From Sphingopyxis sp. YF1 (GTDB lineage: Bacteria > Pseudomonadota > Alphaproteobacteria > Sphingomonadales > Sphingomonadaceae): a stretch of DNA of 64,000 bases. The DNA lies in the NCBI RefSeq assembly GCF_022701295.1, contig NZ_CP033204.1, forward strand, positions 3,810,501-3,874,500. The letters run 5' to 3'. Positions 1 through 64,000 of the stretch are shown here, piece after piece. The position numbers and the translations under genes were made by a program. The number at the start of each line of letters is the position of its first letter. Position 1 is the stretch's first letter. The notes below the pieces were generated by a model, which searched no databases, had not been told where the DNA came from, and worked only from the letters and a program-made list of their open reading frames with translations.

Positions 1-627
1 GCGCATGACGGCGCGATCCGCGGCTTCATCCTCGAAAAGGGCATGAAGGGTCTGTCGGCGCCGAAGATCGAGGGCAAGGTGTCCTTGCGCGCCTCGATCA
101 CCGGCGAGATCGTGATGGACGGGGTCGAGGTCGGCGAGGATGCGCTGTTGCCGCACGTCTCGGGGCTCAAGGGGCCCTTCGGCTGCCTCAACCGTGCGCG
201 CTACGGCATCGGCTGGGGCGCGATGGGCGCGGCCGAATTCTGCTACGAGGCGGCGCGCAATTACACGCTCGAGCGCAAGCAGTTCGGACGTCCGCTCGCG
301 GCGAACCAGATCGTGCAATTGAAGCTCGCCAACATGCTCACCGAAATCGCGCTGGGGCTGCAGACCGCGCTGCGCGTCGGCCGGCTGATCGACGAGGGCC
401 ATGTCGCGCCCGACATGATCAGCCTGCTCAAGCGCAACAATTGCGGCAAGGCGCTCGACATCGCGCGGGTGGCGCGCGACATGCACGGCGGCAACGGCAT
501 TTCGGCCGACTATCATGTCATCCGCCACGCGGTGAACCTCGAGACGGTGAACACCTATGAGGGCACGCACGACGTCCATGCGCTGATCCTCGGCCGTGCG
601 ATCACCGGCATTTCGGCCTTTGCCTGA
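1..627 (+). CDS. gcdH: Glutaryl-CoA dehydrogenase, 5'-truncated by the window edge
   Basis: The reading frame is open from base 1, so the N-terminal half lies outside the window; about 208 C-terminal residues are visible. Acyl-CoA dehydrogenases of this type oxidise and decarboxylate glutaryl-CoA to crotonyl-CoA with FAD, in the cytoplasm, in lysine, hydroxylysine and tryptophan breakdown. Supporting motifs are [17 protein letters not shown] (helical C-terminal domain), the substrate-proximal [13 protein letters not shown], and [20 protein letters not shown] near the end, whose Glu in YEGTHD aligns with the family's catalytic base. That last block is more typical of glutaryl-CoA dehydrogenase than of short- or medium-chain enzymes. 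The next gene, a CaiB-type CoA-transferase, overlaps or abuts the stop, which fits a glutarate activation/oxidation pair. Specificity is inferred from family resemblance and context. Confidence 0.88.
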
Positions 628-1747
628 CCCGAAGCCGCTGGCGGGCATCCGCGTCGTCGAACTGGCGCGGGTGCTTGCGGGTCCCTGGTGCGGACAATTG
701 CTCGCCGATCTTGGCGCCGAGGTTGTCAAGGTCGAGCGTCCGGGCGCCGGCGACGACACGCGACTGTGGGGGCCGCCCTTCATCGAGGGCGCCGACGGCG
801 AAAATCTGGGCGCGGCCTATTATCACAGCACCAACCGCGGCAAGTCGGGGGTGGCGATCGACATTGCGACCGCCGCGGGACAGGCCGAGGTGCGCGCGCT
901 GATCGCCGGGGCCGATGTGGTGATCGAGAATTACAAGCTTGGCGGGCTCGCCAAATACGGGCTCGACCCCGCGACGTTGCGTGCCGATTTCCCGACGCTG
1001 ATCGTCTGCTCGATCACGGGGTTCGGGCAGACCGGCCCCTATGCGCACCGCGCGGGCTATGATTTCATCATCCAGGCGATGGGCGGCGCGATGTCGCTGA
1101 CCGGCGAGCCCGACGGTGCGCCGCAAAAGGCGGGCGTCGCCTACGCCGATATCTTCACGGGGATGTATTCGGCGGTCGCGATCCTCGCCGCGTTGCGACG
1201 CCGTGACGTCACCGGCGCCGGCGCGCATATCGACATGGCGCTGCTCGATTGCCAGGTCGGGGTGCTCGCCAACCAGGCCGCCAATTATCTGGCGAGCGGG
1301 GTGTCGCCGAAGCGCATGGGCAATGGCCATGCCAATGTCGTCCCCTATCAGGCCTTTGCGACCGCCGACGGCCAGCTGGTGATCGCGGTCGGCAACGACG
1401 GGCAGTTCAGGAAGCTGTGCGCGGTGCTCGGCGAGGCCGGCTGGGCCGACGAAGCCCGCTTTGCGACCAATGCGGCGCGGCTCGCGAACCGCACCGAGCT
1501 GATCCCGCTGCTCGCGGCGAAGATCGCGGGCTGGGACGCGCAGACCTTGTCGCTCGCGCTCGAGGCCGAGGATGTTCCCGCGGGGCCGATCAACGACCTC
1601 GCCGGGGTATTCGCCGACCCGCAGGTGATCGCGCGCGGCCTGCGCTTCCGCCCCGAGGGCGCGTTCGTCGATGGCGTGGCGAGCCCGATCGTGATCGATG
1701 GCGAACGCATGGTCGCGCGGGGCGGTGCGCCGGTGCTGGGCGGGTGA
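620..1747 (+). CDS. CaiB/BaiF family CoA-transferase (probable glutarate/succinyl-CoA transferase)
   Basis: Class III CoA-transferase of about 375 residues, the usual length. The N-terminus reads [20 protein letters not shown], the typical CoA-binding start, and the segment around [14 protein letters not shown] carries the conserved Asp that forms the acyl anhydride/CoA thioester intermediate in the family. No ATG is available. I chose TTG at 620, giving a protein that starts L(M)[10 protein letters not shown] as homologues do; a GTG at 596 is also in frame and would overlap gcdH by 32 bp. Translational coupling to gcdH suggests that it transfers CoA to glutarate, feeding the dehydrogenase, as in SUGCT-type enzymes; this substrate is inferred from context. 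The C-terminal end is ordinary and no truncation is seen. Confidence 0.87.
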
Positions 1748-1755
1748 AGAGCCGG

Positions 1756-2181
1756 TCAGCCGGACTGTGCTTCGCGAAACGCCTTCAATATTCTCGCCTG
1801 TTCGCCCTGCGGCGCGATGTGGATGAGTATAAGCTGTTCAAGCACGATGTCGGGATGTGAGGCGGCGTAGCCGGCGAACCAGAGAACCTCGGAAAGTGGT
1901 TCCTTGTCGTGCCAAGTGGTCATGACGAAAGGGGCGTCGGGACTGTTACCGTAGTCGAACTGTTCGAGACTGGCCCAATCCACGCTGTCGTCCCAGAGGG
2001 TACATTCGTGCCCCCATGCCATCATGTATCGGCATCCGCTTTCCACGAGCCATGTGCTGGTCAGGTCACGCCATTCGGGGGTTACCGGCATCTCGATGAT
2101 CACCACGGCCTTGAATGGGTGCGCGGGGAGTAGGGGCAATTCCCCGCCAGCGGACAGATGGATATATCGAGGATCGCTCAT
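1756..2181 (-). CDS. Small conserved hypothetical protein (DUF7684-like)
   Basis: A 141-residue cytoplasmic protein with no signal peptide or membrane segment. It is rich in aromatic and acidic residues, with the block SGCRYMMAWGHECTLWDDSV near the middle, which I associate with the DUF7684 family of uncharacterised proteins; that memory-based assignment is tentative. The start ATG at 2181 is followed by a plausible folded protein, and its third-position GC is a little lower than in the neighbours (TAC, TGG and AAG-rich stretches). It stands alone: the left neighbour is convergent and the right neighbour is a TonB receptor on the same strand whose terminator lies between the two. No function can be assigned; proteins of this type sometimes sit in accessory loci, but nothing here shows that. 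Confidence 0.7.
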   Translation of the reverse strand: MSDPRYIHLSAGGELPLLPAHPFKAVVIIEMPVTPEWRDLTSTWLVESGCRYMMAWGHECTLWDDSVDWASLEQFDYGNSPDAPFVMTTWHDKEPLSEVLWFAGYAASHPDIVLEQLILIHIAPQGEQARILKAFREAQSG

Positions 2182-2216
2182 GACCTGACCCTATCAGGGT
2201 GACCACACAAAGAAAA

Positions 2217-2240
2217 AGGGGCGCTGTCGCCAGCGCCCCT
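2217..2240 (-). terminator. Rho-independent terminator of the TonB-receptor gene
   Basis: A perfect 10-bp stem, AGGGGCGCTG pairing with CAGCGCCCCT around a 4-nt loop, is followed on the minus strand by a run TTTTTCTTT. It lies 28 bp past the receptor stop codon and in the right orientation. Confidence 0.85.
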
Positions 2241-2267
2241 CTCCCCCCTTTTTCGATAAATTCCCGG

Positions 2268-4643
2268 TCAGAACTTCACCGTCCCCGTGACGAACACCTG
2301 CCGCGGGTTGCCGTAGAAGACCGTCGCGACGCCTTCGCGGCCGAGCGACGGGGTCGGCAGGCCGCTGGCGTTGGTGACGGGCAGGCCGGTCGCCGGGTTG
2401 ACGACGAGGAACTGGTAGCCCGAGGTCTTGTAGCGCTTGTCGAGGATGTTCTTGCCGTGGACGCCGATCGAATAGCGGTCGCCGCCGAAGCTGTAGACGA
2501 GGCTGGCGTCCCACAAAGCATAGCCCTTCTGGTCGAGATAGGGGCTGGGATATTCGAACTGCTGCGTCTTGCTGCGATACGAGAGGGTGGTCGAGAAGTT
2601 GACGTCGCCGTCGCCGACCGGAACCAGCGCGCCGAGCGTGCCCGAAGCGGTCCAGCTCGGCGTGTTCTGGATGTCGGTGATGTCCGAGACGTCGGTGCCG
2701 AGGTTGCCGATGAACTCGTCGTACTGCGCGTCGATATAGCCGAGCGTGCCCTGGAAGCTCATCCGCGATCCGGCGCCGGCGAAATCGTGCGCAAAGCGCG
2801 CCGAGGTTTCGAGTTCCAGCCCCTTGAAGGTTGCCGAGGCGGCGTTGGTGGTGACGCCCGAGAAGCCTTCGAAGATGCCGTCGTTGTTCGCGTCGATGCC
2901 GACCGAACCCGGAATCTGGACATTCTTGTAATCGGCGTAGAAGCCGGTCAGCGCGAAGTTGATGTTGCCGTCGGCGGTCGCGCCCTTGATCCCGGCTTCG
3001 TAGCTGTCGACCGTTTCGGGCTCGAACAGGAAGAAGTTGTATATCTCGTCATAGGCGAAGACGCCGTCGTTGTTGACGTCGATCGCGCGGACGTTGGCGC
3101 TGCCGCGCGGGTCGAAGCCGCCGCCCTTGAAGCCCTTCGAATAGGATGCGTAGATCATCAGGTCGTCGTGGACGTCATAGGAGATCGACGCGCGCGGGGT
3201 GAATTTCTTGAAGCGCGCCTTGCCGTTGAAATTGGTGATCGGCGCGCCGAGTGCCACCCCGGTGCCGCCGAATTCGGGGTCGGCACCGAACAGGCGGTTC
3301 TGCTTGAAGACGAAGCTGTCGCGCCGATCGACGGTGTAGCGGCCGCCGGCCGAGATGTGCAGCCGGTCGGTGACGTCGAAGGTGAAGTCGCCGAACACCG
3401 ACCAGGTGTCGGTGCGCACGTCGCCGATCGTCTGCTGCGCGAAGCCGGGCAGGCTGAGCAGCGTACCCGTGGTCGCGAGCAGCACGTCGAACTTGGTGTA
3501 GGCCTTGGCGTCGAGATAATAGAAGCCGACGAGCCCGTGCAGCCGGTCGCTGTCGTAGAGGAGCTGGAATTCCTGGCTCAGCTGTTCGTTGCGATAGACG
3601 GCGGGAACGTCGACGTCGACGCTCGCGAGGCTGTCGAAATCGATCGGGGTGTAGCTGGTGTCCTTGCGCCACGAGCTGATCGAGCGCAGCGTCAGATTGT
3701 CGCTGAGTTCGGCCGAAACATTCATCGCGAGGCCCCAGGCCTTGATGTCCTGCTTCGGATCGTTGAGCCCGGCGCGGGTGTCGTAGACGTCGTCGAGGAC
3801 GGGGGCGCCCGAGAGCAGGCCGGGGATCAGGCGGTGGCCGTTGCGCGGATCCGACTTGTCGCGGGTATAGTCGCCCGAGATGCGGATCAGCACCGGCGCG
3901 CCATAGCCGCCGAATTCGAGCGTGCCGCGGCCCGCCCACACATCCTTGTTGTAATTCTCGACCCCGGGCACGGTCAGGTTGTCGCCGAAGCCGCCGCGCG
4001 ACAGGCGTGCGACCGAACCGCCGATGCGGAGCATGTCGGTGACGGGGGCGCTGACCGTCAGCACGCCCTCGGCCTGGTCGTAGGTGCCATAGGTGGCGCG
4101 CGCCTTCAGGCTGAAGTCCTGCGGCAGCATCTTGGTGACATATTTGACCGCGCCGCCGATCGTGTTGCGGCCGTAGAGCGTGCCCTGCGGCCCGCGGAGC
4201 ACCTCGATCCGTTCGACGTCATAGATGTCGAGCACCGCGGCCTGCGGCCGGTTGAGATAGACGTCGTCGAGGTAGATGCCGACGCCCGCCTCGAAGCCCG
4301 GGACCGGATCCTGCTGGCCGACGCCGCGGATGAAGGCGCTGAGCGTCGAATTGGTTCCGCGCGAGGTTTCGAGCGTGGTGTTCGGGGTGATGTTGCCGAC
4401 GTCGGTGAGGTCGAGCGCGCCGCGCGCCTCGAGCGCGTCACCCGAGATCGCGCTCACCGCGATCGGCACGTCGAGCAGGCGTTCGTCGCGGCGCCGTGCG
4501 GTGACGATGATTTCCTCGCTGCCTTCATCGGCGCTCGCAGCGGGATCGCTGTCCTGTGCGAAGGCGGACGGGGCGAAGGCGAGCAGGCTCAGCGTGGTGG
4601 TGGCACAGACGGCACGGCGCAGGCGGCGGGCGAAAGGACGCAT
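2268..4643 (-). CDS. TonB-dependent receptor, OAR-like sphingomonad type
   Basis: About 791 residues, the usual size for an outer-membrane TonB-dependent receptor. A Sec signal peptide ending near AFAPSAFA|QDSDPA precedes a TonB-box-like EEIIVTARR. The plug domain follows, with IRGVGQQDPVPG, GVGIYLDDVYLNRP and the hallmark VERIEVLRGPQGTLYGRNTI, then a 22-stranded barrel ending in a C-terminal aromatic (VTGTVKF). ATG at 4643 is preferred over ATG 4649 because the GGGAG Shine-Dalgarno then sits 6 nt upstream. The substrate is unknown; such receptors in sphingomonads handle diverse hydrophobic or oligomeric nutrients. It is divergent from a TetR gene with inverted repeats between them, so TetR control is likely. 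It ends at its own terminator. Confidence 0.93.
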   Translation of the reverse strand: MRPFARRLRRAVCATTTLSLLAFAPSAFAQDSDPAASADEGSEEIIVTARRRDERLLDVPIAVSAISGDALEARGALDLTDVGNITPNTTLETSRGTNSTLSAFIRGVGQQDPVPGFEAGVGIYLDDVYLNRPQAAVLDIYDVERIEVLRGPQGTLYGRNTIGGAVKYVTKMLPQDFSLKARATYGTYDQAEGVLTVSAPVTDMLRIGGSVARLSRGGFGDNLTVPGVENYNKDVWAGRGTLEFGGYGAPVLIRISGDYTRDKSDPRNGHRLIPGLLSGAPVLDDVYDTRAGLNDPKQDIKAWGLAMNVSAELSDNLTLRSISSWRKDTSYTPIDFDSLASVDVDVPAVYRNEQLSQEFQLLYDSDRLHGLVGFYYLDAKAYTKFDVLLATTGTLLSLPGFAQQTIGDVRTDTWSVFGDFTFDVTDRLHISAGGRYTVDRRDSFVFKQNRLFGADPEFGGTGVALGAPITNFNGKARFKKFTPRASISYDVHDDLMIYASYSKGFKGGGFDPRGSANVRAIDVNNDGVFAYDEIYNFFLFEPETVDSYEAGIKGATADGNINFALTGFYADYKNVQIPGSVGIDANNDGIFEGFSGVTTNAASATFKGLELETSARFAHDFAGAGSRMSFQGTLGYIDAQYDEFIGNLGTDVSDITDIQNTPSWTASGTLGALVPVGDGDVNFSTTLSYRSKTQQFEYPSPYLDQKGYALWDASLVYSFGGDRYSIGVHGKNILDKRYKTSGYQFLVVNPATGLPVTNASGLPTPSLGREGVATVFYGNPRQVFVTGTVKF

Positions 4644-4742
4644 GATCATCTCCCATGTCGCGGGCGACCCCTCGCCGCCCCGTTATGAAATTCTTGGGCC
4701 CGGTCTTGCCAAGCCGCGCGCCGGTCAATAATGAAAGGTGAA

Positions 4743-4769
4743 CCAAGTTTCAACTTGGAATATGAAACT
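4743..4769. promoter_or_regulatory. Nested inverted repeats, candidate TetR operator
   Basis: Between the divergent receptor and TetR genes lie CCAAGTT-TC-AACTTGG (4743-4758) and, overlapping it, AGTTTCA with its complement TGAAACT (4763-4769). The position, about 100-130 bp from either start, suits an operator for the adjacent TetR protein. No binding data exist; this is inferred from symmetry and place. Confidence 0.5.
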
Positions 4770-4875
4770 GCTGTCTTTTGGTCGGCAGTGATGCGAAAAA
4801 GCCACGCTGGCCGCGGCGCGGTGCCCGTTTCGAGGGGTGCGTGCGGCGCCCGAAGCGGGGAGGACGGGAAGGCAG

Positions 4876-5511
4876 ATGATGGACCAGCCGCGCGTTGCGA
4901 TGCCCGATGCCGAGGCGGGCAATCCCGACAAGGTGCCGCGTACCGAGCGCGGGCGCCGGACGCTGCGTAAATTGCTCGACGCGGCGGCGGTCGAGTTCGG
5001 CGAGCGCGGCTTTCACGATGCCTCGATCAGCGGCATCACACGCCGCGCGGGGACCGCGCTCGGCAGCTTCTACACCTATTTCGATTCGAAGGATGCGATC
5101 TTCCGCGGGCTCGTCGCCGACATGTCGAACCGCGTGCGCGACCATGTCGCGCCGGCGATGGAAGGTGCGACCGGCGCGATCGACGCCGAGGGGAGGGCCC
5201 TTGCGGCCTTTCTTCAGTTCGCGCGCGCGCATCAGGAAATCTACCGGATCGTCGACGAGGCCGAATTCGTCGATCCCGACAGTTTCCGTGCCCATTATGC
5301 GACCACCGCCGAGCGCATCGCGGCGCGATTGCAGGCGGGCGGCGCCGGCGGCGAGTTGCGCGACGGCCTGGGCGAGGTCGAGGCGTGGGCGATCATGGGA
5401 ATGAACGTGTTTCTGGGGCTGCGCTTCGGCGTGTGGGATACCGAGGACGATGTCGCCGCTGTTGCGGCGCGCGCCAATGCGCTGATCGCCGACGGAATCC
5501 GGAAGCGCTGA
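4876..5511 (+). CDS. TetR/AcrR family transcriptional regulator
   Basis: About 211 residues. An N-terminal helix-turn-helix spans roughly residues 20-65: RRTLRKLLDAAAVEFGERGF, then DASISGITRRAG and the recognition-helix-following GSFYTYFDSKDAIFRGL, the classic TetR signature. The C-terminal helical ligand domain shows no clear specificity. ATG 4876 (or 4879) is chosen because GGGAAGG lies about 5-10 nt upstream; the longer frame from 4837 lacks a good ribosome site. It is divergent from the TonB receptor gene, with symmetrical repeats in the gap, so it probably represses the receptor and itself and responds to a metabolite taken up by it. The ligand is unknown. Confidence 0.9.
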   Translation: MMDQPRVAMPDAEAGNPDKVPRTERGRRTLRKLLDAAAVEFGERGFHDASISGITRRAGTALGSFYTYFDSKDAIFRGLVADMSNRVRDHVAPAMEGATGAIDAEGRALAAFLQFARAHQEIYRIVDEAEFVDPDSFRAHYATTAERIAARLQAGGAGGELRDGLGEVEAWAIMGMNVFLGLRFGVWDTEDDVAAVAARANALIADGIRKR

Positions 5512-5515
5512 CGAT

Positions 5516-5543
5516 CCCCCGTCCCGTTGACGCGCGACGGGGG
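5516..5543. terminator. GC-rich hairpin between convergent genes
   Basis: CCCCCGTC pairs with GACGGGGG across a 12-nt loop in the 42-bp gap between the ends of the TetR gene and metW. No T-run follows on either strand, so it may simply block 3' decay or help stop both transcripts. Confidence 0.35.
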
Positions 5544-5553
5544 AGGGCTGCGG

Positions 5554-6141
5554 CTATGCCCGCCGGATCAGGAAGATCGCATGTTCGGCGCGCCAGCTGG
5601 CGGCGGCGTCGCTGGTCGGCTTGTCGCCCGACAGATACCAGGCTCCCTCGACTCCGATGCCCTTGTCGCGCAGCAGGTCGCGGAAATCGCTGACGGCGAC
5701 GTGGTGGATGTTCGGGGTCTCGTACCAGGCGACGGGCAGTAGGCGCGTCACCGGCATGCGCCCGCCCCACAGCAGGGCAAGCCGCACCCGCCAGTGGGCG
5801 AAATTGGGGAAGCTGACGAAGGCGCGCGGCGCGATGCGCAGCAGTTCGTCGACCACCAGGTCGGGGCGCTCGGTGGTCTGGAGCGTCTGCGACAGGATCG
5901 CATAGTCGAAGGCATCGTCGGGATAGTCGGCGAGGTCGTGGTTCGCGTCGCCCTGCACCACCGACTGGCCGCGCGCGATCGCCGCGGTGACGTTGGCGGG
6001 ATCGATTTCGAGCCCGCGCGCATCGACGCCGCGCGCCTGCAACGCCTCGATCAGTTCGCCATCGCCGCAGCCGACGTCGAGGATGCGCGCACCCGGTGGC
6101 ACCGCGCCGGCGATGATCGCGAGGTCGGGACGCAGCGCCAT
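5554..6141 (-). CDS. metW: Methionine biosynthesis protein MetW
   Basis: 195 residues, the normal size. A class I SAM-dependent methyltransferase-like fold is visible: motif I is [15 protein letters not shown], followed by GLEIDPANV, the acidic loop [14 protein letters not shown], and the MetW-typical [23 protein letters not shown] and [11 protein letters not shown]. In proteobacteria MetW partners MetX in homoserine O-acyl transfer for methionine synthesis; the exact role of the methyltransferase fold is not settled. The start ATG at 6141 shares one base with the metX stop (TGATG), so the two are translationally coupled, the standard arrangement in alphaproteobacteria. Confidence 0.94.
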
Positions 6142-7262
6142 CAAAAGCCTCCGCCGAGCGCGCCCGCGACGATGCGGTCGAGCGCGGGCACGTCGAGAAG
6201 GAAGCTGTCGTGGCCGAAGGGCGCCGAAAGCTCGACGAAGCTCGCGGCGGCGCCGACGCTTTGCAGCGCCTGGACGATGCGGCGCGATTCGGCGGTCGGA
6301 TAGAGCCAGTCGGTGTCGAAACTGACGAGCGTGAAGCGCACGTCCCTGGCGTCCGCGAACGCGCCCGCGAGGCGGCCGTCGTGCGGCTCGGCGAGATCGA
6401 AATAGTCCATCGCGCGGGTGATGTAGAGATAGGCGTTGGCATCGAACCGATCGGTGAAGGCCAGCCCCTGATGCCGCAGATAAGATTCGATCTGGAAATC
6501 TGCGTCGAACCCGAAGCTCTTGATGTCGCGCGCCTGCAGGCGGCGGCCGAATTTCTCGGTCAGCCCTTCTTCGGACAGATAGGTGATGTGCGCCGCCATG
6601 CGCGCGACCGCGAGTCCTTTCGTGGGCGCGCGCGCGCTGCCGTAATATTGGCCGTCCTGCCAGTCGGGATCGGCCATGATCGCCTGTCGGCCGACCTCGT
6701 GAAAGGCGATGTTCTGCGCCGAATGGCGCGCTGCGCTGGCGATCACGACGGCCGACTTGAGGCGTTCGGGATAGTGCGCGGCCCAGGCGAGCGTCTGCAT
6801 CCCGCCCATCGAGCCGCCGACCACCGCGTGCAGCCGGTCGATGCCGAGATGGTCGAGCAGCATCGCCTGCGCGCGCACCATGTCGGCGATGGTGATCACC
6901 GGGAAGGCCATGCCGAGCGGGACGCCGCTCGCCGGATCGGGAGTCGCGGGGCCGCTCGACCCCATGCAGCTGCCGAGCACATTGGCGCAGATGATGTGGA
7001 ACCGGTCGGTGTCGATCGGCTTGCCGGGGCCGACCATGCGCGCCCACCAGCCGGGCTTGCCCGTCCCCGGATGGTCGCTCGCGACATATTGGTCGCCGGT
7101 GAGCGCGTGGCAGATCAGCACCGCGTTCGACCGGTCGGCGTTGAGCGCGCCATAGCTTTGCCAGGCGATCGTCACCGACGGCAGCACCTGTCCGCTGTCG
7201 AGCGGCAGCGGTTTCGCGATCGTCACGCCCTGGTGCTGAATCTGGTGGAGCAGGCTCGCCAT
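6141..7262 (-). CDS. metX: Homoserine O-acetyltransferase
   Basis: 373 residues, typical for MetX. It transfers an acetyl (or succinyl) group to L-homoserine, the first committed step of methionine synthesis in the cytoplasm. It has an alpha/beta-hydrolase fold: the nucleophile is Ser151 in [15 protein letters not shown], the oxyanion region is [15 protein letters not shown], and the Asp/His pair lies in [10 protein letters not shown] and FGHDSFLLD. The N-terminal [20 protein letters not shown] is family-typical. It is first in a two-gene unit with metW and divergent from hisC across a 78-bp gap. I see no SAM riboswitch in that short gap. Acetyl versus succinyl preference cannot be read from what I can align here. 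Confidence 0.95.
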
Positions 7263-7272
7263 GATCGCGCGG

Positions 7273-7300
7273 GGCTAAGCGCGCGGGCGGGGGCTGTCAA
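7273..7300 (-). promoter_or_regulatory. metX: Possible metX promoter
   Basis: On the minus strand a perfect TTGACA (7300-7295) is followed 16 nt later by TTAGCC as a weak -10. This would start transcription only a few bases before the metX ATG, giving a near-leaderless message. Speculative. Confidence 0.28.
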
Positions 7301-7340
7301 CGTGCTGGACTCGGGCCGCGCAGCCGCTAAACGGCGCGGC

Positions 7341-8456
7341 ATGACCGACGCGACCCCGACCCTCACCCCGAAGCCGTGGATCAGCGGCATCGCTCCCTAT
7401 GTTCCCGGCAAGTCGGCAGGCGCCGATGGCCGACCGCTGATCAAACTGAGCGCAAACGAAAATCCGCTCGGCACGGGCGAAAAGGCGCGGGCGGCCTTTG
7501 CCGCGGCGCAGGGCGCCCCCGACGCCCTGTCGCGCTACCCCGATCCGGGTGCCAACGAGCTGCGCGAGACGATCGCCGCGAAGTTCGGGCTCGATCCCGC
7601 GCGGGTGATCTGCGGCAACGGGTCGGACGAACTGCTCCACCTTGCAGCGGGCGCCTATGCCGGGGCGGGGGACGAGATTCTCTATGTGCGCTATGGCTTC
7701 GCGGTGTACGAGATCGCGGCGCGCCGCGTCGGCGCGGTGCCGGTTGAGGCTGACGACAAGGATTATGCGACCGACGTCGATGCCTTGCTCGCGGCGGTGA
7801 CCGAGCGGACGCGCGTCGTCTATCTCGCCAATCCGAACAATCCGACCGGCACGCTCGCAACGCGCGCGGAGGTCCAGCGGCTCTACGCCGGGCTGCCGAA
7901 GAATGTGCTGTTCGTGATCGATCAGGCCTATAGCGAATATCTGTCGGCGGCCGAGGATGACGGCGGGCTCGAGCTCGCCAAGACCGAGCCCAATGTTTTC
8001 GTCACGCGCACCTTTTCGAAGATCCACGGCCTTGCCGCCGAGCGCATCGGCTGGGGCTATGCCAGCGCCGAGGTGATTTCGGCGCTGCACCGCATCCGCC
8101 TGCCGTTCAACGTCACCCGCGCCGGACAGGCGGCGGCGGTCGCGGCGCTCGGCGACGAGGCATTCGTCGCAAGCAGCCGCGAGCATAATGCCAGGTGGCG
8201 CGCCTGGCTGACGGGCGAAATCGAAAGCCTCGGCAACCATGGCCTGCGCGTCGTGCCGTCGGCGTGCAATTTCCTGCTCGTGCTGTTCGAGGGCGCGGTG
8301 AGTGCCGAGACGGTCTACAACCGGCTGATGGATGCAGGCTATATCGTGCGCTGGCTGCCGGGGCAGGGGCTGCCGGGCGCGCTGCGCATGACGATCGGCA
8401 CCGAAGACGAGACGCGCGGGCTCGCCGCGGCGATCCGCGCCGCGGTCGAAGGCTGA
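7341..8456 (+). CDS. hisC: Histidinol-phosphate aminotransferase
   Basis: 371 residues, a fold-type I PLP aminotransferase of the HisC family. It converts imidazole acetol phosphate and glutamate to histidinol phosphate; in many bacteria it also aminates prephenate or aryl-pyruvates. Visible motifs are [11 protein letters not shown] (substrate-gating loop), [39 protein letters not shown] and the Schiff-base lysine K227 in [19 protein letters not shown]. The start ATG at 7341 follows the conserved N-terminus; upstream in-frame sequence is antisense to metX and is not used. It overlaps the next gene, a prephenate dehydrogenase, by one base (TGATG), hinting at a role in tyrosine/phenylalanine transamination as well as histidine synthesis. 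Confidence 0.93.
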
Positions 8457-9358
8457 TGGCAATAGAAAAGGTTGCCGTTGTCGGGCTGGGGCTGATCGGC
8501 TCGTCGCTCGCACGTGCGATTGCCGAGCGCATGCCCCTGGTGACGGTGACCGGGCATGACGCCAGCGCCGCGGTACGCGACGAGGCGCGCGCGCTGGGGC
8601 TGTGCGATGCCATCGTCGACGATGCGGTCGAAGCCGTCGCCGGGGCCGATCTGGTGATCCTCGCGGTGCCGGTCGGGCGCATGGCCGACGCGGCGCGCGC
8701 CATGGCGCCGGGGCTCAAGGCCGACGCGATCATTTCGGACGTCGGTTCGTCGAAGACCAGCGTCGCCGAGGCGCTGGCGAAGGCGCTCCCCGATCATGCC
8801 GTCATTCCGGCGCACCCGGTCGCCGGGACCGAGAACAGCGGGCCGGCGGCCGGTTTTGCGAGCCTGTTCGAAGGGCGCTGGTGCATCGTCACCCCCGGCG
8901 CGGGGGCGTCCGAAGACGCGGTCGCCGCGCTGTCCGCCTTTTGGGAGGCGCTCGGCGCGCGGGTCGACGTCATGGACGCCGCGCATCACGACATGGTGCT
9001 CGCGGTGACGAGCCATTTGCCGCACCTGATCGCCTATACGATCGTCGGCACCGCGAGCGAACTTGAGGAAGTGACCGAGAGCGAGGTTATCAAATATTCG
9101 GCGGGCGGTTTCCGCGACTTCACGCGTATCGCCGCGAGCGACCCGGTGATGTGGCGCGACGTGTTTCTCGCCAACAAGGATGCGGTGCTCGCGACCTTGC
9201 AGCGTTTCAATGAGGATCTGACCGTGCTCCAGCAGGCGATCCGCCGTGGCGACGGCGCCAAGCTCGAGGACTGGTTCACGCGCACGCGCACGATCCGTCG
9301 CTCGATCATCGAGCAGGGACAGGACGATGCCGCGCCCGATTTCGGCCGCAAGCACTAA
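8456..9358 (+). CDS. tyrA: Prephenate/arogenate (cyclohexadienyl) dehydrogenase
   Basis: 300 residues. An N-terminal NAD(P)-binding Rossmann domain is seen at VAVVGLGLIGSSLARAI, followed by the TyrA signature blocks DVGSSKTSV, PAHPVAGTENSGP and the C-terminal helical dimer domain containing HHDMVLAVTSHLPHLIAYTI with conserved histidines, GGFRDFTRIAASDPVMWRD. It oxidatively decarboxylates prephenate or arogenate in tyrosine synthesis. No ACT or chorismate-mutase domain is fused, so feedback control would need the core domain. It is coupled to hisC by a TGATG overlap, an arrangement common in alphaproteobacteria and consistent with HisC supplying the transamination step. Prephenate versus arogenate preference is not determinable here. 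Confidence 0.93.
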   Translation: MAIEKVAVVGLGLIGSSLARAIAERMPLVTVTGHDASAAVRDEARALGLCDAIVDDAVEAVAGADLVILAVPVGRMADAARAMAPGLKADAIISDVGSSKTSVAEALAKALPDHAVIPAHPVAGTENSGPAAGFASLFEGRWCIVTPGAGASEDAVAALSAFWEALGARVDVMDAAHHDMVLAVTSHLPHLIAYTIVGTASELEEVTESEVIKYSAGGFRDFTRIAASDPVMWRDVFLANKDAVLATLQRFNEDLTVLQQAIRRGDGAKLEDWFTRTRTIRRSIIEQGQDDAAPDFGRKH

Positions 9359-9384
9359 GAGCGCGGAGCGGCCAGCGCAGCCCG

Positions 9385-9897
9385 TCATTTGAGGCGCAGC
9401 GGCAACCCTGCGGCGACCAGAACGACCTCGTCCGCTATCGCCGCGACCGTCTGATTCACGCGCCCGGCGTCGTCGCGGAAGCGGCGCGCGAGCGCATTGT
9501 CGGGGACGATCCCGTAACCCACCTCGTTCGCGACGAGGATGAGCCGGCCCCGGATGCTTGCCATTGCATTGCGCAGGGCATCGGTCGCGGCGCCGATATC
9601 GGCCCCGGCGAGCAGCAGGTTCGATACCCACAGCGTCAGGCAGTCGACGAGGATGACCGCATCGTCCGCGTCGTGCGCGGCGAGCATGGCGGCGAGGTCG
9701 CGCGGCGCCTCGACGGTCGACCAGCGCGCGTCGCGGTCGGCGCGGTGGCGCGCGATGCGATCGCGCATCTCGTCGTCATAGGCCTCGGCGGTCGCGACGA
9801 AGATATGGCGTCCGGCGAGCGCTTCGGCGCGGTGCTGCGCAAGGCGGCTCTTGCCCGAACGCGCGCCGCCGAGGACGAACAGGCGGCGCGATGTCAC
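9385..9897 (-). CDS. cobU: Bifunctional adenosylcobinamide kinase / adenosylcobinamide-phosphate guanylyltransferase
   Basis: 170 residues, normal for CobU/CobP. It phosphorylates adenosylcobinamide and then transfers GMP to form AdoCbi-GDP, the substrate of CobS. A P-loop at the N-terminus ([16 protein letters not shown]) is followed by [12 protein letters not shown], a histidine in [13 protein letters not shown] that fits the guanylylated His of the family, and [12 protein letters not shown] and [14 protein letters not shown]. It is last in the downstream B12 operon and overlaps cobQ by 4 bp (ATGA). It converges with tyrA 26 bp away, with no obvious terminator in that gap. Confidence 0.94.
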
Positions 9898-11351
9898 GCG
9901 CCGCCCCGCGCGATGCGCAGCAGGCCGTCGAGGTCGACGTGCGCGGCAAGTTCGGCGGCGATCGCGTCGAGCGCATCGTCGACGTCGGCGGCATAGTCGC
10001 GCCCGCTCCCCTCGACCCCGATGCGGGCGAGCAGCGCGCGGCGCAGGCCGGGCGAGGCGAAGAGGCCGTGGAGATAGGAGCCAATCACCGTGCCGCTGCG
10101 ATCGACCGCGCCGTCGGTGCCGCCGTCCTCGAGCAGGGCGAAGGGCCGCGCAGTGTCGGGCCCCCGGGTTTCGCCCATATGCATTTCATAGCCCTCGACC
10201 GGCGTATCCAGCGCGGTGCCGCGCGCGGGGCGCAGCGTCTTGGCCGGCGATAATAGGGTGTCGACGTCGAGCAGCCCGAGCCCCGTTGCTTCGGACGCCG
10301 GTCCCTCGATCGCATGCGGGTCGGCGATGCGGCGGCCGAGCATCTGATAGCCCCCGCACAGCCCGACGATCAGTCCGCCGCGCCGGTGGTGCGCCATGAT
10401 GTCGATGTCCCAGCCCTCGGTGCGCAGCGCCGCGAGGTCGGCGATCGTCGCTTTCGATCCCGGCAGGACGACGATCGCCGCCTCGGCAGGAATCGGGCGG
10501 CGCGGGGGGACCATGACGAGTTCGACCCCGGGTTCGAGCTTGAAGGGGTCGAGATCGTCGAAGTTCGAGATGCGCGGCAGGATCGGACAGGCAATCAGCT
10601 TGCGCCCCTCGCGCGCATCGGCGCGGCGTTCGAGGATCACCGCATCCTCGCTCGGCAGTCGCGCGGCGGCGGCGAGCCAGGGGACGACGCCGAAGCCGCG
10701 CCAGCCGCTGCGGTCTTCGATCGCGCGATAACCGTCCGCGAACAGCGCGAGGTCGCCGCGGAACTTGTTGATCAGGAAGCCGCGGATCATCGCGGCATCC
10801 GCGGCATCGATCACCGTCCTGGTCCCGACCACCGAGGCGATCACCCCGCCGCGGTCGATGTCGCCGACGAGAATCACCGGAAGGCCGGCGGCGCGCGCGA
10901 AGCCCATGTTGGCGATGTCGCCGGCGCGCAGGTTGATCTCGGCGGGCGACCCCGCGCCCTCCACGATGACGAGGTCGCACTGGCCGCGCAGCCGTTCATA
11001 GCTCTGCATCACCTCGGCGAGCAGCGGGCGGCGCGCCTCGCGGAAATTGGCGGCGCCGAGCGTGCCGCGCACGCGGCCATGGACGATGAGCTGCGAGGTA
11101 CGGTCGGCCTGCGGCTTTAGCAGCACGGGGTTCATGTCGCTGTGCGGCGCGACGCGGCAGGCGAGCGCCTGCAGCGCCTGTGCGCGTCCGATCTCGCCGC
11201 CGTCCGACGTCACGGCGGCATTGTTCGACATATTCTGCGGCTTGAACGGCAGCACCGCCAGCCCGCGGTTGGCGAAGGCGCGGCACAGCCCTGCGACGAG
11301 CACCGACTTGCCGACGTCGGACCCGGTGCCCTGGAGCATCAGCGCGCCCAT
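9894..11351 (-). CDS. cobQ: Cobyric acid synthase
   Basis: 485 residues, the expected length. It amidates adenosylcobyrinic a,c-diamide at b, d, e and g with glutamine and ATP to give adenosylcobyric acid. The N-terminal dethiobiotin-synthetase-like ATP domain shows [17 protein letters not shown] and [21 protein letters not shown] follows. The C-terminal class I glutamine amidotransferase has the nucleophile Cys in [12 protein letters not shown] and the His in [12 protein letters not shown] at 11351 is chosen so the protein begins [10 protein letters not shown]; the frame upstream overlaps cbiB, giving a 13-bp overlap. Its presence with cbiB, cobU and cobS but without ring-building genes suggests either salvage of cobyrinate-level precursors or ring genes elsewhere in the genome. 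Confidence 0.95.
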
Positions 11352-12277
11352 GCAAAACCTCCGGCGATGAGCCACAGCAGGGCGCAGGCGCCCAGATAGA
11401 CGCGCAAGGCGCGGCGAATGTCGGGCGCCGCGGCGACTTCGCGTCCGTCGCCGATCCAGTCTTTGGCGTGCATGACGCCGTCATAGGCGATCGGTCCCGC
11501 GAGCCGAACCCCCAAAGCGCCTGCCATGGCTGCTTCGGGCCAGCCGGCGTTGGGTGAGGCATGCTTGCGCGCATCGCGTCGCATCGTGCGCCAGCCGCGT
11601 CCTCCGGCAAGGCAGAGCAGCATCCCCGACAGACGCGCGGGGACGAAATTTGCGAGGTCGTCGCTGCGCGCGGCCGCCCAGCCGAAAGCGCGCCAGCGTT
11701 CCTCGCGGTGCCCGATCAGGCTGTCGGCGGTGTTGATCGCCTTGTACGCCCAGACGCCGGGCAGCCCGAGCAGCAAGAGCCAGAAGAATGGCGCGACGAC
11801 GCCGTCGCAGAAGCTTTCGGCGAGGCTCTCGATCGCGGTGCGCACGACGCCGCTTTCGTCGAGCGCGGCGGTGTCGCGGCCGACGATCGCGCTCACCGCG
11901 ATGCGCGCGGCGGGCAGGTCGCCGCCTTCAAGCGCCGCGGCCACCGCGCCGACATGATCGAACAGGCTGCGCTGCGCGAGTGCGGGCCAGGCGAGCAGCG
12001 CGACGGCGATCCAGCCGTGCGGGCCGAGATGTGCGAGCAGCAGCGCTTCGAGACCCCAGGCCGCGCCGCCGACGACACCGATGAGCAGCAGCAGCGTCAG
12101 CGTGCCGAGGGCACGTCGCGTCGCGAATCGCGCTTCGGGGCGGTTCCAGCGCCGCTCGCAGCCCGCGATCAGGCGCGCGAAGAGACCGACCGGATGACCG
12201 ATGCGGCGATAGAGCGCCTGCGGCCAGCCGAGCACGGCGTCGAGCGCCAGCGCGGCGAGAGCGACCGGCTCAGCCAA
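11339..12277 (-). CDS. cbiB: Adenosylcobinamide-phosphate synthase
   Basis: 312 residues, an integral membrane protein with several hydrophobic helices. CbiB (CobD in Pseudomonas nomenclature) joins adenosylcobyric acid to (R)-1-amino-2-propanol O-phosphate. Family features are [20 protein letters not shown] at the N-terminus, [20 protein letters not shown] (conserved polar residues in a membrane context), [15 protein letters not shown] and [21 protein letters not shown]. It overlaps cobD upstream by 8 bp and cobQ downstream by 13 bp, so its expression is tightly coupled to both. Loop-assembly membrane enzymes CbiB and CobS are thus encoded in the same transcript. Confidence 0.94.
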
Positions 12278-13244
12278 GCGCCGCCTCGAGCCGCGCCAGC
12301 GCGTCGGCGTCGGCGGGCAGGCCGAGGCGCAGCCAGTCGGGGCGTTCGGCGAAGGGGCGCGTCAGGATGCGCGCGTGCGCCAGCCGCTCGAACAATGCGC
12401 CGGCACCCTCCGTCTCGATCAGGCGGAACAGCGGGCAGGCGCCGGTGGCGGTGTAGCCGCGCCGCGCGAGCATCGCGTCGAGCGCCGCGGCGCGGCGCGG
12501 CAGGGCGGCCCGCGTCGCGGCGATCCAGCCCGTATCGCGATACGCCGCGGTGCCGATCGCCGCCGCTGCCGCCGAGACGGGCCAGGCGCCGAGCAGGTCG
12601 CGCAGCCCGGCGACGATGTCGCGCGGCGCGATTACGAAGCCGAGGCGTACCCCCGCGAGCCCGAAGAATTTTCCGAACGAACGAAAGACGATCAACCGCG
12701 CTCCGTCGCCGACAAGCGGGGCGACGCTCGCCGCCGGATCGCCGTCGGCAAAGGCTTCGTCGACGAGCAGCCAGCTCCCCGCGTCGCGCCGGTCCAGCAG
12801 CGCGGCGAGCATATCGGGGGTGAGGCACCGCCCGTCGGGGTTGTTCGGATTGGCGAGGATCAGCGTATCGCCATGCTGCATCATGTCGTCGGCGCCGACC
12901 GGCGTGCTGGCGGCGATCATCGCGCCATGAGTGCGATAGGCGGGGACGACATGGTGTGCCGCGCCGCCGATCAGGCGGCCGGTGAGGCGGAGTCCGATCT
13001 CGCTCCCCGGCACCGCGCAGACATAGGCGGGATCGATCCCGAAGCTGGTGGCGGCTGCGGTTTCCAACGCCGTGAGTGCGCCGGCTTCGGGCAATCGCTG
13101 CCAGTCGATCGCGAGACTGGCCACGCCCGGCCACGGATCGGGGTTGATCCCGGTCGACAGGTCGATCCAGTCGCGCGCGTCGCCGCCGAAATGCCGCTGC
13201 GCCGCCGCGAGCGCGCCGCCGTGCCAGGTCCAGTCGCCGTTCAT
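12270..13244 (-). CDS. cobD: L-threonine-O-3-phosphate decarboxylase
   Basis: 324 residues, PLP-dependent, aspartate aminotransferase fold (CobC in Pseudomonas naming). It makes (R)-1-amino-2-propanol O-2-phosphate, the linker for CbiB. The family N-terminus WHGGALAAAQRHFGGD and IDLSTGINPDPWP are clear, followed by ILANPNNPDGR, VDEAFAD and the PLP-lysine motif FRSFGKFFGLAGVRLGF. The start ATG at 13244 overlaps the cobS stop by 4 bp (ATGA); a much longer in-frame extension runs antisense-like through cobS and is not used. Length and all PLP contacts look intact. Its neighbour cbiB uses its product, so pathway order is mirrored in gene order. Confidence 0.93.
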   Translation of the reverse strand: MNGDWTWHGGALAAAQRHFGGDARDWIDLSTGINPDPWPGVASLAIDWQRLPEAGALTALETAAATSFGIDPAYVCAVPGSEIGLRLTGRLIGGAAHHVVPAYRTHGAMIAASTPVGADDMMQHGDTLILANPNNPDGRCLTPDMLAALLDRRDAGSWLLVDEAFADGDPAASVAPLVGDGARLIVFRSFGKFFGLAGVRLGFVIAPRDIVAGLRDLLGAWPVSAAAAAIGTAAYRDTGWIAATRAALPRRAAALDAMLARRGYTATGACPLFRLIETEGAGALFERLAHARILTRPFAERPDWLRLGLPADADALARLEAALG

Positions 13245-13960
13245 GCGAGATGGAGCCAGACGAGCGCGGCGAGCAGCAGCGCGTTCTCGCTCACCTCGAT
13301 CCCCGCCCCATGGCCGTCGCCCGAGATGCCGCCGATCGTGCGATGGAGCCACCAGCCCCAGAGAATCAGCACGAAGGGCGCGGCGAGCAGCGACCGCGAC
13401 CAGATGGCGGCGGTACCGAGCGCCAGCGCCCAGACAAGGACATCGACGGGGCGTATCGCGCCGCGGAACTTCGACCCGAGCCCGGTGTGGAGATCGGGCA
13501 GCCAGCGCGACCAGAGCAAAGGGCCGATGCGCGCGGCGAAGGGGACGAGCGCGATCGCGGCCCAGGCGTGCGCGTCGAGCAGCGCGTGGAGCAGGACGAG
13601 CTTGGCGAGCAGTTGCAGCGCGATTGCGACGACCGCGAAGCTGCCGACGTGCGGGTCGGACATCGCGGCAAGCATGTGCGCCTTGTCCCTGTGCGCGGCG
13701 CCGCGCGCGTCGGCGATGTCGCCGAGCCCGTCGAGGTGCAGCGCCCCGGTTACCGCGACCCAGAACAGCAGCGCGAAGAAAGCGCCGGTCCACGGATCGA
13801 GCCGCGCTCCGGCCCAGCCTGCCGCCGCGACGAGTCCGCCGACGATCAGCCCGACCGCGGGGAACCAGCGCATCGAGGCCGCGAATTCGTCGCCCGAGAC
13901 CGCGAAGCGCGGGGTCGGCAGCCGGGTCAGGAACTGGATCGCGACGATCAGGCTCTTCAT
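13241..13960 (-). CDS. cobS: Adenosylcobinamide-GDP ribazoletransferase (cobalamin synthase)
   Basis: 239 residues, a polytopic membrane protein. CobS joins AdoCbi-GDP with alpha-ribazole (or its phosphate) in the last step of cobalamin assembly at the inner membrane. It starts with the family-typical MKSLIVAIQFLTRLPTP and contains LHLDGLGDIADARGAAHRDK, where the Asp-rich LDGLxDxxDA motif binds metal and substrate, then MSDPHVGSFAVVAIAL and a C-terminal GGISGDGHGAGIEVSENALL. Both junctions, with cobC upstream and cobD downstream, are 4-bp ATGA overlaps. Confidence 0.95.
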   Translation of the reverse strand: MKSLIVAIQFLTRLPTPRFAVSGDEFAASMRWFPAVGLIVGGLVAAAGWAGARLDPWTGAFFALLFWVAVTGALHLDGLGDIADARGAAHRDKAHMLAAMSDPHVGSFAVVAIALQLLAKLVLLHALLDAHAWAAIALVPFAARIGPLLWSRWLPDLHTGLGSKFRGAIRPVDVLVWALALGTAAIWSRSLLAAPFVLILWGWWLHRTIGGISGDGHGAGIEVSENALLLAALVWLHLA

Positions 13961-14526
13961 GGCCGGATCGCCACCAGTTGCGCGTGCGGGCTTTCACCCG
14001 GCCAGACTTGCAGCGAGACGAGCACCGCATAGGGCAGGTCGAACGACCAGAGCTGGCGCTGGTCAAAACCGCAGAGGCGATGGAGCGCGGCGCGGATGGC
14101 GCCGCCGTGGGTGACGATCAGGGTCGGGCGCGGCGCGAGATCGGCGAGCGCCGCCGACACGCGTCCGACGAGCGCCGACCAGGGTTCGCCGCCCGGCGGC
14201 GGATGCGCGTCGGGGTCGCTCCAGAAGCGTCCGAGCGCTTCGGCGTCGATTGCCGATCCGGGGCGGCCGTCCCAGTCGCCGAAGTCGAGTTCGCGCCAGC
14301 GCGGATCGGACACGACCGGCAATCCGGCCGCCGCGCCGATCAGGGTTGCCGCGTCGCGCGCACGGCAGAGGTTCGAACTGATCAGCGTCTCGACCGCGAG
14401 GCCGGCGGCCTGCGCCGCGCAGGCGGCGATGCCGGCAGCGGTCGGCGCCATATCGGTGCGCCCGAGCAGCAGACCCGGCGTGGCGGGCGCGCCGTGGCGC
14501 AGAAAATGGAGCGCGAAACTCGTCAC
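13957..14526 (-). CDS. cobC: Histidine phosphatase family protein, probable alpha-ribazole phosphatase
   Basis: 189 residues. The N-terminal LHFLRHGAPATPGLLLGRTD carries the RHG phosphohistidine motif of the phosphoglycerate mutase-like superfamily. Further conserved positions are SSNLCRARDAATLIGA, RELDFGDWDGR and the second active-site histidine in LIVTHGGAIRAALH. In the cob operon this is the expected alpha-ribazole-5'-phosphate (or adenosylcobalamin-5'-phosphate) phosphatase, finishing the lower-ligand branch. It overlaps cobT and cobS by 4 bp each. The catalytic family is certain; the specific substrate is inferred from its place between cobT and cobS. Confidence 0.88.
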   Translation of the reverse strand: MTSFALHFLRHGAPATPGLLLGRTDMAPTAAGIAACAAQAAGLAVETLISSNLCRARDAATLIGAAAGLPVVSDPRWRELDFGDWDGRPGSAIDAEALGRFWSDPDAHPPPGGEPWSALVGRVSAALADLAPRPTLIVTHGGAIRAALHRLCGFDQRQLWSFDLPYAVLVSLQVWPGESPHAQLVAIRP

Positions 14527-15539
14527 AGCGACCCCGACACCGCGGCTTCGGCAAAGGTCGCCATCTGGTTATGCGCGGCGAGCGCGGCGCGGATCACCCC
14601 CGCCGCGACCGCGCCGCCGCTGCCCTCGCCGAGCCGCATGTCGAGCATCAGCAGCGGGTCGAGCCCGAGCGCGGCGAGCAGCGCGGCGTGGCCGGGTTCG
14701 GCCGAACAATGGCCCGCGAGGCAATGACCGGTGATCGCAGGATTGTCGACGGCGAGCGGCGCGAGCGCGGCGCAGCCGATGAAGCCGTCGAGCAGCACCG
14801 GGACGCCGAGCCGGCGCGCGTGCAGCGCGGCGCCCGCCATCGCCGCAATCTCGCGCCCGCCGACGCGGCGCAGCGTTTCGAACGCCGAAGGCGCGGCATA
14901 GGCGTGGACGGCGAGCGCGCGTTCGACGACGGCGACCTTGCGCGCGACGCCCTGATCGTCGACCCCGGTGCCTGGCCCGACCCAGCGCGCCGCGTCGCCG
15001 CCGAAGCTGCGCGCGCACAGCGCCGCGGCGGCGGTCGAATTGCCGATCCCCATTTCGCCGAGCAGGATCAGGTCGAGATCGGGATCGACCGTCGCGGCGC
15101 CGGCGTTGAGTGCGTCGAGGCATTCGGCGTCGGACATCGCGGGGGCGGCGGTGAAGTCGGCGGTCGGGCGGTCGAGGTCGAGCGCGACGATGGTCAGTTC
15201 GAGCCCGGCAGCCGCCGCCAGCGCGTTGATCGCCGCGCCTCCGGCGCGGAAATTGGCGACCATCTGCGCGGTGACGCCGGGCGGAAAGGCGCTGACCCCG
15301 TGCGCGGTGACGCCATGATTGCCGGCGAAGATCGCGGCGCGGCCGCGATCTAGGCGCGGACGCTCGCGTCCCTGCCAGCCGGCGAAGAAGATCGCGACCT
15401 CTTCGAGCCGGCCGAGCGAACCGGCGGGTTTGGTGAGCTGCGCCTGCCGGACGCGCGCGGCTTCCTGGGCGCGGGTGTCGGGTGCGCGAAGGTCGGCGAG
15501 CGCGGCCTCGAAGGCGGCGATGGTCGGAAAGGCGGTCAT
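14523..15539 (-). CDS. cobT: Nicotinate-nucleotide--dimethylbenzimidazole phosphoribosyltransferase
   Basis: 338 residues, normal size. CobT activates 5,6-dimethylbenzimidazole to alpha-ribazole phosphate using nicotinate mononucleotide. Recognisable blocks are LTKPAGSLGRLEEVAIFFAG, IFAGNHGVTAHGVSAFP, LLGEMGIGNSTAAAAL and the C-terminal catalytic Glu in LDMRLGEGSGGAVA. ATG 15539 starts MTAFPTIAAFEAAL and overlaps the upstream DUF1636 gene by 4 bp; the long in-frame extension beyond it shadows that gene. No bluB (DMB synthase) is in the window, so DMB must come from elsewhere in the genome or the environment. Confidence 0.95.
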   Translation of the reverse strand: MTAFPTIAAFEAALADLRAPDTRAQEAARVRQAQLTKPAGSLGRLEEVAIFFAGWQGRERPRLDRGRAAIFAGNHGVTAHGVSAFPPGVTAQMVANFRAGGAAINALAAAAGLELTIVALDLDRPTADFTAAPAMSDAECLDALNAGAATVDPDLDLILLGEMGIGNSTAAAALCARSFGGDAARWVGPGTGVDDQGVARKVAVVERALAVHAYAAPSAFETLRRVGGREIAAMAGAALHARRLGVPVLLDGFIGCAALAPLAVDNPAITGHCLAGHCSAEPGHAALLAALGLDPLLMLDMRLGEGSGGAVAAGVIRAALAAHNQMATFAEAAVSGSL

Positions 15540-15943
15540 TCGGCGACGAAACCCGGCGGCGGGGTGCGGGTGATGAAATGCCCCTTCACCCCTTCGGGCC
15601 AGAGGCCATAGGCGACGCGGCCATGCTCGCTGTCGGCATAATGGACGGCGTAATCGAGGATCGCGCGCGCCGCCTCCACATCGGGGACGAAGCGGCCGAG
15701 GACGTAGCCGACCTTGCCCGGCGCGCGCAGGTGGACGGTGCAATGGTCTGCGCAGGCAAAGAGGCACGGCATCGCCTGCACCGCGATCCCGGCGTAGCGT
15801 GGGTCGCCCGCCTTGATGCGTTCGAGCGCCTCGATCAGCCGCGCGCCGCCGGTGACGCCCGCACCATCGGTGCGCGCCATGCGGTCGTGTCGGCAGGTGC
15901 TGCACGCCACGACCGCGGGGCCGGGATCGACCGGGGTCAGCAT
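15536..15943 (-). CDS. DUF1636 family, ferredoxin-like cysteine protein of the B12 operon
   Basis: 135 residues. Cysteines are arranged as CSTCRHD near residue 15 and MPCLFACADHCTV in the middle, the pattern of thioredoxin-fold 2Fe-2S ferredoxins, which DUF1636 proteins resemble. There is also a His/Asp-rich tail (VHYADSEHGRVAYGLWPEGV). DUF1636 genes recur in alphaproteobacterial cobalamin clusters, but I know of no proven role; electron delivery to a cobalt-reduction step or metal handling are both possible. The start ATG 15943 is chosen because the upstream frame is low-complexity Arg-rich shadow. It overlaps cobT by 4 bp, and 10 bp separate it from the upstream membrane-protein gene. Confidence 0.85.
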   Translation of the reverse strand: MLTPVDPGPAVVACSTCRHDRMARTDGAGVTGGARLIEALERIKAGDPRYAGIAVQAMPCLFACADHCTVHLRAPGKVGYVLGRFVPDVEAARAILDYAVHYADSEHGRVAYGLWPEGVKGHFITRTPPPGFVAE

Positions 15944-15953
15944 CGCGCGCCGG

Positions 15954-16496
15954 TCATGCGGCGACCGGGCGCGGCGGCGCCGGCACCCCTGCCGCGACGA
16001 ACAGGCGATAGAGCAGGTAGAGCCCGGCGAGGATGGCACCGTTGCGCACGAATTGTTCGGCGAGCAGGTCGGGTGCCATCGCGGTGTGCAGCCCGCCGAG
16101 GATCAGCGCCCAGCCGAGGATCACGGCCTTGAAGGCGGTGAAGCCCGCGGCATAGGCGGTCGCCAATCGCGCCGCGACCGAGCGATAGGTCAGTGCGCTC
16201 AGCGCCGCATGGGCGGCGAGCGCCGAACCCGCCGCGGCGGTACCGAGCCCCACGCCCCAGGCGAGCGTGCTGCCGTCGCGCGGATAGCCGAGCAGCGCGA
16301 AGCCGATCGCCTGTCTCGCCGCCCAGGCGAGCAGCATCAGCGCGAGGCCGTCGCGGCGGCGCATGTGCACCGCCGCAAGCGCCGCGAGCGCGGGGAAGGG
16401 CGTTGCGCAGCCGAGTGCGAGCGTCGTCGCCATGCTCGCGGCGGTGAGCAACGACACCCAGAGCGCCGACGCGCCGCGGTTCGGGAGCGCCGCCAT
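15954..16496 (-). CDS. Small polytopic membrane protein of the B12 operon (candidate cobalt/corrinoid transporter)
   Basis: 180 residues with about five hydrophobic segments and the motif TLALGCATPFPALAALAA followed by MRRRDGLALMLLAWAARQAI and GYPRDGSTLAWGVGLGTAA. Proteins of this style recur next to btuB in B12-riboswitch operons of alphaproteobacteria and have been considered cobalt-transport candidates (Cbt-type proteins predicted from comparative genomics). I cannot name the exact family. The start ATG 16496 shares its A with the btuB stop (TGATG), so it is coupled to the receptor. Lacking an energising ATPase, it would be a secondary carrier or channel if it transports metal. Confidence 0.78.
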   Translation of the reverse strand: MAALPNRGASALWVSLLTAASMATTLALGCATPFPALAALAAVHMRRRDGLALMLLAWAARQAIGFALLGYPRDGSTLAWGVGLGTAAAGSALAAHAALSALTYRSVAARLATAYAAGFTAFKAVILGWALILGGLHTAMAPDLLAEQFVRNGAILAGLYLLYRLFVAAGVPAPPRPVAA

Positions 16497-18451
16497 CAGA
16501 AGCGCCCCCGGATGCCCGCGTAGACGCTGCGGCCGAGCGCGCCATAGCGGAGCGCCGTCATATATTGCTCGTCGAAGATATTTTCGGCGCGTGCGAAAAG
16601 CTTCACCGCGTCGGACAGCGCCACTTCGGCGCGCAGGTCGACGAGCGTATAGTCGTCGAGCCGCGTCGCATTGCTCGCATTGTCGAAGCTCTGCCCCGAC
16701 CAGCGCACCGCGGCACCGAGTTCGAGCCCGAAACCGAAGGCATAGCTCGCCGATGCATTGGCGGTGTGGCGCGGGCGCCGCGGCAGCCATTTGCCGAAAT
16801 TATTGCCCGGCGAGCGATCCTCGGCGACGATCCAGCTATAGTTTCCGTCGAGCGTCAGTCCGCCGAGGGTCAGCGCCGCCGCCGCCTCGATCCCGTGCGC
16901 CTTGCTGCGCGCGACGTTCGAATAATAGCCGAAGCGCGGCGTTGTCGGATCGCCCGGGACAAAGCACATCGGGTCGGGTGGGGGCGCCGCGGGGTCGGTG
17001 GATGGGGCCGGGCAGCTATTATAGATGATCTGATTCGTCGTTGTGCGATCGAACCAGGTCGCGCCGATCACGACCTTGCGATCGAACAGATGCTGTTCGA
17101 TACCGGCTTCCCAGCCGCGCGCTTCCTCGGGATCGAGCGCGATATTCCCATATTCGCTGAACTGCTGGTAGAGCGAGGGGGCTTTGAAGCCCTCGCCATA
17201 GCTCGCGCGGAGCACGGTTCCGGTCGGCAGCCGCCACACGCCGCCCGCCGCGAACAAGGTCTGACCGCCGTAACGATCATGATCGTCGTACCGGACGCCG
17301 CCATTGAGCGTCAGCCCGTCGACCGGCTCGACGCTGAGCTGACCATAGACGCTGGTGAGTTCGGCCTTGCCGACCGCGAAGGGCGGCAGGGGGGCGCCAA
17401 GCGAGGCCGCGGGCGAACGGCTCTTGAAGTCCGACCGTTCATTTTCGACCCCGAAGATCGCCGAAATGCGATCGTTGACCGCGAAGCTGCCCTGATATTC
17501 CCAGCGCTTGTTGCGCCCTTCGGCGTCGAAGCTCTGCGGCCGCGCGCGCGTCGGGTTGTAATTGTCGCGGTTGGTGTCGGTGTAGGCATAGGCGACGCGG
17601 TTGCGGAAGCGCCCGTCCATGACGTCGACGTTCAACCCGGCATAACCCACGAATTCACGGTTCAGCCCATAGTCGTCGCTGTCGGCGTTGAAGCCGTCGA
17701 ATTCGACGTGGCCGCTGGCGTAGGTGCCGCGCACATCGATGCTGACATTGTCGGCGAGCGCGAGTTCGGCGCGGCCCGACAGGTTGGTGTTGCGATAGCC
17801 GTCGCGCTCGACCCCGCCGAACGCCTTTGCGTGCGACGAGATGCCGTCGGTGGTGAAGCGCTGGCCGCCGATCCGCCAGCTGAGAGGCCCGGTGCGGCCG
17901 CCGAGCGCGGCGCGTGCGCTGACGGTGTTGCGCGACCCGGCCTCGAGGTCGAAGCTGCCTTCGAGCGGCTTGTGCGGCGACGCGGTGACGATGTTGACCA
18001 CACCGCCGATCGCCTGGCTGCCCCACAGGATCGACTGCGGTCCGCGCAGCACCTCGATGCGGTCGATGTCGCCGACGAGCAGGTTGGTGAAATTGAAACC
18101 GCCGCCGGTCGACGACGGATCGTTGAGCTTGACCCCGTCGATCACCGCGACCGTATGTTCGGATTCGGCGCCGCGGATGCGCAGCGCGGTCGCGGTGCCG
18201 TAGCCGCCGTTGCGCGAGATGCTGACCCCGGGGGTGCGCAGCAGCAATTCGGTCACGCCGATATCCTGCGAACGGTCGATCGCCGCCTTGTCGAGCGCGG
18301 TGATCGAGGCCGGGATTTCGTCGATCGCCAGCGGCGTGCGCGTTGCGGTGACGATGATGCCGTCGGCTTCGCCGGCCTCTGTGGCGAGAGCGGGCAGGGC
18401 GGCCGCGATGGCGACCAATGATATGGTGGTGCGAAAAACAGTCCTGAACAT
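16496..18451 (-). CDS. btuB: TonB-dependent vitamin B12 receptor BtuB (copy 1)
   Basis: 651 residues. The signal peptide is around VAIAAALPALATEAG and a TonB box follows in DGIIVTATRTPL. The plug has LRIRGAESEHTVAVIDGVKL, GGFNFTNLLVGDIDRIEVLRG and PQSILWGSQAIGGVVNIVT, close to BtuB-type receptors, and the barrel ends YAGIRGRF with C-terminal Phe. It binds cobalamin or cobinamide at the outer membrane. ATG 18451 is chosen for the clean signal peptide; the frame continues upstream into riboswitch DNA and should not be included. It is the first gene after a B12 riboswitch and is coupled to six or more cob genes, so high intracellular AdoCbl should shut down the whole unit. Confidence 0.93.
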   Translation of the reverse strand: MFRTVFRTTISLVAIAAALPALATEAGEADGIIVTATRTPLAIDEIPASITALDKAAIDRSQDIGVTELLLRTPGVSISRNGGYGTATALRIRGAESEHTVAVIDGVKLNDPSSTGGGFNFTNLLVGDIDRIEVLRGPQSILWGSQAIGGVVNIVTASPHKPLEGSFDLEAGSRNTVSARAALGGRTGPLSWRIGGQRFTTDGISSHAKAFGGVERDGYRNTNLSGRAELALADNVSIDVRGTYASGHVEFDGFNADSDDYGLNREFVGYAGLNVDVMDGRFRNRVAYAYTDTNRDNYNPTRARPQSFDAEGRNKRWEYQGSFAVNDRISAIFGVENERSDFKSRSPAASLGAPLPPFAVGKAELTSVYGQLSVEPVDGLTLNGGVRYDDHDRYGGQTLFAAGGVWRLPTGTVLRASYGEGFKAPSLYQQFSEYGNIALDPEEARGWEAGIEQHLFDRKVVIGATWFDRTTTNQIIYNSCPAPSTDPAAPPPDPMCFVPGDPTTPRFGYYSNVARSKAHGIEAAAALTLGGLTLDGNYSWIVAEDRSPGNNFGKWLPRRPRHTANASASYAFGFGLELGAAVRWSGQSFDNASNATRLDDYTLVDLRAEVALSDAVKLFARAENIFDEQYMTALRYGALGRSVYAGIRGRF

Positions 18452-18611
18452 GATAACCCCATCGACAAGGCCGCTCGCACGCGCGGTCGATGCGGTTGTC
18501 CGTCGGGGACGCGCGACATCGGCCCGCGCAGGCACGCGGCCACCTTTGTCGTCGCTCGGGTTCACTCCCCGTCCGCCCGGCACACCCTGTCCGCGCGAAA
18601 GACGACGGCGA

Positions 18612-18772
18612 CGGGCAGGTCTCCTGGCTCGCGGGTCGGTGCCGTTTCGGGCCGCCTTCTCAGGACCTGCTGGTCCCAATGGCATATGGCCCGATGACTC
18701 GCCGCTTACAGTTGCAGGGGCAGCCGGGGTTTCGCACCCCATTCCCTTTGAATCCCCTTTCGGGGAACCTGT
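18612..18772 (-). ncRNA. Cobalamin (B12) riboswitch 1
   Basis: On the minus strand the conserved elements appear in order: a 5' arm with AGGTTCCCC, the core CTGCAACTGTAAGCG (18717-18703), and the 3' B12 box GAGCCAGGAGACCTGCC (18630-18614). About 160 bp separate this from the btuB start, space for an expression platform. It belongs to the AdoCbl riboswitch class by sequence signature and by its position upstream of btuB and the cob genes. Confidence 0.95.
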
Positions 18773-18844
18773 CGCTGGCGGCGCGTTACATCGAATGTTG
18801 CGCGGCGGTCAATTGCTGCGTTGCAATAGGGTCGGGCAAAATGA

Positions 18845-19537
18845 TCAGGCCGCCTTCATCCAGACCACCAGCGCAAAACGCGAAGCGGGTGCGGGAAGCG
18901 TGCGGTGCGGGGTGAAGCGGTCGAGGAACAGCGCTGTGCCCGTCGGGCATTCGGGTCGGGCGCGCGGCAGGCCCGCAAGGCGATATTCGGGGATTTCGAA
19001 GCCGCCCGCCACCTGCTCGCCGAGCGGCGCCGGCTGGCGTCCCGCCGCGATTTCGAGCCCGCCGCTGTCGGGACCGGCATCGCCGAGCGGGATCCACGCG
19101 GTGACGACCACCTTGCCGCATCCGGTGCCGTCGTCGCGCGCGACGTCGCTGTGCCACGCGTGGCGATGTTCGGGGAAGCAGGCGATGCTCGCGCGCACGC
19201 GCACGACCTGGCTCGCGAGCGTGCGGCCGGTGAGCGCCTCGGCGGTTTCCTTCAGCCGCGGATCGTTTGCGAGCGCCTGGAGCCGCGGCCCGCGATGCGC
19301 GTCGGTGCAGACCGCGACGCGCAGCAGGTTGGCGACGCTGCGTTCGCGCGCGAAGATGCGGTCGAGCCGTTCGGTCAGCGGCGCGTCGGGACAGCTCTGC
19401 TCGAAGGGCAGGTAGAGCGCGCACGCCAGCCGGTCGATATGCTCGGCGATGTCGGCGCGCGCCTCACGCACGAAGCCGGGGTCGAACAGCGGGACCGTGG
19501 CATAGCCTTCGCTGGCGTAGACTGCTTCGGCGGTCAT
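18845..19537 (-). CDS. 2-oxoglutarate/Fe(II)-dependent oxygenase-like (phytanoyl-CoA dioxygenase family) protein in the B12 operon
   Basis: 230 residues with a double-stranded beta-helix oxygenase pattern. The metal site would be H129-x-D131 in EHRHAWHSDVARD and H211 in LDRFTPHRTLPAP, with R220 (ASRFALVVW) positioned to bind 2-oxoglutarate; GKVVVTAWIPLGDAGPDSGG is the typical strand II-III core. All key residues are present, so it should be active. The ATG at 19537 overlaps the btuD stop by 4 bp, making it the last gene of the upstream B12 operon; riboswitch 1 follows. The substrate is unknown. Control by cobalamin suggests a role in corrinoid uptake, lower-ligand remodelling, or a B12-sparing reaction; this is inference only. 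Confidence 0.82.
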   Translation of the reverse strand: MTAEAVYASEGYATVPLFDPGFVREARADIAEHIDRLACALYLPFEQSCPDAPLTERLDRIFARERSVANLLRVAVCTDAHRGPRLQALANDPRLKETAEALTGRTLASQVVRVRASIACFPEHRHAWHSDVARDDGTGCGKVVVTAWIPLGDAGPDSGGLEIAAGRQPAPLGEQVAGGFEIPEYRLAGLPRARPECPTGTALFLDRFTPHRTLPAPASRFALVVWMKAA

Positions 19538-20304
19538 GGCCGCGCGCGGCCGAAGGTGGTGACCGTCGGCCAGTCGCCGCCGCTCTCGACGCGCGCGTCG
19601 ATGCCGTAGACGCGGCGCAAGAGGTCGGGGGTGAGCACGTCGGCGGGGGCGCCGTCGGCGACGATCGCACCCTCGTCGATCAGCAGCAGCCGGTCGCAAT
19701 AGCGCGCCGCCATGGTGAGATCGTGGAGCACCGCGATCACCAGCGCGCCGGCGTCGGCCTCGGCGCGCATCAGTTCCATCACGTCGATCTGGTGCCCGGG
19801 GTCGAGGCTGGCGAGCGGTTCGTCGGCGATCAGCGCGGGCGCCTCGACCGCGAGCGCGCGTGCGAAGAGGACGCGCGCGCGCTCGCCGCCCGACAATTCG
19901 GTGGCGATCCGGTTGCGCAGACCCGCGACGTCGGCGCGGACCATCGCGCGGGCGATCGCATCGGCGTCGGCGGTGCCGATCTTCGACATCGGCGCGAGGT
20001 GCGGCAGGCGGCCGAGTCCGACGAGCCGCTCGACGGTGAGCGGCCAGTGCAGCGTCTGGCCCTGCGGCAGATAGGCGATGCGGCGCGCGAGTGCGGCGCG
20101 GGGCATTGCCGCGACATCGTCGCCGTCGAGCGTGACGCGTCCGGTCGCGGGGACCAGCGCGAGCATTGCGCGCGCGAGCGTCGACTTGCCTGCGCCATTG
20201 GGGCCGACGATGCCCGTCAGCGTGCCGGGGGCGAAGGCCGCGCTGACGTTCGCGACGACCGCGCGGCGGCCGAGCGTCACGCCGACATGTTCGAGCGCCA
20301 GCAT
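19534..20304 (-). CDS. btuD: Cobalamin ABC transporter ATP-binding protein BtuD
   Basis: 256 residues, a FecCD-type importer ATPase. Walker A is GIVGPNGAGKSTLARA, the Q-loop is AYLPQGQTLHWPL, the signature is TELSGGERARVLFARAL, Walker B is ALIADEPLASLDP and the H-loop is VIAVLHDLTMAARY. It energises B12 import with BtuC and BtuF at the inner membrane. The start ATG 20304 shares its A with the btuC stop (TGATG); two in-frame GTG codons just upstream are alternatives. It overlaps the oxygenase gene by 4 bp. Substrate assignment rests on the B12 riboswitch and neighbouring cobO and btuB. Confidence 0.92.
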   Translation of the reverse strand: MLALEHVGVTLGRRAVVANVSAAFAPGTLTGIVGPNGAGKSTLARAMLALVPATGRVTLDGDDVAAMPRAALARRIAYLPQGQTLHWPLTVERLVGLGRLPHLAPMSKIGTADADAIARAMVRADVAGLRNRIATELSGGERARVLFARALAVEAPALIADEPLASLDPGHQIDVMELMRAEADAGALVIAVLHDLTMAARYCDRLLLIDEGAIVADGAPADVLTPDLLRRVYGIDARVESGGDWPTVTTFGRARP

Positions 20305-21305
20305 CACCACAGTCGCCGCTCCCGCATCAGGTGGACAAGGAAGACGGGCACGCCGAGGAAGGCGGTGACGACGCCGAGCTTGAGTTCGTTGGTGGTCGGG
20401 ATGATGCGTACCCCGAGGTCGGCGAGCGTCAGCAGCGCGGCGCCGCCGATCGCCGAGGGCAGCAGGATCGCCGACGGGCTGCGGTCGGTAAGCGGTCGGA
20501 TCAGGTGCGGGACGATCAGACCGACGAAGCCGATCGCTCCCGACACCGCGACCGCGCCGCCGACCCCGATCGCGGTACCGGCGAGCAGCCGGAGGCGCAT
20601 CGCGCGCAGATCGACCCCCATCGCCTGCGCGGCATCCTCGCCGAGGGTCAGCGCGTCGAGCGCGCGGCCGTTCCACAGCAGCATCGCGGTCCCGGCGGCG
20701 ATGCATGGCAGCGCGATCCACAGGTGCTGGAACGAGCGGTTCTCGAGGCTGCCGAGCAGCCAGGTCATGATCTCCATCGCCGCGAAGGGGTTCGGCGACA
20801 GGTTGAGCGCGAGGCTGGTGCCCGCGACCGCGAGCGTGCCGACGGCGATGCCCGCGAGGATCAGCGTCAGCGGGCTTTCGGCGCGGCCGGCGAGCGCAAA
20901 GAGCAGCACCAGCGACAGCAGCGCTCCGCCGGTCGCGAGCAGCGGCAGCGTCGCGACATGGAGTTCAGCGAAGCCGAAATAGATCGCCGCCACACCGCCG
21001 AGCGCCGCGGCGTTCGAGGTGCCGAGCACCGAGGGTTCGGCGAGCGGATTGCGCAAATAACCCTGCAACGCAGCGCCCGCGAGTCCGAGCATCGCGCCGA
21101 CGACGAGCGCGAGCAGGGTGCGCGGCAGGCGGAGTTCGAAGAGGATCGTCGATGCGACCGGATCGCCGCCGTGCACCGCCGCGGTCCACAGCCGCGCCAC
21201 CGACAGATCGACCGCGCCGAACAGCAGCGAGGCAATCCCCGCGCCGAGCGCGAGCAGCGCGAGCGCGGCGATCAGCAGCGCGCGCGGCGGGGCGCGGCGC
21301 GTCAT
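20304..21305 (-). CDS. btuC: Cobalamin ABC transporter permease BtuC (FecCD family)
   Basis: 333 residues with about nine or ten transmembrane helices. The N-terminus is LLIAALALLALGAGIASLLFGAVDLS; family blocks are LRLPRTLLALVVGAMLGLAG, ALQGYLRNPLAEPSVLGTSN and FVGLIVPHLIR, plus the ATPase-coupling region near the cytoplasmic loop (DAAQAMGVDLRAMRLR). It forms the BtuC dimer that receives cobalamin from BtuF. It overlaps btuF by 4 bp (ATGA) and btuD by 1 bp. FecCD permeases also carry siderophores or haem; the B12 context decides here. Confidence 0.92.
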   Translation of the reverse strand: MTRRAPPRALLIAALALLALGAGIASLLFGAVDLSVARLWTAAVHGGDPVASTILFELRLPRTLLALVVGAMLGLAGAALQGYLRNPLAEPSVLGTSNAAALGGVAAIYFGFAELHVATLPLLATGGALLSLVLLFALAGRAESPLTLILAGIAVGTLAVAGTSLALNLSPNPFAAMEIMTWLLGSLENRSFQHLWIALPCIAAGTAMLLWNGRALDALTLGEDAAQAMGVDLRAMRLRLLAGTAIGVGGAVAVSGAIGFVGLIVPHLIRPLTDRSPSAILLPSAIGGAALLTLADLGVRIIPTTNELKLGVVTAFLGVPVFLVHLMRERRLW

Positions 21306-22177
21306 GACGTCACCTTTGCATTGCGAGCGTCGCGGGCATCGTGGCGGGCGATCTGGTCGGCGATGCTGCGCACCGCCCGGGTGTAGGCGGGGCTGCCGCA
21401 CACGGTCCACGCCTGCGGCACGCTGATCCGCGGGATGCCGGCGAGCGCGGGATGGTGGAGCATTTCGCTGCCCTGGTCGGTGACGATATCGGTTGCGCTC
21501 TCGACGATCAGGAAATCGGGGCGCGCCGCGACCATTTCCTCGAGGCTCAGTTGCGACAGCGGCGGCTTGCCGAGCCGGCCCGCGAGATTGACGAGACCGA
21601 GCCGCCCCATCATCTCGTCGATCAGCGTGCCGGTGCCGGTCATATAGCCGCGCCGCTGGTAATAGGCGGCGACGCGCCCGCGCCCGGGCTTCGGCAGCCC
21701 GGCAAGCTCGCGCTCCATCCGCGCGACCAGCGCCTCGCCGCGCGCCGGATGGCCGATCGCGGCGGCGGTCTGGCGAATCGAGGCGTAGATCTGGTCGGGC
21801 CGGTCAGCGGTTTCGAGGTCGAGCAGCGGATAATTTTTGTGCGGCAAGGCCGCGAGCGCCGCGCTGCGGCTGGCGGGCATGCCCGCAACGAGGTCGGGCT
21901 CGATCGCCAGAATCTGCTCGGCCGACTGGCTGAGCAACGGCAGGCCGCGTGCCGCCGCCGCCTCGCCCGACATTTCGGGGTCCTGCGCGTTGCGCGACAG
22001 CCCGGCGATCTGGTTGCGGTCGGCGAGCGCGAGGATGAGCTGATCGGCGCAGAGGTTGATCGAGACGATGCGCTGCGGCGTCGCGGGCGCCGGCGGCGCA
22101 GCGCGCGGTGCGGTCGCCCACAGCGCCCCCGCGCCGCCGAGCAACAGCCCCGCGATCAGCGCCGCGCGCGCGCTCAA
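21302..22177 (-). CDS. btuF: Periplasmic cobalamin-binding protein BtuF
   Basis: 291 residues, class III substrate-binding protein. A signal peptide or membrane anchor (ALIAGLLLGGAGALWATAPRAA) precedes the family start PQRIVSINLCADQLILALAD. The LLLDLET/QIYASIRQTAAAIGHPARGE region and LSLEEMVAARPDFLIVES match BtuF/FepB-like proteins. It delivers cobalamin or cobinamide to BtuCD. It overlaps cobO and btuC by 4 bp each, placing it in the middle of the upstream operon. Confidence 0.88.
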   Translation of the reverse strand: MSARAALIAGLLLGGAGALWATAPRAAPPAPATPQRIVSINLCADQLILALADRNQIAGLSRNAQDPEMSGEAAAARGLPLLSQSAEQILAIEPDLVAGMPASRSAALAALPHKNYPLLDLETADRPDQIYASIRQTAAAIGHPARGEALVARMERELAGLPKPGRGRVAAYYQRRGYMTGTGTLIDEMMGRLGLVNLAGRLGKPPLSQLSLEEMVAARPDFLIVESATDIVTDQGSEMLHHPALAGIPRISVPQAWTVCGSPAYTRAVRSIADQIARHDARDARNAKVTS

Positions 22178-22785
22178 AATTCGATCCCCGCCTGCGCGCG
22201 GACATTCTGTTCGCGGAACGGATGCTTGACCTGCGCCATTTCGGTGACGAGATCGGCGGCGTCGATCAGCACTTGCGGCGCGTTGCGGCCGGTGACGATC
22301 ACGTGCGTCATAGCGGGCTTGGCGGCGAGCGCTTCGAGGATCTCATCGACCGGCAGATAGTCGTAGCGCAGCACGATATTGAGCTCGTCGGCGATCACCA
22401 TCGCGTAGGACGGGTCGGCGATCATCCGGCGGACCTCGTCCCACGCGGTGCGCGCGACCGCGATGTCGCGGCTGCGGTCCTGCGTGTCCCAGGTGAAGCC
22501 CTCGCCCATCGGTTTGAATTCGATCAGGTCGGGAAAGCGGTCGAACACCGCTTTCTCGCCGGTCGCCATCGCGCCCTTGACGAACTGGACGACGCCGACC
22601 TTCATGCCGTGGCCGATCGCGCGCACCGCCATGCCGAGCGCGGCCGACGTCTTGCCCTTGCCGGGTCCGGTGTGGACGATGAGCAGGCCTTTCTCGACGG
22701 TCTTGGTCGCGACCTTCTTCGCCTGCGCGGCTTGCAGCTTTTGCATCTTCGCCTTGTGCTCGGCGTCGGTCCGGGCTTTCATCAT
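22174..22785 (-). CDS. cobO: Cob(I)yrinic acid a,c-diamide adenosyltransferase
   Basis: 203 residues, CobO/BtuR/CobA family. It attaches the 5'-deoxyadenosyl group to Co(I) corrinoids in the cytoplasm. The P-loop is in VHTGPGKGKTSAALGMAVRA and is followed by GVVQFVKGAMATGEK, FTWDTQDRSRDIA, ADELNIVLRYDYL and VTGRNAPQVLIDAADLVTEM, all family-typical. An N-terminal Lys/Gln-rich helix precedes the P-loop. It sits 10 bp past the btuB copy 2 stop and overlaps btuF by 4 bp, so adenosylation is coupled to import. Confidence 0.95.
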   Translation of the reverse strand: MMKARTDAEHKAKMQKLQAAQAKKVATKTVEKGLLIVHTGPGKGKTSAALGMAVRAIGHGMKVGVVQFVKGAMATGEKAVFDRFPDLIEFKPMGEGFTWDTQDRSRDIAVARTAWDEVRRMIADPSYAMVIADELNIVLRYDYLPVDEILEALAAKPAMTHVIVTGRNAPQVLIDAADLVTEMAQVKHPFREQNVRAQAGIEF

Positions 22786-22794
22786 GCGCTCCCG

Positions 22795-24723
22795 TCAGAA
22801 GCTCAGCCGGACGCCGGCATAAGCCGAACGACCCGCGCCGACGGTGCTGAACACCTCCTCATAATCGGCGTCGAGGATATTTTCGACGCGGCCGAAGAGC
22901 GTGACGCCGGGGCGGACCCGATATTCGGCGCCGAGGTTCATCAGCACATAGTCCTTCAGCGACACGATCACCGGCACATAGCTGGGGTCGGTATAGGCGG
23001 CGTCGATCTGCTGCCCGTTGTAGCGCAGCGTCAGTGTTCCCGAAAAGCGCCGGTCGGCGCTGAACAGCGTCGTGTTGACGCTCGCGACATGCCGCGGCCG
23101 CCGTATCTCGCGCACGCCGTCCTCCTTCGATGCGACCCAGGTATAGGCGAGGTCAAACGCCAGCTCGGGGATCGGCCGCGCGCTCGCGAAGACCTCGATC
23201 CCGTGCTGCTTGCTCTTCGTCGTCCGGTTCGCGGGGGTCGCCTCGAAACTGGGCGGCGGATAGGTGGTGAAGATCTCGTCGGTCAGCACCGCATCGAACC
23301 AGGTCGCGCCGAGCGTCGCCCAGTCGCTGGCGCCAAAGCTCTGCTCGATCCCGCCTTCCCAGCCCTCGGATTTTTCGGGGCGCAGGTTGGGGTTGCCGAT
23401 GTAGCGGCCGTCGACATAGCCGAAGAGCTCGAAATAGCCGGGATTCTTGACCCCGGTGCCATAGGCGCCACGCAGCCGGGTGCCGGTTGGCAGGCGGTAG
23501 CTGCCCTGCACGCGCCAGGTCGTGCTGTCGTCGAAGCGGTCGTTATCGTCGTGGCGCAGCGACCCGCCGAGCGACAACTCGCCCGCGACCAGCTCATATT
23601 GGCCGACGAGACCGATATTGTCGGTGTGGCGCCGGCCCTGGAAGGAGAAGGGGGTAAGGCTGCGAAAATCCTCGCGTTCGACATCGACCGCGCCGGTCAG
23701 CCTGTGCTGCACCGCGTCGTTTCCGAAACGCAGGCTCGAGGTCAGCGATCCCTTGTAGCGCCGGCCCTTGTCGCCATAGCTCAGCCCGAAGGATGTCAGC
23801 CCCTTGCGCGTCGTGTCGGCGAACTGCCCCGACAAGGCGGTGACCCAGCGCCCGTCGAGCGCGGTCAGTTCGGCCGAGAGCAGGCCGTAGAAGGATTCGT
23901 TGGTGACGTGCACGCCGGGGCTGTCGATCGTGTAGCCAAAACGCGGGCTTGCGGTGTCATACTCGCTGTCGTTGTTGTCGGCGTCGCTGTAGCTGTAGCG
24001 CAGCACCCCGCCGAGCCTGAAATTCTCGGCCGGCGTCCAGCCGAATTTGGCGGTCGCGCCGGCGTTTTCGGAGCCGACGTCGCGCGTGCCGCCGCGCGCG
24101 GTCGCATAGCCCTTCGTCCCGTAATAGCTGCCCGACACGGCATAGTCGAACGTCTCCGACGCCCCAGCGGCGCGCGCGCTGCCCGCGATCGTGCCGAACG
24201 ATCCGCCCTCGATCCGCGCGCTATATCCCGGCGCCTCGCGCCCCGACAGGGTGATATAGTGGATCACCCCGCCGATCGCGTCGGAACCGTAGAGCGAACT
24301 CTGCTGCCCGCGCAGCACCTCGATCCGCGCCGCCGGATCGGCGAGCAGCCCACCCAGATCATATTCGCCCTGAAAGGGGTCGGCGACCTCGATCCCGTCG
24401 ACGAGGACGAGCACGTGGTTCGCCTCGCTGCCGCGCACGCGCACCTGCGTCAGGCTGCCGCTCGCGCCGGTGCGGCTGATCGCGAGTCCGGGCACGTCGC
24501 GCAATATGTCGGACACGAAGCGTGTCTGGCGCCGGTCCAGTGCTGCGCCATCGATGACGGTGACCGAGGCGCCGAGCCGTCCGGCGGGCACGCCGTCGCC
24601 CGAGCGCGACGCGGTGACGATGATGTCGCCGGCGGGGCGCGGGTCGGCGGGCGTGTCGGCGGTCTGCGCCAGCGCGGGCGTTGCCGCCGCCAGCGCGATG
24701 ATGGAAGGACCGTATTTCAGCAT
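22795..24723 (-). CDS. btuB: TonB-dependent vitamin B12 receptor BtuB (copy 2)
   Basis: 642 residues. The signal peptide spans IIALAAATPALAQ, the TonB box is GDIIVTASRSG, and the plug has VRVRGSEANHVLVLVDGIEV, GEYDLGGLLADPAARIEVLRG and SSLYGSDAIGGVIHYIT. The barrel contains the RLRGAYGTGVKNPGYFEL motif typical of BtuB/vitamin receptors and ends with YAGVRLSF. It clearly differs from copy 1 (16.5-18.5 kb), so the two may prefer different corrinoids. It is the first gene after riboswitch 2; ATG 24723 is chosen for the signal peptide, since the frame continues open into the riboswitch. Confidence 0.92.
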   Translation of the reverse strand: MLKYGPSIIALAAATPALAQTADTPADPRPAGDIIVTASRSGDGVPAGRLGASVTVIDGAALDRRQTRFVSDILRDVPGLAISRTGASGSLTQVRVRGSEANHVLVLVDGIEVADPFQGEYDLGGLLADPAARIEVLRGQQSSLYGSDAIGGVIHYITLSGREAPGYSARIEGGSFGTIAGSARAAGASETFDYAVSGSYYGTKGYATARGGTRDVGSENAGATAKFGWTPAENFRLGGVLRYSYSDADNNDSEYDTASPRFGYTIDSPGVHVTNESFYGLLSAELTALDGRWVTALSGQFADTTRKGLTSFGLSYGDKGRRYKGSLTSSLRFGNDAVQHRLTGAVDVEREDFRSLTPFSFQGRRHTDNIGLVGQYELVAGELSLGGSLRHDDNDRFDDSTTWRVQGSYRLPTGTRLRGAYGTGVKNPGYFELFGYVDGRYIGNPNLRPEKSEGWEGGIEQSFGASDWATLGATWFDAVLTDEIFTTYPPPSFEATPANRTTKSKQHGIEVFASARPIPELAFDLAYTWVASKEDGVREIRRPRHVASVNTTLFSADRRFSGTLTLRYNGQQIDAAYTDPSYVPVIVSLKDYVLMNLGAEYRVRPGVTLFGRVENILDADYEEVFSTVGAGRSAYAGVRLSF

Positions 24724-24831
24724 GCGAAAACCCCCGCGCGCCGACAGCGAGGGCGGGAGCCTGCCGGAAGCGGACGCGACCGGCCGGCGCAAGGAGGCGG
24801 GCCGGCGCACGGGCCCGCATCGCTCGCACCG

Positions 24832-24849
24832 AGGCGGCTCCAGCCGCCT
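24832..24849 (-). promoter_or_regulatory. Hairpin in the riboswitch 2 expression platform
   Basis: AGGCGGCT and AGCCGCCT pair across two bases between the B12 box and the btuB start. It could be a terminator or a sequestering stem; no T-run follows, so translational control is as likely as attenuation. Confidence 0.4.
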
Positions 24850-24916
24850 GGTCGTCGCTCGACGGAGGTCTCCGTGCCCTGGCCTTTCCCTGGACCGAGG
24901 CAGTGAGCGACCCACG

Positions 24917-25107
24917 CCGGCAGGTCTCCTGGCTCGCGGGTCAGGGCGCGATGCACGCCTTCCCGGGGATGATCCCCAGTGGCTGGTCCGGCAAAGGCCG
25001 CACCGGTGCATCGCGCTCGCCGCTTACAGTTGCAGGGACAGCCCGGGATTCGGTGCCCATGCGGCCCCCTCACCCTGTTCCCTATTAAGCCCCATGGGGC
25101 ACCGGCG
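24917..25107 (-). ncRNA. Cobalamin (B12) riboswitch 2
   Basis: On the minus strand: a 5' GGTGCCCC arm near 25105, the core CTGCAACTGTAAGCG (25035-25021), a GCCACTGGGG peripheral element near 24980, and the B12 box GAGCCAGGAGACCTGCC (24935-24919). It precedes btuB copy 2 by about 195 bp. The core and B12 box are identical to those of riboswitch 1 over these stretches while the peripheral stems differ. Confidence 0.95.
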
Positions 25108-25114
25108 CGATCAT

Positions 25115-25133
25115 GCGGGGCTATTTGCCCCGC
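25115..25133 (-). terminator. Hairpin after the RND efflux operon
   Basis: GCGGGGC and GCCCCGC flank a TATTT loop in the 85-bp space between the efflux pump stop and riboswitch 2. No T-tract follows, so terminator activity is uncertain. Confidence 0.35.
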
Positions 25134-25192
25134 GCCGCCGCCCATAGCGGAACGCGGGGCTTTCGCAATCGGCTTTTGCACCGGCCCCCGGC

Positions 25193-28100
25193 CTAGCCCG
25201 CCGCTTGGGGCGCGTCGGGCCGGAGCTCTTCATGGGCTCCGTCGGCCGCCGCGGGCGGCCGCAGCAGCAGGCGGCCGATCGCGGGCAGCACGAACAGGGT
25301 GAGCAGGGTCGAGGTCATCAGCCCGCCGATCACGACGATCGCCAGCGGCTTTTGCACCTCGGCGCCGGTTCCCGTCGCGAGCGCCATCGGGACGAAGCCG
25401 ATCGCGGGGACGATCCCCGTCATCAGCACCGCGCGCACGCGCTCCATCATCCCCTCGGCGATTGCCGCGTCGACCGTCCGTCCGGCGGCCAGCCGCTGGT
25501 TGATGCTGGTCATCACGACCAGCCCGTTGAGCACGGTCACCCCCGACAGCACGATGAACCCCACCGCGGCCGACACCGAAAAGGGCAGGCCGGCGAACAG
25601 CAGCGCGAAGACGCCGCCGGCGAGCGCGAGGGGGATCGCCGAATAGACCGCGAGCGACTGGCGTACCCCGCCGAGCGCGACGAAGAGCAGCGCGAAGATC
25701 GCCGCGAAGACGAGCGGGATGACGAGCGCCAGCCGCGCCGACGCCGCCTGCAGGTTTTCGAACTGGCCGCCCCATTCGATGAAGCTGCCGGGGGGCAGCT
25801 TGACCTGCTCGGCGACCTTGGCCCGCGCTTCGGCGACGAACGAGCCGAGGTCGTTGCCGCGGACGTTCGCCTGGACGACGACGCGCCGCTTGCCGTTTTC
25901 GCGGCTGACCTGGTTGAGCCCTTCGGAGAAGGTGAAGCGCGCGAGTTCGCGCAGCGGCACCGACGCGCGCGCGCCGCCCTCGCCGGGCAGCAGCACCGGC
26001 AGCGCGCCGACCGCGTCGAGGTCGTTGCGCACCGCGTCGCCCAGCCGGACGACGATGTCGTAGCGACGATCGCCTTCGAAGACGATCCCCGCCGTCCGCC
26101 CGCCCATCGCCGCGGCGACGGTATCGCTGACGTCGCGCAGGTCGAGCCCGTGGCGCGCGATCGCGTCGCGGTCGAAGCGGACGTCGAGCACCGGAAAGCC
26201 CGCCGTCTGTTCGGCCTTGACGTCGGCGGCGCCCTTGACCCCGTCGAGCACCGCGGCAACCTCGGCCGCCGTGCGTTCCATCGCGTCGAGATCGTCGCCG
26301 TAGATCTTGACCGCGACGTCGCCACGCACCCCGGCGATCAGTTCGTTGAAGCGCAGCTGGATCGGCTGGCTGATCTCGAACGCATTGCCGACGAGCGGCG
26401 CGAGCCGTTCCTCGACGCGCGCGATGACGTCGCCGCGGGTTTCGACCCCCGCGGGCCATTCGTCGCGCGGCTTGAGGATGATGAAGGTGTCCGATGCGTT
26501 GGGCGGCATCGGATCGCTCGCCACCTCTGCCGTGCCCGTCTTCGAATAGACGAAGGCGACCTCGGGCAGCGTCGCCACCCGGGCTTCGACCTGGCGCTGC
26601 ATCGCGGTCGACTGGGCGAGCGAGGTCGAGGGGATGCGCAGCGCCTGCATCGCCAGATTGCCTTCGCCGAGGACGGGCAGGAATTCGCTGCCGAGCATTG
26701 CGAAGGCGAGCGCCGCGGCGCCGAAGGTGCCCGCGCCCGCGCCGACCCACGGCCACGGACGCGCGACGATGCGTTGCAGCAGCGGAGCATAGCGATGCTT
26801 GACCCACGCGATCGCCCGCACGTCCTTTTCGGCGACTTCGCCGCGGATGAGCAGCGCGACCATCGCGGGGACGAAGGTCAGCGATGCGACGAACGCGCCG
26901 GCCAGCGCGAGCATCACCGTGATCGCCATCGGCGAGAAGGTCTTGCCCTCGACCCCGGTGAAGGCGAGCAGCGGGACGAAGACGAGGAAGATGATCGCCT
27001 GGCCATAAAGCGTCGGACGGATCATTTCGCGCGATGCCTCGAACACCTCGTGCAGGCGTTCGGATGTGGTGAGCAGGCGGCCCTCGGCCTGCTGGCGGTG
27101 CGCGAGGCGTTGCAGGCAGTTTTCGATGATGATGATCGACCCGTCGACGATCAGCCCGAAGTCGAGCGCGCCAAGGCTCATCAGATTGCCCGAGGTGCCG
27201 GTGGCGGTCATGCCGGTCCCCATCACGAGGAAGGAGATCGGGATCACCAGCGCGGCGATGATCGCGGCGCGGAAATTGCCGAGCAGCCAGAAGAGCACCG
27301 CGACGACGAGCAAGGCGCCCTCGGCGAGATTTTTCTCGACCGTGCCGATCGTCGCATCGACCAGCGCGGAGCGGTCGAGCACCGCTTCGACGGCGATGTC
27401 GGGCGGCAGCGACGGCGCGACCGCCTTCAGCCGGGTGGCGACGTCGGCGGCGACGATGCGGCTGTTGCCCCCGGCGAGCATCAGCGCGGTACCGACGACG
27501 ACCTCCTTGCCGTTGCGCGTCGCCGAACCCGTCCGCAGGTCGCCGCCGATCGACACCGTCGCGACGTCGCGCACGAGGACGGGGACCCCGCCGCGCGAGG
27601 CGACCGCCGCGCGCGCGATCTCGTCGAGCGTGCGGATGCGCCCGTCGGCGCGGACGAGAAAGGCCTCGCCGCCGCGTTCGACGAAATTGGCGCCGACCGA
27701 GATGTTGGCGCGTTCGAGTGCGTCGGCGAGATCGGCGAAGGCGATGCCGTAGCTCGCCATCTTCGCGACGTCGGGCTGGACGACGAACTGCTTTTCATAA
27801 CCGCCGATCGAATCGATCCCGGCCACGCCCGCGACGGTCTTGAGCTGCGGAGCGATCACCCAGTCCTGCACCGAGCGCAGATAGCCCTGCCGCGCGACCT
27901 CGTCGGTCAACCGCTCGCCCGCGGGGGTCAGGTAGCTGCCGTCGGGCTGGAAACCCGGTGTGCCCGCGGCGCGGCCCTTTGCCGCGGCCGGTCGCGGGGC
28001 GAAGTCGACGACATACATCAGCACCTCGCCGAGCCCGGTCGACACCGGCCCCATCGCGGGTTCGGCGTCGTCGGGCAGCGCGCCCTTCGCCTGGTTGAGC

Positions 28101-28438
28101 CGCTCGGCGACCTGCTGGCGTGCGAAATAGAGGTCGGTGCCGTCGGAGAAGACGAGCGTGACCTGCGAAAAGCCGTTGCGCGAGATCGAGCGCGAGCCGG
28201 TCAGGCCGGGAATGCCTGCCATCGCGGTCTCGACCGGAAAGGTGACGAGCCGCTCGATGTCGACCGGGCCGAGGTCGGGCGCGGCGGTGTTGATCTGTAC
28301 CTGCTTGTTGGTGATGTCGGGGACCGCGTCGATCGGCAGCTTCAAAAGCTGCGCGATGCCGAAGGCGGCGACGATCAGTGTGGCGACGATGACGCTCCAG
28401 CGAAAGCGGATCGACGCTGCGATGAGTTTCTCGATCAT
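25193..28438 (-). CDS. Heavy-metal efflux RND inner-membrane pump, CzcA/CusA family
   Basis: 1081 residues, the standard HME-RND length. The N-terminal TM1 (FRWSVIVATLIVAAFGIAQL) is followed by PIDAVPDITNKQVQINT, a CzcA hallmark, then a periplasmic porter domain. Next come the TM block with FGLIVDGSIIIIENCLQRLA (essential proton-relay acidic residue region) and GVEGKTFSPMAITVMLAL, a second porter domain, and a C-terminal TM bundle with LSGVTVLNGLVVMT. It exports divalent (Co, Zn, Cd) or monovalent (Cu, Ag) cations; the DFGLxVDG form suits the CzcA/CnrA divalent group. It is last in a minus-strand operon with adaptor and outer-membrane factor genes, and only 85 bp from the B12 riboswitch, so cobalt may be a relevant substrate. 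Confidence 0.93.
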   Translation of the reverse strand: MIEKLIAASIRFRWSVIVATLIVAAFGIAQLLKLPIDAVPDITNKQVQINTAAPDLGPVDIERLVTFPVETAMAGIPGLTGSRSISRNGFSQVTLVFSDGTDLYFARQQVAERLNQAKGALPDDAEPAMGPVSTGLGEVLMYVVDFAPRPAAAKGRAAGTPGFQPDGSYLTPAGERLTDEVARQGYLRSVQDWVIAPQLKTVAGVAGIDSIGGYEKQFVVQPDVAKMASYGIAFADLADALERANISVGANFVERGGEAFLVRADGRIRTLDEIARAAVASRGGVPVLVRDVATVSIGGDLRTGSATRNGKEVVVGTALMLAGGNSRIVAADVATRLKAVAPSLPPDIAVEAVLDRSALVDATIGTVEKNLAEGALLVVAVLFWLLGNFRAAIIAALVIPISFLVMGTGMTATGTSGNLMSLGALDFGLIVDGSIIIIENCLQRLAHRQQAEGRLLTTSERLHEVFEASREMIRPTLYGQAIIFLVFVPLLAFTGVEGKTFSPMAITVMLALAGAFVASLTFVPAMVALLIRGEVAEKDVRAIAWVKHRYAPLLQRIVARPWPWVGAGAGTFGAAALAFAMLGSEFLPVLGEGNLAMQALRIPSTSLAQSTAMQRQVEARVATLPEVAFVYSKTGTAEVASDPMPPNASDTFIILKPRDEWPAGVETRGDVIARVEERLAPLVGNAFEISQPIQLRFNELIAGVRGDVAVKIYGDDLDAMERTAAEVAAVLDGVKGAADVKAEQTAGFPVLDVRFDRDAIARHGLDLRDVSDTVAAAMGGRTAGIVFEGDRRYDIVVRLGDAVRNDLDAVGALPVLLPGEGGARASVPLRELARFTFSEGLNQVSRENGKRRVVVQANVRGNDLGSFVAEARAKVAEQVKLPPGSFIEWGGQFENLQAASARLALVIPLVFAAIFALLFVALGGVRQSLAVYSAIPLALAGGVFALLFAGLPFSVSAAVGFIVLSGVTVLNGLVVMTSINQRLAAGRTVDAAIAEGMMERVRAVLMTGIVPAIGFVPMALATGTGAEVQKPLAIVVIGGLMTSTLLTLFVLPAIGRLLLRPPAAADGAHEELRPDAPQAAG

Positions 28439-28439
28439 C

Positions 28440-29612
28440 TCAATGCTCCGCCTCGCCCTTGCCGATCTCGGCCTTGAGCAGGAAGGCGCCGCGCGTCGCG
28501 ACGAGCGCCCCGGGTTTCAGCCCGGCGACGATCTCGATGCGTCCGGCGCTGCGCTGGCCGGTGGTGACGGGGGTTGCGCGAAATCCCTTGGCCGATCGCT
28601 CGAAGACCATTTCGCGCCCCTCGATCGTCTGCACCGCCTCTTCGGGCAGCGCGATCGTGGTTGTCGCAGCGCCCGTCCGCGGCGCGATGCGCACGCGCAG
28701 CGCCTGACCCGGCGCCAGCGGTGCGCTGCCTTCGGGGTGGAGGACGATGGTGATCGACCGGCTGTCGGGGTCGAGCCCCGGCGTGGCGGACCGGACGGTT
28801 GCGGGCAGCACCGCGCCGCCGGGCAGTTCGATCGCCGCGCGGTCGCCCGGGCGGACGCGCCGCGCATCGGGGGCGGGGACCGCGGCATGGACTTCGATCC
28901 GTTCGGGGTCGGAGATCCGGAACAGTTCGGTTCCCGCGGTGACATGCGCGCCCAGCCGGGCGTCGGCGCGCGTCACCTGGCCCGAGATCAGGCTGACCAC
29001 CGCGAGCCGGCGGCCGTCGCCGCTCAGCTTCGACGAAGCGGCGGCGGCGTCGGCGCGCCGCGCCTCGGCCTCGGCCTCGGCGAGCGCCGCGGCCGCGCCT
29101 TCCAGGTCCTGCCGTGCCGTCACCCGTGCGTCGAACAGGCGTTTTTCGCGGCTATAGGCCGATCGTGCGAGCGCGAGCCTCGCCGCCGCGGCGCTGCGTT
29201 CGGCGGCGAGGCTCGCGGCCTCGCGGCTCTCCATCGTCGCGACGACGTCGCCCGCGCGAACGCGGTCGCCGAGGCGCCGGTCGATGCGAACGATGGTGCC
29301 GTCGGCGCGCGCCGCGAGGACGGCCTCGCCGTCGGGGGTGGCGGCAACGCGCGCCTGGGCGATGATCTCGGCCCCCAATCCGCCCGCCACCGCGCCTTCG
29401 GTGACGATCCCCGCGGCGCGGGCGCGCGCGGCGTCGATGGCGACGAAACCTTCGTCGTCGTGCGTGTCTTCGCCGCCTGCGTCCGGCGTTGCGCCGGCCT
29501 CTGCGCCGGGGGCGAGGAGGGTGCGGCCAATCTGTACTCCGCCTGCGGCGGCGAGCAGGACGCCCGCTGTGCCGGCGGCGATCCATTTGATTCGATTGCG
29601 TTCGTTGGTCAT
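28440..29612 (-). CDS. RND efflux periplasmic adaptor (CzcB-type membrane fusion protein)
   Basis: About 390 residues. An N-terminal membrane anchor (WIAAGTAGVLLAAAGGVQIG) leads into an Asp/His-containing linker (GGEDTHDDEGFVAID). A barrel-sandwich lipoyl domain (DGTIVRIDRRLGDRVRAGD), an Ala/Arg-rich alpha-hairpin (ARSAYSREKRLFDARVTARQ) and beta-barrel domain (VRPGDRAAIELPGGAVLPAT) follow. It bridges the inner-membrane pump and TolC-like channel. ATG 29612 is chosen because AAGGA lies 7 nt upstream; a GTG 15 bp earlier is possible. One base separates it from the pump gene and it overlaps the upstream channel gene closely. Confidence 0.9.
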   Translation of the reverse strand: MTNERNRIKWIAAGTAGVLLAAAGGVQIGRTLLAPGAEAGATPDAGGEDTHDDEGFVAIDAARARAAGIVTEGAVAGGLGAEIIAQARVAATPDGEAVLAARADGTIVRIDRRLGDRVRAGDVVATMESREAASLAAERSAAAARLALARSAYSREKRLFDARVTARQDLEGAAAALAEAEAEARRADAAAASSKLSGDGRRLAVVSLISGQVTRADARLGAHVTAGTELFRISDPERIEVHAAVPAPDARRVRPGDRAAIELPGGAVLPATVRSATPGLDPDSRSITIVLHPEGSAPLAPGQALRVRIAPRTGAATTTIALPEEAVQTIEGREMVFERSAKGFRATPVTTGQRSAGRIEIVAGLKPGALVATRGAFLLKAEIGKGEAEH

Positions 29613-29623
29613 GTCGGGGTCCT

Positions 29624-30832
29624 TCACTGCGCGGCGGCGCGCGCGAGCGCGGCGAGCGCCAGCGCGCGGTCGAGCCGCGCTTCGATGATGTTGCGGCGGG
29701 CGGCGGTGAGCGCTTCGCGGGCGTCGATCAGCTCGACGAGCGAGAATTTTCCCGCCCGGTAACCGACCTCGGCGAGCCGGGCGGCCTCCTCGGCCTGCGC
29801 GAGCGACGGTCCGTCCAGCACCGCGAGCCGTTCGGCGGCGATGGTCGCGCGCAGCGCCGCGTCCTTGCGGTCGAACCCCGCCTCGAGGCGCGACTGCGCC
29901 AGCGCGGCGTCGGCGGCGAGCGTCTCGGCCTCGGCAGCGGCGATCCCGCCGCGGTTGCGGTCGCGCAGCGGCAGGGGGATCGAGATTCCGGCGATGATCG
30001 CGGTTTCGCGCGCTTCGCGAAAGTGGCGCACGCCGCCCGAAGCGGTGACGTCGGGGACCGCTTGGGCGCGCGCGAGCCGGACGCGCGCCTGCGCCGCCTC
30101 GCGCCCGGCGGCGGCGATGCGTTCGTCGAGGCTCGGCGTGTCCGGGGGGGCGGCGGCGATGCGCGGCGGCTCGCCGGCGACCGCCGACAGCTCGGGGTCG
30201 TCGTTTGCCGTCAGCATCGCAAGGCGGCGGCGCGCGGTGACAAATCGGCCCGCGGTCTGCGCCAGCTCGGCCTCGGCTTCGGCGACCAGCGCATCGGCGC
30301 GCAGCTTGCGAAGCGGAGGATCGCGCCCGACGTCGACAAGGTCGGTGGCGATGCGCGCGAGATCGCGCGCGCGGCCGAGCGATTCGCGCGCCAGCGCGCC
30401 GCGTGCTTCGGCGGCAAGCAGTTCGGCGTGCGCGGCGCGCACGTCATAGTCGAGCGCCGCCACCTCGCGCGCGAGCGCCAGCCGCGCGAGATCGCGCTCG
30501 GCGCCCGCAACCGCCCTGCGCGCGCGCCGCTTGCCGCCGAGCTCGAAGGACTGGCTGATCGCGAGCGTCGTTTCGGTCTGGCGAAAGCTGCGATAGGGGC
30601 CGGTGCCGCTGAAATTTTCGACATCGATCCCGAGTTCGGGGTTGGGCGCGACGCCGGCCTGCAGCGCGCGCGCTTCGGCGGCCTTCAGCTCGGCTTCGGC
30701 CTTCGCGATTCGCGGCGACGCGTCGCGGCCGCGGGCGAGGGCATCGTCCAGGGTAATGGGTGCAGCCAAGGCGGTCGGCCCGGCCACACAGAGCGTCCCC
30801 GCCAGCATGGCGGCGCGCAAATATGCATGCAT
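29624..30832 (-). CDS. TolC-family outer-membrane channel (CzcC-type)
   Basis: 402 residues. A signal peptide (MLAGTLCVAGPTALAAP) precedes two Ala-rich outer-membrane-efflux repeats; NPELGIDVENFSGTGPYRSF and ETTLAISQSFELGGKRRAR are CzcC-like motifs, and the second half has AGISIPLPLRDRNRGGIAAA and YRAGKFSLVELIDAREALTAA. It forms the trimeric exit duct of the metal pump. It is in the same minus-strand unit as the adaptor, 11 bp apart. Confidence 0.9.
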   Translation of the reverse strand: MHAYLRAAMLAGTLCVAGPTALAAPITLDDALARGRDASPRIAKAEAELKAAEARALQAGVAPNPELGIDVENFSGTGPYRSFRQTETTLAISQSFELGGKRRARRAVAGAERDLARLALAREVAALDYDVRAAHAELLAAEARGALARESLGRARDLARIATDLVDVGRDPPLRKLRADALVAEAEAELAQTAGRFVTARRRLAMLTANDDPELSAVAGEPPRIAAAPPDTPSLDERIAAAGREAAQARVRLARAQAVPDVTASGGVRHFREARETAIIAGISIPLPLRDRNRGGIAAAEAETLAADAALAQSRLEAGFDRKDAALRATIAAERLAVLDGPSLAQAEEAARLAEVGYRAGKFSLVELIDAREALTAARRNIIEARLDRALALAALARAAAQ

Positions 30833-30887
30833 GATCTAGCTCCTGATCGTCCGTACGGGGCGCGAACGGGGTCGCGCCGGGCGGCGA

Positions 30888-31229
30888 TCAGGCGGCGGGC
30901 GGCTCGGTGAGCGGCGCGGCGTCGTGCGGTTCCATCATCGATGCCGGCACGGGAAAGAGCGGGCCGCGGGCGCGAAGCCCGGTCCGCGCCGCGCCGGTTG
31001 CCGGCGGGACGAGCCCGTTCGAGCAATGATGATGATCGACGTGGATTGCGGCGGGTTGGCCGGGGTCGCCCGGCGCGTCGCGCGCGTCGTCGCGGGTTTC
31101 GGCGTGGCAATCGGTGTCGAGGATTTCGAAGGCGTGCCCCGCGGTTCCCGCGTCGGCGAAGGCGGGCACGACCAGACTGCCGAACAGCATCGACAGGATG
31201 AGCATCAGGGAGGTGAACGCCGCTCGCAT
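30888..31229 (-). CDS. Small His-rich periplasmic protein heading the efflux operon (CzcI-like)
   Basis: 113 residues: a Sec signal peptide (LMLILSMLFGSLVVPAFA) followed by a short polar chain containing ILDTDCHAET and IHVDHHHCSNG, a clear metal-binding cluster. Proteins of this kind (CzcI/CnrY-region style) often precede czcCBA genes and influence induction or buffer metal in the periplasm; the family label is tentative. ATG 31229 is selected since the signal peptide begins there, whereas the longer frame is antisense to tRNA-like sequence. It is 55 bp upstream of the channel gene, in the same direction. Confidence 0.72.
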   Translation of the reverse strand: MRAAFTSLMLILSMLFGSLVVPAFADAGTAGHAFEILDTDCHAETRDDARDAPGDPGQPAAIHVDHHHCSNGLVPPATGAARTGLRARGPLFPVPASMMEPHDAAPLTEPPAA

Positions 31230-31326
31230 CGGCGCCGCGCTACCACGAACCGGGGCGCGGCGGCAAGCGCCCGTCGCGCGCGGACAGGGGGATTGCGGGA
31301 CGCGTCTCACCGCGGCGGCAGGGAAA

Positions 31327-31371
31327 TGGCGCACCCGAAGGGATTCGAACCCCTGGCCTCTGCCTTCGGAG
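31327..31371 (-). other. attachment-site remnant: 3' half of tRNA-Arg(CCG)
   Basis: Read on the minus strand, this 45-nt stretch contains an anticodon loop CTCCGAA (anticodon CCG), the 3' anticodon stem GGCAG, variable loop AGGCC, T arm AGGGG-TTCGAAT-CCCTT, acceptor strand CGGGTGC, discriminator G and encoded CCA. The other half of the tRNA is missing: where CTGCC should form the 5' anticodon stem, the sequence is ACCTC and then unrelated AT-richer DNA. Integrases of the anticodon-loop class recombine at exactly this point. The remnant is therefore a likely att site marking one end of an integrated element. Confidence 0.82.
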
Positions 31372-31387
31372 GAGGTACTAGCATACC

Positions 31388-31474
31388 TACGACAGCAAAC
31401 GCCAGAGCAAGTTTTTAGTCCCTAAGATACTCTAATAACACGTTATTATTGATCTGCCGTTCTTCGCTGTCGTA
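31388..31474. repeat. Inverted repeats beside the att site (possible integrase arm sites)
   Basis: TACGACAGC (31388-31396) and its exact complement GCTGTCGTA (31466-31474) flank an AT-rich stretch that includes a small palindrome AATAAC-AC-GTTATT (31434-31447). The area between att and int is where integrase or excisionase arm sites are expected; function is inferred. Confidence 0.5.
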
Positions 31475-31503
31475 ACCTTGCATTCGCCCCGATTTCCTCC
31501 CGC

Positions 31504-31523
31504 GTGCTTACGTGGTGCTTACG
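31504..31523. repeat. Tandem GTGCTTACG direct repeat upstream of the integrase gene
   Basis: GTGCTTACG occurs at 31504-31512 and again at 31515-31523, an 11-bp period, i.e. one helical turn, ending 30 bp before the integrase start. This spacing suits cooperative binding by integrase or a regulator. Confidence 0.5.
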
Positions 31524-31553
31524 CGAAACGGGGTGAAATCGGGAGCGAACTCG

Positions 31554-32903
31554 ATGGCCAAACTTACAAAACGCGTAATTGAAGCTGCTGTAGCAGAAGA
31601 GAAGGATTATGTCCTTTGGGACGATGAGCTTCCCGGATTTGGCCTTCGCGTTTTCCCGACCGGGAAGCGCAGCTACCTGATCCAGTATCGATCGAGCGGG
31701 CGTTCGCGAAGATACACTATCGGCGTTCATGGCGTCTGGACGCCCGAGACAGCAAGGCGCGAGGCCAAGTCTCAGCTGGGGCGCGTGGCCCAAGGTGAAG
31801 ACCCGGCCGAAGAGCGCGCAGTGCTCAACAAGGCTGTGTCCATGAAGGAACTTTGCGAAGTCTACATGCAGGACCTCAAAGACGGCCTGATCCTCGGGAA
31901 GGGCGGTCGCCCAAAGAAAAAATCGACCGTGGATATCGATCTGGGTCGCATCGAGCGGCATGTGATTCCGCTTCTGGGGACCCGCCGCGTCAAGGATCTC
32001 ACCAAAGCGATCCTGACGAAGGTCATGCGCGACATCATGGCGGGCAAGACCAAGGCTTTCATCAAGACGAACAAGCTTCGCGGGCGCGCGAACGTAAGGG
32101 GCGGCCCGGGGACCGCGGCCAGGACGATTGGCTTGATCGGAGGGATTCTCACCTATGCGGTCGATCTCGGCATAATCGACAGCAATCCGGCTCATGGCAT
32201 CAAACGCCCCAAGGACAACGTCCGGTCGCGGCGGCTGAGTGACGGCGAATATCGCATCCTCGGGCGTATGCTTCGGGAAGCAGCACAAATCGAAAAATTC
32301 GGGCCCACGATCGAGATCATTCGCCAGATTGCGTTGACCGGGTGCCGGCGCAGTGAAATCATCACTCTCAAATGGTGCGACGTCGATATTGAGGGCAGCT
32401 GCCTCCGGCTCGCCGAAAGCAAGGAGGGCAAGTCGGTCCGACCTATCGGACTGCCGGTCGTGGAATTTCTGGAGCGACGCCAATGCGCCGACAATGGTAC
32501 ATATGTATTTGCAGGGCCGCGCGGAGAGGACACGTTTTTCGGAGGTCTGCCGAACCATTGGAACGAGATTTTTCTGGGTTCGCCTCTGGAGGGCGTGACG
32601 CCCCACGTGCTGCGCCACAGCTTTGCAAGCATCGGCAACGATCTCGGCTTCACCGAAGTTACGATTGCCGCTCTCATGGGACATGCCAAGGGAACCGTGA
32701 CGAGCAAATACATCCATGTACTCGACGCAGCGCTGGTAATGGCCGCTGATACGTTGGCGGGATATATAAGCGCACTGCTCGACGGCATGGTTTTCAAACA
32801 GCGCGCCTATTCGCTCGACAGAGAGGCCCGAAGGACCGCACTGGCCGAGTTTATCACGAGGCAGCAAACTTCCACCGCCCGCGCCCCCGCCAACCGAGGA
32901 TAA
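31554..32903 (+). CDS. Tyrosine-type site-specific integrase
   Basis: 449 residues. The N-terminal DUF4102-like arm-binding domain starts MAKLTKRVIEAA and contains YVLWDDELPGFGLRVFPTGK and YLIQYRSSGRSRRYTIG. A core-binding SAM-like domain follows. The catalytic domain has the full set: R265 with E268 in TGCRRSEIITLKW, H351-x-x-R354 in TPHVLRHSFASIG, H377 in LMGHAKGT, and nucleophile Y386 in SKYIHVLD. It integrates DNA at tRNA genes and probably acts on the tRNA-Arg remnant 180 bp upstream. ATG 31554 is preferred for its GGGAGCGA ribosome site; an earlier in-frame GTG lies inside the direct repeats. The gene looks intact. No excisionase or phage genes are adjacent. Confidence 0.95.
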   Translation: MAKLTKRVIEAAVAEEKDYVLWDDELPGFGLRVFPTGKRSYLIQYRSSGRSRRYTIGVHGVWTPETARREAKSQLGRVAQGEDPAEERAVLNKAVSMKELCEVYMQDLKDGLILGKGGRPKKKSTVDIDLGRIERHVIPLLGTRRVKDLTKAILTKVMRDIMAGKTKAFIKTNKLRGRANVRGGPGTAARTIGLIGGILTYAVDLGIIDSNPAHGIKRPKDNVRSRRLSDGEYRILGRMLREAAQIEKFGPTIEIIRQIALTGCRRSEIITLKWCDVDIEGSCLRLAESKEGKSVRPIGLPVVEFLERRQCADNGTYVFAGPRGEDTFFGGLPNHWNEIFLGSPLEGVTPHVLRHSFASIGNDLGFTEVTIAALMGHAKGTVTSKYIHVLDAALVMAADTLAGYISALLDGMVFKQRAYSLDREARRTALAEFITRQQTSTARAPANRG

Positions 32904-32988
32904 GCAGGTTCCTTAAAAACCGGCGCAGAGGATCCACCGCCTCCATCGCATATTAGCGGAGCGGAGCCGATGCGACGTACCAGCGTGA

Positions 32989-33564
32989 TTACGAGGGAAG
33001 AGGAGGGCCGCCATCGGCGCGAGCAGGTCTGCGGTCGGAGGCGAGTAGGCTCCAGAGCTTGACATCCTCGAGCATGCCCCATTTGCGCACCCGCTCGCGC
33101 AAATATCCCTCCGCGCGGAACCCCAGCCGATCAAGAAGCCTTTCCGACGCGGTATTGCGAATCATGTGATAGGCTTCGAGCCGGTTCATTCCGATGACAT
33201 CAAACGCGTAATTGATTAGTGCCTCTGCGGCCTCGCGCATGAGTCCTTTTCCCTCATGCTTTGATCCTATCCAGAAACTGATCTCTGCCTGACCATGATC
33301 ACGGTCGATACTATAAAGCGCGACGACGCCGATCAGTTCGCCGGTCGAAAGCAGTTCGACCGCGAATGGGAGGTTCGTGGCAGTTCGCGGGTCGGTCATG
33401 CTCTGATCAATGATTTTTTCAGCGTCCGGCTTGCCGAATGGGTGTGGGACCGAGATCGTCGCGTCGGCGATGCGACGGTCGTCCGCAATCGCGATCAAGG
33501 TCTCGACATCGTCGGCCGAAAACGCGCGAAGCCTGATTCTGGGAGTTGCCGCGACGCTATGCAT
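32989..33564 (-). CDS. GNAT family N-acetyltransferase (RimJ/RimL-like)
   Basis: 191 residues. It has the fold pattern PRIRLRAFSADDVETLIAIA at the N-terminus, then AVELLSTGELIGVVALYSID (strands 2-4), EISFWIGSKHEGKGLMREAA containing the Q/RxxGxG-like acetyl-CoA loop, and NRLEAYHMIRNTASERLLDRLGFRAEG, typical for RimJ/RimL-type acetyltransferases acting on proteins or amino compounds. ATG 33564 is chosen because GGAG lies 5 nt upstream; an ATG at 33600 lacks such a site. It faces the integrase gene, 85 bp apart, and may be element cargo. The substrate is unknown. Confidence 0.88.
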   Translation of the reverse strand: MHSVAATPRIRLRAFSADDVETLIAIADDRRIADATISVPHPFGKPDAEKIIDQSMTDPRTATNLPFAVELLSTGELIGVVALYSIDRDHGQAEISFWIGSKHEGKGLMREAAEALINYAFDVIGMNRLEAYHMIRNTASERLLDRLGFRAEGYLRERVRKWGMLEDVKLWSLLASDRRPARADGGPPLPS

Positions 33565-33658
33565 ATCCGCTCCGTTTGACACAGTGTCCAAGCCCGACAT
33601 CAAGCTAAGGAGCGTGCCGCCTAACCGCAGCCATCAGGCGCTTGATGCCGGTTGGCAG

Positions 33659-34360
33659 TCATTCCGACGTTGAGACCATCCGGCTTTTCTCCTGTTCCAT
33701 TGAAGCGTCCCTCGCCTCTCGAAGGCGTTCGAAGACGGCCTCTTCGATGGTCGGCCCTTTCGGTGAAAACATCGCACTCAGCCGCGAGTGAAGAAACAAC
33801 GCGCCGAAGACGCCGATTACCAGTGATCCAAGCCCCTTTATGAAAATCCACCCGAAGTCCTCGTCGCCGGGACCAAAGGCGCTCCACAGCTTGTAGACGA
33901 GGATGGGGCCTGCGATGACCATAGCCAGGCCGACAACCATTCCGAGCAGCCCCACCGGACCGCTGATCCGCTTGCGCACGCTGCTGTCGAAAAGGGTGTG
34001 TTTACTGGTGGAGTGATTGATCAGGCCGACCAGATTATCCCGGTCGCTACGCTGGCTATCCCCGGCCGATGCGAGATAAATCGCCGATACCCGCTGCCCT
34101 TCCCGAAACCCGAAGCCGACGCCGTGAGCCCGAATCTCGAACTCCTGCCCGGCATCGTCGCGCACAAACAATCTGAGCTCCTCGGTCGAGGTCGTCGATA
34201 CGTCTAAATCGCTGCGGCCATGGCCCGTCGCTGCGTCATGGGTGGTCGTCGTGCGCACATTGATGTCCGACCGCGACCAGTTCTGGTTCCCCTCGACTAC
34301 GCCTGTGCGGACTTCGACCACCGCTTCTTCCGGACTTGCAATCTTGCTCGCAATCGCCAT
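33659..34360 (-). CDS. Hypothetical membrane protein
   Basis: 233 residues. The N-terminal ~130 residues are soluble and rich in Thr, Ser and Asp (for example RTTTTHDAATGHGRSDLDVS), then a beta-rich patch EELRLFVRDDAGQEFEIRAH. Two transmembrane helices (VGLLGMVVGLAMVIAGPILV and FIKGLGSLVIGVFGALFLHS) follow, and a charged C-terminal tail. I do not recognise the family. Topology suggests a cytoplasmic N-domain on a small hairpin anchor. It is transcribed toward the GNAT gene, 94 bp from its start, and could share a transcript with it. Confidence 0.72.
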   Translation of the reverse strand: MAIASKIASPEEAVVEVRTGVVEGNQNWSRSDINVRTTTTHDAATGHGRSDLDVSTTSTEELRLFVRDDAGQEFEIRAHGVGFGFREGQRVSAIYLASAGDSQRSDRDNLVGLINHSTSKHTLFDSSVRKRISGPVGLLGMVVGLAMVIAGPILVYKLWSAFGPGDEDFGWIFIKGLGSLVIGVFGALFLHSRLSAMFSPKGPTIEEAVFERLREARDASMEQEKSRMVSTSE

Positions 34361-34651
34361 GCCGATCCCCCATCAGACGTCCCGATTAGAGACGACGCGA
34401 TTCACGGCGTCAAGGCAGGGCCGTGGAGGGTGCGGGACGCTGCCCCGCAGCCGACGTCGTTGTCTCGGGATCGTCCAAACAAAGGAGCGCGAACCGAAAG
34501 CTGGGAGTTGCGCGCGAAAATCCATCGCCGCGTGCTAGAGCAGGCGTATCCGAGACGCGGACGTGAGGCCTCTCGTCTCCGTAGGAAATTTGTGGCGATC
34601 CCTCTGAAAGCATGCATAAGTTTCGCATCCGGGGACAGGGGGAGAAAATTT

Positions 34652-35518
34652 ATGGGGGCCATCGATCGAACGACCGTGGCGCTGGTCGGCGGAGCAGCCA
34701 TGCTCGCAACCTCGCCCGCCTACGCCGCGGGCGCGCTGTCCATCGAACAGGGTGTCTATGCCGATGCCAGCGAGGGTTGCGCCAGCGCCAGCGCGGTCTT
34801 CTTCTATGACGGCGCAAACTTCGGACAGGTATTCCCCGGCGGCCCGGGCTACAAGGCGACCGCGCGCGTAAATATGATCCAGCGCAGCGGCCCTCCGCCG
34901 ACCGGTCGTCAATATGCAGGAACCAGCAAATATTATCTGGGATATACGCTCGCTTGGACTCAGGAAGACAGCGGGCCCTACGGAAGTCTCGCGGTGAAGG
35001 CGACCGCGCCCGGTAAGTTCACGATGCGGAGCGTCGATTTTCGGAACGGCACTGGCGGCGTCGACATCAGCGACACGCCATATCTGAAGTGCGACTTCGC
35101 CCAGCTTCCGGCGACGATGCAGAACGCGATCCGCGTAGCGCGGCCGCAACTGGCGGGAGGATCGAGCGACGCGCCGGTCGCCGCGCCCGGGCTTCCGCCT
35201 CCCATGGCCCCGTTCAATATTCGCCCGGGCCATTATATGCCTGTCCGCGCCGCCTGCGGTTCAAGCCAGGAGCTTATCCTTTATTATGACGGGAAGCGGA
35301 TAGGCTGGATCGACATGCAGGCTTTCAACCCCAATAAGATGAATGCTCTCGCGGGCGCAAAGCGGCGCGGCGCGGGGTGGGTCACCGACACAGCTACCGG
35401 CGAGACGTTGAGGGTCTTAGGTCCGGACCGGATTGCCATCGGCGACCCGGAGTTCGGCGAAGAGACATTGCGCTGGTGTCCCGCAGCGGAGGTGCGCGCG
35501 TCCGCACGGCCTCGATAG
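34652..35518 (+). CDS. Secreted hypothetical protein with an internal duplication
   Basis: 288 residues. A signal peptide (LVGGAAMLATSPAYAAG) is followed by two similar halves: LSIEQGVYADASEGCASASA... FFYDGANFGQV near residues 30-60 and FNIRPGHYMPVRAACGSSQE... LYYDGKRIGWID near residues 195-225, with Cys pairs and YDGxxxG in both. This looks like an old tandem domain duplication; a Pro-rich linker (PVAAPGLPPPMAPF) joins them. ATG 34652 has GGGGAG about 9 nt upstream; the upstream open frame overlaps a divergent gene region and lacks a signal. The family is not recognised; it is probably periplasmic. Confidence 0.75.
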   Translation: MGAIDRTTVALVGGAAMLATSPAYAAGALSIEQGVYADASEGCASASAVFFYDGANFGQVFPGGPGYKATARVNMIQRSGPPPTGRQYAGTSKYYLGYTLAWTQEDSGPYGSLAVKATAPGKFTMRSVDFRNGTGGVDISDTPYLKCDFAQLPATMQNAIRVARPQLAGGSSDAPVAAPGLPPPMAPFNIRPGHYMPVRAACGSSQELILYYDGKRIGWIDMQAFNPNKMNALAGAKRRGAGWVTDTATGETLRVLGPDRIAIGDPEFGEETLRWCPAAEVRASARPR

Positions 35519-35538
35519 CTGCTGCCTGACCCTCGGCA

Positions 35539-35907
35539 TCATTCCGGAGACATGGCCCCCCTGAGGCGTTGCAGCCGACCGGGGCCCAGAAGCACAGCGG
35601 CGATATTCCCCGAGGTTCGGTAGCTGAGATATAGGAGATAGGCCGAAAGGAAGAGCATCCCGCCGAATGTCGCCCCAAGCGCGAGCCCGATCGCTGCTGG
35701 ACGGAACTCGTTGCGCCAGGCGGTCCACAGTCCGGATAGGAGCAGAAAGGTGAAAAAGTCGAAATTGAACTGCCCGGGCCATGTCATGGCCATCATGTCG
35801 CCGAAGAAGATCGGCAGCAGATTCCAGCCATGATGCGAGATGGTCACGCTCGTGTAGGCGATTATTGCCAGAAGCACGGCCACGAGGAAGCACCGGAAAT
35901 ATAGCAT
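35539..35907 (-). CDS. Small hypothetical membrane protein
   Basis: 122 residues with about three hydrophobic segments: FLVAVLLAIIAYTSVTI, FDFFTFLLLSGLWTAW and AIGLALGATFGGMLFLSAYL, and a short basic C-terminus. The loop SHHGWNLLPIFFGDMMAMTWPGQFN is aromatic-rich. I do not recognise a function. It converges with the secreted-protein gene and stands alone, with its start 87 bp past the next gene's end. Confidence 0.68.
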   Translation of the reverse strand: MLYFRCFLVAVLLAIIAYTSVTISHHGWNLLPIFFGDMMAMTWPGQFNFDFFTFLLLSGLWTAWRNEFRPAAIGLALGATFGGMLFLSAYLLYLSYRTSGNIAAVLLGPGRLQRLRGAMSPE

Positions 35908-35994
35908 CGCGCACCACCCCTACATGTTGGGGCGTCATCTGATACCCGGTTCGTGGATTATGCAATTACGTCCGGGATAATGAGCGCACGCGCG

Positions 35995-37188
35995 CTATCG
36001 TGCGGTCGCCAGACGCGTTACGACTTCCGAACCGCGAACGAGCGTCAGATCGACTGGACATCGCTCCGCAATGGCCAAAATCTTGTCGCGCGCTTCATCG
36101 GACAAGTTTCCTTCAAGTTCGATCGTTCGGGTAAACACATCTTCCGGACTCTGCCCGCTGCGCTTGTCGTGCGTCACGATTGTCCTCGCCTTTGCGAGCG
36201 CAAAGCCCTTTCGATCGGCGTAAAGGCGCATCGTCATGGTCGTACAGGCGGCGAGTCCCGCGGATACCAGTTCATAGGGTGCTAGCCCCGTATCGAGCCC
36301 GCCTTCGGATATCGGCTCATCGGCATAGAAGCTGTGCGAACCGCTGCGCATCGCCAGCTGGAACTTTCCCCCGAGGGTCTCCTCGGCGAGAACGCCCCCT
36401 CCGTCCGGCGCCTCCAGGTCGGCTTTCAATACCGGCAAATATCGAGGCGCCCATGCGGCAATTATCGCGGCGGCGAACTCAGCGTCGCCGGGGCCGGTGA
36501 GAAGATGGTCGGCGTCGCCGAGCGAGACAAAGCTCTTGGGGTGCTTCGCGGCGCCGAACAGCGCCGAGGCGTTGTCGATCCCGACCAGCTCGTCGCGGGG
36601 CGCATGGAGAAGCAGGAGCGGTCGGTGCAGCGTCGCGACGCGCGGCAGCAAATCCTGTTGGCGCGCATCGGCCACGAACGCGCGGTCGAGAGTAAAATGC
36701 CGACCGGCGAGCAGGACGTCCGCGCGCCCTTGGCTTTCGATGCGCGCCAGACTCGCCGGATCAACCAGGTGCAGGACGTGACGGACTTCGGCGGGCGCCG
36801 CGATCGTGGCGACCGCCTTTATTGTCGGCATCGCTCCGGCAGCGGCAAGCGCTGCCGCCCCTCCGAAACTGTGGCCGATGAGGAGCGCGGGCGCCATTCC
36901 TTCCGCTTCCATGGCCCGACCGGCTGCGATCAGGTCGTCGGCATTGTCCGCGAAGCGCGTCTCGCCGAACGCACCCTCGCTCGAACCGAGGCCGGCGAAG
37001 TCGAACCGCAGGACGCCGATGCCCTGCCGTGCGAGAGCGCGTGCAATTCGTACCGCTGCAAGGCTGTCCTTGCCGCAAGTAAAGCAATGGGCGAAGATCG
37101 CCCATCCGCGCGGCGTTGCCGCAGGGCGGTCGACGAGTCCGGTCAGGCGATTGCCCCGCGCGCCGTCGAATTCAAAGGATTGCGCCAT
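35995..37188 (-). CDS. Fusion of alpha/beta-hydrolase and OsmC-like peroxidase domains
   Basis: 397 residues in two parts. Residues 1-255 are an alpha/beta hydrolase with nucleophile elbow LIGHSFGGAAALAAAG, oxyanion region FAHCFTCGKDS, DELVGID as acid loop and GDADHLLT as the His loop. Residues about 265-397 are OsmC/Ohr-like with TGLAPYELVSAGLAACTTMT carrying the first redox Cys and AIAERCPVDLTL the second. OsmC proteins reduce organic hydroperoxides; such fusions are known and may couple deacylation to peroxide removal. ATG 37188 has AGGAG upstream. A palindromic motif lies 76 bp upstream, divergent to ybaK. Confidence 0.9.
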   Translation of the reverse strand: MAQSFEFDGARGNRLTGLVDRPAATPRGWAIFAHCFTCGKDSLAAVRIARALARQGIGVLRFDFAGLGSSEGAFGETRFADNADDLIAAGRAMEAEGMAPALLIGHSFGGAAALAAAGAMPTIKAVATIAAPAEVRHVLHLVDPASLARIESQGRADVLLAGRHFTLDRAFVADARQQDLLPRVATLHRPLLLLHAPRDELVGIDNASALFGAAKHPKSFVSLGDADHLLTGPGDAEFAAAIIAAWAPRYLPVLKADLEAPDGGGVLAEETLGGKFQLAMRSGSHSFYADEPISEGGLDTGLAPYELVSAGLAACTTMTMRLYADRKGFALAKARTIVTHDKRSGQSPEDVFTRTIELEGNLSDEARDKILAIAERCPVDLTLVRGSEVVTRLATAR

Positions 37189-37263
37189 GGTCCCGCTCCT
37201 TCTCACCGCGCCCGCGCGCGGCCGATGCGCGATCATTTTCAACACAAGCGACCCCGGCGCCAT

Positions 37264-37279
37264 TCATACCTAGGTACGA
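37264..37279. promoter_or_regulatory. Palindromic motif copy a (candidate response-regulator operator)
   Basis: TCATACCTAGGTACGA, one mismatch from a perfect palindrome, lies between the OsmC-fusion gene (minus) and ybaK (plus). It continues with ATTTGCACG, a tail shared in part with copies at 49667 and 42054. Confidence 0.55.
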
Positions 37280-37357
37280 ATTTGCACGCGCCGCCGCTTC
37301 GACTAGTCGCGCCCACCGGTTAGGGCGAACGCGTCCAAGAACTTATGGAGAATCGGC

Positions 37358-37831
37358 ATGGCACGGACCACGCCAGCAACCCGAATGCTCGACAAGGCCG
37401 GAATCGCCTTCGAGACCTTCACCTATGACTATGATCCCGGCGCGGAGCGCATCGGCGTCCAGGCGGCCTTAGCGCTTGGCGAAGAGCCCCGCCGGGTGCT
37501 CAAGACATTGATGGCGAAAGTCGACGGCAAGCCCGTTTGCGTGATCGTGCCTTCCGATCGCGAAGTTTCGATGAAGAAGCTTGCAGCCGCGTTCGGCGGC
37601 AAGTCGGCGGCGATGATGGCGCCCGCGGATGCCGAACGGCTGACCGGCTATCACGTCGGCGGCATCAGCCCCTTCGGGCAGCGCAGGCAGGTGCGGACGG
37701 CGGTCGAGGAGAGCGCGCTCGCCGAGCCCTATATCTATGTGAACGGCGGTCAGCGCGGACTTCAGCTGCGACTCGACCCCAAGGCGGCGATGATGGCGCT
37801 TGCGGCGATCGCCGCACCGATTGCCACGTGA
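37358..37831 (+). CDS. ybaK: Cys-tRNA(Pro)/Cys-tRNA(Cys) deacylase
   Basis: 157 residues, the normal YbaK/EbsC size. It hydrolyses mischarged Cys-tRNA(Pro). Motifs include the N-terminal MARTTPATRMLDKAGIAFET, VLKTLMAKVDGKPVCVIVPS with the conserved Lys, and the substrate-loop YHVGGISPFGQRR (GxxxP). PYIYVNGGQRGLQLRLDP closes the fold. ATG 37358 is the first in frame and has GGAG upstream. It is divergent from the hydrolase-OsmC gene with the palindrome between them. Confidence 0.93.
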   Translation: MARTTPATRMLDKAGIAFETFTYDYDPGAERIGVQAALALGEEPRRVLKTLMAKVDGKPVCVIVPSDREVSMKKLAAAFGGKSAAMMAPADAERLTGYHVGGISPFGQRRQVRTAVEESALAEPYIYVNGGQRGLQLRLDPKAAMMALAAIAAPIAT

Positions 37832-37836
37832 AAAGA

Positions 37837-37865
37837 GGGCGGCGACCGCTATCCGGTCGCCGCCC
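37837..37865 (-). terminator. Rho-independent terminator of the MBL-fold gene
   Basis: A 12-bp perfect stem GGGCGGCGACCG/CGGTCGCCGCCC with a 5-nt loop is followed on the minus strand by TCTTTT. It lies 17 bp past the metallo-hydrolase stop and between convergent genes, and may also stop ybaK transcripts weakly. Confidence 0.8.
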
Positions 37866-37881
37866 AGGGGGGAGAGAGGGT

Positions 37882-38829
37882 TCAGACGCCGCGGTAGACG
37901 AGCTGGGTGAACAGCGCCGGGTTGATCACACCGCCGCCCCACTTCGCATCGAATTCGGCCGACGGCTTGGCGGCGATGGTTTCATCGAGCGACTTGCCCT
38001 GCGCCTTCAGCGCCGCGACACGGTCGCGGATCGTCACCAGCATGTCGCGGAAGGCGACAAGATCGGCGCGCGAGCCGACCGGGCCGTGACCGGGCACGAC
38101 GATGGTGTCCGCCCCGGACTTCTCGATATTCCAGTTGGCCGCACGGATCATGCCGTCGATGCTACCGCCGGCGACATAGTCGATGAAGGGATAAACGCCG
38201 TTCCACCAGGTGTCGCCCGTGGCCAGCACATTGGCCTTGCGGAAATATACCGAAAGGTCGCCGTCGGTGTGCGAGGGCATATAGTGGCGGATTTCGACGG
38301 TCTCGCCGTTGAAGGTCATCACCTTCTCTTCGTCGACGAGCATCGCGGGGCGGTAGCCCGCAGGCACGGGATCGAAGGTATGTCCCCATTCGACGACGCG
38401 GATCGTCTTGTCGAGATGGGCAGCGGTGTTGCGCTGCGCGATAATCTTCGCACCGTCTTCGTGGGCCCAGCCGTTCCCATCGGTGTGGTCCCAGTGCCAG
38501 TGCGTGTTGATGACGAAGTTCAGTCCGCCAGGGCGCAGGCCGGTCAGCACCTCCTCGATCTTCGCGCGGGACACCGCGATGCCGTCGTCGACAAGCAGCA
38601 GACCCTGCGGCCCTGCGAGCGCGACGATCGAACCGCCGGCTCCATCGAGCACGGTGACATTGCCGCGCAGCGCGGTCGGGGTGACGGGCGAGGCCGCGGT
38701 CGCGGTGTTGATGATGTCATAGGGCGTTTTGGCTGCTTCGGCAGCGTGCGCCGACGCGCCGGCAGCAAGGGCGAAAGCAAGAAGGGCGCTCGAGGCCAGA
38801 CCCGGGCGGCGAATAAGAATATTGCTCAT
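37882..38829 (-). CDS. Periplasmic MBL-fold metallo-hydrolase
   Basis: 315 residues. A signal peptide (LLAFALAAGASAHAAEA) is followed by a metallo-beta-lactamase fold: LLVDDGIAVSRAKIEEVL, the dinuclear metal motif INTHWHWDHTDGNG (HxHxDH), HYMPSHTDGDLSVYF with another His/Asp, LATGDTWWNGVYPFIDY and IVVPGHGPVG. All metal ligands appear present. The family contains lactamases, glyoxalases and quinone-processing enzymes; the style resembles 'cyclase-like/quinoprotein relay' MBL proteins rather than true beta-lactamases. Substrate unknown. ATG 38829 gives the signal peptide. It is divergent from the PAS kinase gene across 138 bp. Confidence 0.88.
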   Translation of the reverse strand: MSNILIRRPGLASSALLAFALAAGASAHAAEAAKTPYDIINTATAASPVTPTALRGNVTVLDGAGGSIVALAGPQGLLLVDDGIAVSRAKIEEVLTGLRPGGLNFVINTHWHWDHTDGNGWAHEDGAKIIAQRNTAAHLDKTIRVVEWGHTFDPVPAGYRPAMLVDEEKVMTFNGETVEIRHYMPSHTDGDLSVYFRKANVLATGDTWWNGVYPFIDYVAGGSIDGMIRAANWNIEKSGADTIVVPGHGPVGSRADLVAFRDMLVTIRDRVAALKAQGKSLDETIAAKPSAEFDAKWGGGVINPALFTQLVYRGV

Positions 38830-38967
38830 GATGTGACTCCGATACTGTTGCGAGGAGCCGATCATCGGTCAGTTGGCGGGGCGAGTAACTAATATGAAGG
38901 TTTAGACCTGCCGATTGCGCTTGCCCGCGGCTCGGATCCAGTGCGATGGCGGGGAGGAGCGGTAAGC

Positions 38968-40869
38968 ATGCTGCGCGTCCGGAGGGGTCCGATGGGGACG
39001 AAGTTTACAGGATCGACCGTGTTCGCGCTGCTCGCATTGGCGCTCGGCATCGGCATCTTCGCGGTCGATATGTTCAGCCCGCTCGGCGGGGCCATCGCCG
39101 TGCTCTACACATTCTGCATCATCCTTCTGACCCGCGCGGGCAGGACCGGGATCGTCGCGCTGGGAGGCGTGATCGCCGCCCTCGCGGCGATGATCGCCTT
39201 TCTCGCCGGCCATTGGGGCGAGGCGGTGGGCGCCGCGCATGTCCGGCTGGGCGTGAGCCTTGCCGCGATCGGCGCCACCACCATCCTTTCCTATGGCATC
39301 CTCAGCACAAGAAAGCTGTGCAGCGAGCAGGCGAATATTCTCGCGCTGACGCACGATAGTGTCATCGTTCTCGATCGTCACGACCGGGTGGCAGGCTGGA
39401 ACGAGGGGGCCGCCCATATTTATGGCTGGTCCGCGGAGGAAGCGATCGGCCGTGCCTATGACGATCTCATCGCGCTCGATGCACCGCGCGAGGCGGCAAA
39501 GCAGCGGCTCGAGCAAAGCGGTGCGCTCACCGAAGAAATGTCGGGCACGGGCAAGGATGGCGCACCCTTTACCGTGTCGACGCGCATGGTCCGCCGGCGC
39601 AACCTCGCCGGCGCGCCGGACGGCCTGATCGAGGCGAGCATCGACTTGTCGGAGCAGCGCCGGGCCGATGCCGCGCGGCGGGCTTCCGAAAATCGCTACC
39701 GGGCCATTTTCAATGCTGCCGGCTTCGCCGCTTGGGAAACCGATTGGACCGGTGTGCGCCAGCTTCTCGAGACGATCGCTCCGGATGGCGAAGACCTGCA
39801 GGCCCATCTGCTGGCTAATCCCGACCTGCTCCGAAAGGTGGCGGCAACGCCGCATATCCACGAGGCGAACCAGGCGGCTGCGGCACTGTTCGGCGTCGCC
39901 GATCGTAGCGAGTTGATCGGGAAGAATGTGATCGCGCGCTACCCCGAAACGAACGGTCTTGCGCTTGCAACGCTATTCGCTCGGCTGGCGGGAGGCGAAG
40001 ACCTGGTCGAGGTCGAGACACGGATCAACAACCTCAAGGGCAAGCCGATCGACGTCGTTCTGCGCGTGAGACTCGTTCCCGAGGGCGAACCCTGGTCGCG
40101 CGTCCTCATCATGGCGATCGACATGACCGAGCGAAACGAGGACCGGGCCCGGCTCGAACGCAATATGGTCGAACTCGCCCATGCGTCGCGCGTGTCGATC
40201 CTCGGCCAGCTCGCCGCGTCGATCGCGCATGAGGTCAATCAGCCGCTTTCGGCCATCATGACCTATGCGAAATCGGCGCGCCGCTGGCTCAAGCGCGAGA
40301 CGCCCGACCTCGACGAAGTGGCCAATTGCATCGAGCGGATCGACGCGAATAGCGAGCGCGCGGGGGCCATCATTACGCGGGTCCGGACCCTCGCCCGCAA
40401 GGGTAGTGCCCAGATCGAAGCGATCTCGCTCGCCGAACTCGTCGGAGAAGCGCTGGCGCTGGTCGATCGGGAAGCGTGCGCGGCCCGGATCGCGATCCGC
40501 ACCGACATCGAGCCGCCGGACATCCGCATCGCGGCCGACCGCGTCCAGATCCAGCAGATTCTCGTGAATCTGATCATGAACGCGATCCATGCCAGCGCGG
40601 GTACCGGCCCGGCGGGCGACATATTGGTCACGGCCTCCAAAGATGCCGAAGGCATGGCGCGTATCGAGGTCGCCGATCGCGGCAGCGGTATTGTCGGGAT
40701 CGAGCCTCACGCCCTCTTCGATGCCTTTTATACGACGAAACCCGACGGGATGGGAATGGGGCTGTCGATTTCGCGGTCGATCGTCGAGGCCCATGGCGGG
40801 CGCATTTCCGCGGCCAACAATCCCGAGGGCGGAGCCACGATCAGCTTCACCATCCCTGTGGCGCTTTGA
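38968..40869 (+). CDS. Membrane-bound PAS-domain sensor histidine kinase
   Basis: 633 residues. Three or four N-terminal transmembrane helices (FALLALALGIGIFAVDMF, AVLYTFCIILLTRAG, IAALAAMIAFLAG, AIGATTILSYGIL) precede a PAS domain (DSVIVLDRHDRVAGWNEGAA), a second PAS-like region and the HisKA box SIAHEVNQPLSAIMTYAKSA with phospho-accepting H421. The HATPase has NLIMNAIHA (N box), VADRGSGIVG (G1) and MGMGLSIS (G2). FixL/DctB-like organisation; the signal is unknown and no haem-PAS histidine is obvious. ATG 38968 follows GGAGGAG at 8 nt. Two response regulator genes follow, so it probably phosphorylates one or both. Confidence 0.9.
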   Translation: MLRVRRGPMGTKFTGSTVFALLALALGIGIFAVDMFSPLGGAIAVLYTFCIILLTRAGRTGIVALGGVIAALAAMIAFLAGHWGEAVGAAHVRLGVSLAAIGATTILSYGILSTRKLCSEQANILALTHDSVIVLDRHDRVAGWNEGAAHIYGWSAEEAIGRAYDDLIALDAPREAAKQRLEQSGALTEEMSGTGKDGAPFTVSTRMVRRRNLAGAPDGLIEASIDLSEQRRADAARRASENRYRAIFNAAGFAAWETDWTGVRQLLETIAPDGEDLQAHLLANPDLLRKVAATPHIHEANQAAAALFGVADRSELIGKNVIARYPETNGLALATLFARLAGGEDLVEVETRINNLKGKPIDVVLRVRLVPEGEPWSRVLIMAIDMTERNEDRARLERNMVELAHASRVSILGQLAASIAHEVNQPLSAIMTYAKSARRWLKRETPDLDEVANCIERIDANSERAGAIITRVRTLARKGSAQIEAISLAELVGEALALVDREACAARIAIRTDIEPPDIRIAADRVQIQQILVNLIMNAIHASAGTGPAGDILVTASKDAEGMARIEVADRGSGIVGIEPHALFDAFYTTKPDGMGMGLSISRSIVEAHGGRISAANNPEGGATISFTIPVAL

Positions 40870-40909
40870 GGGACGAAGGGCGCCGCAGACATGCTATACA
40901 GGCCTCACA

Positions 40910-40925
40910 TCATCCTTAGGTATGA
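40910..40925. promoter_or_regulatory. Palindromic motif copy b
   Basis: TCATCCTTAGGTATGA, three differences from the consensus TCATACCTAGGTATGA (positions 5-7), lies 55 bp before the start of the receiver-only regulator. Confidence 0.5.
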
Positions 40926-40979
40926 TGGCGGCGGGGCGGCGCAGCTGCTGTTGCGGACCGTCCTGTCAGGAGAAGTGAC

Positions 40980-41342
40980 GTGCCGAGTAAATTGGTGGGC
41001 GTCGTCGACGACGATGAAGATGTCCGCACCAGCATCGAGAGCCTGCTGCGATCGGCGGGCTATCGTCCGTTCTGCTTTCGCAGCGCGGAAAGCTTTCTCG
41101 CCTCGTCGCATCGCGATATCGTCGATTGCCTGCTCACAGATTTCAATATGCCGGGACTGAACGGCCTCGAGCTGCATCGGAAGATCGCGCGCGACCGACC
41201 TTCGCTGCCGGTCATTCTCATGACGGCGTTTCCGACCGACATCGTTCGCCAAGGCGCCGAGGAACAGGGTATCGCCGGCTTCTTCGTCAAGCCGATCGAC
41301 GGCGACCTTCTCATCGACAAGCTGGAGGATGTGTTATGCTGA
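40980..41342 (+). CDS. Receiver-only (single-domain) response regulator
   Basis: 120 residues, just a REC domain: acidic pocket VGVVDDDEDVR, phospho-acceptor D54 in CLLTDFNMPGLNG, the Thr in VILMTAFPTD and Lys in FFVKPIDGD. It lacks an output domain, so it may feed or drain phosphoryl groups in a relay. It starts with GTG at 40980, after AGGAGAAGTGAC. Its stop overlaps the next regulator's start by 7 bp, implying coupled synthesis. Confidence 0.9.
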   Translation: MPSKLVGVVDDDEDVRTSIESLLRSAGYRPFCFRSAESFLASSHRDIVDCLLTDFNMPGLNGLELHRKIARDRPSLPVILMTAFPTDIVRQGAEEQGIAGFFVKPIDGDLLIDKLEDVLC

Positions 41343-42025
41343 TCAGGCAAAACCGCAGCGGCCACGACGCGGCTTCCGAAAACGCGGTGCCGCTGCCGCC
41401 GCTCGTGTGCGTGCTCGACGACGATCCGGACATCCGGGGCAGCATCGAAAGTCTGCTGCGCTCGGAGGGATTCTCGGTCCAGACCTACGCCTCGACATCC
41501 GATTTCGTCATGTGCGAGAGCGTCGATCGTGCCGCCTGTCTTCTGCTCGACATCAATCTCGGCGATGCCAATGGTCTCGACTTCCAGGAGGAACTCGCCG
41601 GCAATGACATCGCGGTGCCGGTCATCCTGATGAGCGGCTATGGCGACATTCCGATGACGGTGCGCGGGATGCGTGCGGGAGCGCTCGATTTCCTTTCCAA
41701 GCCGCTTTCGGACGATGTCCTTCTCGCTGCGGTGTCGGACGCGATCCGCAAGGACGAAGTGCGGCGCCAGGCGAGCGCCGCACTCGACGGCACGCGGCAG
41801 CGTTACAATGCCCTCACCAACCGCGAGCGGGAAATCATGGGACTGGTGACCGCGGGCCTGATGAACAAGCAGATCGCAGCGCGGCTGGGGCTGAGCGAAA
41901 TCACGGTCAAGATCCACCGCGGCAACATGACCCGCAAGATGCAGGCCGACTCGCTCGCCGATCTCGTCCGGATGGCGGAGGAACTGGGCGCGCGCGAGGA
42001 AACGGCGAGCCGCTTTAACCGCTGA
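41336..42025 (+). CDS. FixJ-family response regulator with LuxR-type DNA-binding domain
   Basis: 229 residues. REC domain: CVLDDDPDIRGS, D72 in CLLLDINLGDANG, the Ser/Thr position in ILMSGYGDIPMTV and the Lys in DFLSKPLSDD. A linker helix leads to the LuxR HTH LTNREREIMGLVTAGLMNKQ and [20 protein letters not shown]. It overlaps the receiver-only gene by 7 bp. The HTH closely resembles the regulator at 54147, so the two may bind the same operator. ATG 41336 has GGAGGATG upstream; longer in-frame starts overlap the previous gene entirely. Confidence 0.93.
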   Translation: MLIRQNRSGHDAASENAVPLPPLVCVLDDDPDIRGSIESLLRSEGFSVQTYASTSDFVMCESVDRAACLLLDINLGDANGLDFQEELAGNDIAVPVILMSGYGDIPMTVRGMRAGALDFLSKPLSDDVLLAAVSDAIRKDEVRRQASAALDGTRQRYNALTNREREIMGLVTAGLMNKQIAARLGLSEITVKIHRGNMTRKMQADSLADLVRMAEELGAREETASRFNR

Positions 42026-42053
42026 TCCCGGGCACGGCGCGCCCGCCGTCCAG

Positions 42054-42069
42054 TCATACCAAGATGTGA
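42054..42069. promoter_or_regulatory. Palindromic motif copy c
   Basis: TCATACCAAGATGTGA, three differences from the consensus, followed by ATCATCACGG, which shares spaced identities with the flank of copy a. It lies 72 bp upstream of the 49-aa gene. Confidence 0.45.
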
Positions 42070-42107
42070 ATCATCACGGCCGGGTACGATCCTATGTTTG
42101 TCTCGTA

Positions 42108-42127
42108 GCGGGCACAGCCGTGCCCGC
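42108..42127 (+). promoter_or_regulatory. Leader hairpin before the 49-aa gene
   Basis: GCGGGCAC and GTGCCCGC pair perfectly around AGCC, ending four bases before the GGAGAC Shine-Dalgarno. It could shield the ribosome site, stop readthrough from the regulator gene, or both. Confidence 0.4.
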
Positions 42128-42141
42128 CGTGGAGACAGGTC

Positions 42142-42291
42142 ATGTCGAAATCAGAAACAGAAAGCCGGCGTCCCGCGCCGACGGCGCCTCCGGCCCCCGA
42201 GCCGCGCGCCGCAATCGAAGAACGGATCGACCATGCACTCGAAGACAGTTTTCCGGCGAGCGACCCGCCCGCGGCCAACGTCTTCGACTGA
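42142..42291 (+). CDS. 49-residue acidic small protein with SFPASDPP motif
   Basis: ATG at 42142 is preceded by GGAGACAGGTC; the frame runs 49 codons to TGA and encodes a Pro/Ala-rich N-half, then EERIDHALEDSFPASDPPA and a short acidic end. The ALEDSFPASDPP signature is, in my memory, shared by many small proteobacterial proteins of unknown function often near stress genes. The coding frame fits local codon use better than the overlapping frames. It sits between the FixJ-like regulator and the first hydrolase gene, with a palindrome and hairpin upstream. Function unknown. Confidence 0.75.
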   Translation: MSKSETESRRPAPTAPPAPEPRAAIEERIDHALEDSFPASDPPAANVFD

Positions 42292-42403
42292 AGCGGGCGG
42301 AGCCGAATTAAAACCTAAGAATGATGGGAAAGCGGTCCCGCCGACCTGAAAATGCTCCGGTCGAAACCGCGAAATCTTTCGCGCAGCAGCGAGGAGTAGG
42401 ATC

Positions 42404-43225
42404 ATGAGCTTCATCAAGACCCCCGACGGCGTCTCAATCTATTACAAGGATCTGGGAGCCGGCCAGCCCGTCCTTTTCTGTCATGGCTGGCCGCTCACGG
42501 CCGATGCCTGGGACAGCCAGATGCAATTCCTCGGCGAACGGGGTTACCGGGTCATCGCTCACGATCGCCGCAGCCATGGCCGCTCCGACCAGGTCTGGGA
42601 CGGCAATGACATGGATCATTATGCCGATGATCTCGCGGCGCTGATCGAGGCGCTCGACCTTCGGGACATCGTCCTCGTCGGCCATTCGACGGGCGGCGGC
42701 GAAGTGGCCCATTACATCGGGCGGCACGGGACCGCCCGCGTGGCGAAGGCCGTTCTGATCAGCGCCGTTCCGCCGGTCATGCTGCAGAGCGAAACCAACC
42801 CGCACGGGACGCCGCTTGCGGCGTTCGACGACATCCGCGCCGCGCTGCTCGACAACCGCAGCCAGTTCTACAAGGATCTGACGACGCCCTTCTTCGGTTA
42901 CAACCGGCCGGGGGCGGCGATTTCGCAAGGGACGCGCGATCATTTCTGGCTGCAGGGCATGATGGGCGGCCTCAAGGGCCAATATGACTGCGTCCATGAA
43001 TTTTCCGAGGTCGACTACAGCGAAGACCTGAAACGGATGACCATCCCGACGCTGGTTCTGCACGGATCGGACGATCAGATCGTCCCGATCGACGCCTCGG
43101 CGCGGCTCGCGGTCGGCATCCTGCCGCAGGGCCAGCTCAAGATTTACGAAGGCGGCCCGCACGGGATGCCGATTACGATGAAGGAACAGGTCAACGCCGA
43201 CCTGCTCGCTTTCATCCAGAATTGA
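42404..43225 (+). CDS. Alpha/beta hydrolase (non-haem chloroperoxidase/arylesterase type), copy 1
   Basis: 273 residues. The family signature [19 protein letters not shown] at the N-terminus, [12 protein letters not shown], the nucleophile S95 in [15 protein letters not shown], acid D223/224 in [10 protein letters not shown] and H253 in GGPHGMPIT form the triad. Enzymes of this group hydrolyse esters or lactones and can act as perhydrolases. Cytosolic, no signal. It begins a plus-strand series of redox-type genes (42.4-47.5 kb) with gaps under 220 bp; GAGGAG precedes the ATG. A secreted paralogue lies at 54974. Confidence 0.92.
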
Positions 43226-43312
43226 TCCGAATCCGACGGTCAGGCGCCGACCCGCAAGAGGCGGGCAGCGCCGGACCCGGCTTTTCTCCCCTCCAGAAGC
43301 AGGAACAAGACC

Positions 43313-43750
43313 ATGACTAAGGGAAGCCCGACCGACGAGGTAGCAGCGGCGAAGGCCCGCTACTGCCGCTTCGTCGACACCAAGCAGTGGGAGGCCTTCT
43401 CCGGGCTCCTCGCAGAAGCCCCGAAGATCCGGATGTTCGATCCCGACGGCGAGCTTCTGTTCGCCTTCGACGAGCGCGACGCGTTCGTCGCCCTGTCGAG
43501 CCAGTTCCTCGAAAAGGGCCGATCGATCCACCAGGTCCACAACGCCGAAATCGAGGAACGCCCCGATGGCCGTGTCGCCGCAATCTGGTCGATGGAGGAT
43601 CTCATCCTCTTTCCCGACGCCGCTCCCGGCGAGACCGCGCGGATGAACGGCTACGGCCATTATCATGAAATCTGGGAGTCCGGTCCGGACGGCTGGCGCA
43701 TCGCCGAACTCGAGCTGCGCCGCACCATTCTCGAAATCACCCAGGCCTAG
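43313..43750 (+). CDS. Nuclear transport factor 2-like (SnoaL-like) protein
   Basis: 145 residues with the cone-shaped NTF2 pattern: AAAKARYCRFVDTKQWEAFS for the first helices, then IRMFDPDGELLFAFDERDAF, IHQVHNAEIEERPDGRVAAI and YGHYHEIWESGPDGWRIAEL, a classic SnoaL-like C-terminal strand pair. Such small domains act as isomerases, dehydratases or binding proteins. An acidic/His pocket may be formed by the HYHE motif. It is 87 bp after the hydrolase and 9 bp before the Gfo/Idh gene, so probably cotranscribed. No specific substrate can be assigned. Confidence 0.85.
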   Translation: MTKGSPTDEVAAAKARYCRFVDTKQWEAFSGLLAEAPKIRMFDPDGELLFAFDERDAFVALSSQFLEKGRSIHQVHNAEIEERPDGRVAAIWSMEDLILFPDAAPGETARMNGYGHYHEIWESGPDGWRIAELELRRTILEITQA

Positions 43751-43759
43751 GACATCATC

Positions 43760-44851
43760 ATGACCAAAGATCGCATCAACGTCGGCATCATCGGCGTGCA
43801 TCCCGACAAGGGCTGGGCCACCACGGCCCACGTCCCCGCCCTGCTTCAGCTTCCCCAGTATCGGATCAGCGCCGTCAGCCATCATCGGCCCGACGTCGCC
43901 GCGGCGGCGGCCGCCAAATATGGCGTCGATCATGCTTTCGGCTCGGCCGACGAACTGGTGGCGCATGACGACGTCGATCTCGTCGTCGTCGCGGTCAAGG
44001 TGCTCGAACACCGCGATCTGGTCGCCAAAGCTGCGGCTGCCGGAAAGGCCGTCTTTTCGGAATGGCCGCTCGGCACGAGCCTTGCGGAGGCGTCGGCGAT
44101 GCGCGATCTCGCCGCGCGGCACGGCGTCCGGACCGCGATCGGCCTCCAGACCCGCGCCATCCCGGCCTTCGCCTATCTGCGCGACCTCCTTGCCGAAGGC
44201 TATGTGGGCAAGCCGCTCTCGGCGACCATGATCGGCTCGGGTATCGTCTGGGGCGAAACACTGAGCGAAGGCTTTGCGTACACGCTCGACCCGGCGAGCG
44301 GCGCGGCCATGCTGAATGTACCGTTCGCGCATTCGCTCGACGGGCTGCTTCATGTCCTGGGCAGCGAGTTCGACACGCTGTCAGCGGTGCTCGGCACGGC
44401 TAGGCCCACCATTCGCATCGAGGAGACCGGCGCCGAAGTACCGATGTCCGTCGCCGACCAGGTGATGGTTGCCGGACGCCTCGGCAACGGCGCGGCGCTG
44501 TCGGCGCATTTCCGCGGCGGCCTGTCGCGCGGCACCAATTTCCACGTCGAGATCAACGGCACCGCCGGCGATCTGATTCTGACGGCGCCTGTCGGCTATG
44601 TCGGGATCGGCGAGTTCGACCTTCGCGGCGCTCGCGGCGACGAGACGCTGCACGCGCTGGACATCCCTGAGAAATATGGTGCCGCACGCTTCGAGGCCGG
44701 CCCCGCGCAAAGCGTGGCGCTCGCCTATGAACGGCTCGCCTCGGACATGCTCGAAGGGACGTCGCTTGCGCCGAGTTTCGACGACGCCGTCGCCCTTCAC
44801 CGGCTGATCGACACGATTGCGCAGCGCGGCGACGCCGTCGGCGCGGCCTGA
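43760..44851 (+). CDS. Gfo/Idh/MocA family NAD(P)-dependent oxidoreductase
   Basis: 363 residues. A Rossmann start INVGIIGVHPDKGWATTAHV is followed by VVVAVKVLEHRDLVAKAAAA and SEWPLGTSLAEASAM, in the place of the EKP motif of the family. Here EWP replaces EKP, so the usual catalytic Lys appears absent, an oddity. The C-terminal alpha/beta domain (SATMIGSGIVWGETLSEGFA) is intact. The family oxidises sugars or cyclitols or reduces carbonyls; the missing Lys makes activity uncertain. It resembles proteins annotated for oxidoreductases next to SDR/MDR enzymes. ATCATC precedes the start; 17 bp separate it from the next gene. Confidence 0.85.
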   Translation: MTKDRINVGIIGVHPDKGWATTAHVPALLQLPQYRISAVSHHRPDVAAAAAAKYGVDHAFGSADELVAHDDVDLVVVAVKVLEHRDLVAKAAAAGKAVFSEWPLGTSLAEASAMRDLAARHGVRTAIGLQTRAIPAFAYLRDLLAEGYVGKPLSATMIGSGIVWGETLSEGFAYTLDPASGAAMLNVPFAHSLDGLLHVLGSEFDTLSAVLGTARPTIRIEETGAEVPMSVADQVMVAGRLGNGAALSAHFRGGLSRGTNFHVEINGTAGDLILTAPVGYVGIGEFDLRGARGDETLHALDIPEKYGAARFEAGPAQSVALAYERLASDMLEGTSLAPSFDDAVALHRLIDTIAQRGDAVGAA

Positions 44852-44868
44852 AAGCAAGGAGACGAGAA

Positions 44869-45834
44869 ATGAAAGCGATTGTCGTTCGCACCTTCGGCGG
44901 CCCCGAAGCGCTGGAACTCGAAGAAGCGGAACTGCCCTCCCCGGCTGCCGGTGAAGCCCTCGTCGCGGTGAGTGCCGCGGGCGTCAACTTCATGGACACG
45001 GGCACGCGCCGGGGTCTCACCCCCGGCAAGTCCGCTCCGGTCGTGCCCGGTGTCGAGGGCGCCGGCACGGTGCTCGCGGTCGGGCCGGGGGTCGTCGACA
45101 TTCGTCCCGGCGACCGTGTTGCCTGGTATTTTGCCTGGGGGAGCTATGCTGAGCAGCTCATCGCCCCGGCCGACCAGCTGGTGCCTTTGCCGGACGATCT
45201 GTCGTTCGAGGATGGCGCAGGGATTATGATGCAAGGCCTCACCGCGAGCAATCTCGTGTTCGAAAGCCACGCGGTGAAGCCCGGCGACGTTGCGCTGGTT
45301 CATGCGGCGTCGGGCGGCGTAGGCCTGCTCCTCACCCAGATGATCAAGCTGCTGGGCGGCGAAGTCATCGCGCGGGTATCGAGCGAGGCGAAGGTCGCGC
45401 TCGCGCGCGAGGCCGGCGCCGCTCATGTGCTCGTCGGCCGCGGCGACGAGATCGGTGACAGGGTGCTGGCGATCACCGGCGGCCGCGGCGTCGATGTGGT
45501 CTACGACGGCACCGGAGCGGAAAGCTTTCGAACCTCGCTCGATCTTGTCGACTATCATGGAACGCTCGCCCTGTTCGGGCCGCTCATGGAGCCGCTGCCT
45601 CCGATCGACCCTTTCTCGATTCCGAAAAGCATCAAGATCACCTACCCGGTCGTCATGCATCATGTCCGGACCCGCGCCGCGCTGCTGGCGCGTTCGCGTC
45701 AACTGTTCGATTGGCTGCGATCGGGCGAACTCCGGCTTCACATCGGGCAGAGCTACCCTCTCGCGGCGGCTGCGGATGCCCACCGGGATATCGAATCGCG
45801 TCGTTCGACAGGCAAGCTCCTGTTGACACCCTGA
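44869..45834 (+). CDS. Quinone oxidoreductase-type medium-chain reductase, copy 1
   Basis: 321 residues, zinc-free MDR (QOR/crotonase-reductase style). The N-terminal GroES-like domain has KAIVVRTFGGPEALELEEAE and GVNFMDTGTRRGL; the NADPH domain has VHAASGGVGLLLTQMIKLLG and GRGVDVVYDGTGAESF. Lacking zinc cysteines, it probably reduces quinones or enals with NADPH. AGGAGACGAGAA precedes the ATG. The gene lies 17 bp after the Gfo/Idh gene. A strong GC hairpin follows at 45891. Physiological substrate unknown. Confidence 0.93.
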   Translation: MKAIVVRTFGGPEALELEEAELPSPAAGEALVAVSAAGVNFMDTGTRRGLTPGKSAPVVPGVEGAGTVLAVGPGVVDIRPGDRVAWYFAWGSYAEQLIAPADQLVPLPDDLSFEDGAGIMMQGLTASNLVFESHAVKPGDVALVHAASGGVGLLLTQMIKLLGGEVIARVSSEAKVALAREAGAAHVLVGRGDEIGDRVLAITGGRGVDVVYDGTGAESFRTSLDLVDYHGTLALFGPLMEPLPPIDPFSIPKSIKITYPVVMHHVRTRAALLARSRQLFDWLRSGELRLHIGQSYPLAAAADAHRDIESRRSTGKLLLTP

Positions 45835-45890
45835 CACGGCGGCGGCGGTCCGCCTCGCCCCGGGCATCCTCCCAGGACCCCGCCCCGTGC

Positions 45891-45917
45891 GCCCCCGGCA
45901 GCCCCCCTGCCGGGGGC
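45891..45917 (+). terminator. GC-rich hairpin after the quinone reductase gene
   Basis: GCCCCCGGCAG and CTGCCGGGGGC (11 bp) around a CCCCC loop, 56 bp past the stop. No T-run follows, so it is a possible but not standard terminator or stabiliser. Confidence 0.4.
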
Positions 45918-46050
45918 GAGCCGTTGAGGAGGGCATGAATCCGAAACCAACGTATGAATTTTCCGGGGCCGGGAAGAGCATATTCTCGTGAGGCAAAGTC
46001 ACTTCCCCCTTCCGGTCCGCCCCCGGCCCGGACACCGAAAGGAAAGCACC

Positions 46051-46485
46051 ATGTCCGACGAAAGGCTCCTCACCATCGACATCCCCGTCAAGCTGGCCGA
46101 AGTGAAATCGGTTCACAGCATCGGCGGTCTCGCCTTCGAAGGCGACCTGCCGGCCGCGCTGTTTCACCTGGGTCTCATCACGGGGGATATCGCCGACTGG
46201 GGCGCTGCCTCGGAGGTGATCACCGTCTTCCACACCAATGCCGGCCATGTGGCGCTGCACGACGACGCCTATAATGCGTCGCGCAATATCGCGACGGGCA
46301 ATCCCTACAAGCAGCTCGTCGCCGATCTTCAGGCGACCGGCGTCCAGATGGAATTGTGCGGTGCGACGGCGAAAGCGAACGGCTGGGTCAACGCCGATCT
46401 TCTGCCGGGCATCCGGATCAACCTCGACGCGATGGCCCGGACGATCCAGCTCGTCCAGCAGGGCTTCGTCAAAATCACCGAATGA
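46051..46485 (+). CDS. DsrE family protein
   Basis: 144 residues of the DsrE/DsrF-like fold. Motifs are VITVFHTNAGHVALHDDAYN and MELCGATAKANGWVNADLLP, with the single conserved Cys in ELCG, and the C-terminal GIRINLDAMARTIQLVQQGF. The family carries sulfur-relay or intracellular sulfur-oxidation proteins; single-domain members like this are usually uncharacterised. ATG 46051 has AAAGGAAAG upstream. A weak half-match (CGTATGA) to the palindrome lies about 100 bp upstream. It precedes the second MDR gene by 13 bp. Confidence 0.85.
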   Translation: MSDERLLTIDIPVKLAEVKSVHSIGGLAFEGDLPAALFHLGLITGDIADWGAASEVITVFHTNAGHVALHDDAYNASRNIATGNPYKQLVADLQATGVQMELCGATAKANGWVNADLLPGIRINLDAMARTIQLVQQGFVKITE

Positions 46486-46498
46486 AAAGGAACTGACC

Positions 46499-47494
46499 AT
46501 GACCAAGACTCCCATGCGAGCTTTGATGCTCGACGAAGCCAATGCGCCCTTCCGGTCGGTGCTGACCGAACGTCCCCAGATCGGCGACGGCCAGGTCCTC
46601 GTGCGCGTCCATGCGAGCGGCGTGAACCCGCTCGACACGAAGATCCGGGCTGGCCAGGCCGCCCACGCGCGGCACAGCTTTCCCGGCATCCTCGGCATGG
46701 ACCTTGCCGGGGTCGTCGAGGAAGTCGGCACCGAGGTCACGGGTTTCGCGCCCGGCGACGAGGTGTGGGGCATGACCGGCGGCGTCGGTAACGTCCAGGG
46801 CTCGCTTGCTGAATATGCGGCCGTGGACGCCGCGCTGCTCGCGCGCAAGCCGGCCAATATCTCGATGCGCGAGGCGGCCGCCCTGCCGCTCGTCACGATC
46901 ACGGCCTGGGAAGGGCTGGTCGACCGCGCCAGGGTCAGCGCCGGCCAGACGGTTCTGGTACTCGGCGGCGCCGGCGGCGTCGGACATGTCGCGGTCCAGA
47001 TTGCCCTCGCTCGCGGCGCCAAGGTGTTCGCTGTCGACGACGCGAGCCGCGGCGAATATCTCGCCTCGCTCGGCGCGATCCCTATCGACCGCGAGGAGCC
47101 CGTCGCGGACTATGTCGAGCGGCTTACTGGCGGAACCGGTTTCGATCTCGTCTACGACACGGTCGGCGGGCCGGTTCTCGACACCGCCTTCGTCGCGGTC
47201 AAGCGCTTCGGTCATGTGGTGAGCTGCCTCGGCTGGGGCACGCATGCCCTCGCGCCGCTGTCGTTCCGGGCCGCGACCTATTCGGGCGTCTTCACGCTTC
47301 TGCCCCTCCTCACCGGCGAGGGACGCGCTCACCACGGCGAGATCATGGCCGAAGCGACGCAGCTCGTCGAAGCCGGTCAGCTGGTGCCCCGTCTCGACCC
47401 GCGCCGCTTTACGCTCGACGAGGCGGCCGACGCCCACGCCGCGATCGCGGACCGGTCGGCGCAAGGGAAGCTTGTGATCGACGTCGCGCTCTGA
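46499..47494 (+). CDS. Quinone oxidoreductase-type medium-chain reductase, copy 2
   Basis: 331 residues, MDR. Typical blocks are LVRVHASGVNPLDTKIRAGQ, FPGILGMDLAGVVEEVG, LPLVTITAWEGLVDRA, LVLGGAGGVGHVAVQIALA and the C-terminal RRFTLDEAADAHAAIADRSA. The NADPH-binding Gly-rich loop is intact. It resembles zinc-free enoyl/quinone reductases and differs clearly from copy 1. ATG 46499 follows AAAAGGAACTGACC; the longer frame overlaps the DsrE gene. It is the last gene before a terminator-like hairpin at 47515. Confidence 0.92.
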   Translation: MTKTPMRALMLDEANAPFRSVLTERPQIGDGQVLVRVHASGVNPLDTKIRAGQAAHARHSFPGILGMDLAGVVEEVGTEVTGFAPGDEVWGMTGGVGNVQGSLAEYAAVDAALLARKPANISMREAAALPLVTITAWEGLVDRARVSAGQTVLVLGGAGGVGHVAVQIALARGAKVFAVDDASRGEYLASLGAIPIDREEPVADYVERLTGGTGFDLVYDTVGGPVLDTAFVAVKRFGHVVSCLGWGTHALAPLSFRAATYSGVFTLLPLLTGEGRAHHGEIMAEATQLVEAGQLVPRLDPRRFTLDEAADAHAAIADRSAQGKLVIDVAL

Positions 47495-47514
47495 TCCTGA
47501 TGACCGCGCTGCAA

Positions 47515-47546
47515 GGCCGGGCGATCGAAAGATCGTCCGGCCTTGT
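47515..47546 (+). terminator. Strong hairpin ending the redox gene series
   Basis: AAGGCCGGGCGATC and GATCGTCCGGCCTT form a 14-bp stem (one G-T) closed by a GAAA tetraloop, 20 bp past the MDR stop, followed by TGTCATAT. It probably ends plus-strand transcription; the convergent hydrolase gene also ends just beyond. Confidence 0.65.
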
Positions 47547-47577
47547 CATATCCTGCGCCCAATTCGGGAAGGTGCCG

Positions 47578-48366
47578 TCAGAGCGTATTCAGGAATTGGG
47601 CCGTGCGCTGCAGGACCTCGCCGGGCATCTCACGGTGCGGCATATGATGACAGTTCTTGAGCAGCACCGCCTCGGCACGCCCGCCTGCGAGCGCCGCAAT
47701 CCGGTCGGGATGGGCGCGCGAACCATATTCATCATGGTCGCCGTGGAGCGCCAGTATCGGGCATTGCAGGCGGCGCAGATCGTCGTCGAGCGTCCAGTCG
47801 GCACGGTCGGGTGCCAGCCATGTCTCGATCCAAGCATCGAGAACCCAGCGCGCCTTGTCGCCATGATATTTGGCGAGACGTTCGATTTGTCCGGGAGCCT
47901 GAAACGCGAGCTTTGCTTCCTCGATCCCGGCAAGAGTGCGATCTTCGACAAAGGCTTGCGCGGCAACTGTGACGACAGCGTCCGTTTCGGCGGCGAAGGT
48001 GGCTCCCGTCGCGACCGCCATGCCGCCGCCGACGCTGTGGCCGAACAGGATCATCCGGTCGATTGCGAGCGTGTCCCGAATATAAGGAAGCGCGGATACC
48101 GCCTCATCGCGCACGAAGTCCGGCGCAAGGAGCCGGGGGTTCGCACCGGACCGCCCGAAGCCCAGCCGGTCATAGGCAATCACACGCCGATCCGCGATTT
48201 CTGCTACGCGCGCGGGAAAATCGCGCCATTGATCGACCGAACCCAGGCTGTCGTGAAACATGATGATGCACGCGTCCCCGCCGATGGTCTTGGGGCGCCA
48301 TTCCCGCGCGAACAGCTTTCCGGCAGGTGTGGGGATGAAGGTTTCGGTCGAGTGCAGCGTTGTCAT
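47578..48366 (-). CDS. Alpha/beta-fold hydrolase
   Basis: 262 residues. A classical fold: IIMFHDSLGSVDQWRDFPAR, IAYDRLGFGRS, nucleophile elbow ILFGHSVGGGMAVATG, ALHGDHDEYGS as acid region and CHHMPHREMP as the His loop, with the triad intact. It resembles proline iminopeptidase/haloperoxidase-like hydrolases but no exact substrate is clear. ATG 48366 is chosen for the first Met after a poorly conserved stretch; a longer N-terminus has low-complexity sequence. It is convergent with the MDR operon and 170 bp from a kinase gene on the same strand. Confidence 0.87.
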   Translation of the reverse strand: MTTLHSTETFIPTPAGKLFAREWRPKTIGGDACIIMFHDSLGSVDQWRDFPARVAEIADRRVIAYDRLGFGRSGANPRLLAPDFVRDEAVSALPYIRDTLAIDRMILFGHSVGGGMAVATGATFAAETDAVVTVAAQAFVEDRTLAGIEEAKLAFQAPGQIERLAKYHGDKARWVLDAWIETWLAPDRADWTLDDDLRRLQCPILALHGDHDEYGSRAHPDRIAALAGGRAEAVLLKNCHHMPHREMPGEVLQRTAQFLNTL

Positions 48367-48536
48367 AAGGACCCCATAACATCGGTCCGAGCCGACACAA
48401 TTGATCGTCCTCGCCCCACAGGCCGGACGGGCCGGCGAACTGTATGGCCCGGTCGTGCTTCGGCTGCCATCTTCGAACATTCACCCGCGAGGGGGACGAG
48501 GAGACTCGGGCCGACAGACGACCGCCGGGAGAGGGT

Positions 48537-49217
48537 TCATTGACGTAACCAGACGTCAAGGTCCGCCTCAAGCGTGAAGGCAGTGCCGGGCTGCGCGTCC
48601 CGATAGGAATATCGCCCGCCGAGCTTTCGTGCCATCGCTTCGATCACCCGCGTTCCCATACCCGGCGCCGCAGCGCTCGGCTGCCGGGCCAGGCCGCGGC
48701 CGAAGTCCCGCACCTCGAGACGAAGCATGCCGTCGCTGCGGCGATCGACGTCGATAAGGATATCGCCGCACGCACCCGGCCTATAGGCATGCTTCCAGGC
48801 ATTGAGCACAAGTTCGGTTACCAGGACGCCGACGGCGATCGCCTGTTCGGCACCGACATGAACCTCTACCGCCGACACGCGAACCGCGCGCCCTGGGCGG
48901 ACGGGCGATGTCCCTTCCTCCAGACCGAGCGCAAGCTCGTCAAGGTAGGCGGCCAATTCGATGTGGCGCCCGGTGGCCGATTTGTACAATTGACGATGGA
49001 CGGCCGAAATCGCAGCGACGCGGCGCGAGGCGGCTCCGAGTGCTTCCGCAATCTCCTCGCTGCCGCTGTCTCGCGCTTGCAGACCGAGAAGAGCACCCAG
49101 GATCTGAAGGCTGTTCGCGATCCGGTGATCAGCCTCGCTGTGCGATGGCACGGCGATCGGCGGCAAAACTTCGGCAGCGGCCGGAACGCTGGCGGCTTCG
49201 CAAGATAAAGGCGTCAT
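48537..49217 (-). CDS. HWE/HisKA_2-type histidine kinase without an obvious sensor
   Basis: 226 residues. The phospho-accepting His is H31 in SEADHRIANSLQILGALLGL, a HisKA_2 signature, followed by dimerisation helices and a HATPase (GVLVTELVLNAWKHAYRPGA as the N box, RLEVRDFGRGLARQ as G1 and GMGTRVIEAMARKLGG). About 25 residues precede the H box, so no input domain fits; it may be a soluble module driven by a partner. Similar short HWE kinases take part in general stress response signalling in alphaproteobacteria. No cognate regulator gene is directly adjacent; the nearest on the same strand is the NarL-type one at 49711. Confidence 0.85.
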   Translation of the reverse strand: MTPLSCEAASVPAAAEVLPPIAVPSHSEADHRIANSLQILGALLGLQARDSGSEEIAEALGAASRRVAAISAVHRQLYKSATGRHIELAAYLDELALGLEEGTSPVRPGRAVRVSAVEVHVGAEQAIAVGVLVTELVLNAWKHAYRPGACGDILIDVDRRSDGMLRLEVRDFGRGLARQPSAAAPGMGTRVIEAMARKLGGRYSYRDAQPGTAFTLEADLDVWLRQ

Positions 49218-49286
49218 GACAACCCCCTCTGGGTGGAGGCGGCGGACCGGCTCGGCCCGCCGCCCCCTGGTAGCGCCGAACGCGCG

Positions 49287-49586
49287 TCAGCTCGCGGGGG
49301 GCAGCTGCGCGGCGAATTCGGCGCGGGTCTTCGGCTGACCGTCGATCATTTCGACGATCGCCTTCGACTTCTCGAGCGACTGCATCAAGGACGCGGGACC
49401 CGCGAACGGGCGCCCGCCGATGTGCCACCCGTCGGTGTGAAGTTCTTCGATGAGAACCCAGACGACTTCCCGGAAGGCCTCGGACCCTTCGAAGCGAACC
49501 ATGACGTCGGTGAGGGCCTTGGCCATTTCGTGCTTCTGCTCGGGGGTAAAGACTCCGTCGACGAGCTTGACGTTCACAAAGGGCAT
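49287..49586 (-). CDS. 4-oxalocrotonate tautomerase-family protein
   Basis: 99 residues starting MPFVNVKLVDGVFTPEQKHE, whose N-terminal Pro is the catalytic base of the tautomerase superfamily. FEGSEAFREVVWVLIEELHT and HIGGRPFAG follow. The size (longer than the classic 62) suits the YcbU/malonate-semialdehyde-like tautomerase group. It isomerises enol-keto compounds. ATG 49586 follows AGGAAGGATCGATC. The palindrome copy d lies about 80 bp upstream, so it may be regulated with the redox genes. A longer upstream frame with a low-complexity N-terminus is not used. Confidence 0.88.
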   Translation of the reverse strand: MPFVNVKLVDGVFTPEQKHEMAKALTDVMVRFEGSEAFREVVWVLIEELHTDGWHIGGRPFAGPASLMQSLEKSKAIVEMIDGQPKTRAEFAAQLPPAS

Positions 49587-49666
49587 GATCGATCCTTCCT
49601 GGTCTGGGCTGCGGGGGCAGCCGTTCGTGCCAGACGAACTTCCCTCACATCGCCCGGGACCGGTAG

Positions 49667-49682
49667 TCATGCCTTGGTATGA
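49667..49682. promoter_or_regulatory. Palindromic motif copy d
   Basis: TCATGCCTTGGTATGA, two differences from the consensus TCATACCTAGGTATGA, continuing GTTCGCACG like copy a. It is upstream of the tautomerase gene on the minus strand and 28 bp beyond the end of the NarL-type regulator. Confidence 0.55.
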
Positions 49683-49710
49683 GTTCGCACGCTCCGATAG
49701 CTGCGCGTTC

Positions 49711-50337
49711 CTAAAGCGAAATGATGCCTCGCCGCAGCGCGGTGGTGACTGCCTGCGTCCGGTCGGTGACGTCGAGCTTGGAGAAGATGCTGCGCAGATG
49801 CGCCTTCACCGTCTCCTGCGAAACCGAGAGTTCCCACGCGACCGTCTTGTTCGCCTTGCCGGCGGCGACCAGTTCGAGAATGGCTATTTCGCGCGGGCTG
49901 AGAGGTTCTTCGGCGGCATGAATCGCAATCTCTTGAGCGATCTCGACCGGAAGGTACCGGCGTCCGGCATGCACGGCGCGGATCGTCTCGAGCAACTCCT
50001 TGCGGACCGAGCTCTTGAGCAGGAAACCGCACGCACCCGCCTTGAGTGCGCGCACGGCCTGAACATCGCCTTCATAGGTCGTCAATACGACGATGCGGGC
50101 ATTCTCGCTTTCCGCCCGAATGGCGGCGATGGCATCGAGCCCTGGCATCACCGGCATCTGCAGATCCATCAAGGTGACATCGGGCCGAAGATTCCGGTGT
50201 GCCTCGACTGCCTCGGCTCCGTTGGCCGCTTCGCCGACGATCTCCATATCTGCTTCCTGCGCGACGATAGCGGCGATGCCTTCGCGGAGCATGACATGGT
50301 CGTCCACGGTAAGGATTCTAATCGCTTTGCCCGTCAT
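49711..50337 (-). CDS. NarL/LuxR-type response regulator
   Basis: 208 residues. REC: ILTVDDHVMLREGIAAIVAQ, D58 in VTLMDLQMPVMPG, the Thr in VVLTTYEGDVQAV and the Lys in FLLKSSVRK. The C-terminal GerE HTH is LSPREIAILELVAAGKANKT with SVSQETVKAHLRSIFSKLDV. Its ATG at 50337 overlaps the sensor kinase stop by 4 bp, so it pairs with that kinase. It is the likely output of the beta-propeller sensor. NarL-type regulators often bind inverted repeats with TAC/GTA cores, compatible with the palindrome described here, but which regulator binds it is unknown. Confidence 0.94.
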   Translation of the reverse strand: MTGKAIRILTVDDHVMLREGIAAIVAQEADMEIVGEAANGAEAVEAHRNLRPDVTLMDLQMPVMPGLDAIAAIRAESENARIVVLTTYEGDVQAVRALKAGACGFLLKSSVRKELLETIRAVHAGRRYLPVEIAQEIAIHAAEEPLSPREIAILELVAAGKANKTVAWELSVSQETVKAHLRSIFSKLDVTDRTQAVTTALRRGIISL

Positions 50338-53300
50338 GGCGCTGACCTTCCCTTCCACACTCTCCGCAGCCGGCCGAAGAGCGACAGGTCGTAATTCTCG
50401 TATGCGGCGCGGGCAGGCAGCGTCAGGGCGATCTCGGTTCCTGCCCCTTCGCGGCTCGTGACCGTCAGTTGCCCGCCCACCCGCTCCGCGCGCTCGCGCA
50501 TGCCCACGAGCCCGAAATGGCCTCCGCGTCGCGCGTCGTCGAAGATCGACGGGCGCATACCGATACCATTGTCGCGGACCGCGAGCAAAAGCTCTTGGGC
50601 GCCCCAGTGAAGCAGAATCTCGATCCGCGAGGCCTCGGCATGATGGAGCGCATTGCGAAGTGCCTCCTCCGCGATGCGCTCGACCTCTTCGCGGATCAGA
50701 GGATGAAGGGCGCGCGCGGCGCCCTCGCGCGTCAACTCGACACGCGGCCCGTCCGGCCCGACAATTTCGGATGCGCGCGCCACAAGCGCGCGGGCGAGAT
50801 CGGTCTCCGACGGCTCGAGTCGCAGGTCCAGGATCCGGGAGCGACCGTCAACAAGCACGGCATCGGCGCGCTCGAGAGCCTCGTCGATCGCGGTCCGAGA
50901 GGCTGCGCCTTTCGGCAAGCTGTTTGCGATGGCCTGAAACCGCAGGACGAGACCCTGAAAGCCTTGCAGGAGCGTATCATGTATCTCGCGGGCGATGCGC
51001 TCGCGCTCCTGAATGCGGATGTCGAACCGCGCCTGAAGGCTCCGCGTCAGGAGGCGCATCCGGAAGCGGTAGAGAGCGACGACCGCTGCCAGGCCGGCGA
51101 GGAGGAGGAGGAATTTGAAAGCGGTCGTCTGGACGAAGGTCGGGGCGATGCTGAAGGTCAGCGTCGCACCCTCGCGGTTCCAGACCCCGTCTTCGTTGGA
51201 GGCGATCACCCTGAAGCGATAATCGCCCGGCCCGAGATTCGTGTAAAAGGCCTGCCGCCGCATTCCCGGATCGACCCATTGGTCATCCTGGCCCTCCAGC
51301 ATGTAGCGTATCTGAACCCGCTCGGGCATGCCGAGCGCCAGCGCTGCGAAGCCGATCGACACTTGCGCCGTGCCGGCGGGAAGCGTCAGGTTCACAGGGT
51401 CCAGGAAACGGGCCTTGCGCGTCGTCAGCGATCCGATCGCGACGCCGGGCGGCCGGGTGTTGGAATGGAGGCGCGCTGGGTCGATCCAGACCGAGCCGGC
51501 ATCGGTCGAGGCCCACAGGCGTCCGTCCCCGCCGGCGACGAGGCTGCGGTTGCGTGCCCGTGCACGCACGTCCGGCAAGCCGTCGAGAAAGCCGTAGCTG
51601 CGGGCGCGCAGAATGACGCCCGGATCGCGAAAGGCGCGTTCGATCGCGGCCGTGTCGAGACGGCTCACACCCATCTCGCCAAAGATCCAGGTTTCCCGCG
51701 CACCCCTCTGCAATACGCCCATTGCGCGTTCGAGCGCGGGAATCTGGCGTATGTCCGCAACCGAAAGACCCCGATCGTCGAGCCGCCCGAGGCCGCGATC
51801 ATAACCGAGCCATAACCCCCGGGGGGCCGGGCTGATGGTGCGAACCGCTCCGAGTGCAGCATGCTGGCCGACGTCGTGAACCTCGGGCGGGCCGCCAGCG
51901 AGACGCGCGACCTTGTTCTTTCCCCAGAGCACCCAAAGGTCGCCCGCGCTGTCGCGTACCATCTGGGTAGGCGAAAAGCGCGCGGCGCGATTGGCAGGCA
52001 GATTATGCCATTTGCCGGCGTCCCAGCGGTAGAGGCCGCTGCCCGCCGCGCCCATCCAGAGGCGGCCCGACCGGTCGAGCCCGCAATCGAAAACCCCGTC
52101 TTCGCGCTCGGTTGGTGGCGGGATCCGGCGGACGTCACCGTTTCTCCAGATGACGATTCCGTCTGCCGCGACGATCCAGATTGCGTTATCCGGCCCTTCG
52201 CAGACCGCTTCGGGCTCGTTGATGCCGGTGACGATCGCAACCGGGCCGCCGCGCGGGACGACGCGATAAACCGCATCGCGCTGCCCGATATAGATGGCGC
52301 CGTCGCGCCCGGCGAAGAGGATGTCGCCATAGGCGGCCGGCTTGTTGAGGCCCGGCTCGACGATGACGTTCGCATTGCGGAACCGGTCGAGACCGAGCGC
52401 CGTCCCGACCCAGATATTGCCGTCCCGGTCTTCGAAGATGTCGTGGGTCGTATCGGACGTGAGGCTGTCGCTAGCGCGATATTCCCACGCCGCCGCCGCC
52501 GCCGGGGCGCGGCCGGGGGGCGCGCGCAGCCGTTCAAGCCCGTCCCGCCGACGTGCAACCCAGAGATTGCCGTCCCGGTCGAAGAGCGTTTTGCCGCGGC
52601 GACGAAAGGCATCGCTCGGATAGATGTTCGAAGGCAATGCGTCACGCAGGCTGCCGCCCGGCCCGGTTATCGCCCGGCTTCCCCTTTTGTCGGTGAGCCA
52701 GAGCGCCCCCTGCCGATCGGTAGCGATCCGCATCCGTGCCCGCGGGCTGGCGAGAAAAAGTTCGAACCGCGTGGCGCGAGGGGGCAGCCGGTAAAGCGCG
52801 TCATTATAGGAGGCCCACAGCGCGCCATCGCCGGTGACGAGCGTGTCATAGCTGCTTTTTCTGAGGCCTGCGGTCGGGTCAACACGAGTCCAGCGTCCTT
52901 TGGCGTAGCGCAGCATCGGTTGACCGATCTGCCCGATCGCGATCCAGATCGCCCCGTCAGGCGTCTCGGCGAAATCGACGACCTGTCCGTTGGTCGGCGG
53001 CGAAGGGACGAGGGCGAGCTTGCCGCCGCGGTAGACGCGAAATCGCTCCGAAAGGAGATAGCTCACCCAAAGATCGCCGCTCCGCGTCAGAAAAAGCTGC
53101 ACCGGCGGTCCCTCGATCGCGATGTCGACCCCTCGATCCATTCGCTCGAAGCGAATCCCGTCGAACCGGTAGAGACCGGCGCCGCTCGACATCCAGAGGA
53201 AGCCGTCCGGCGTCTGGAGAATGTCGCTCACCGGTGAGGGCGCGCCTTCGGACCGGCCCCATTTCGTGTGGATATATTGGTGAATGCTCCGCTCGGGATC

Positions 53301-53432
53301 GAGCGCGGCAGCGGGGGAACCGAGCGACAGCGACGCCGCAAGCAGCGCCGCGACAGCCCTCCGAAGGCCTTCTGTCCCCACCGAATGCGACCCGAATTTA
53401 CCCGGTGGGACTTGCCTTGCGACACGCCCCAT
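50334..53432 (-). CDS. Periplasmic beta-propeller (two-component-regulator-propeller) sensor histidine kinase
   Basis: About 1032 residues. After a signal peptide (RRAVAALLAASLSLGSPAAALD) a series of Reg_prop-like repeats forms a periplasmic propeller; examples are DGFLWMSSGAGLYRFDG, DGAIWIAIGQIGQPML, DGNLWVARRRDGLERL and DGNIWVGTALGLDRF. A Y_Y_Y domain (YTNLGPGDYRFRVIASNEDG), one transmembrane helix (FKFLLLLAGLAAVVALYRF), and HisKA_3 (REIHDTLLQGFQGLVLRFQA, H818) with a HATPase (EEALRNALHHAEAS, RDNGIGM, GLVGMRERAERVG) follow. ATG 53432 is chosen for GGGAAGG upstream; GTG or ATG starts further up are possible. Such sensors detect extracellular saccharides or other molecules. It is followed by its partner NarL-type regulator. 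Confidence 0.92.
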   Translation of the reverse strand: MGRVARQVPPGKFGSHSVGTEGLRRAVAALLAASLSLGSPAAALDPERSIHQYIHTKWGRSEGAPSPVSDILQTPDGFLWMSSGAGLYRFDGIRFERMDRGVDIAIEGPPVQLFLTRSGDLWVSYLLSERFRVYRGGKLALVPSPPTNGQVVDFAETPDGAIWIAIGQIGQPMLRYAKGRWTRVDPTAGLRKSSYDTLVTGDGALWASYNDALYRLPPRATRFELFLASPRARMRIATDRQGALWLTDKRGSRAITGPGGSLRDALPSNIYPSDAFRRRGKTLFDRDGNLWVARRRDGLERLRAPPGRAPAAAAAWEYRASDSLTSDTTHDIFEDRDGNIWVGTALGLDRFRNANVIVEPGLNKPAAYGDILFAGRDGAIYIGQRDAVYRVVPRGGPVAIVTGINEPEAVCEGPDNAIWIVAADGIVIWRNGDVRRIPPPTEREDGVFDCGLDRSGRLWMGAAGSGLYRWDAGKWHNLPANRAARFSPTQMVRDSAGDLWVLWGKNKVARLAGGPPEVHDVGQHAALGAVRTISPAPRGLWLGYDRGLGRLDDRGLSVADIRQIPALERAMGVLQRGARETWIFGEMGVSRLDTAAIERAFRDPGVILRARSYGFLDGLPDVRARARNRSLVAGGDGRLWASTDAGSVWIDPARLHSNTRPPGVAIGSLTTRKARFLDPVNLTLPAGTAQVSIGFAALALGMPERVQIRYMLEGQDDQWVDPGMRRQAFYTNLGPGDYRFRVIASNEDGVWNREGATLTFSIAPTFVQTTAFKFLLLLAGLAAVVALYRFRMRLLTRSLQARFDIRIQERERIAREIHDTLLQGFQGLVLRFQAIANSLPKGAASRTAIDEALERADAVLVDGRSRILDLRLEPSETDLARALVARASEIVGPDGPRVELTREGAARALHPLIREEVERIAEEALRNALHHAEASRIEILLHWGAQELLLAVRDNGIGMRPSIFDDARRGGHFGLVGMRERAERVGGQLTVTSREGAGTEIALTLPARAAYENYDLSLFGRLRRVWKGRSAP

Positions 53433-53570
53433 CCACGCCTTCCCACTTTTGCGCCGCTCACACGGTCGCAGGTCAACCATGGGGCGCGCCGGAGGCAGCA
53501 CCCGAAAGTCTATTCATCGCATACCCCATTCGACATTATATTACGATATACGATTGCCTAAGCCTCGGGC

Positions 53571-53957
53571 ATGCGATCGATCGTTTCTTCCTATCCGGGG
53601 GGCGCGGCCGCCCTCGGTCTCGCACTCCTGCGCTGCTCGGTCGCCATACCGCTTCTTGCGGACATGCTCCGAACCGCAGCGCCCCTGTGGCAACCCGTCG
53701 GCATCGGTCTGCTCATCGCCGGCCTTCTCTGCGGCTTCCGTGCGCGTTTGCTTGCCGCGATCTGCTGCCTCGCCGCGCTGACCGATGCGGCCTCCGGCGA
53801 CGGCGCCGCCACGGCCATCCAGTTGCTCGATGCGTTCGCGCTCGCTCTCCTGGGGCCGGGAGCGTGGTCGATCGATGCTCTGCTCTTCGGCCGCAAGACG
53901 ATCGTCGTGCCCGGGCGTAGCACGGGCAACGATCCCGGCATTCCATCCGATCTTTGA
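53571..53957 (+). CDS. DoxX-like small membrane protein
   Basis: 128 residues with four hydrophobic segments (AALGLALLRCSVAIPLLADM, PVGIGLLIAGLLCGFRARLL, AICCLAALTDAASG, LDAFALALLGPGAWSIDALL). The pattern suits the DoxX/DoxD-like family, which associates with redox or thiosulfate reactions in some species. ATG 53571 lies in a 138-bp gap to the divergent sensor kinase. It ends 190 bp before the next regulator gene. Family assignment is moderate. Confidence 0.65.
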   Translation: MRSIVSSYPGGAAALGLALLRCSVAIPLLADMLRTAAPLWQPVGIGLLIAGLLCGFRARLLAAICCLAALTDAASGDGAATAIQLLDAFALALLGPGAWSIDALLFGRKTIVVPGRSTGNDPGIPSDL

Positions 53958-54146
53958 CGGTTCGACAGGACTCTCGCGCGCGGTATGCCCGGCCCGCGAC
54001 GATAACCGATAGATTTGAATATTGATCGCAGCTTAGCCCGCACCGCGACCCGCTTTGGCCGGCACAGGGCAACAGGCTTGGCACCCGCTTTGGGATACGC
54101 CTTCTAGCTTGCATCGGGATGGGCGAGAGAGCCGATAACGGAGAAG

Positions 54147-54977
54147 ATGGCCGCAGAAAGACGCGTCGAAAAGGACCGATTTCCGATGACCCCTTTGCTC
54201 TCCCCCGGCCCCCAGTCCAGGACGCCCCTCCGTCCCCCGCCCCGCGGCTATCCTGGACTGGGCGTTGGCCGTCCCGACATGGCGAACCCCGGCGGGAAGG
54301 CGGCAACGCCATCGCCGGCCGCAGCGCCGCTAGCGGCGGAAGCGGCTTCGCTTGTCGTCATCGTCGATGGCGACCCGGCGACGCGCGATGCCTTGTTATG
54401 CCGTCTCATCGCTGCGGGCCATTCGGCCGTCGCCTTTTCATCGCTCCCTCAAATGCTCGAGGCGGTGCTTCCCGACTGCGCAACCTGCTATCTTGTCGAT
54501 GCCTGGCTCCCCGGCGGGCTGGATTTTCAGAAATATCTTCGCGACCGCGGCCTCAAGCGCTCGATCGTCTATCTCTCGCGCGGCGGCGATTTCGCGACAG
54601 GCATTCGCGCGATGAAAAATGGCGCTGTCGACTTTCTCCTGAAGCCCGTCGGCGAAAATGCCCTGCGCGAGGCGGTCGACCTCGGTCTCGAACGGGATAG
54701 GGCGCGGCGCGAAGCCGATCGCTCCGCCCGGCAGACGATGGAGCGGGTCGCGAAGCTGACGCCGCGCGAATGGCAGGTGATGGGCGCAGTCGCCTTCGGC
54801 AAGCTCAACAAGCAGATCGCCTATGATCTCGGCATCAGCGAGATCACCGTCAAGATTCACCGCGGCAACCTCAAGCGCAAGCTGCGGGCTCGGTCGGTCG
54901 GCGAACTCGTGCGGCTCTGGGAGATGCTGCCGCCCAATCTCAGGAAATTCAAAACCGAAGGAGGACAAACGACATGA
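54147..54977 (+). CDS. FixJ-like response regulator with atypical N-terminal extension
   Basis: 276 residues. About 60 residues of Pro/Ala-rich chain precede the REC domain, whose acidic pocket is changed ([13 protein letters not shown]); D118 in [10 protein letters not shown] is the likely phospho-site and FLLKPVGEN holds the Lys. The LuxR-type [23 protein letters not shown] and [20 protein letters not shown] is strikingly like the one at 41336. Internal starts (54186, 54279) could remove the tail. It overlaps the next hydrolase gene by 4 bp (ATGA), a coupled regulator-hydrolase module. Confidence 0.87.
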
Positions 54978-55960
54978 CGACCCAACAAGCTTCCGCGCCG
55001 ACCCCCTTTACCGGCTCGCGACGCGACATCCTGCTCGGCGCCGTCGGCGGCACGATTGCCGCGGCGCTTCCTGTCGCCGCCAGTGCGGCGCCGGCTGCTT
55101 CATCCCATCCCTCGAGCCAGAAAGGACGCAAACCCATGGGCAAGATCACCACCAAGGACGGCACCGAAATCTTCTACAAGGACTGGGGTTCGGGCCAGCC
55201 CATCGTCTTCCACCACGGCTGGCCGCTGAGTTCGGACGACTGGGACAACCAGATGCTGTATTTCCTCGCGCTCGGCTACCGCGTCATCGCGCACGACCGC
55301 CGCGGCCACGGACGGTCGACCCAGACCGATCATGGCAATGACATGGACACCTATGCGGCCGACGTCGCCGAACTCGTCGCGGCGCTCGACCTCAGGGACG
55401 CGATCCATATCGGTCACTCGACCGGGGGCGGCGAGGTAACCCGCTATGTCGCACGGCATGGGAAAGGGCGGGTAGCGAAGGCGGTGCTTATCAGCGCCAT
55501 TCCGCCGTTGATGCTCAAGACGCCGGGCAACCCGGGCGGCACGCCGATCGAGGTGTTCGACGGCTATCGTTCCGCGCTGGCCGCGAACCGCGCGCAATTC
55601 TACCTCGATGTCGCAAGCGGCCCGTTTTACGGCTTCAACCGGCCGGGCGCCAAGATATACGAAGGTTTGATCCGCAACTGGTGGCGCCAGGGTATGATGG
55701 GCGGGACCAAGGCGCATTACGACTGCATCAAGGTGTTCTCCGAAACCGATCTTACCGAGGATCTGAAGATGATCGACGTACCGACGCTCGTCATGCACAG
55801 CGAAGACGATCAGGTCGTTCCCTTCGCGGATTCGGCACCGCTCGCGGTCAAGCTGCTGAAGGCCGGGACGCTCAAGGTCTACAAGGATCTGCCCCATGGC
55901 ATGTTCGCGAGCCATCCCGACATCATCAACCCCGATATCGTCGCCTTCCTCAAGGCCTGA
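54974..55960 (+). CDS. Exported alpha/beta hydrolase (chloroperoxidase-like), copy 2
   Basis: 328 residues. An N-terminal [20 protein letters not shown] resembles a Tat signal (SRRxxLL) followed by an Ala-rich cleavage region. The mature part from [20 protein letters not shown] is closely similar to the hydrolase at 42404; the triad is in [15 protein letters not shown] (Ser), [10 protein letters not shown] (Asp) and [10 protein letters not shown] (His). An in-frame ATG at 55136 with AAAGGACGC upstream could give a cytosolic form. It overlaps the FixJ-like gene by 4 bp. The substrate is unknown. The exported form distinguishes it from copy 1. Confidence 0.92.
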
Positions 55961-56019
55961 CCGGCCGAACGTGCCGAACAGGCGGGCCGGCGGCGAAGGC
56001 CCACAAAGGAATGAGTATC

Positions 56020-56934
56020 ATGCGTTTCACGACTCCCTTCGGTTTCGCCAGCACCGCGATGCAAGTCGCCGAAGGGGTCGATCTCGCCGGTCGCAAGGCG
56101 ATCGTTACCGGCGGCGGAGCCGGGATCGGGATCGAGACCGCGCGTGCGCTCGCTGCCGCGGGAGCCGAGGTGACGCTCGCTGTCCGCCGGCCGGGCGCGG
56201 CCGAAAGCGTCGCGGATGAGCTCAGGCAGGCGACCGGCAACAAGGCCATCGACGTGCGCCTGCTCGATCTTGCCGATCTCGCTTCGGTCCGCCGCTTTGC
56301 CGACGACTGGAACGGTCCGCTGCATATTCTGGTGAACAATGCCGGGATCATGGCGACACCCGAGCTCCAGAAAACCGCGCAAGGCCATGAGTTGCAGTTC
56401 GGCACCAATTATCTCGGGCATTTCGCGCTGACCTATTGGCTCCGGCCTGCGCTTGCCGCGGCGAACGGCGCACGCGTGGTATCGCTGAGCTCGAGCGGAC
56501 ACTGGTTCAGCCCGGTTCTGTTCGACGACCTTCGCTTCGACTTCATTCCTTACACCCCGATCGGAGCCTATGGGCAGTCGAAGTCGGCCTGCGCCCTACT
56601 TTCGGTCGCTATCACGAACCGGTGGAAGGACGATGGCATCGTGTCGAACGCACTCAATCCGGGCGCGATCGCGACAGGTCTCCAGCAGCACACGGGCGGG
56701 CTGCGGACACCGGTGGAACTCAGAAAGACGGTCGAGCAAGGCGCGTCGACGTCGGTTCTGCTTGCCGCATCCCCCCTGCTCGAGGGGGTCAGCGGTCTTT
56801 ATTTCGAGGATTGCAACGAGGCACAGCGTATCACGGCGAGACCGACTGATTTCAGCGGCGGCGTCGCGGGCTATGCGCTCGACCCCGGCAACGCCGAGCG
56901 CCTCTGGACCACATCGCTTGCCTTCCTCGGGTGA
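56020..56934 (+). CDS. Short-chain dehydrogenase/reductase
   Basis: 304 residues. The Rossmann start AIVTGGGAGIGIETARALAA, HILVNNAGIMATPEL, the catalytic Ser and YxxxK in RVVSLSSSGHWFSP and AYGQSKSACALL, and the PG motif NALNPGAIATGL are all in place, retinol dehydrogenase/WW-oxidoreductase-like. It reduces or oxidises carbonyls with NAD(P). ATG 56020 is 9 nt past AAAGGA; ATG 56011 is too close to it. It is 59 bp after the hydrolase gene and ends with overlap into the DUF983 gene. Confidence 0.92.
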   Translation: MRFTTPFGFASTAMQVAEGVDLAGRKAIVTGGGAGIGIETARALAAAGAEVTLAVRRPGAAESVADELRQATGNKAIDVRLLDLADLASVRRFADDWNGPLHILVNNAGIMATPELQKTAQGHELQFGTNYLGHFALTYWLRPALAAANGARVVSLSSSGHWFSPVLFDDLRFDFIPYTPIGAYGQSKSACALLSVAITNRWKDDGIVSNALNPGAIATGLQQHTGGLRTPVELRKTVEQGASTSVLLAASPLLEGVSGLYFEDCNEAQRITARPTDFSGGVAGYALDPGNAERLWTTSLAFLG

Positions 56935-57436
56935 CGATACCGAAAGCGACGACCATCGCGGGTGGCGCTGGATTTATAGCGTCGGGCTGCGCGGGCTCTG
57001 CCCGCGCTGCGGCAGCGCCAGCATGTTTCGGGGCTGGCTGAAAGTCGAGGACGAATGTCCGGCCTGCGGCCTCGATTATGATTTCGCCACCCCCGACGAC
57101 GGTCCCGCCTTTTTCGCGCTCTGCTTCATCGCCTTTCCGCTGCTTTTCCTCGTCGTCGGGTTCGAAGTCATGCTGCGCCCGCCCTGGTGGGTGCACCTGC
57201 TTGTCTCACTGCCCCTGATGACAATTCCCTGCGTTCTTGCTCTCAGGCCGACCAAGGGGTGGCTGGTCGCCTCGCAATATGTGAACAGAGCGCAGGAAGC
57301 GGGCACCGAGGCATCCTGGTCCGGTCTCAACGCCCGCGCCAAAGCGAAACTCCGCCAGGACGGGCCCGCAGGCGAAGCCGGTCAGGGCGCTTCTGCCGCG
57401 GATAGCAAGTCCCCTCCGCCCCGGCGTGGAGACTGA
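56918..57436 (+). CDS. DUF983 family membrane protein
   Basis: About 172 residues. A zinc-ribbon-like start GLCPRCGSASMFRGWLKVED with CPACGLDY is followed by two transmembrane helices (FFALCFIAFPLLFLVVGFEV and VHLLVSLPLMTIPCVLAL), the DUF983 organisation. No ATG exists in this frame near the beginning; I used TTG 56918, which overlaps the SDR by 17 bp, so the true start is uncertain. DUF983 proteins occur beside cytochrome-oxidase or lipid genes, with no proven role. It is the final gene of the plus-strand series; convergent with the next gene across 18 bp. Confidence 0.82.
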   Translation: MPSSGDDTESDDHRGWRWIYSVGLRGLCPRCGSASMFRGWLKVEDECPACGLDYDFATPDDGPAFFALCFIAFPLLFLVVGFEVMLRPPWWVHLLVSLPLMTIPCVLALRPTKGWLVASQYVNRAQEAGTEASWSGLNARAKAKLRQDGPAGEAGQGASAADSKSPPPRRGD

Positions 57437-57454
57437 ACAGACTCTGGTTTTCCT

Positions 57455-58606
57455 TCAGGCGACCTGGGCTATGGGAACTTCCTCGATCGGATCGAAACTG
57501 ATCGTATTGTGCATTTCTGCCGAAGCGGGCCCCACCGACATGGGGCAGGTCACACCCGGCATTGCGGCGACGTCGAACAGCTCGCTGATATGCCCCTCTA
57601 GCCTGATCCATTCGACGACGTCACCGCTCGACAGATTGACGATCAATATGCCGCACCAGGGCTCGGCATCACGGGCCTTGAGCTCGCCGTCGAGGAGCAG
57701 CCCCGAGAATGTGCCGTTGCGCGGTTTCGATACGGTGACGATGGCATGGCCGTCGACCACCGAGAGCCCGCGCAAGAACCCGGGACAGAAGGCGATATCG
57801 GTCTTTTCACCCAGATTAGGATCGATGCGGACGATCTGGCCGCGCCCACTGTCGAGCACATAGATATGGTCGCCGACGACGCGCGGCGAGTGCGGCATCG
57901 ACAATTGATCCGTCACGATCCGGTCGTTGCTGACGTCGATGAGAACGCCCCCCTCATGGCGCCGCTCGCGCCACCCTGCCAGAACGTCCGAGCGGCTGAC
58001 CGCCGTCACGAAGCGCGGCTCGCCCTTGTCCATGGCCAGCCCGTTCAGATGGCAGCGATCCTCGGGCGCGAGCTTCGAGATGAAACGCGGCTTCCAGATC
58101 GGCTTGAAGCTGTGAGAGAGATCGAGCGTGGCGAGACAACTATATTTGGTGTTCACGAAGATGACGCGCCCGCTACCGTCGACGCCGACTTCGTGGATAT
58201 CGACGTCGCCCGTCGTCTGCGCGTTTCGCGGAACGAGCACCGCGTCGAAAATGCGGTTGCCGATCTCGCCGGGCCGCAGCATGTCCTCCAGGCGCCAGAG
58301 CTGGAAGAGCGACCCCAGATAGAGGCGGCCCGGCCGCCAGCACAGTCCCATCGCACGGCTGAAATTCTGCTGGTTGAACGAGATGGTTCCGTTCGGATGC
58401 GACCCGACGAGGAAGAGCTGTCCCGTTTGATAGCTTGTGAAAGCGAGGCTGGTGCGGCGCGCGCGCAGCCAGGCGTTGAGGCCCCGCGATACCGATATAT
58501 TGGTCTTGCCCGGTTCGCTCGCCGGCGCCTCGCCAGGCGCGAACGCTTTGCCGGCGCCTGCCGTTCCAACGGCGTAAGCGGGTTGTGATGCGTCTGAATC
58601 GGTCAT
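57455..58606 (-). CDS. TIGR03032/DUF4915-like family protein
   Basis: 383 residues. It contains SLAFTSYQTGQLFLVGSHP and FNQQNFSRAMGLCWRPGRLY, LGSLFQLWRLED and VNTKYSCLATLDLSHSFKPI with later VVGDHIYVLDSGRGQIVRID and PGFLRGLSVVDG; the repeated short beta stretches suggest a beta-propeller. I associate it with TIGR03032, an uncharacterised family. No signal peptide; cytoplasmic or unusual export. It is 57 bp after the giant autotransporter in the same direction, with a GC hairpin between; joint function is possible but unproven. Confidence 0.82.
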   Translation of the reverse strand: MTDSDASQPAYAVGTAGAGKAFAPGEAPASEPGKTNISVSRGLNAWLRARRTSLAFTSYQTGQLFLVGSHPNGTISFNQQNFSRAMGLCWRPGRLYLGSLFQLWRLEDMLRPGEIGNRIFDAVLVPRNAQTTGDVDIHEVGVDGSGRVIFVNTKYSCLATLDLSHSFKPIWKPRFISKLAPEDRCHLNGLAMDKGEPRFVTAVSRSDVLAGWRERRHEGGVLIDVSNDRIVTDQLSMPHSPRVVGDHIYVLDSGRGQIVRIDPNLGEKTDIAFCPGFLRGLSVVDGHAIVTVSKPRNGTFSGLLLDGELKARDAEPWCGILIVNLSSGDVVEWIRLEGHISELFDVAAMPGVTCPMSVGPASAEMHNTISFDPIEEVPIAQVA

Positions 58607-58627
58607 GGTCTCTACTCGTAACGGTCG

Positions 58628-58654
58628 CAGGGCCCGGCATCGGACCGGGCCCTG
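58628..58654 (-). terminator. Hairpin after the autotransporter gene
   Basis: CAGGGCCCGG pairs with CCGGGCCCTG across a 7-nt loop, 9 bp past the autotransporter stop. No T-run follows on the minus strand, so partial readthrough into the TIGR03032 gene is possible. Confidence 0.5.
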
Positions 58655-58662
58655 CTCAGGGG

Positions 58663-61600
58663 TCAGAATTTGAAGCGGATACCGACACGGCCGCCGCCGC
58701 CCTTGGCGCCGCCGCCCAGCGCCGCATCGCCTTCGATAAACCCGCTCAAGGGGCCGGTGGAGACGATATTGAGACCGACCGCCGCTTCAGCGAAGCCCTT
58801 GGCGTCCGGTGCGTCGATCGACTGGCTGACGCCGCCGCTCGTGAAGAGCACGCCTGCCTTCCCGCCGATGGCGTCGACATAATTGGCGCGTGCGTAGATC
58901 ACGCCCTTGGACTCACCGCCGAGCTGAAGCTCCGCGCCGAGTCGCCCGCCGATGCGGGCGGTCAGCGCGCTATCGTCATCGAAAGCGACGGTCTGCCCAT
59001 AGGCATGGACCGACCCCATCGAACCGCTTTGCCATGTGAGCGAAACTACCGGCTCGACGAACATGCGATCCGAGCCGAAGCGCGCACCAAATTCGGCCTG
59101 TGCCCCGAAAAGATCACCATTGCTGTCGTCCGACCAGGCGTCGGCGGCGGGACCACCGCGGGCGGCGACGTTCACATGGGCATATTGGCCGAAGAGGTTC
59201 GCGAACAGCCGGTCGCTGCGGTAGGACGCATAGGCGCCGAAGCTGAGCGTGTTGAACCGCGCGCGCTCGTTGCCATCCTCAAAGCGTTGGTGCGAGCCCA
59301 AATATCCGCCGGTTACGCCGAACAAAAGCGTCGAATCGTCGCTCTCGCGTCCACCGACATCATAGCCAAGCTGCCCGCCGAAGAAGTCCTGGCGATAGTC
59401 GAGCGATGCGGTTCCGAGCCGGCCATCGCGGTTCGTGACGTGACCGTACATCTGCCCCCATAGCCGCTTGGCGCCATCGCCGGCATCGCGCAGTTCGGCC
59501 ATGTGGGTGCTCCACGCCTTCGCCGACTGGTCCCCGATCGCGCGTACGCCCTCGTTCAGCTTCGCGAGCCGATAGACCGAGCTTCCTGCGGCGCTCGTCA
59601 CGCCATAGGTGCCCGTCGCGCTGTCGAAGCGCATGTCATATCGGACGAAGCCCGCATCGCTGCCCGTCATCGTGAAGGCGTTGGCGTCAGACCCTGCGCC
59701 GACCTTGATAATCTCGACCGATCCCGCGAACAGCGTCGCCTCGCTCGGTGCCGCACCGACGACAATGTTCGTCGTGCCGGTAGCCGCGCCCTCGATGACC
59801 AGGCGATCGGCGGTGCCCGATCCGATATCGAGCGCGAGCGTCGAGCCGCCCGATCCGGTGAAGGTTCCGGGCAAAACAAGCGTGTCCCCGACGGTGCCGT
59901 TTCGAAGATCGACGAGACCGCTGTTCTCGAACCGATCCAGCCCGTCGAACCGGACCGAAAGCCCCGTGGCGCCCGGCGCCGCACGCGCTGTTACGCCGGC
60001 CGCACCGATGCGAAGGACCCCGCTGTTCGTGAAAAGGTCGTCGCCTTCACCAAAAACACTGTCGCGCGTCGCGACAAAGATTCCGGAGTTGGTCGTGACG
60101 TCGTCGCCCGCGGTCAGGCGGAGATTGCCTTCGATCACGCCGCTGTTTTCGATCTGCGCCCCGGTCCAGGGGATCGGCTGCCAGTCGCTGTCATAATGAT
60201 CCGCGACGAAGATCGTGTAGCGATCGCCAAGATTGCGGATGGTGCCCGCATTGTGGACGACGACGCCCGTATCGGACCCGAGGATGACCGCGTTGCCCGG
60301 TCCCGTGTAGCTTCCGTCGGCGGGGTTCCGCTTGCCGCCCCCGATGATCGTCGCCCCCTTGGCGACGTTCAGCACCGACTGACCGCTGCCCGAGCCCATT
60401 TCGACTGCGACATGATTGGGTGCGACGATATCGCCCGTCACGTTGAGCGTCGAACCCGCCCCGCTGACGAGAATGACGCCGCGGCCGCCCGATTTGATTC
60501 CACCGGTGTCTACCGTGATCGACCCGGCCGCGATCGCCGAAATTCCAATGCCTTTGCCATCGAGAGCGACGGAGCCAGCCCGGATGTGGACGTCGCCGGA
60601 ATAGTTCAGCCCGAGGATGCCCGTGGTCGCATTACCGGTAACGGTGACCTTGGAGACATCGATGTCGATCATCGATTTAGCGGGGCCGCCGGCATCGCGG
60701 CTGCGCGGTATGACCGCGACCACGCCTGCCGTATAGTCGCCGAGCGCATTGATGCTTCCGGTCGAGGAGACCTTGATGCCGGCACCGGCATTGGAAGCGA
60801 GCGCCCTGATACCCGCCGAGCCGGCGCCGGTGACGGTTACCGAACCGCTGTTCGTCACGGTCGTGGCGCCGTCGCCACGGCCAAGCGCATAGAGGCCATG
60901 CGCAAAGTCCCCGTGGGTTTCGACAGCGCCGTTGTTGTCGATCGTGATATTGCTGCTGCCGAAGGCAAGGATGCCGTAGGACCCGGTTCCGTTGGTGGCG
61001 ATATGCCCCTTGCCGGTTACCTGGACGTCGCCCGTCCTGCTGTAGGCGCGCACGCCCTGCGAGAGATCACCGCGGGTCGTGATGTCGCCCGTTTCGATGC
61101 TGACGTCGCCCGACAGCGTGCTCGCATAGACGCCTGCCGCAAGATCGCCTTCCGTGGCGATCGACCCGGCCGTGACGTTGATGTCGCCGCCAAAGGAGAA
61201 GGCCTCGATGCCAGTGGCCCCGTCGCCGCGGGTCTCGACCTTTCCGGCGGTGACTGTCATGTCGCCAAGACCGTAAGCGAAAATGCCGCGCGAGGCCGTT
61301 CCCTCGGTCGACACGCTGCCGACGTCGACATTGATCGCATTGTCCTTGCCGAGACCGATCGCGACGACACCCGACGCATAGTCCCCGCTTGTCGCAATGC
61401 TGTCTGCCTTGATGGACGCCGTTGCCGCGCCTGCACGCGGACCGCCTCCGGAGTAGGCGTAGATGCCGACAGCGCCATCGCCGCTTGTCGTCACCGCCCC
61501 TAGGTCGATACCTATGTCGCCATAGTTGCTGATCGCCACCACGCCGACCGACTGGAGACCTTCAGTCGCGACGCTGTCCGCCTTCACCGCGATGTCGCCG

Positions 61601-64000
61601 GCGGGGGCAAGCGCATAGATGCCGACCGAATAGTCGCCCTTCGTCTTCACATTGCCGACGTCGATGTCGACGTTCGCGCGGCGCGCCTGGTTGATCGCGA
61701 CGACGCCATGCGAGGCGAAGCCTTCGGTCGCTATGTCGCCCGCCGCGATGCTGATGTCCCGGCTCACCTGGCCATTGTCATGGACCATGTTGCTATTGGC
61801 GTAGATACCGCTCGAGAAATCGCCCTTGGTACTGACATTGCCCGCCTTGACCACGACCGAGGCGCCCACCGCCTTGATCGCCCCCGCATCGAAGTCCGAG
61901 GAGGTTCCGCCGCCGGAGGTGGTGACATCGCCGGCGATCACCGTCGTCGTACCGCCGGAATAGGCCGTAATGCCCCGGGCCCCCTCCCCGCTCGTCATGA
62001 CCGATCCCGCCTCGACCTTGCTGTCGCCCCAATAGCTCCAGGCGTAGATGCCGTCGGCTCCGATGCCGCCCGTCGTCACCTTGTCGACCTTGACCGACGT
62101 CGATCCATAATAAGCGGTCGCGCGGATCGCGGTCGATCCCTCGCCGGACGTCGTCACTTCGCCTGCGGTGATCTTGATCGACCCCGAATAGCCGCCGACA
62201 TTGCTGTTCGCGAAAATCCCGTCCGAATGATCGCCACGCGTCTCGACAGTGCCCGCGTCGATGTCGATGTCGCCATAGGCAAGCGCCTTGATGCCCGCGG
62301 AGTTCGTGCCGCCGGTCGAAATCTTGCCCGCGTCGATCGTGACGGAACCATAAGCCGTCGCATCGATCCCCGGCGCGTCGTCGCCGCCGGTGCTGATTTC
62401 TCCCACCTCGATCGCGAGATCGCCGCCGAACGGGCGGCCGTTGCTATCAAATCCCGAGACTGCGATCGCCTTGATGCCGCTCGCCGCGTCGCCCGCGGTG
62501 CTGATCGTTCCCGCCTTGATGTCCGCGCTGCCGCCGAGCGCCAGAACGTTGACGCCCTTCGCATTCTCGCCATGAGTCGCAATGCTGCCGGCATCGATAG
62601 TGATCGCGTGGACGGTACCGTCATAACTCGCTGCCTGGGCAATGATACCGGCCGAGCCATCGCCCGCGGTATCGATCGTGCCGGTACGGATCGAAACGTC
62701 GCCCGAGCGGACGCTCGCGAACACGCCGTGGCTGTCACTACCCTTGGTCGTGATCGCGCCGGCATCGAGCGAGAGCGATCCGGTATCGACAAACGCCTGG
62801 AACGCGGTCGCATGATCGCCGGAGGTGGTGAGTCCACCCGAAATGGTGAAGCGCTGATCCGTGTCATAACCGTTGGTGAGGACCGCCGGCGCGTTACTCC
62901 CGCTGGTCTCGATCGACCCGATTGCGGCGTTGACTGTCCCGTGATTGTTCGAAATCACGAGCCCGGCCGTGTCGCGCCCGAATTGCGAGCGGCCCTTGGT
63001 GACGATGCTGTCGACGGTCAGATTGATATCGCCGAGGCCATTGTTGATCACGACACCGCGAGAGCGGTCGCCCTCGGCGAGGACAGCGCCAAGGTCCATC
63101 GTGACGTCGCCCCCGGTGAGCACGGCGACGGCAGTCGAAGCGGTACCGTGGGTGGTGACCTTGTCGGCATTGATCGTCAGAACCTGGGCCTCATTTCCTT
63201 CGAAATAGGCCCCGCCCATGTAGATGCCGGTCGACGCATTGCCGTGCGTTTCGACGCTGCCGACCGTGATCGTCGTCGGCTGGGTGAAATCATAGCTCAG
63301 GACGTTGATCCCGGTCGAAAAATCGCCGCGCGTCACCACGCTGTCGCCGCTCACCGAGATTTCACCGCCGAAGCTTACGGCGCCGAGCCCGACCGCTCCG
63401 TCTCCGCCGGTTTCGACCGTTCCCGCGTGAAGGGCGACATCTCCGAAACCGCCTGCATAGGCGCCCCAGCTGTTGTCGCCCTCGGTTCTGATGCTGCCGA
63501 CCTCGACGCTCGTCCTCCCTTTTGTGAAGTTGGTCGCGATGACGCCATCCGACGCATAGCCGCGGGTTTCGATGCTATCCGCACGGATGGAGAGGTCGGC
63601 GGGCGCAGAGAGAATGGGCTGCCCGGTCTCTTCGTCGAAAACCGGGCGTTGGCCAGCCTGCGCCTGGATGCCGACCGCATAATCGCCCCCGGTCAGGATC
63701 GAACCGACGTCGATCGCGACGTCGCCGCCCGACATGGCATGAATGCCGGTGGCATAGCTGCCCGACGTTTGCACCGACACCGCCGTCACGTCGACGGGAC
63801 CCGCATAACCGGTTGCGTGAATGCCGATGGCCGCGTCGCCGGTGGTTGCGATCGAGCCGGTGGTGACGCGGACCGACCCATTGGCGGAGCCCGCGACGAC
63901 GCCATGAGCCTCTGTTCCACCGGTGCGCACGTCGCCGATCCGGATTTCCGCATTGCCGTCGGTCGCGATAGCGACCGCCCCGATGGAGCCGGACCCGGCG
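58663..64000 (-). CDS. Giant autotransporter with ~41 repeats, 5' end outside window
   Basis: The frame is open to base 64000, so about 1778 C-terminal residues are seen and the N-terminus lies beyond. The passenger consists of about 41 degenerate units of 24-36 residues following T-x-G-D-x-(A/S)-x-G-(I/V)-x-A ... (I/V)-x-(A/V)-G-x-(I/V), a pattern expected of a right-handed beta-helix; clear units are TGGDYAVGIQA and TSGDYASGVVA. A non-repetitive segment (about 350 residues) precedes a C-terminal autotransporter barrel (WGQMYGHVTNRDGRLGTASL, QLGYDVGG, final GIRFKF with terminal Phe). It would be exposed on the cell surface. No catalytic or adhesin motif is seen, and the role is unknown. Confidence 0.93.
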   Translation of the reverse strand, partial: AGSGSIGAVAIATDGNAEIRIGDVRTGGTEAHGVVAGSANGSVRVTTGSIATTGDAAIGIHATGYAGPVDVTAVSVQTSGSYATGIHAMSGGDVAIDVGSILTGGDYAVGIQAQAGQRPVFDEETGQPILSAPADLSIRADSIETRGYASDGVIATNFTKGRTSVEVGSIRTEGDNSWGAYAGGFGDVALHAGTVETGGDGAVGLGAVSFGGEISVSGDSVVTRGDFSTGINVLSYDFTQPTTITVGSVETHGNASTGIYMGGAYFEGNEAQVLTINADKVTTHGTASTAVAVLTGGDVTMDLGAVLAEGDRSRGVVINNGLGDINLTVDSIVTKGRSQFGRDTAGLVISNNHGTVNAAIGSIETSGSNAPAVLTNGYDTDQRFTISGGLTTSGDHATAFQAFVDTGSLSLDAGAITTKGSDSHGVFASVRSGDVSIRTGTIDTAGDGSAGIIAQAASYDGTVHAITIDAGSIATHGENAKGVNVLALGGSADIKAGTISTAGDAASGIKAIAVSGFDSNGRPFGGDLAIEVGEISTGGDDAPGIDATAYGSVTIDAGKISTGGTNSAGIKALAYGDIDIDAGTVETRGDHSDGIFANSNVGGYSGSIKITAGEVTTSGEGSTAIRATAYYGSTSVKVDKVTTGGIGADGIYAWSYWGDSKVEAGSVMTSGEGARGITAYSGGTTTVIAGDVTTSGGGTSSDFDAGAIKAVGASVVVKAGNVSTKGDFSSGIYANSNMVHDNGQVSRDISIAAGDIATEGFASHGVVAINQARRANVDIDVGNVKTKGDYSVGIYALAPAGDIAVKADSVATEGLQSVGVVAISNYGDIGIDLGAVTTSGDGAVGIYAYSGGGPRAGAATASIKADSIATSGDYASGVVAIGLGKDNAINVDVGSVSTEGTASRGIFAYGLGDMTVTAGKVETRGDGATGIEAFSFGGDINVTAGSIATEGDLAAGVYASTLSGDVSIETGDITTRGDLSQGVRAYSRTGDVQVTGKGHIATNGTGSYGILAFGSSNITIDNNGAVETHGDFAHGLYALGRGDGATTVTNSGSVTVTGAGSAGIRALASNAGAGIKVSSTGSINALGDYTAGVVAVIPRSRDAGGPAKSMIDIDVSKVTVTGNATTGILGLNYSGDVHIRAGSVALDGKGIGISAIAAGSITVDTGGIKSGGRGVILVSGAGSTLNVTGDIVAPNHVAVEMGSGSGQSVLNVAKGATIIGGGKRNPADGSYTGPGNAVILGSDTGVVVHNAGTIRNLGDRYTIFVADHYDSDWQPIPWTGAQIENSGVIEGNLRLTAGDDVTTNSGIFVATRDSVFGEGDDLFTNSGVLRIGAAGVTARAAPGATGLSVRFDGLDRFENSGLVDLRNGTVGDTLVLPGTFTGSGGSTLALDIGSGTADRLVIEGAATGTTNIVVGAAPSEATLFAGSVEIIKVGAGSDANAFTMTGSDAGFVRYDMRFDSATGTYGVTSAAGSSVYRLAKLNEGVRAIGDQSAKAWSTHMAELRDAGDGAKRLWGQMYGHVTNRDGRLGTASLDYRQDFFGGQLGYDVGGRESDDSTLLFGVTGGYLGSHQRFEDGNERARFNTLSFGAYASYRSDRLFANLFGQYAHVNVAARGGPAADAWSDDSNGDLFGAQAEFGARFGSDRMFVEPVVSLTWQSGSMGSVHAYGQTVAFDDDSALTARIGGRLGAELQLGGESKGVIYARANYVDAIGGKAGVLFTSGGVSQSIDAPDAKGFAEAAVGLNIVSTGPLSGFIEGDAALGGGAKGGGGRVGIRFKF

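Follow-up and report, generated by a model that had tools for sequence, protein, structure and literature searches.

A recurrent palindrome as the probable operator of a FixJ-type regulator in a Sphingopyxis gene block

The window, a 64,000-nucleotide stretch of the Sphingopyxis sp. YF1 genome (NZ_CP033204.1), contains a block of signalling and enzyme genes. The first-pass annotation had counted four NarL/FixJ-type response regulators here; a DNA-binding domain is present in three of them, whereas the fourth, 40980-41342, is receiver-only. Both domains of regulator 41336-42025 place it in the NarL/FixJ class (Response_reg, 2.7e-22; GerE, 5.4e-22). No relative of the receiver was found in viral contigs. 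The signalling genes are:

38992..40869, plus strand, PAS histidine kinase, proposed sensor (HisKA and HATPase_c; top NCBIfam match FixL, under the cut-off)
40980..41342, plus strand, receiver-only response regulator (retains the phosphorylation residues; its end overlaps the regulator gene)
41336..42025, plus strand, FixJ-type response regulator, proposed box binder (REC and LuxR-type HTH, helix TVKIHRGN)
49711-50337, NarL-type regulator with propeller kinase (helix TVKAHLR)
54279..54977, plus strand, second FixJ-type regulator, possible co-binder (recognition helix again TVKIHRGN; acidic pocket altered)

Around them lie the genes that we propose as targets:

35995..37188, minus strand, alpha/beta hydrolase-OsmC fusion
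37882..38829, minus strand, metallo-beta-lactamase-fold hydrolase
42142..42291, plus strand, 49-aa ORF (no Pfam family)
42404..43225, plus strand, alpha/beta hydrolase
46051..46485, plus strand, DsrE-like protein
49287..49586, minus strand, 4-oxalocrotonate-type tautomerase

The hydrolase gene 42404..43225 is followed on the same strand by SnoaL-like, Gfo/Idh/MocA and MDR genes (43313-45834), and the DsrE-like gene by an MDR quinone-reductase-like gene (46526-47494). Judged from their families alone, the putative targets plausibly handle peroxides, quinones and carbonyls.

Four intergenic copies of a 16-bp palindrome had been reported in this block, and all four were recovered (37264, 40910, 42054 and 49667, with 1, 2, 3 and 2 mismatches; chance mean 0.02 per window). 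With up to three mismatches, TCATACCTAGGTATGA has only these 4 matches in the whole 4.37-Mb genome, all inside 12.4 kb, and its reversed control has none. Looser patterns showed no genome-wide enrichment: MATACNNNNGTATK with one mismatch gave 28 matches, three of them in the block, versus 38 for the control, and WMATACCWWGGTATKW with three mismatches gave 35, six of them in the block, versus 33. We then scanned with a weight matrix built from 85 training loci without Sphingopyxis (consensus TCATAC-N4-GTATGA). Because the window's own core served as its seed, this matrix is independent of the window's sites, not of its motif. Its eight top window matches all fall in 37264-55655, and seven are intergenic: the four copies above, a weak fifth that had been doubted (45942; score 17.6, same letters in two sister genomes) and two that had been overlooked (38890-38905 and 42309-42324). 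The rarity expected of an operator is borne out, as the strict palindrome is absent elsewhere in the genome and 400 kb of sampled own-genome background held no matrix match at or above 13.8, whereas the block has eight, of which one is coding. The matches are as follows, +31 denoting 31 bp from the box centre:

37264..37279, operator box 1, TCATACCTAGGTACGA, between the osmC-fusion gene (minus) and a ybaK-like gene (plus); -10-like GAAAAT at +31 on the osmC-fusion side
38890..38905, operator box 2, TAATATGAAGGTTTAG, between the metallo-hydrolase gene (minus) and the histidine kinase gene (plus); matrix score 16.3; -10-like GATGAT on the metallo-hydrolase side; letters the same in two sister genomes
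40910..40925, operator box 3, TCATCCTTAGGTATGA, upstream of the receiver-only gene
42054..42069, operator box 4, TCATACCAAGATGTGA, upstream of the 49-aa ORF; -10-like TATGTT at +31
42309..42324, operator box 5, TAAAACCTAAGAATGA, upstream of the alpha/beta hydrolase gene; matrix score 13.8; -10-like GAAAAT at +31
45942..45957, operator box 6, CGAAACCAACGTATGA, upstream of the DsrE-MDR pair; -10-like TATTCT at +31
49667..49682, operator box 7, TCATGCCTTGGTATGA, upstream of the tautomerase gene
55655..55670, matrix match, score 19.5, inside the alpha/beta hydrolase gene 55136-55960

The last of these is probably not an operator, given its coding position, and was not counted; neither was a match at 53536, whose score of 13.5 is near background.

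Across two sister genomes none of the 224 positions in the seven boxes has changed, compared with 317 of 1494 in the intergenic flanks. A shared operator, as first supposed, ought to be kept upstream of orthologues, and this is what these genomes show; sites also occur near homologous modules in other orders. In contrast, the GCACG flank said to be common to the copies at 37264 and 49667 is probably a chance likeness, since neither sister genome keeps it at either copy. A near-identical regulator 41336 (at least 93% identity) is encoded in 3 of 80 Sphingopyxis genomes, the same three that carry the four-site cluster, and each of these also has regulator 54279 in this block. Searched by itself across the order with up to two mismatches, the palindrome appears in 10 of 196 genomes, our own included; of 11 loci outside our genome (about 1.5 kb per side), ten have no homologue of a window gene and one has a receiver match of 29.5%. 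Such matches being mostly chance, the palindrome was rejected as a guide and the regulator was taken as bait instead.

Similar pairs of regulator and site recur in distant proteobacteria. Around homologous regulators from other genera (80 loci, phylogenetically non-independent), ATACCTAGGTAT occurs at 29 sites, compared with a lower bound of 0.3 for the expected number. The matrix finds 229 intergenic and 18 coding matches in the 85 training loci, whereas the corresponding means for 60 permuted matrices are 17.5 and 12.5 (maxima 42 and 49). At threshold 13 the real matrix yields 250 matches versus 14 in shuffled sequence and a permuted mean of 33 (largest 84). At low thresholds one permuted matrix out of ten beat it (470 versus 349 at 9, 306 versus 305 at 10). 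When two mismatches are allowed, the loci contain more copies of two alternative palindromes built from the same letters (183 and 167) than of this one (102). Among loci kept out of the training, those whose regulator has at least 48% identity have 28 matches, spread over 10 of 10 loci, and those with a more distant regulator (36-47%) have seven, in 6 of 10. Loci with the helix TVKLHRS have matches in 6 of 8 cases. Among 241 boxed genes, those for receivers, regulators or kinases number 106, and a gene of this kind has a box within 300 bp upstream in 71 of the 85 loci; five loci have no boxed gene. By sequence, a box precedes the stand-alone receiver in 53 of the 63 loci that contain one.

Of 105 training promoters, 31 have a -10-like element (xAnnnT) at a distance of 31 bp from the centre of the box; other offsets average 4.0 (s.d. 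3.1). In the block, five of nine gene-facing orientations have it; the sides facing the kinase, receiver-only, tautomerase and ybaK genes lack it at +31. The spacing is as would be expected for an activator that overlaps the -35 region. Scans for sigma-70 promoters and terminators performed no better than shuffles.

Computation shows where the sites lie, how they are conserved, that they are linked to this family of regulators and that the -10-like element has a preferred distance from the box in the set of loci. Beyond this, we consider it likely that the palindrome is the operator of regulator 41336-42025, which would run a compact, autoregulated local regulon as an activator. The upstream PAS kinase would phosphorylate this regulator, and the phosphorylated dimer would bind the 16-bp inverted repeat with its core ATAC-N4-GTAT. 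The box would be centred near -42 of the target promoters, where the regulator could activate in place of a -35 element. The regulator is predicted to act on its own receiver-only/regulator transcript and, among enzyme genes, on the OsmC-fusion hydrolase, the metallo-hydrolase, the alpha/beta hydrolase run, the DsrE-MDR pair and the tautomerase, together with the 49-aa ORF; we call the regulon compact, autoregulated and local because these are its own transcript and neighbouring enzyme genes. By analogy with the action of FixT on FixL, the kinase is probably subject to feedback from the stand-alone receiver. The regulon may have a stress-related role and appears to be carried as an accessory block. 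The predicted common operator also suggests a joint function for several unassigned enzymes of the block.

The earlier guess of a NarL/FixJ-type binder fits these data, and the likeliest binder can be narrowed to 41336-42025, with 54279 as a possible co-binder. Linkage leaves the identity of the binder unproven, because the 54279 protein has the same recognition helix: an 11-residue stretch is identical in both regulators, and they share the block in every boxed Sphingopyxis genome. It is nevertheless unlikely that regulator 54279-54977 is the main binder, or that the two act as heterodimers or competitors. The plasmid loci L016-L021, queried with the three window regulators, each have one FixJ/NarL-type HTH gene, closest to the 41336 type; the nearest matrix match upstream of 54279 is the weak one at 53536, about 0.7 kb off; and in the 54279 receiver one of the paired acidic residues is replaced. 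Far less probable still is an assignment of the boxes to the NarL-type regulator 49711-50337 and its propeller kinase. NarL-type proteins do bind inverted repeats of such a size and this gene adjoins the tautomerase box, yet its helix is TVKAHLR, boxed distant loci have regulators of the 41336 type, and in the sister genome G225 the closest 49711 match (82.7%) lies elsewhere in the block while the tautomerase box is unchanged.

We give least credence, and very little, to the copies being a dispersed repeat, a product of chance or a bias of AT-rich intergenic DNA. Intergenic DNA is AT-richer, the loose patterns are without genome-wide enrichment and permuted matrices equal the real one at low thresholds; against this, permuted matrices and shuffles fall far behind at threshold 13, the sites alone are kept while their flanks diverge, and a -10-like element stands at a preferred spacing from the box.

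Returning to 41336-42025 as the binder, we regard the chances as evenly balanced that the box is the common operator of its whole FixJ subfamily, each copy forming a feedback loop with a stand-alone receiver while local enzymes and secondary regulators are exchanged between genomes. If true, this subfamily would span Alpha-, Beta- and Gammaproteobacteria, would be marked by helix TVKIHRG or a close variant of it and might number in the thousands, and the exchanged secondary regulators would be AraC, LysR and sigma-70-like proteins. NodW-like regulators could belong to it. At least 7817 proteins match regulator 41336 at E ≤1e-40, counted whatever their helix, and among the 120 matches listed the named ones bear family names only, such as FixJ family or response regulator. 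With an operator, a promoter geometry and an autoregulatory loop predicted for it, this little-characterised group of regulators becomes testable, and local regulons could be read from sequence via the operator. The portions of the open PMC literature that we consulted contained no description of such an operator for the forms ACCTAGGTAT and ATACNNNNGTAT or for TCATACC/GGTATGA; the same holds for the open papers listed on FixJ in Sphingomonas, Sphingopyxis and Rhizobium, on StyR/TodT and on NodW.

The closest solved structure to regulator 41336-42025 is 1yio (E 2.9e-49), an entry named response regulatory protein, which we take to be StyR. As in StyR, TodT and TmoT, the regulator joins REC to a LuxR-type HTH, and the palindromes have an AC-N4-GT core in common. 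The candidate box resembles, yet differs from, the StyR/TodT box: its half-site is CATAC where theirs has ATAAAC (ATAAAC-N4-GTTTAT), and the matrix gives TCATAC-N4-GTATGA instead. StyR activates from about -40 (PMC2442086) and recognizes DNA through Lys175, Val176 and His179 (PMC5874301); of these contacts regulator 41336 keeps K, but has I for V and G for H, departing from the StyR/TodT pattern. The two sets, KV..H with ATAAAC and KI..G with CATAC, offer a pair for studies of helix-DNA choice. Unlike StyR/TodT systems, the block has no aromatic-ring oxygenase among the genes scanned, and its kinase has one transmitter where TodS has two.

The FixL-FixJ-FixT system is similar in that FixL is the top NCBIfam match of the kinase and FixJ is the second closest solved regulator. 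FixT is a stand-alone receiver gene under the control of the regulator (PMC7078487), an arrangement that may have its counterpart here. Nevertheless, the regulator scores 182.8 bits against the FixJ equivalog NF006900 (cut-off 255) and the kinase 234.1 against FixL (cut-off 850), both below the cut-offs. The only locus with helix TVEVHRA (L198) has no box, and the four-Cys motif of Caulobacter FixT is absent from the block's receiver, which has three scattered cysteines. How NodV-NodW of Bradyrhizobium acts at nod-box promoters was unclear according to a 2017 review (PMC5793154). A kinship with NodW is a guess; NodV-NodW is likewise a two-component pair, and the boxed Bradyrhizobium loci have the kinase-regulator-receiver layout.

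The palindrome TCATACCTAGGTATGA is very probably a real operator, through which a response regulator of the FixJ subfamily would run a local regulon within a block at about 36000-57440 of the window. The block contains the following genes, with starts taken from a codon-usage-based gene caller.

38992-40869, PAS histidine kinase; 40980-41342, receiver-only protein; 41336-42025, FixJ-type regulator
49-aa ORF, no family
Alpha/beta hydrolase, SnoaL-like, Gfo/Idh/MocA, MDR, DsrE-like and second MDR genes
HisKA_2 kinase; 49287-49586, minus strand, tautomerase
49711-50337, NarL-type regulator, with propeller kinase
54279-54977, second FixJ-type regulator; alpha/beta hydrolase and SDR genes

Adjoining the block is a DUF4915 protein (57455-58606, E 2e-119), an 83%-identical relative of which lies near a FixJ-type regulator in locus L195. 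The 1755-aa ORF at 58663-63930 has a weak Pertactin match close to its C-terminus and is possibly an autotransporter.

The first-pass annotation placed four palindromes at 37264, 40910, 42054 and 49667; these positions are right, with 1, 2, 3 and 2 mismatches to TCATACCTAGGTATGA, and window shuffles yield a mean of 0.02 matches. A genome-wide count returns, at up to three mismatches in 4,367,405 bp, these four copies only (reversed control, 0). Looser palindrome patterns are not enriched genome-wide (28 versus 38 in the control; 35 versus 33 for a second pattern), and six of the 35 matches fall in the block. The distinctive feature of loose matches is their clustering density, not their genome-wide number.

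Some match at up to three mismatches occurs in 31 of 80 Sphingopyxis genomes, with the reversed control at similar rates. The four-copy cluster, identical in its letters, is found in three: the window's own genome (G000) and two sister genomes (G225 and G240). Exactly these three carry a regulator at least 93% identical to that at 41336-42025, the next best reaching 60%; the Sphingopyxis sp. H073 regulator is 93% identical and the Sphingopyxis sp. OAS728 one 95%. G240 also holds a 57%-identical copy broken by one stop codon (G240:C1:1896806-1897462). Conservation near orthologues, likewise proposed as a check, was observed: the seven intergenic sites (37264, 38890, 40910, 42054, 42309, 45942 and 49667), located by exact match in both sister genomes (14 of 14 succeeded), differ at 0 of 224 positions, versus 317 of 1494 in the intergenic DNA around them (Fisher 7e-22; the comparisons with G225 and with G240 are not independent). 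The tautomerase box is retained in G225 though the closest NarL-type regulator match lies elsewhere in the block. When 48537-53231 was compared with L181 (G225) and L182 (G240), the propeller kinase's closest G225 match was also displaced, and the HisKA_2 kinase has no match within the G225 stretch fetched; this part of the block therefore varies between strains.

Beyond the genus, plasmids of Rhizobium, Azospirillum, Roseomonas and Novosphingobium carry relatives 56-61% identical to the regulator. Of six such loci retrieved, five contain palindrome matches at up to three mismatches, L021 having none below four; in all four annotated loci a stand-alone receiver lies near the regulator, as does a kinase or ATP-binding protein, with an alpha/beta hydrolase within the stretch. 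A scan of genomes supplied 80 loci (the best 80 of 233 relatives), chiefly from Alpha-, Beta- and Gammaproteobacteria; one is from an acidobacterial MAG.

Without a preset motif, all 12-bp palindromes carrying no more than one defect were counted in these 80 loci (1.516 Mb, including L022, which is from sister genome H073). ATACCTAGGTAT occurs at 29 sites, spread over 20 loci, against an expectation of 0.3, the floor applied where shuffles yield zero; its observed/expected ratio is the highest among the 15 palindromes listed, and by likelihood it ranks second, behind the codon-like GTCGTCGACGAC (114 vs 12). Among 14-mers CATACCTAGGTATG ranks second, and among 16-mers TCATACCTAGGTATGA (5 sites) is merely one of several tied mid-list. 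Set against 90 palindromes with rearranged half-site letters, itself included, in 86 loci, TCATACCTAGGTATGA comes first at zero mismatches (5 vs mean 0.12) and one (37 vs 1.6), and only third at two (102 vs mean 19.7; two others reach 183 and 167).

A symmetric matrix, iterated on 85 loci (L016-L101 minus L022) from the seed ATACCTAGGTAT at up to one mismatch, has the consensus AATCATACCTAGGTATGATT, in which A-T-A-C N4 G-T-A-T are the strong positions. At threshold 13 it finds 250 matches; shuffles yield 14, and ten column-permuted matrices average 33 (largest 84). When the threshold drops to 9 or 10, the most productive permuted matrix finds more than the real one (470 vs 349; 306 vs 305). 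Sorted by midpoint, 229 matches in the 85 loci are intergenic and 18 coding, versus averages of 17.5 and 12.5 (maxima 42 and 49) over 60 permuted matrices; allowing a tolerance of 10 bp and adding the window and L022 makes the split 261 versus 3. The eight top-scoring window matches all lie between 37264 and 55655, that at 55655 within a gene. Eight matches in the block and none in the remaining window score at least 13.8; 400 kb of own-genome background holds none at this level and one at 13.0.

Ten untrained loci with regulators of at least 48% identity, some closely related to one another or to training loci, hold 28 matrix matches in 196 kb, at least one in each; the sole match in L187 lies some 7 kb away from the regulator. 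In ten further loci taken for comparison, whose FixJ-type regulators are less similar (36-47%), six loci hold seven matches in all (196 kb). The recognition helix is TVKLHRS in eight of the ten, and what the matrix finds in these is a single type of variant box, such as CTAGACTTTGGTATGG, close to regulator and receiver. In other Sphingopyxis, L189-L192, L194 and L196 combine this helix with a CTAGACTTTGGTATGG-like box by regulator and receiver; L193 and L195 have the helix too, but the variant box was not found there. Such pairing suggests a second operator code. Five Xanthobacteraceae loci with helix TVKVHRG (L053, L058, L059, L060, L077) carry two boxes, of CTATACACAAGTATAG and CTATACGCACGTATAG type, downstream of the regulator.

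Among 105 non-redundant training-locus promoters (one boxed gene each, 30-170 bp from the box), 31 carry xAnnnT at a distance of 31 bp downstream from the centre of the box (other offsets average 4.0, sd 3.1), and 11 carry TAnnnT there (mean 0.6 elsewhere). With a -10-like element at this distance, the box sits at about -42, where class II activators bind. Five of nine gene-facing orientations in the window show the element (OsmC-fusion, metallo-hydrolase, 49-aa ORF, alpha/beta hydrolase and DsrE); at 31 bp the ybaK, kinase, receiver and tautomerase orientations have none. Because it faces the OsmC-fusion and metallo-hydrolase genes, not ybaK and the kinase, the former would be the likelier targets in the two divergent gaps.

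Across 87 loci, window included, a full-length regulator was called in 85, a receiver-only gene in 63, a kinase homologue in 55 and both of the latter in 46 (within 4.5 kb). Counting boxes no more than 300 bp upstream of a gene, the receiver has one in 53 loci, the regulator in 23, a kinase in 24, at least one of these in 71 and any gene in 80. Outside the window and L022, 106 of 241 boxed genes encode receivers, regulators or kinases; family matching of the remainder took in 130, excluding five below 60 aa, and gave AraC-type HTH (25), LysR (9), cupins (5), sigma-70 region 2 (5), SDR (4) and two alpha/beta hydrolase families (11 and 8, possibly overlapping). The receiver-only protein retains its phosphorylation residues; FixT, a stand-alone receiver, is described in PMC7078487 as feeding back by inhibiting FixL autophosphorylation.

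In a helix survey of 107 loci, mostly members of the training set, TVKIHRG (76 loci) goes with a mean of 3.3 boxes, TVKVHRG (8) with 2.9, TVKLHRS (8) with 0.9 and the single TVEVHRA locus with none. The NarL-type regulator's recognition helix is unlike that of the 41336 regulator. The second FixJ-type regulator (54279-54977) has the identical helix and may therefore co-use the boxes. It keeps the phospho-acceptor Asp, and its acidic pocket reads VDGD versus LDDD in the 41336 regulator, one paired acidic residue being glycine; it is possibly phosphorylation-independent.

We infer binding and phosphorylation of the regulator, the signal and enzyme function. The operator and member genes would be new; the kind of regulon is already known. 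Among relatives with a solved structure, StyR is closest to the 41336 regulator and FixJ comes second. According to PMC5874301, the StyR recognition helix works via Lys175, Val176 and His179, and the StyR group may read ATAAACN4GTTTAT. At those three positions the 41336 regulator has K, I and G, and the half-site of the boxes is CATAC.
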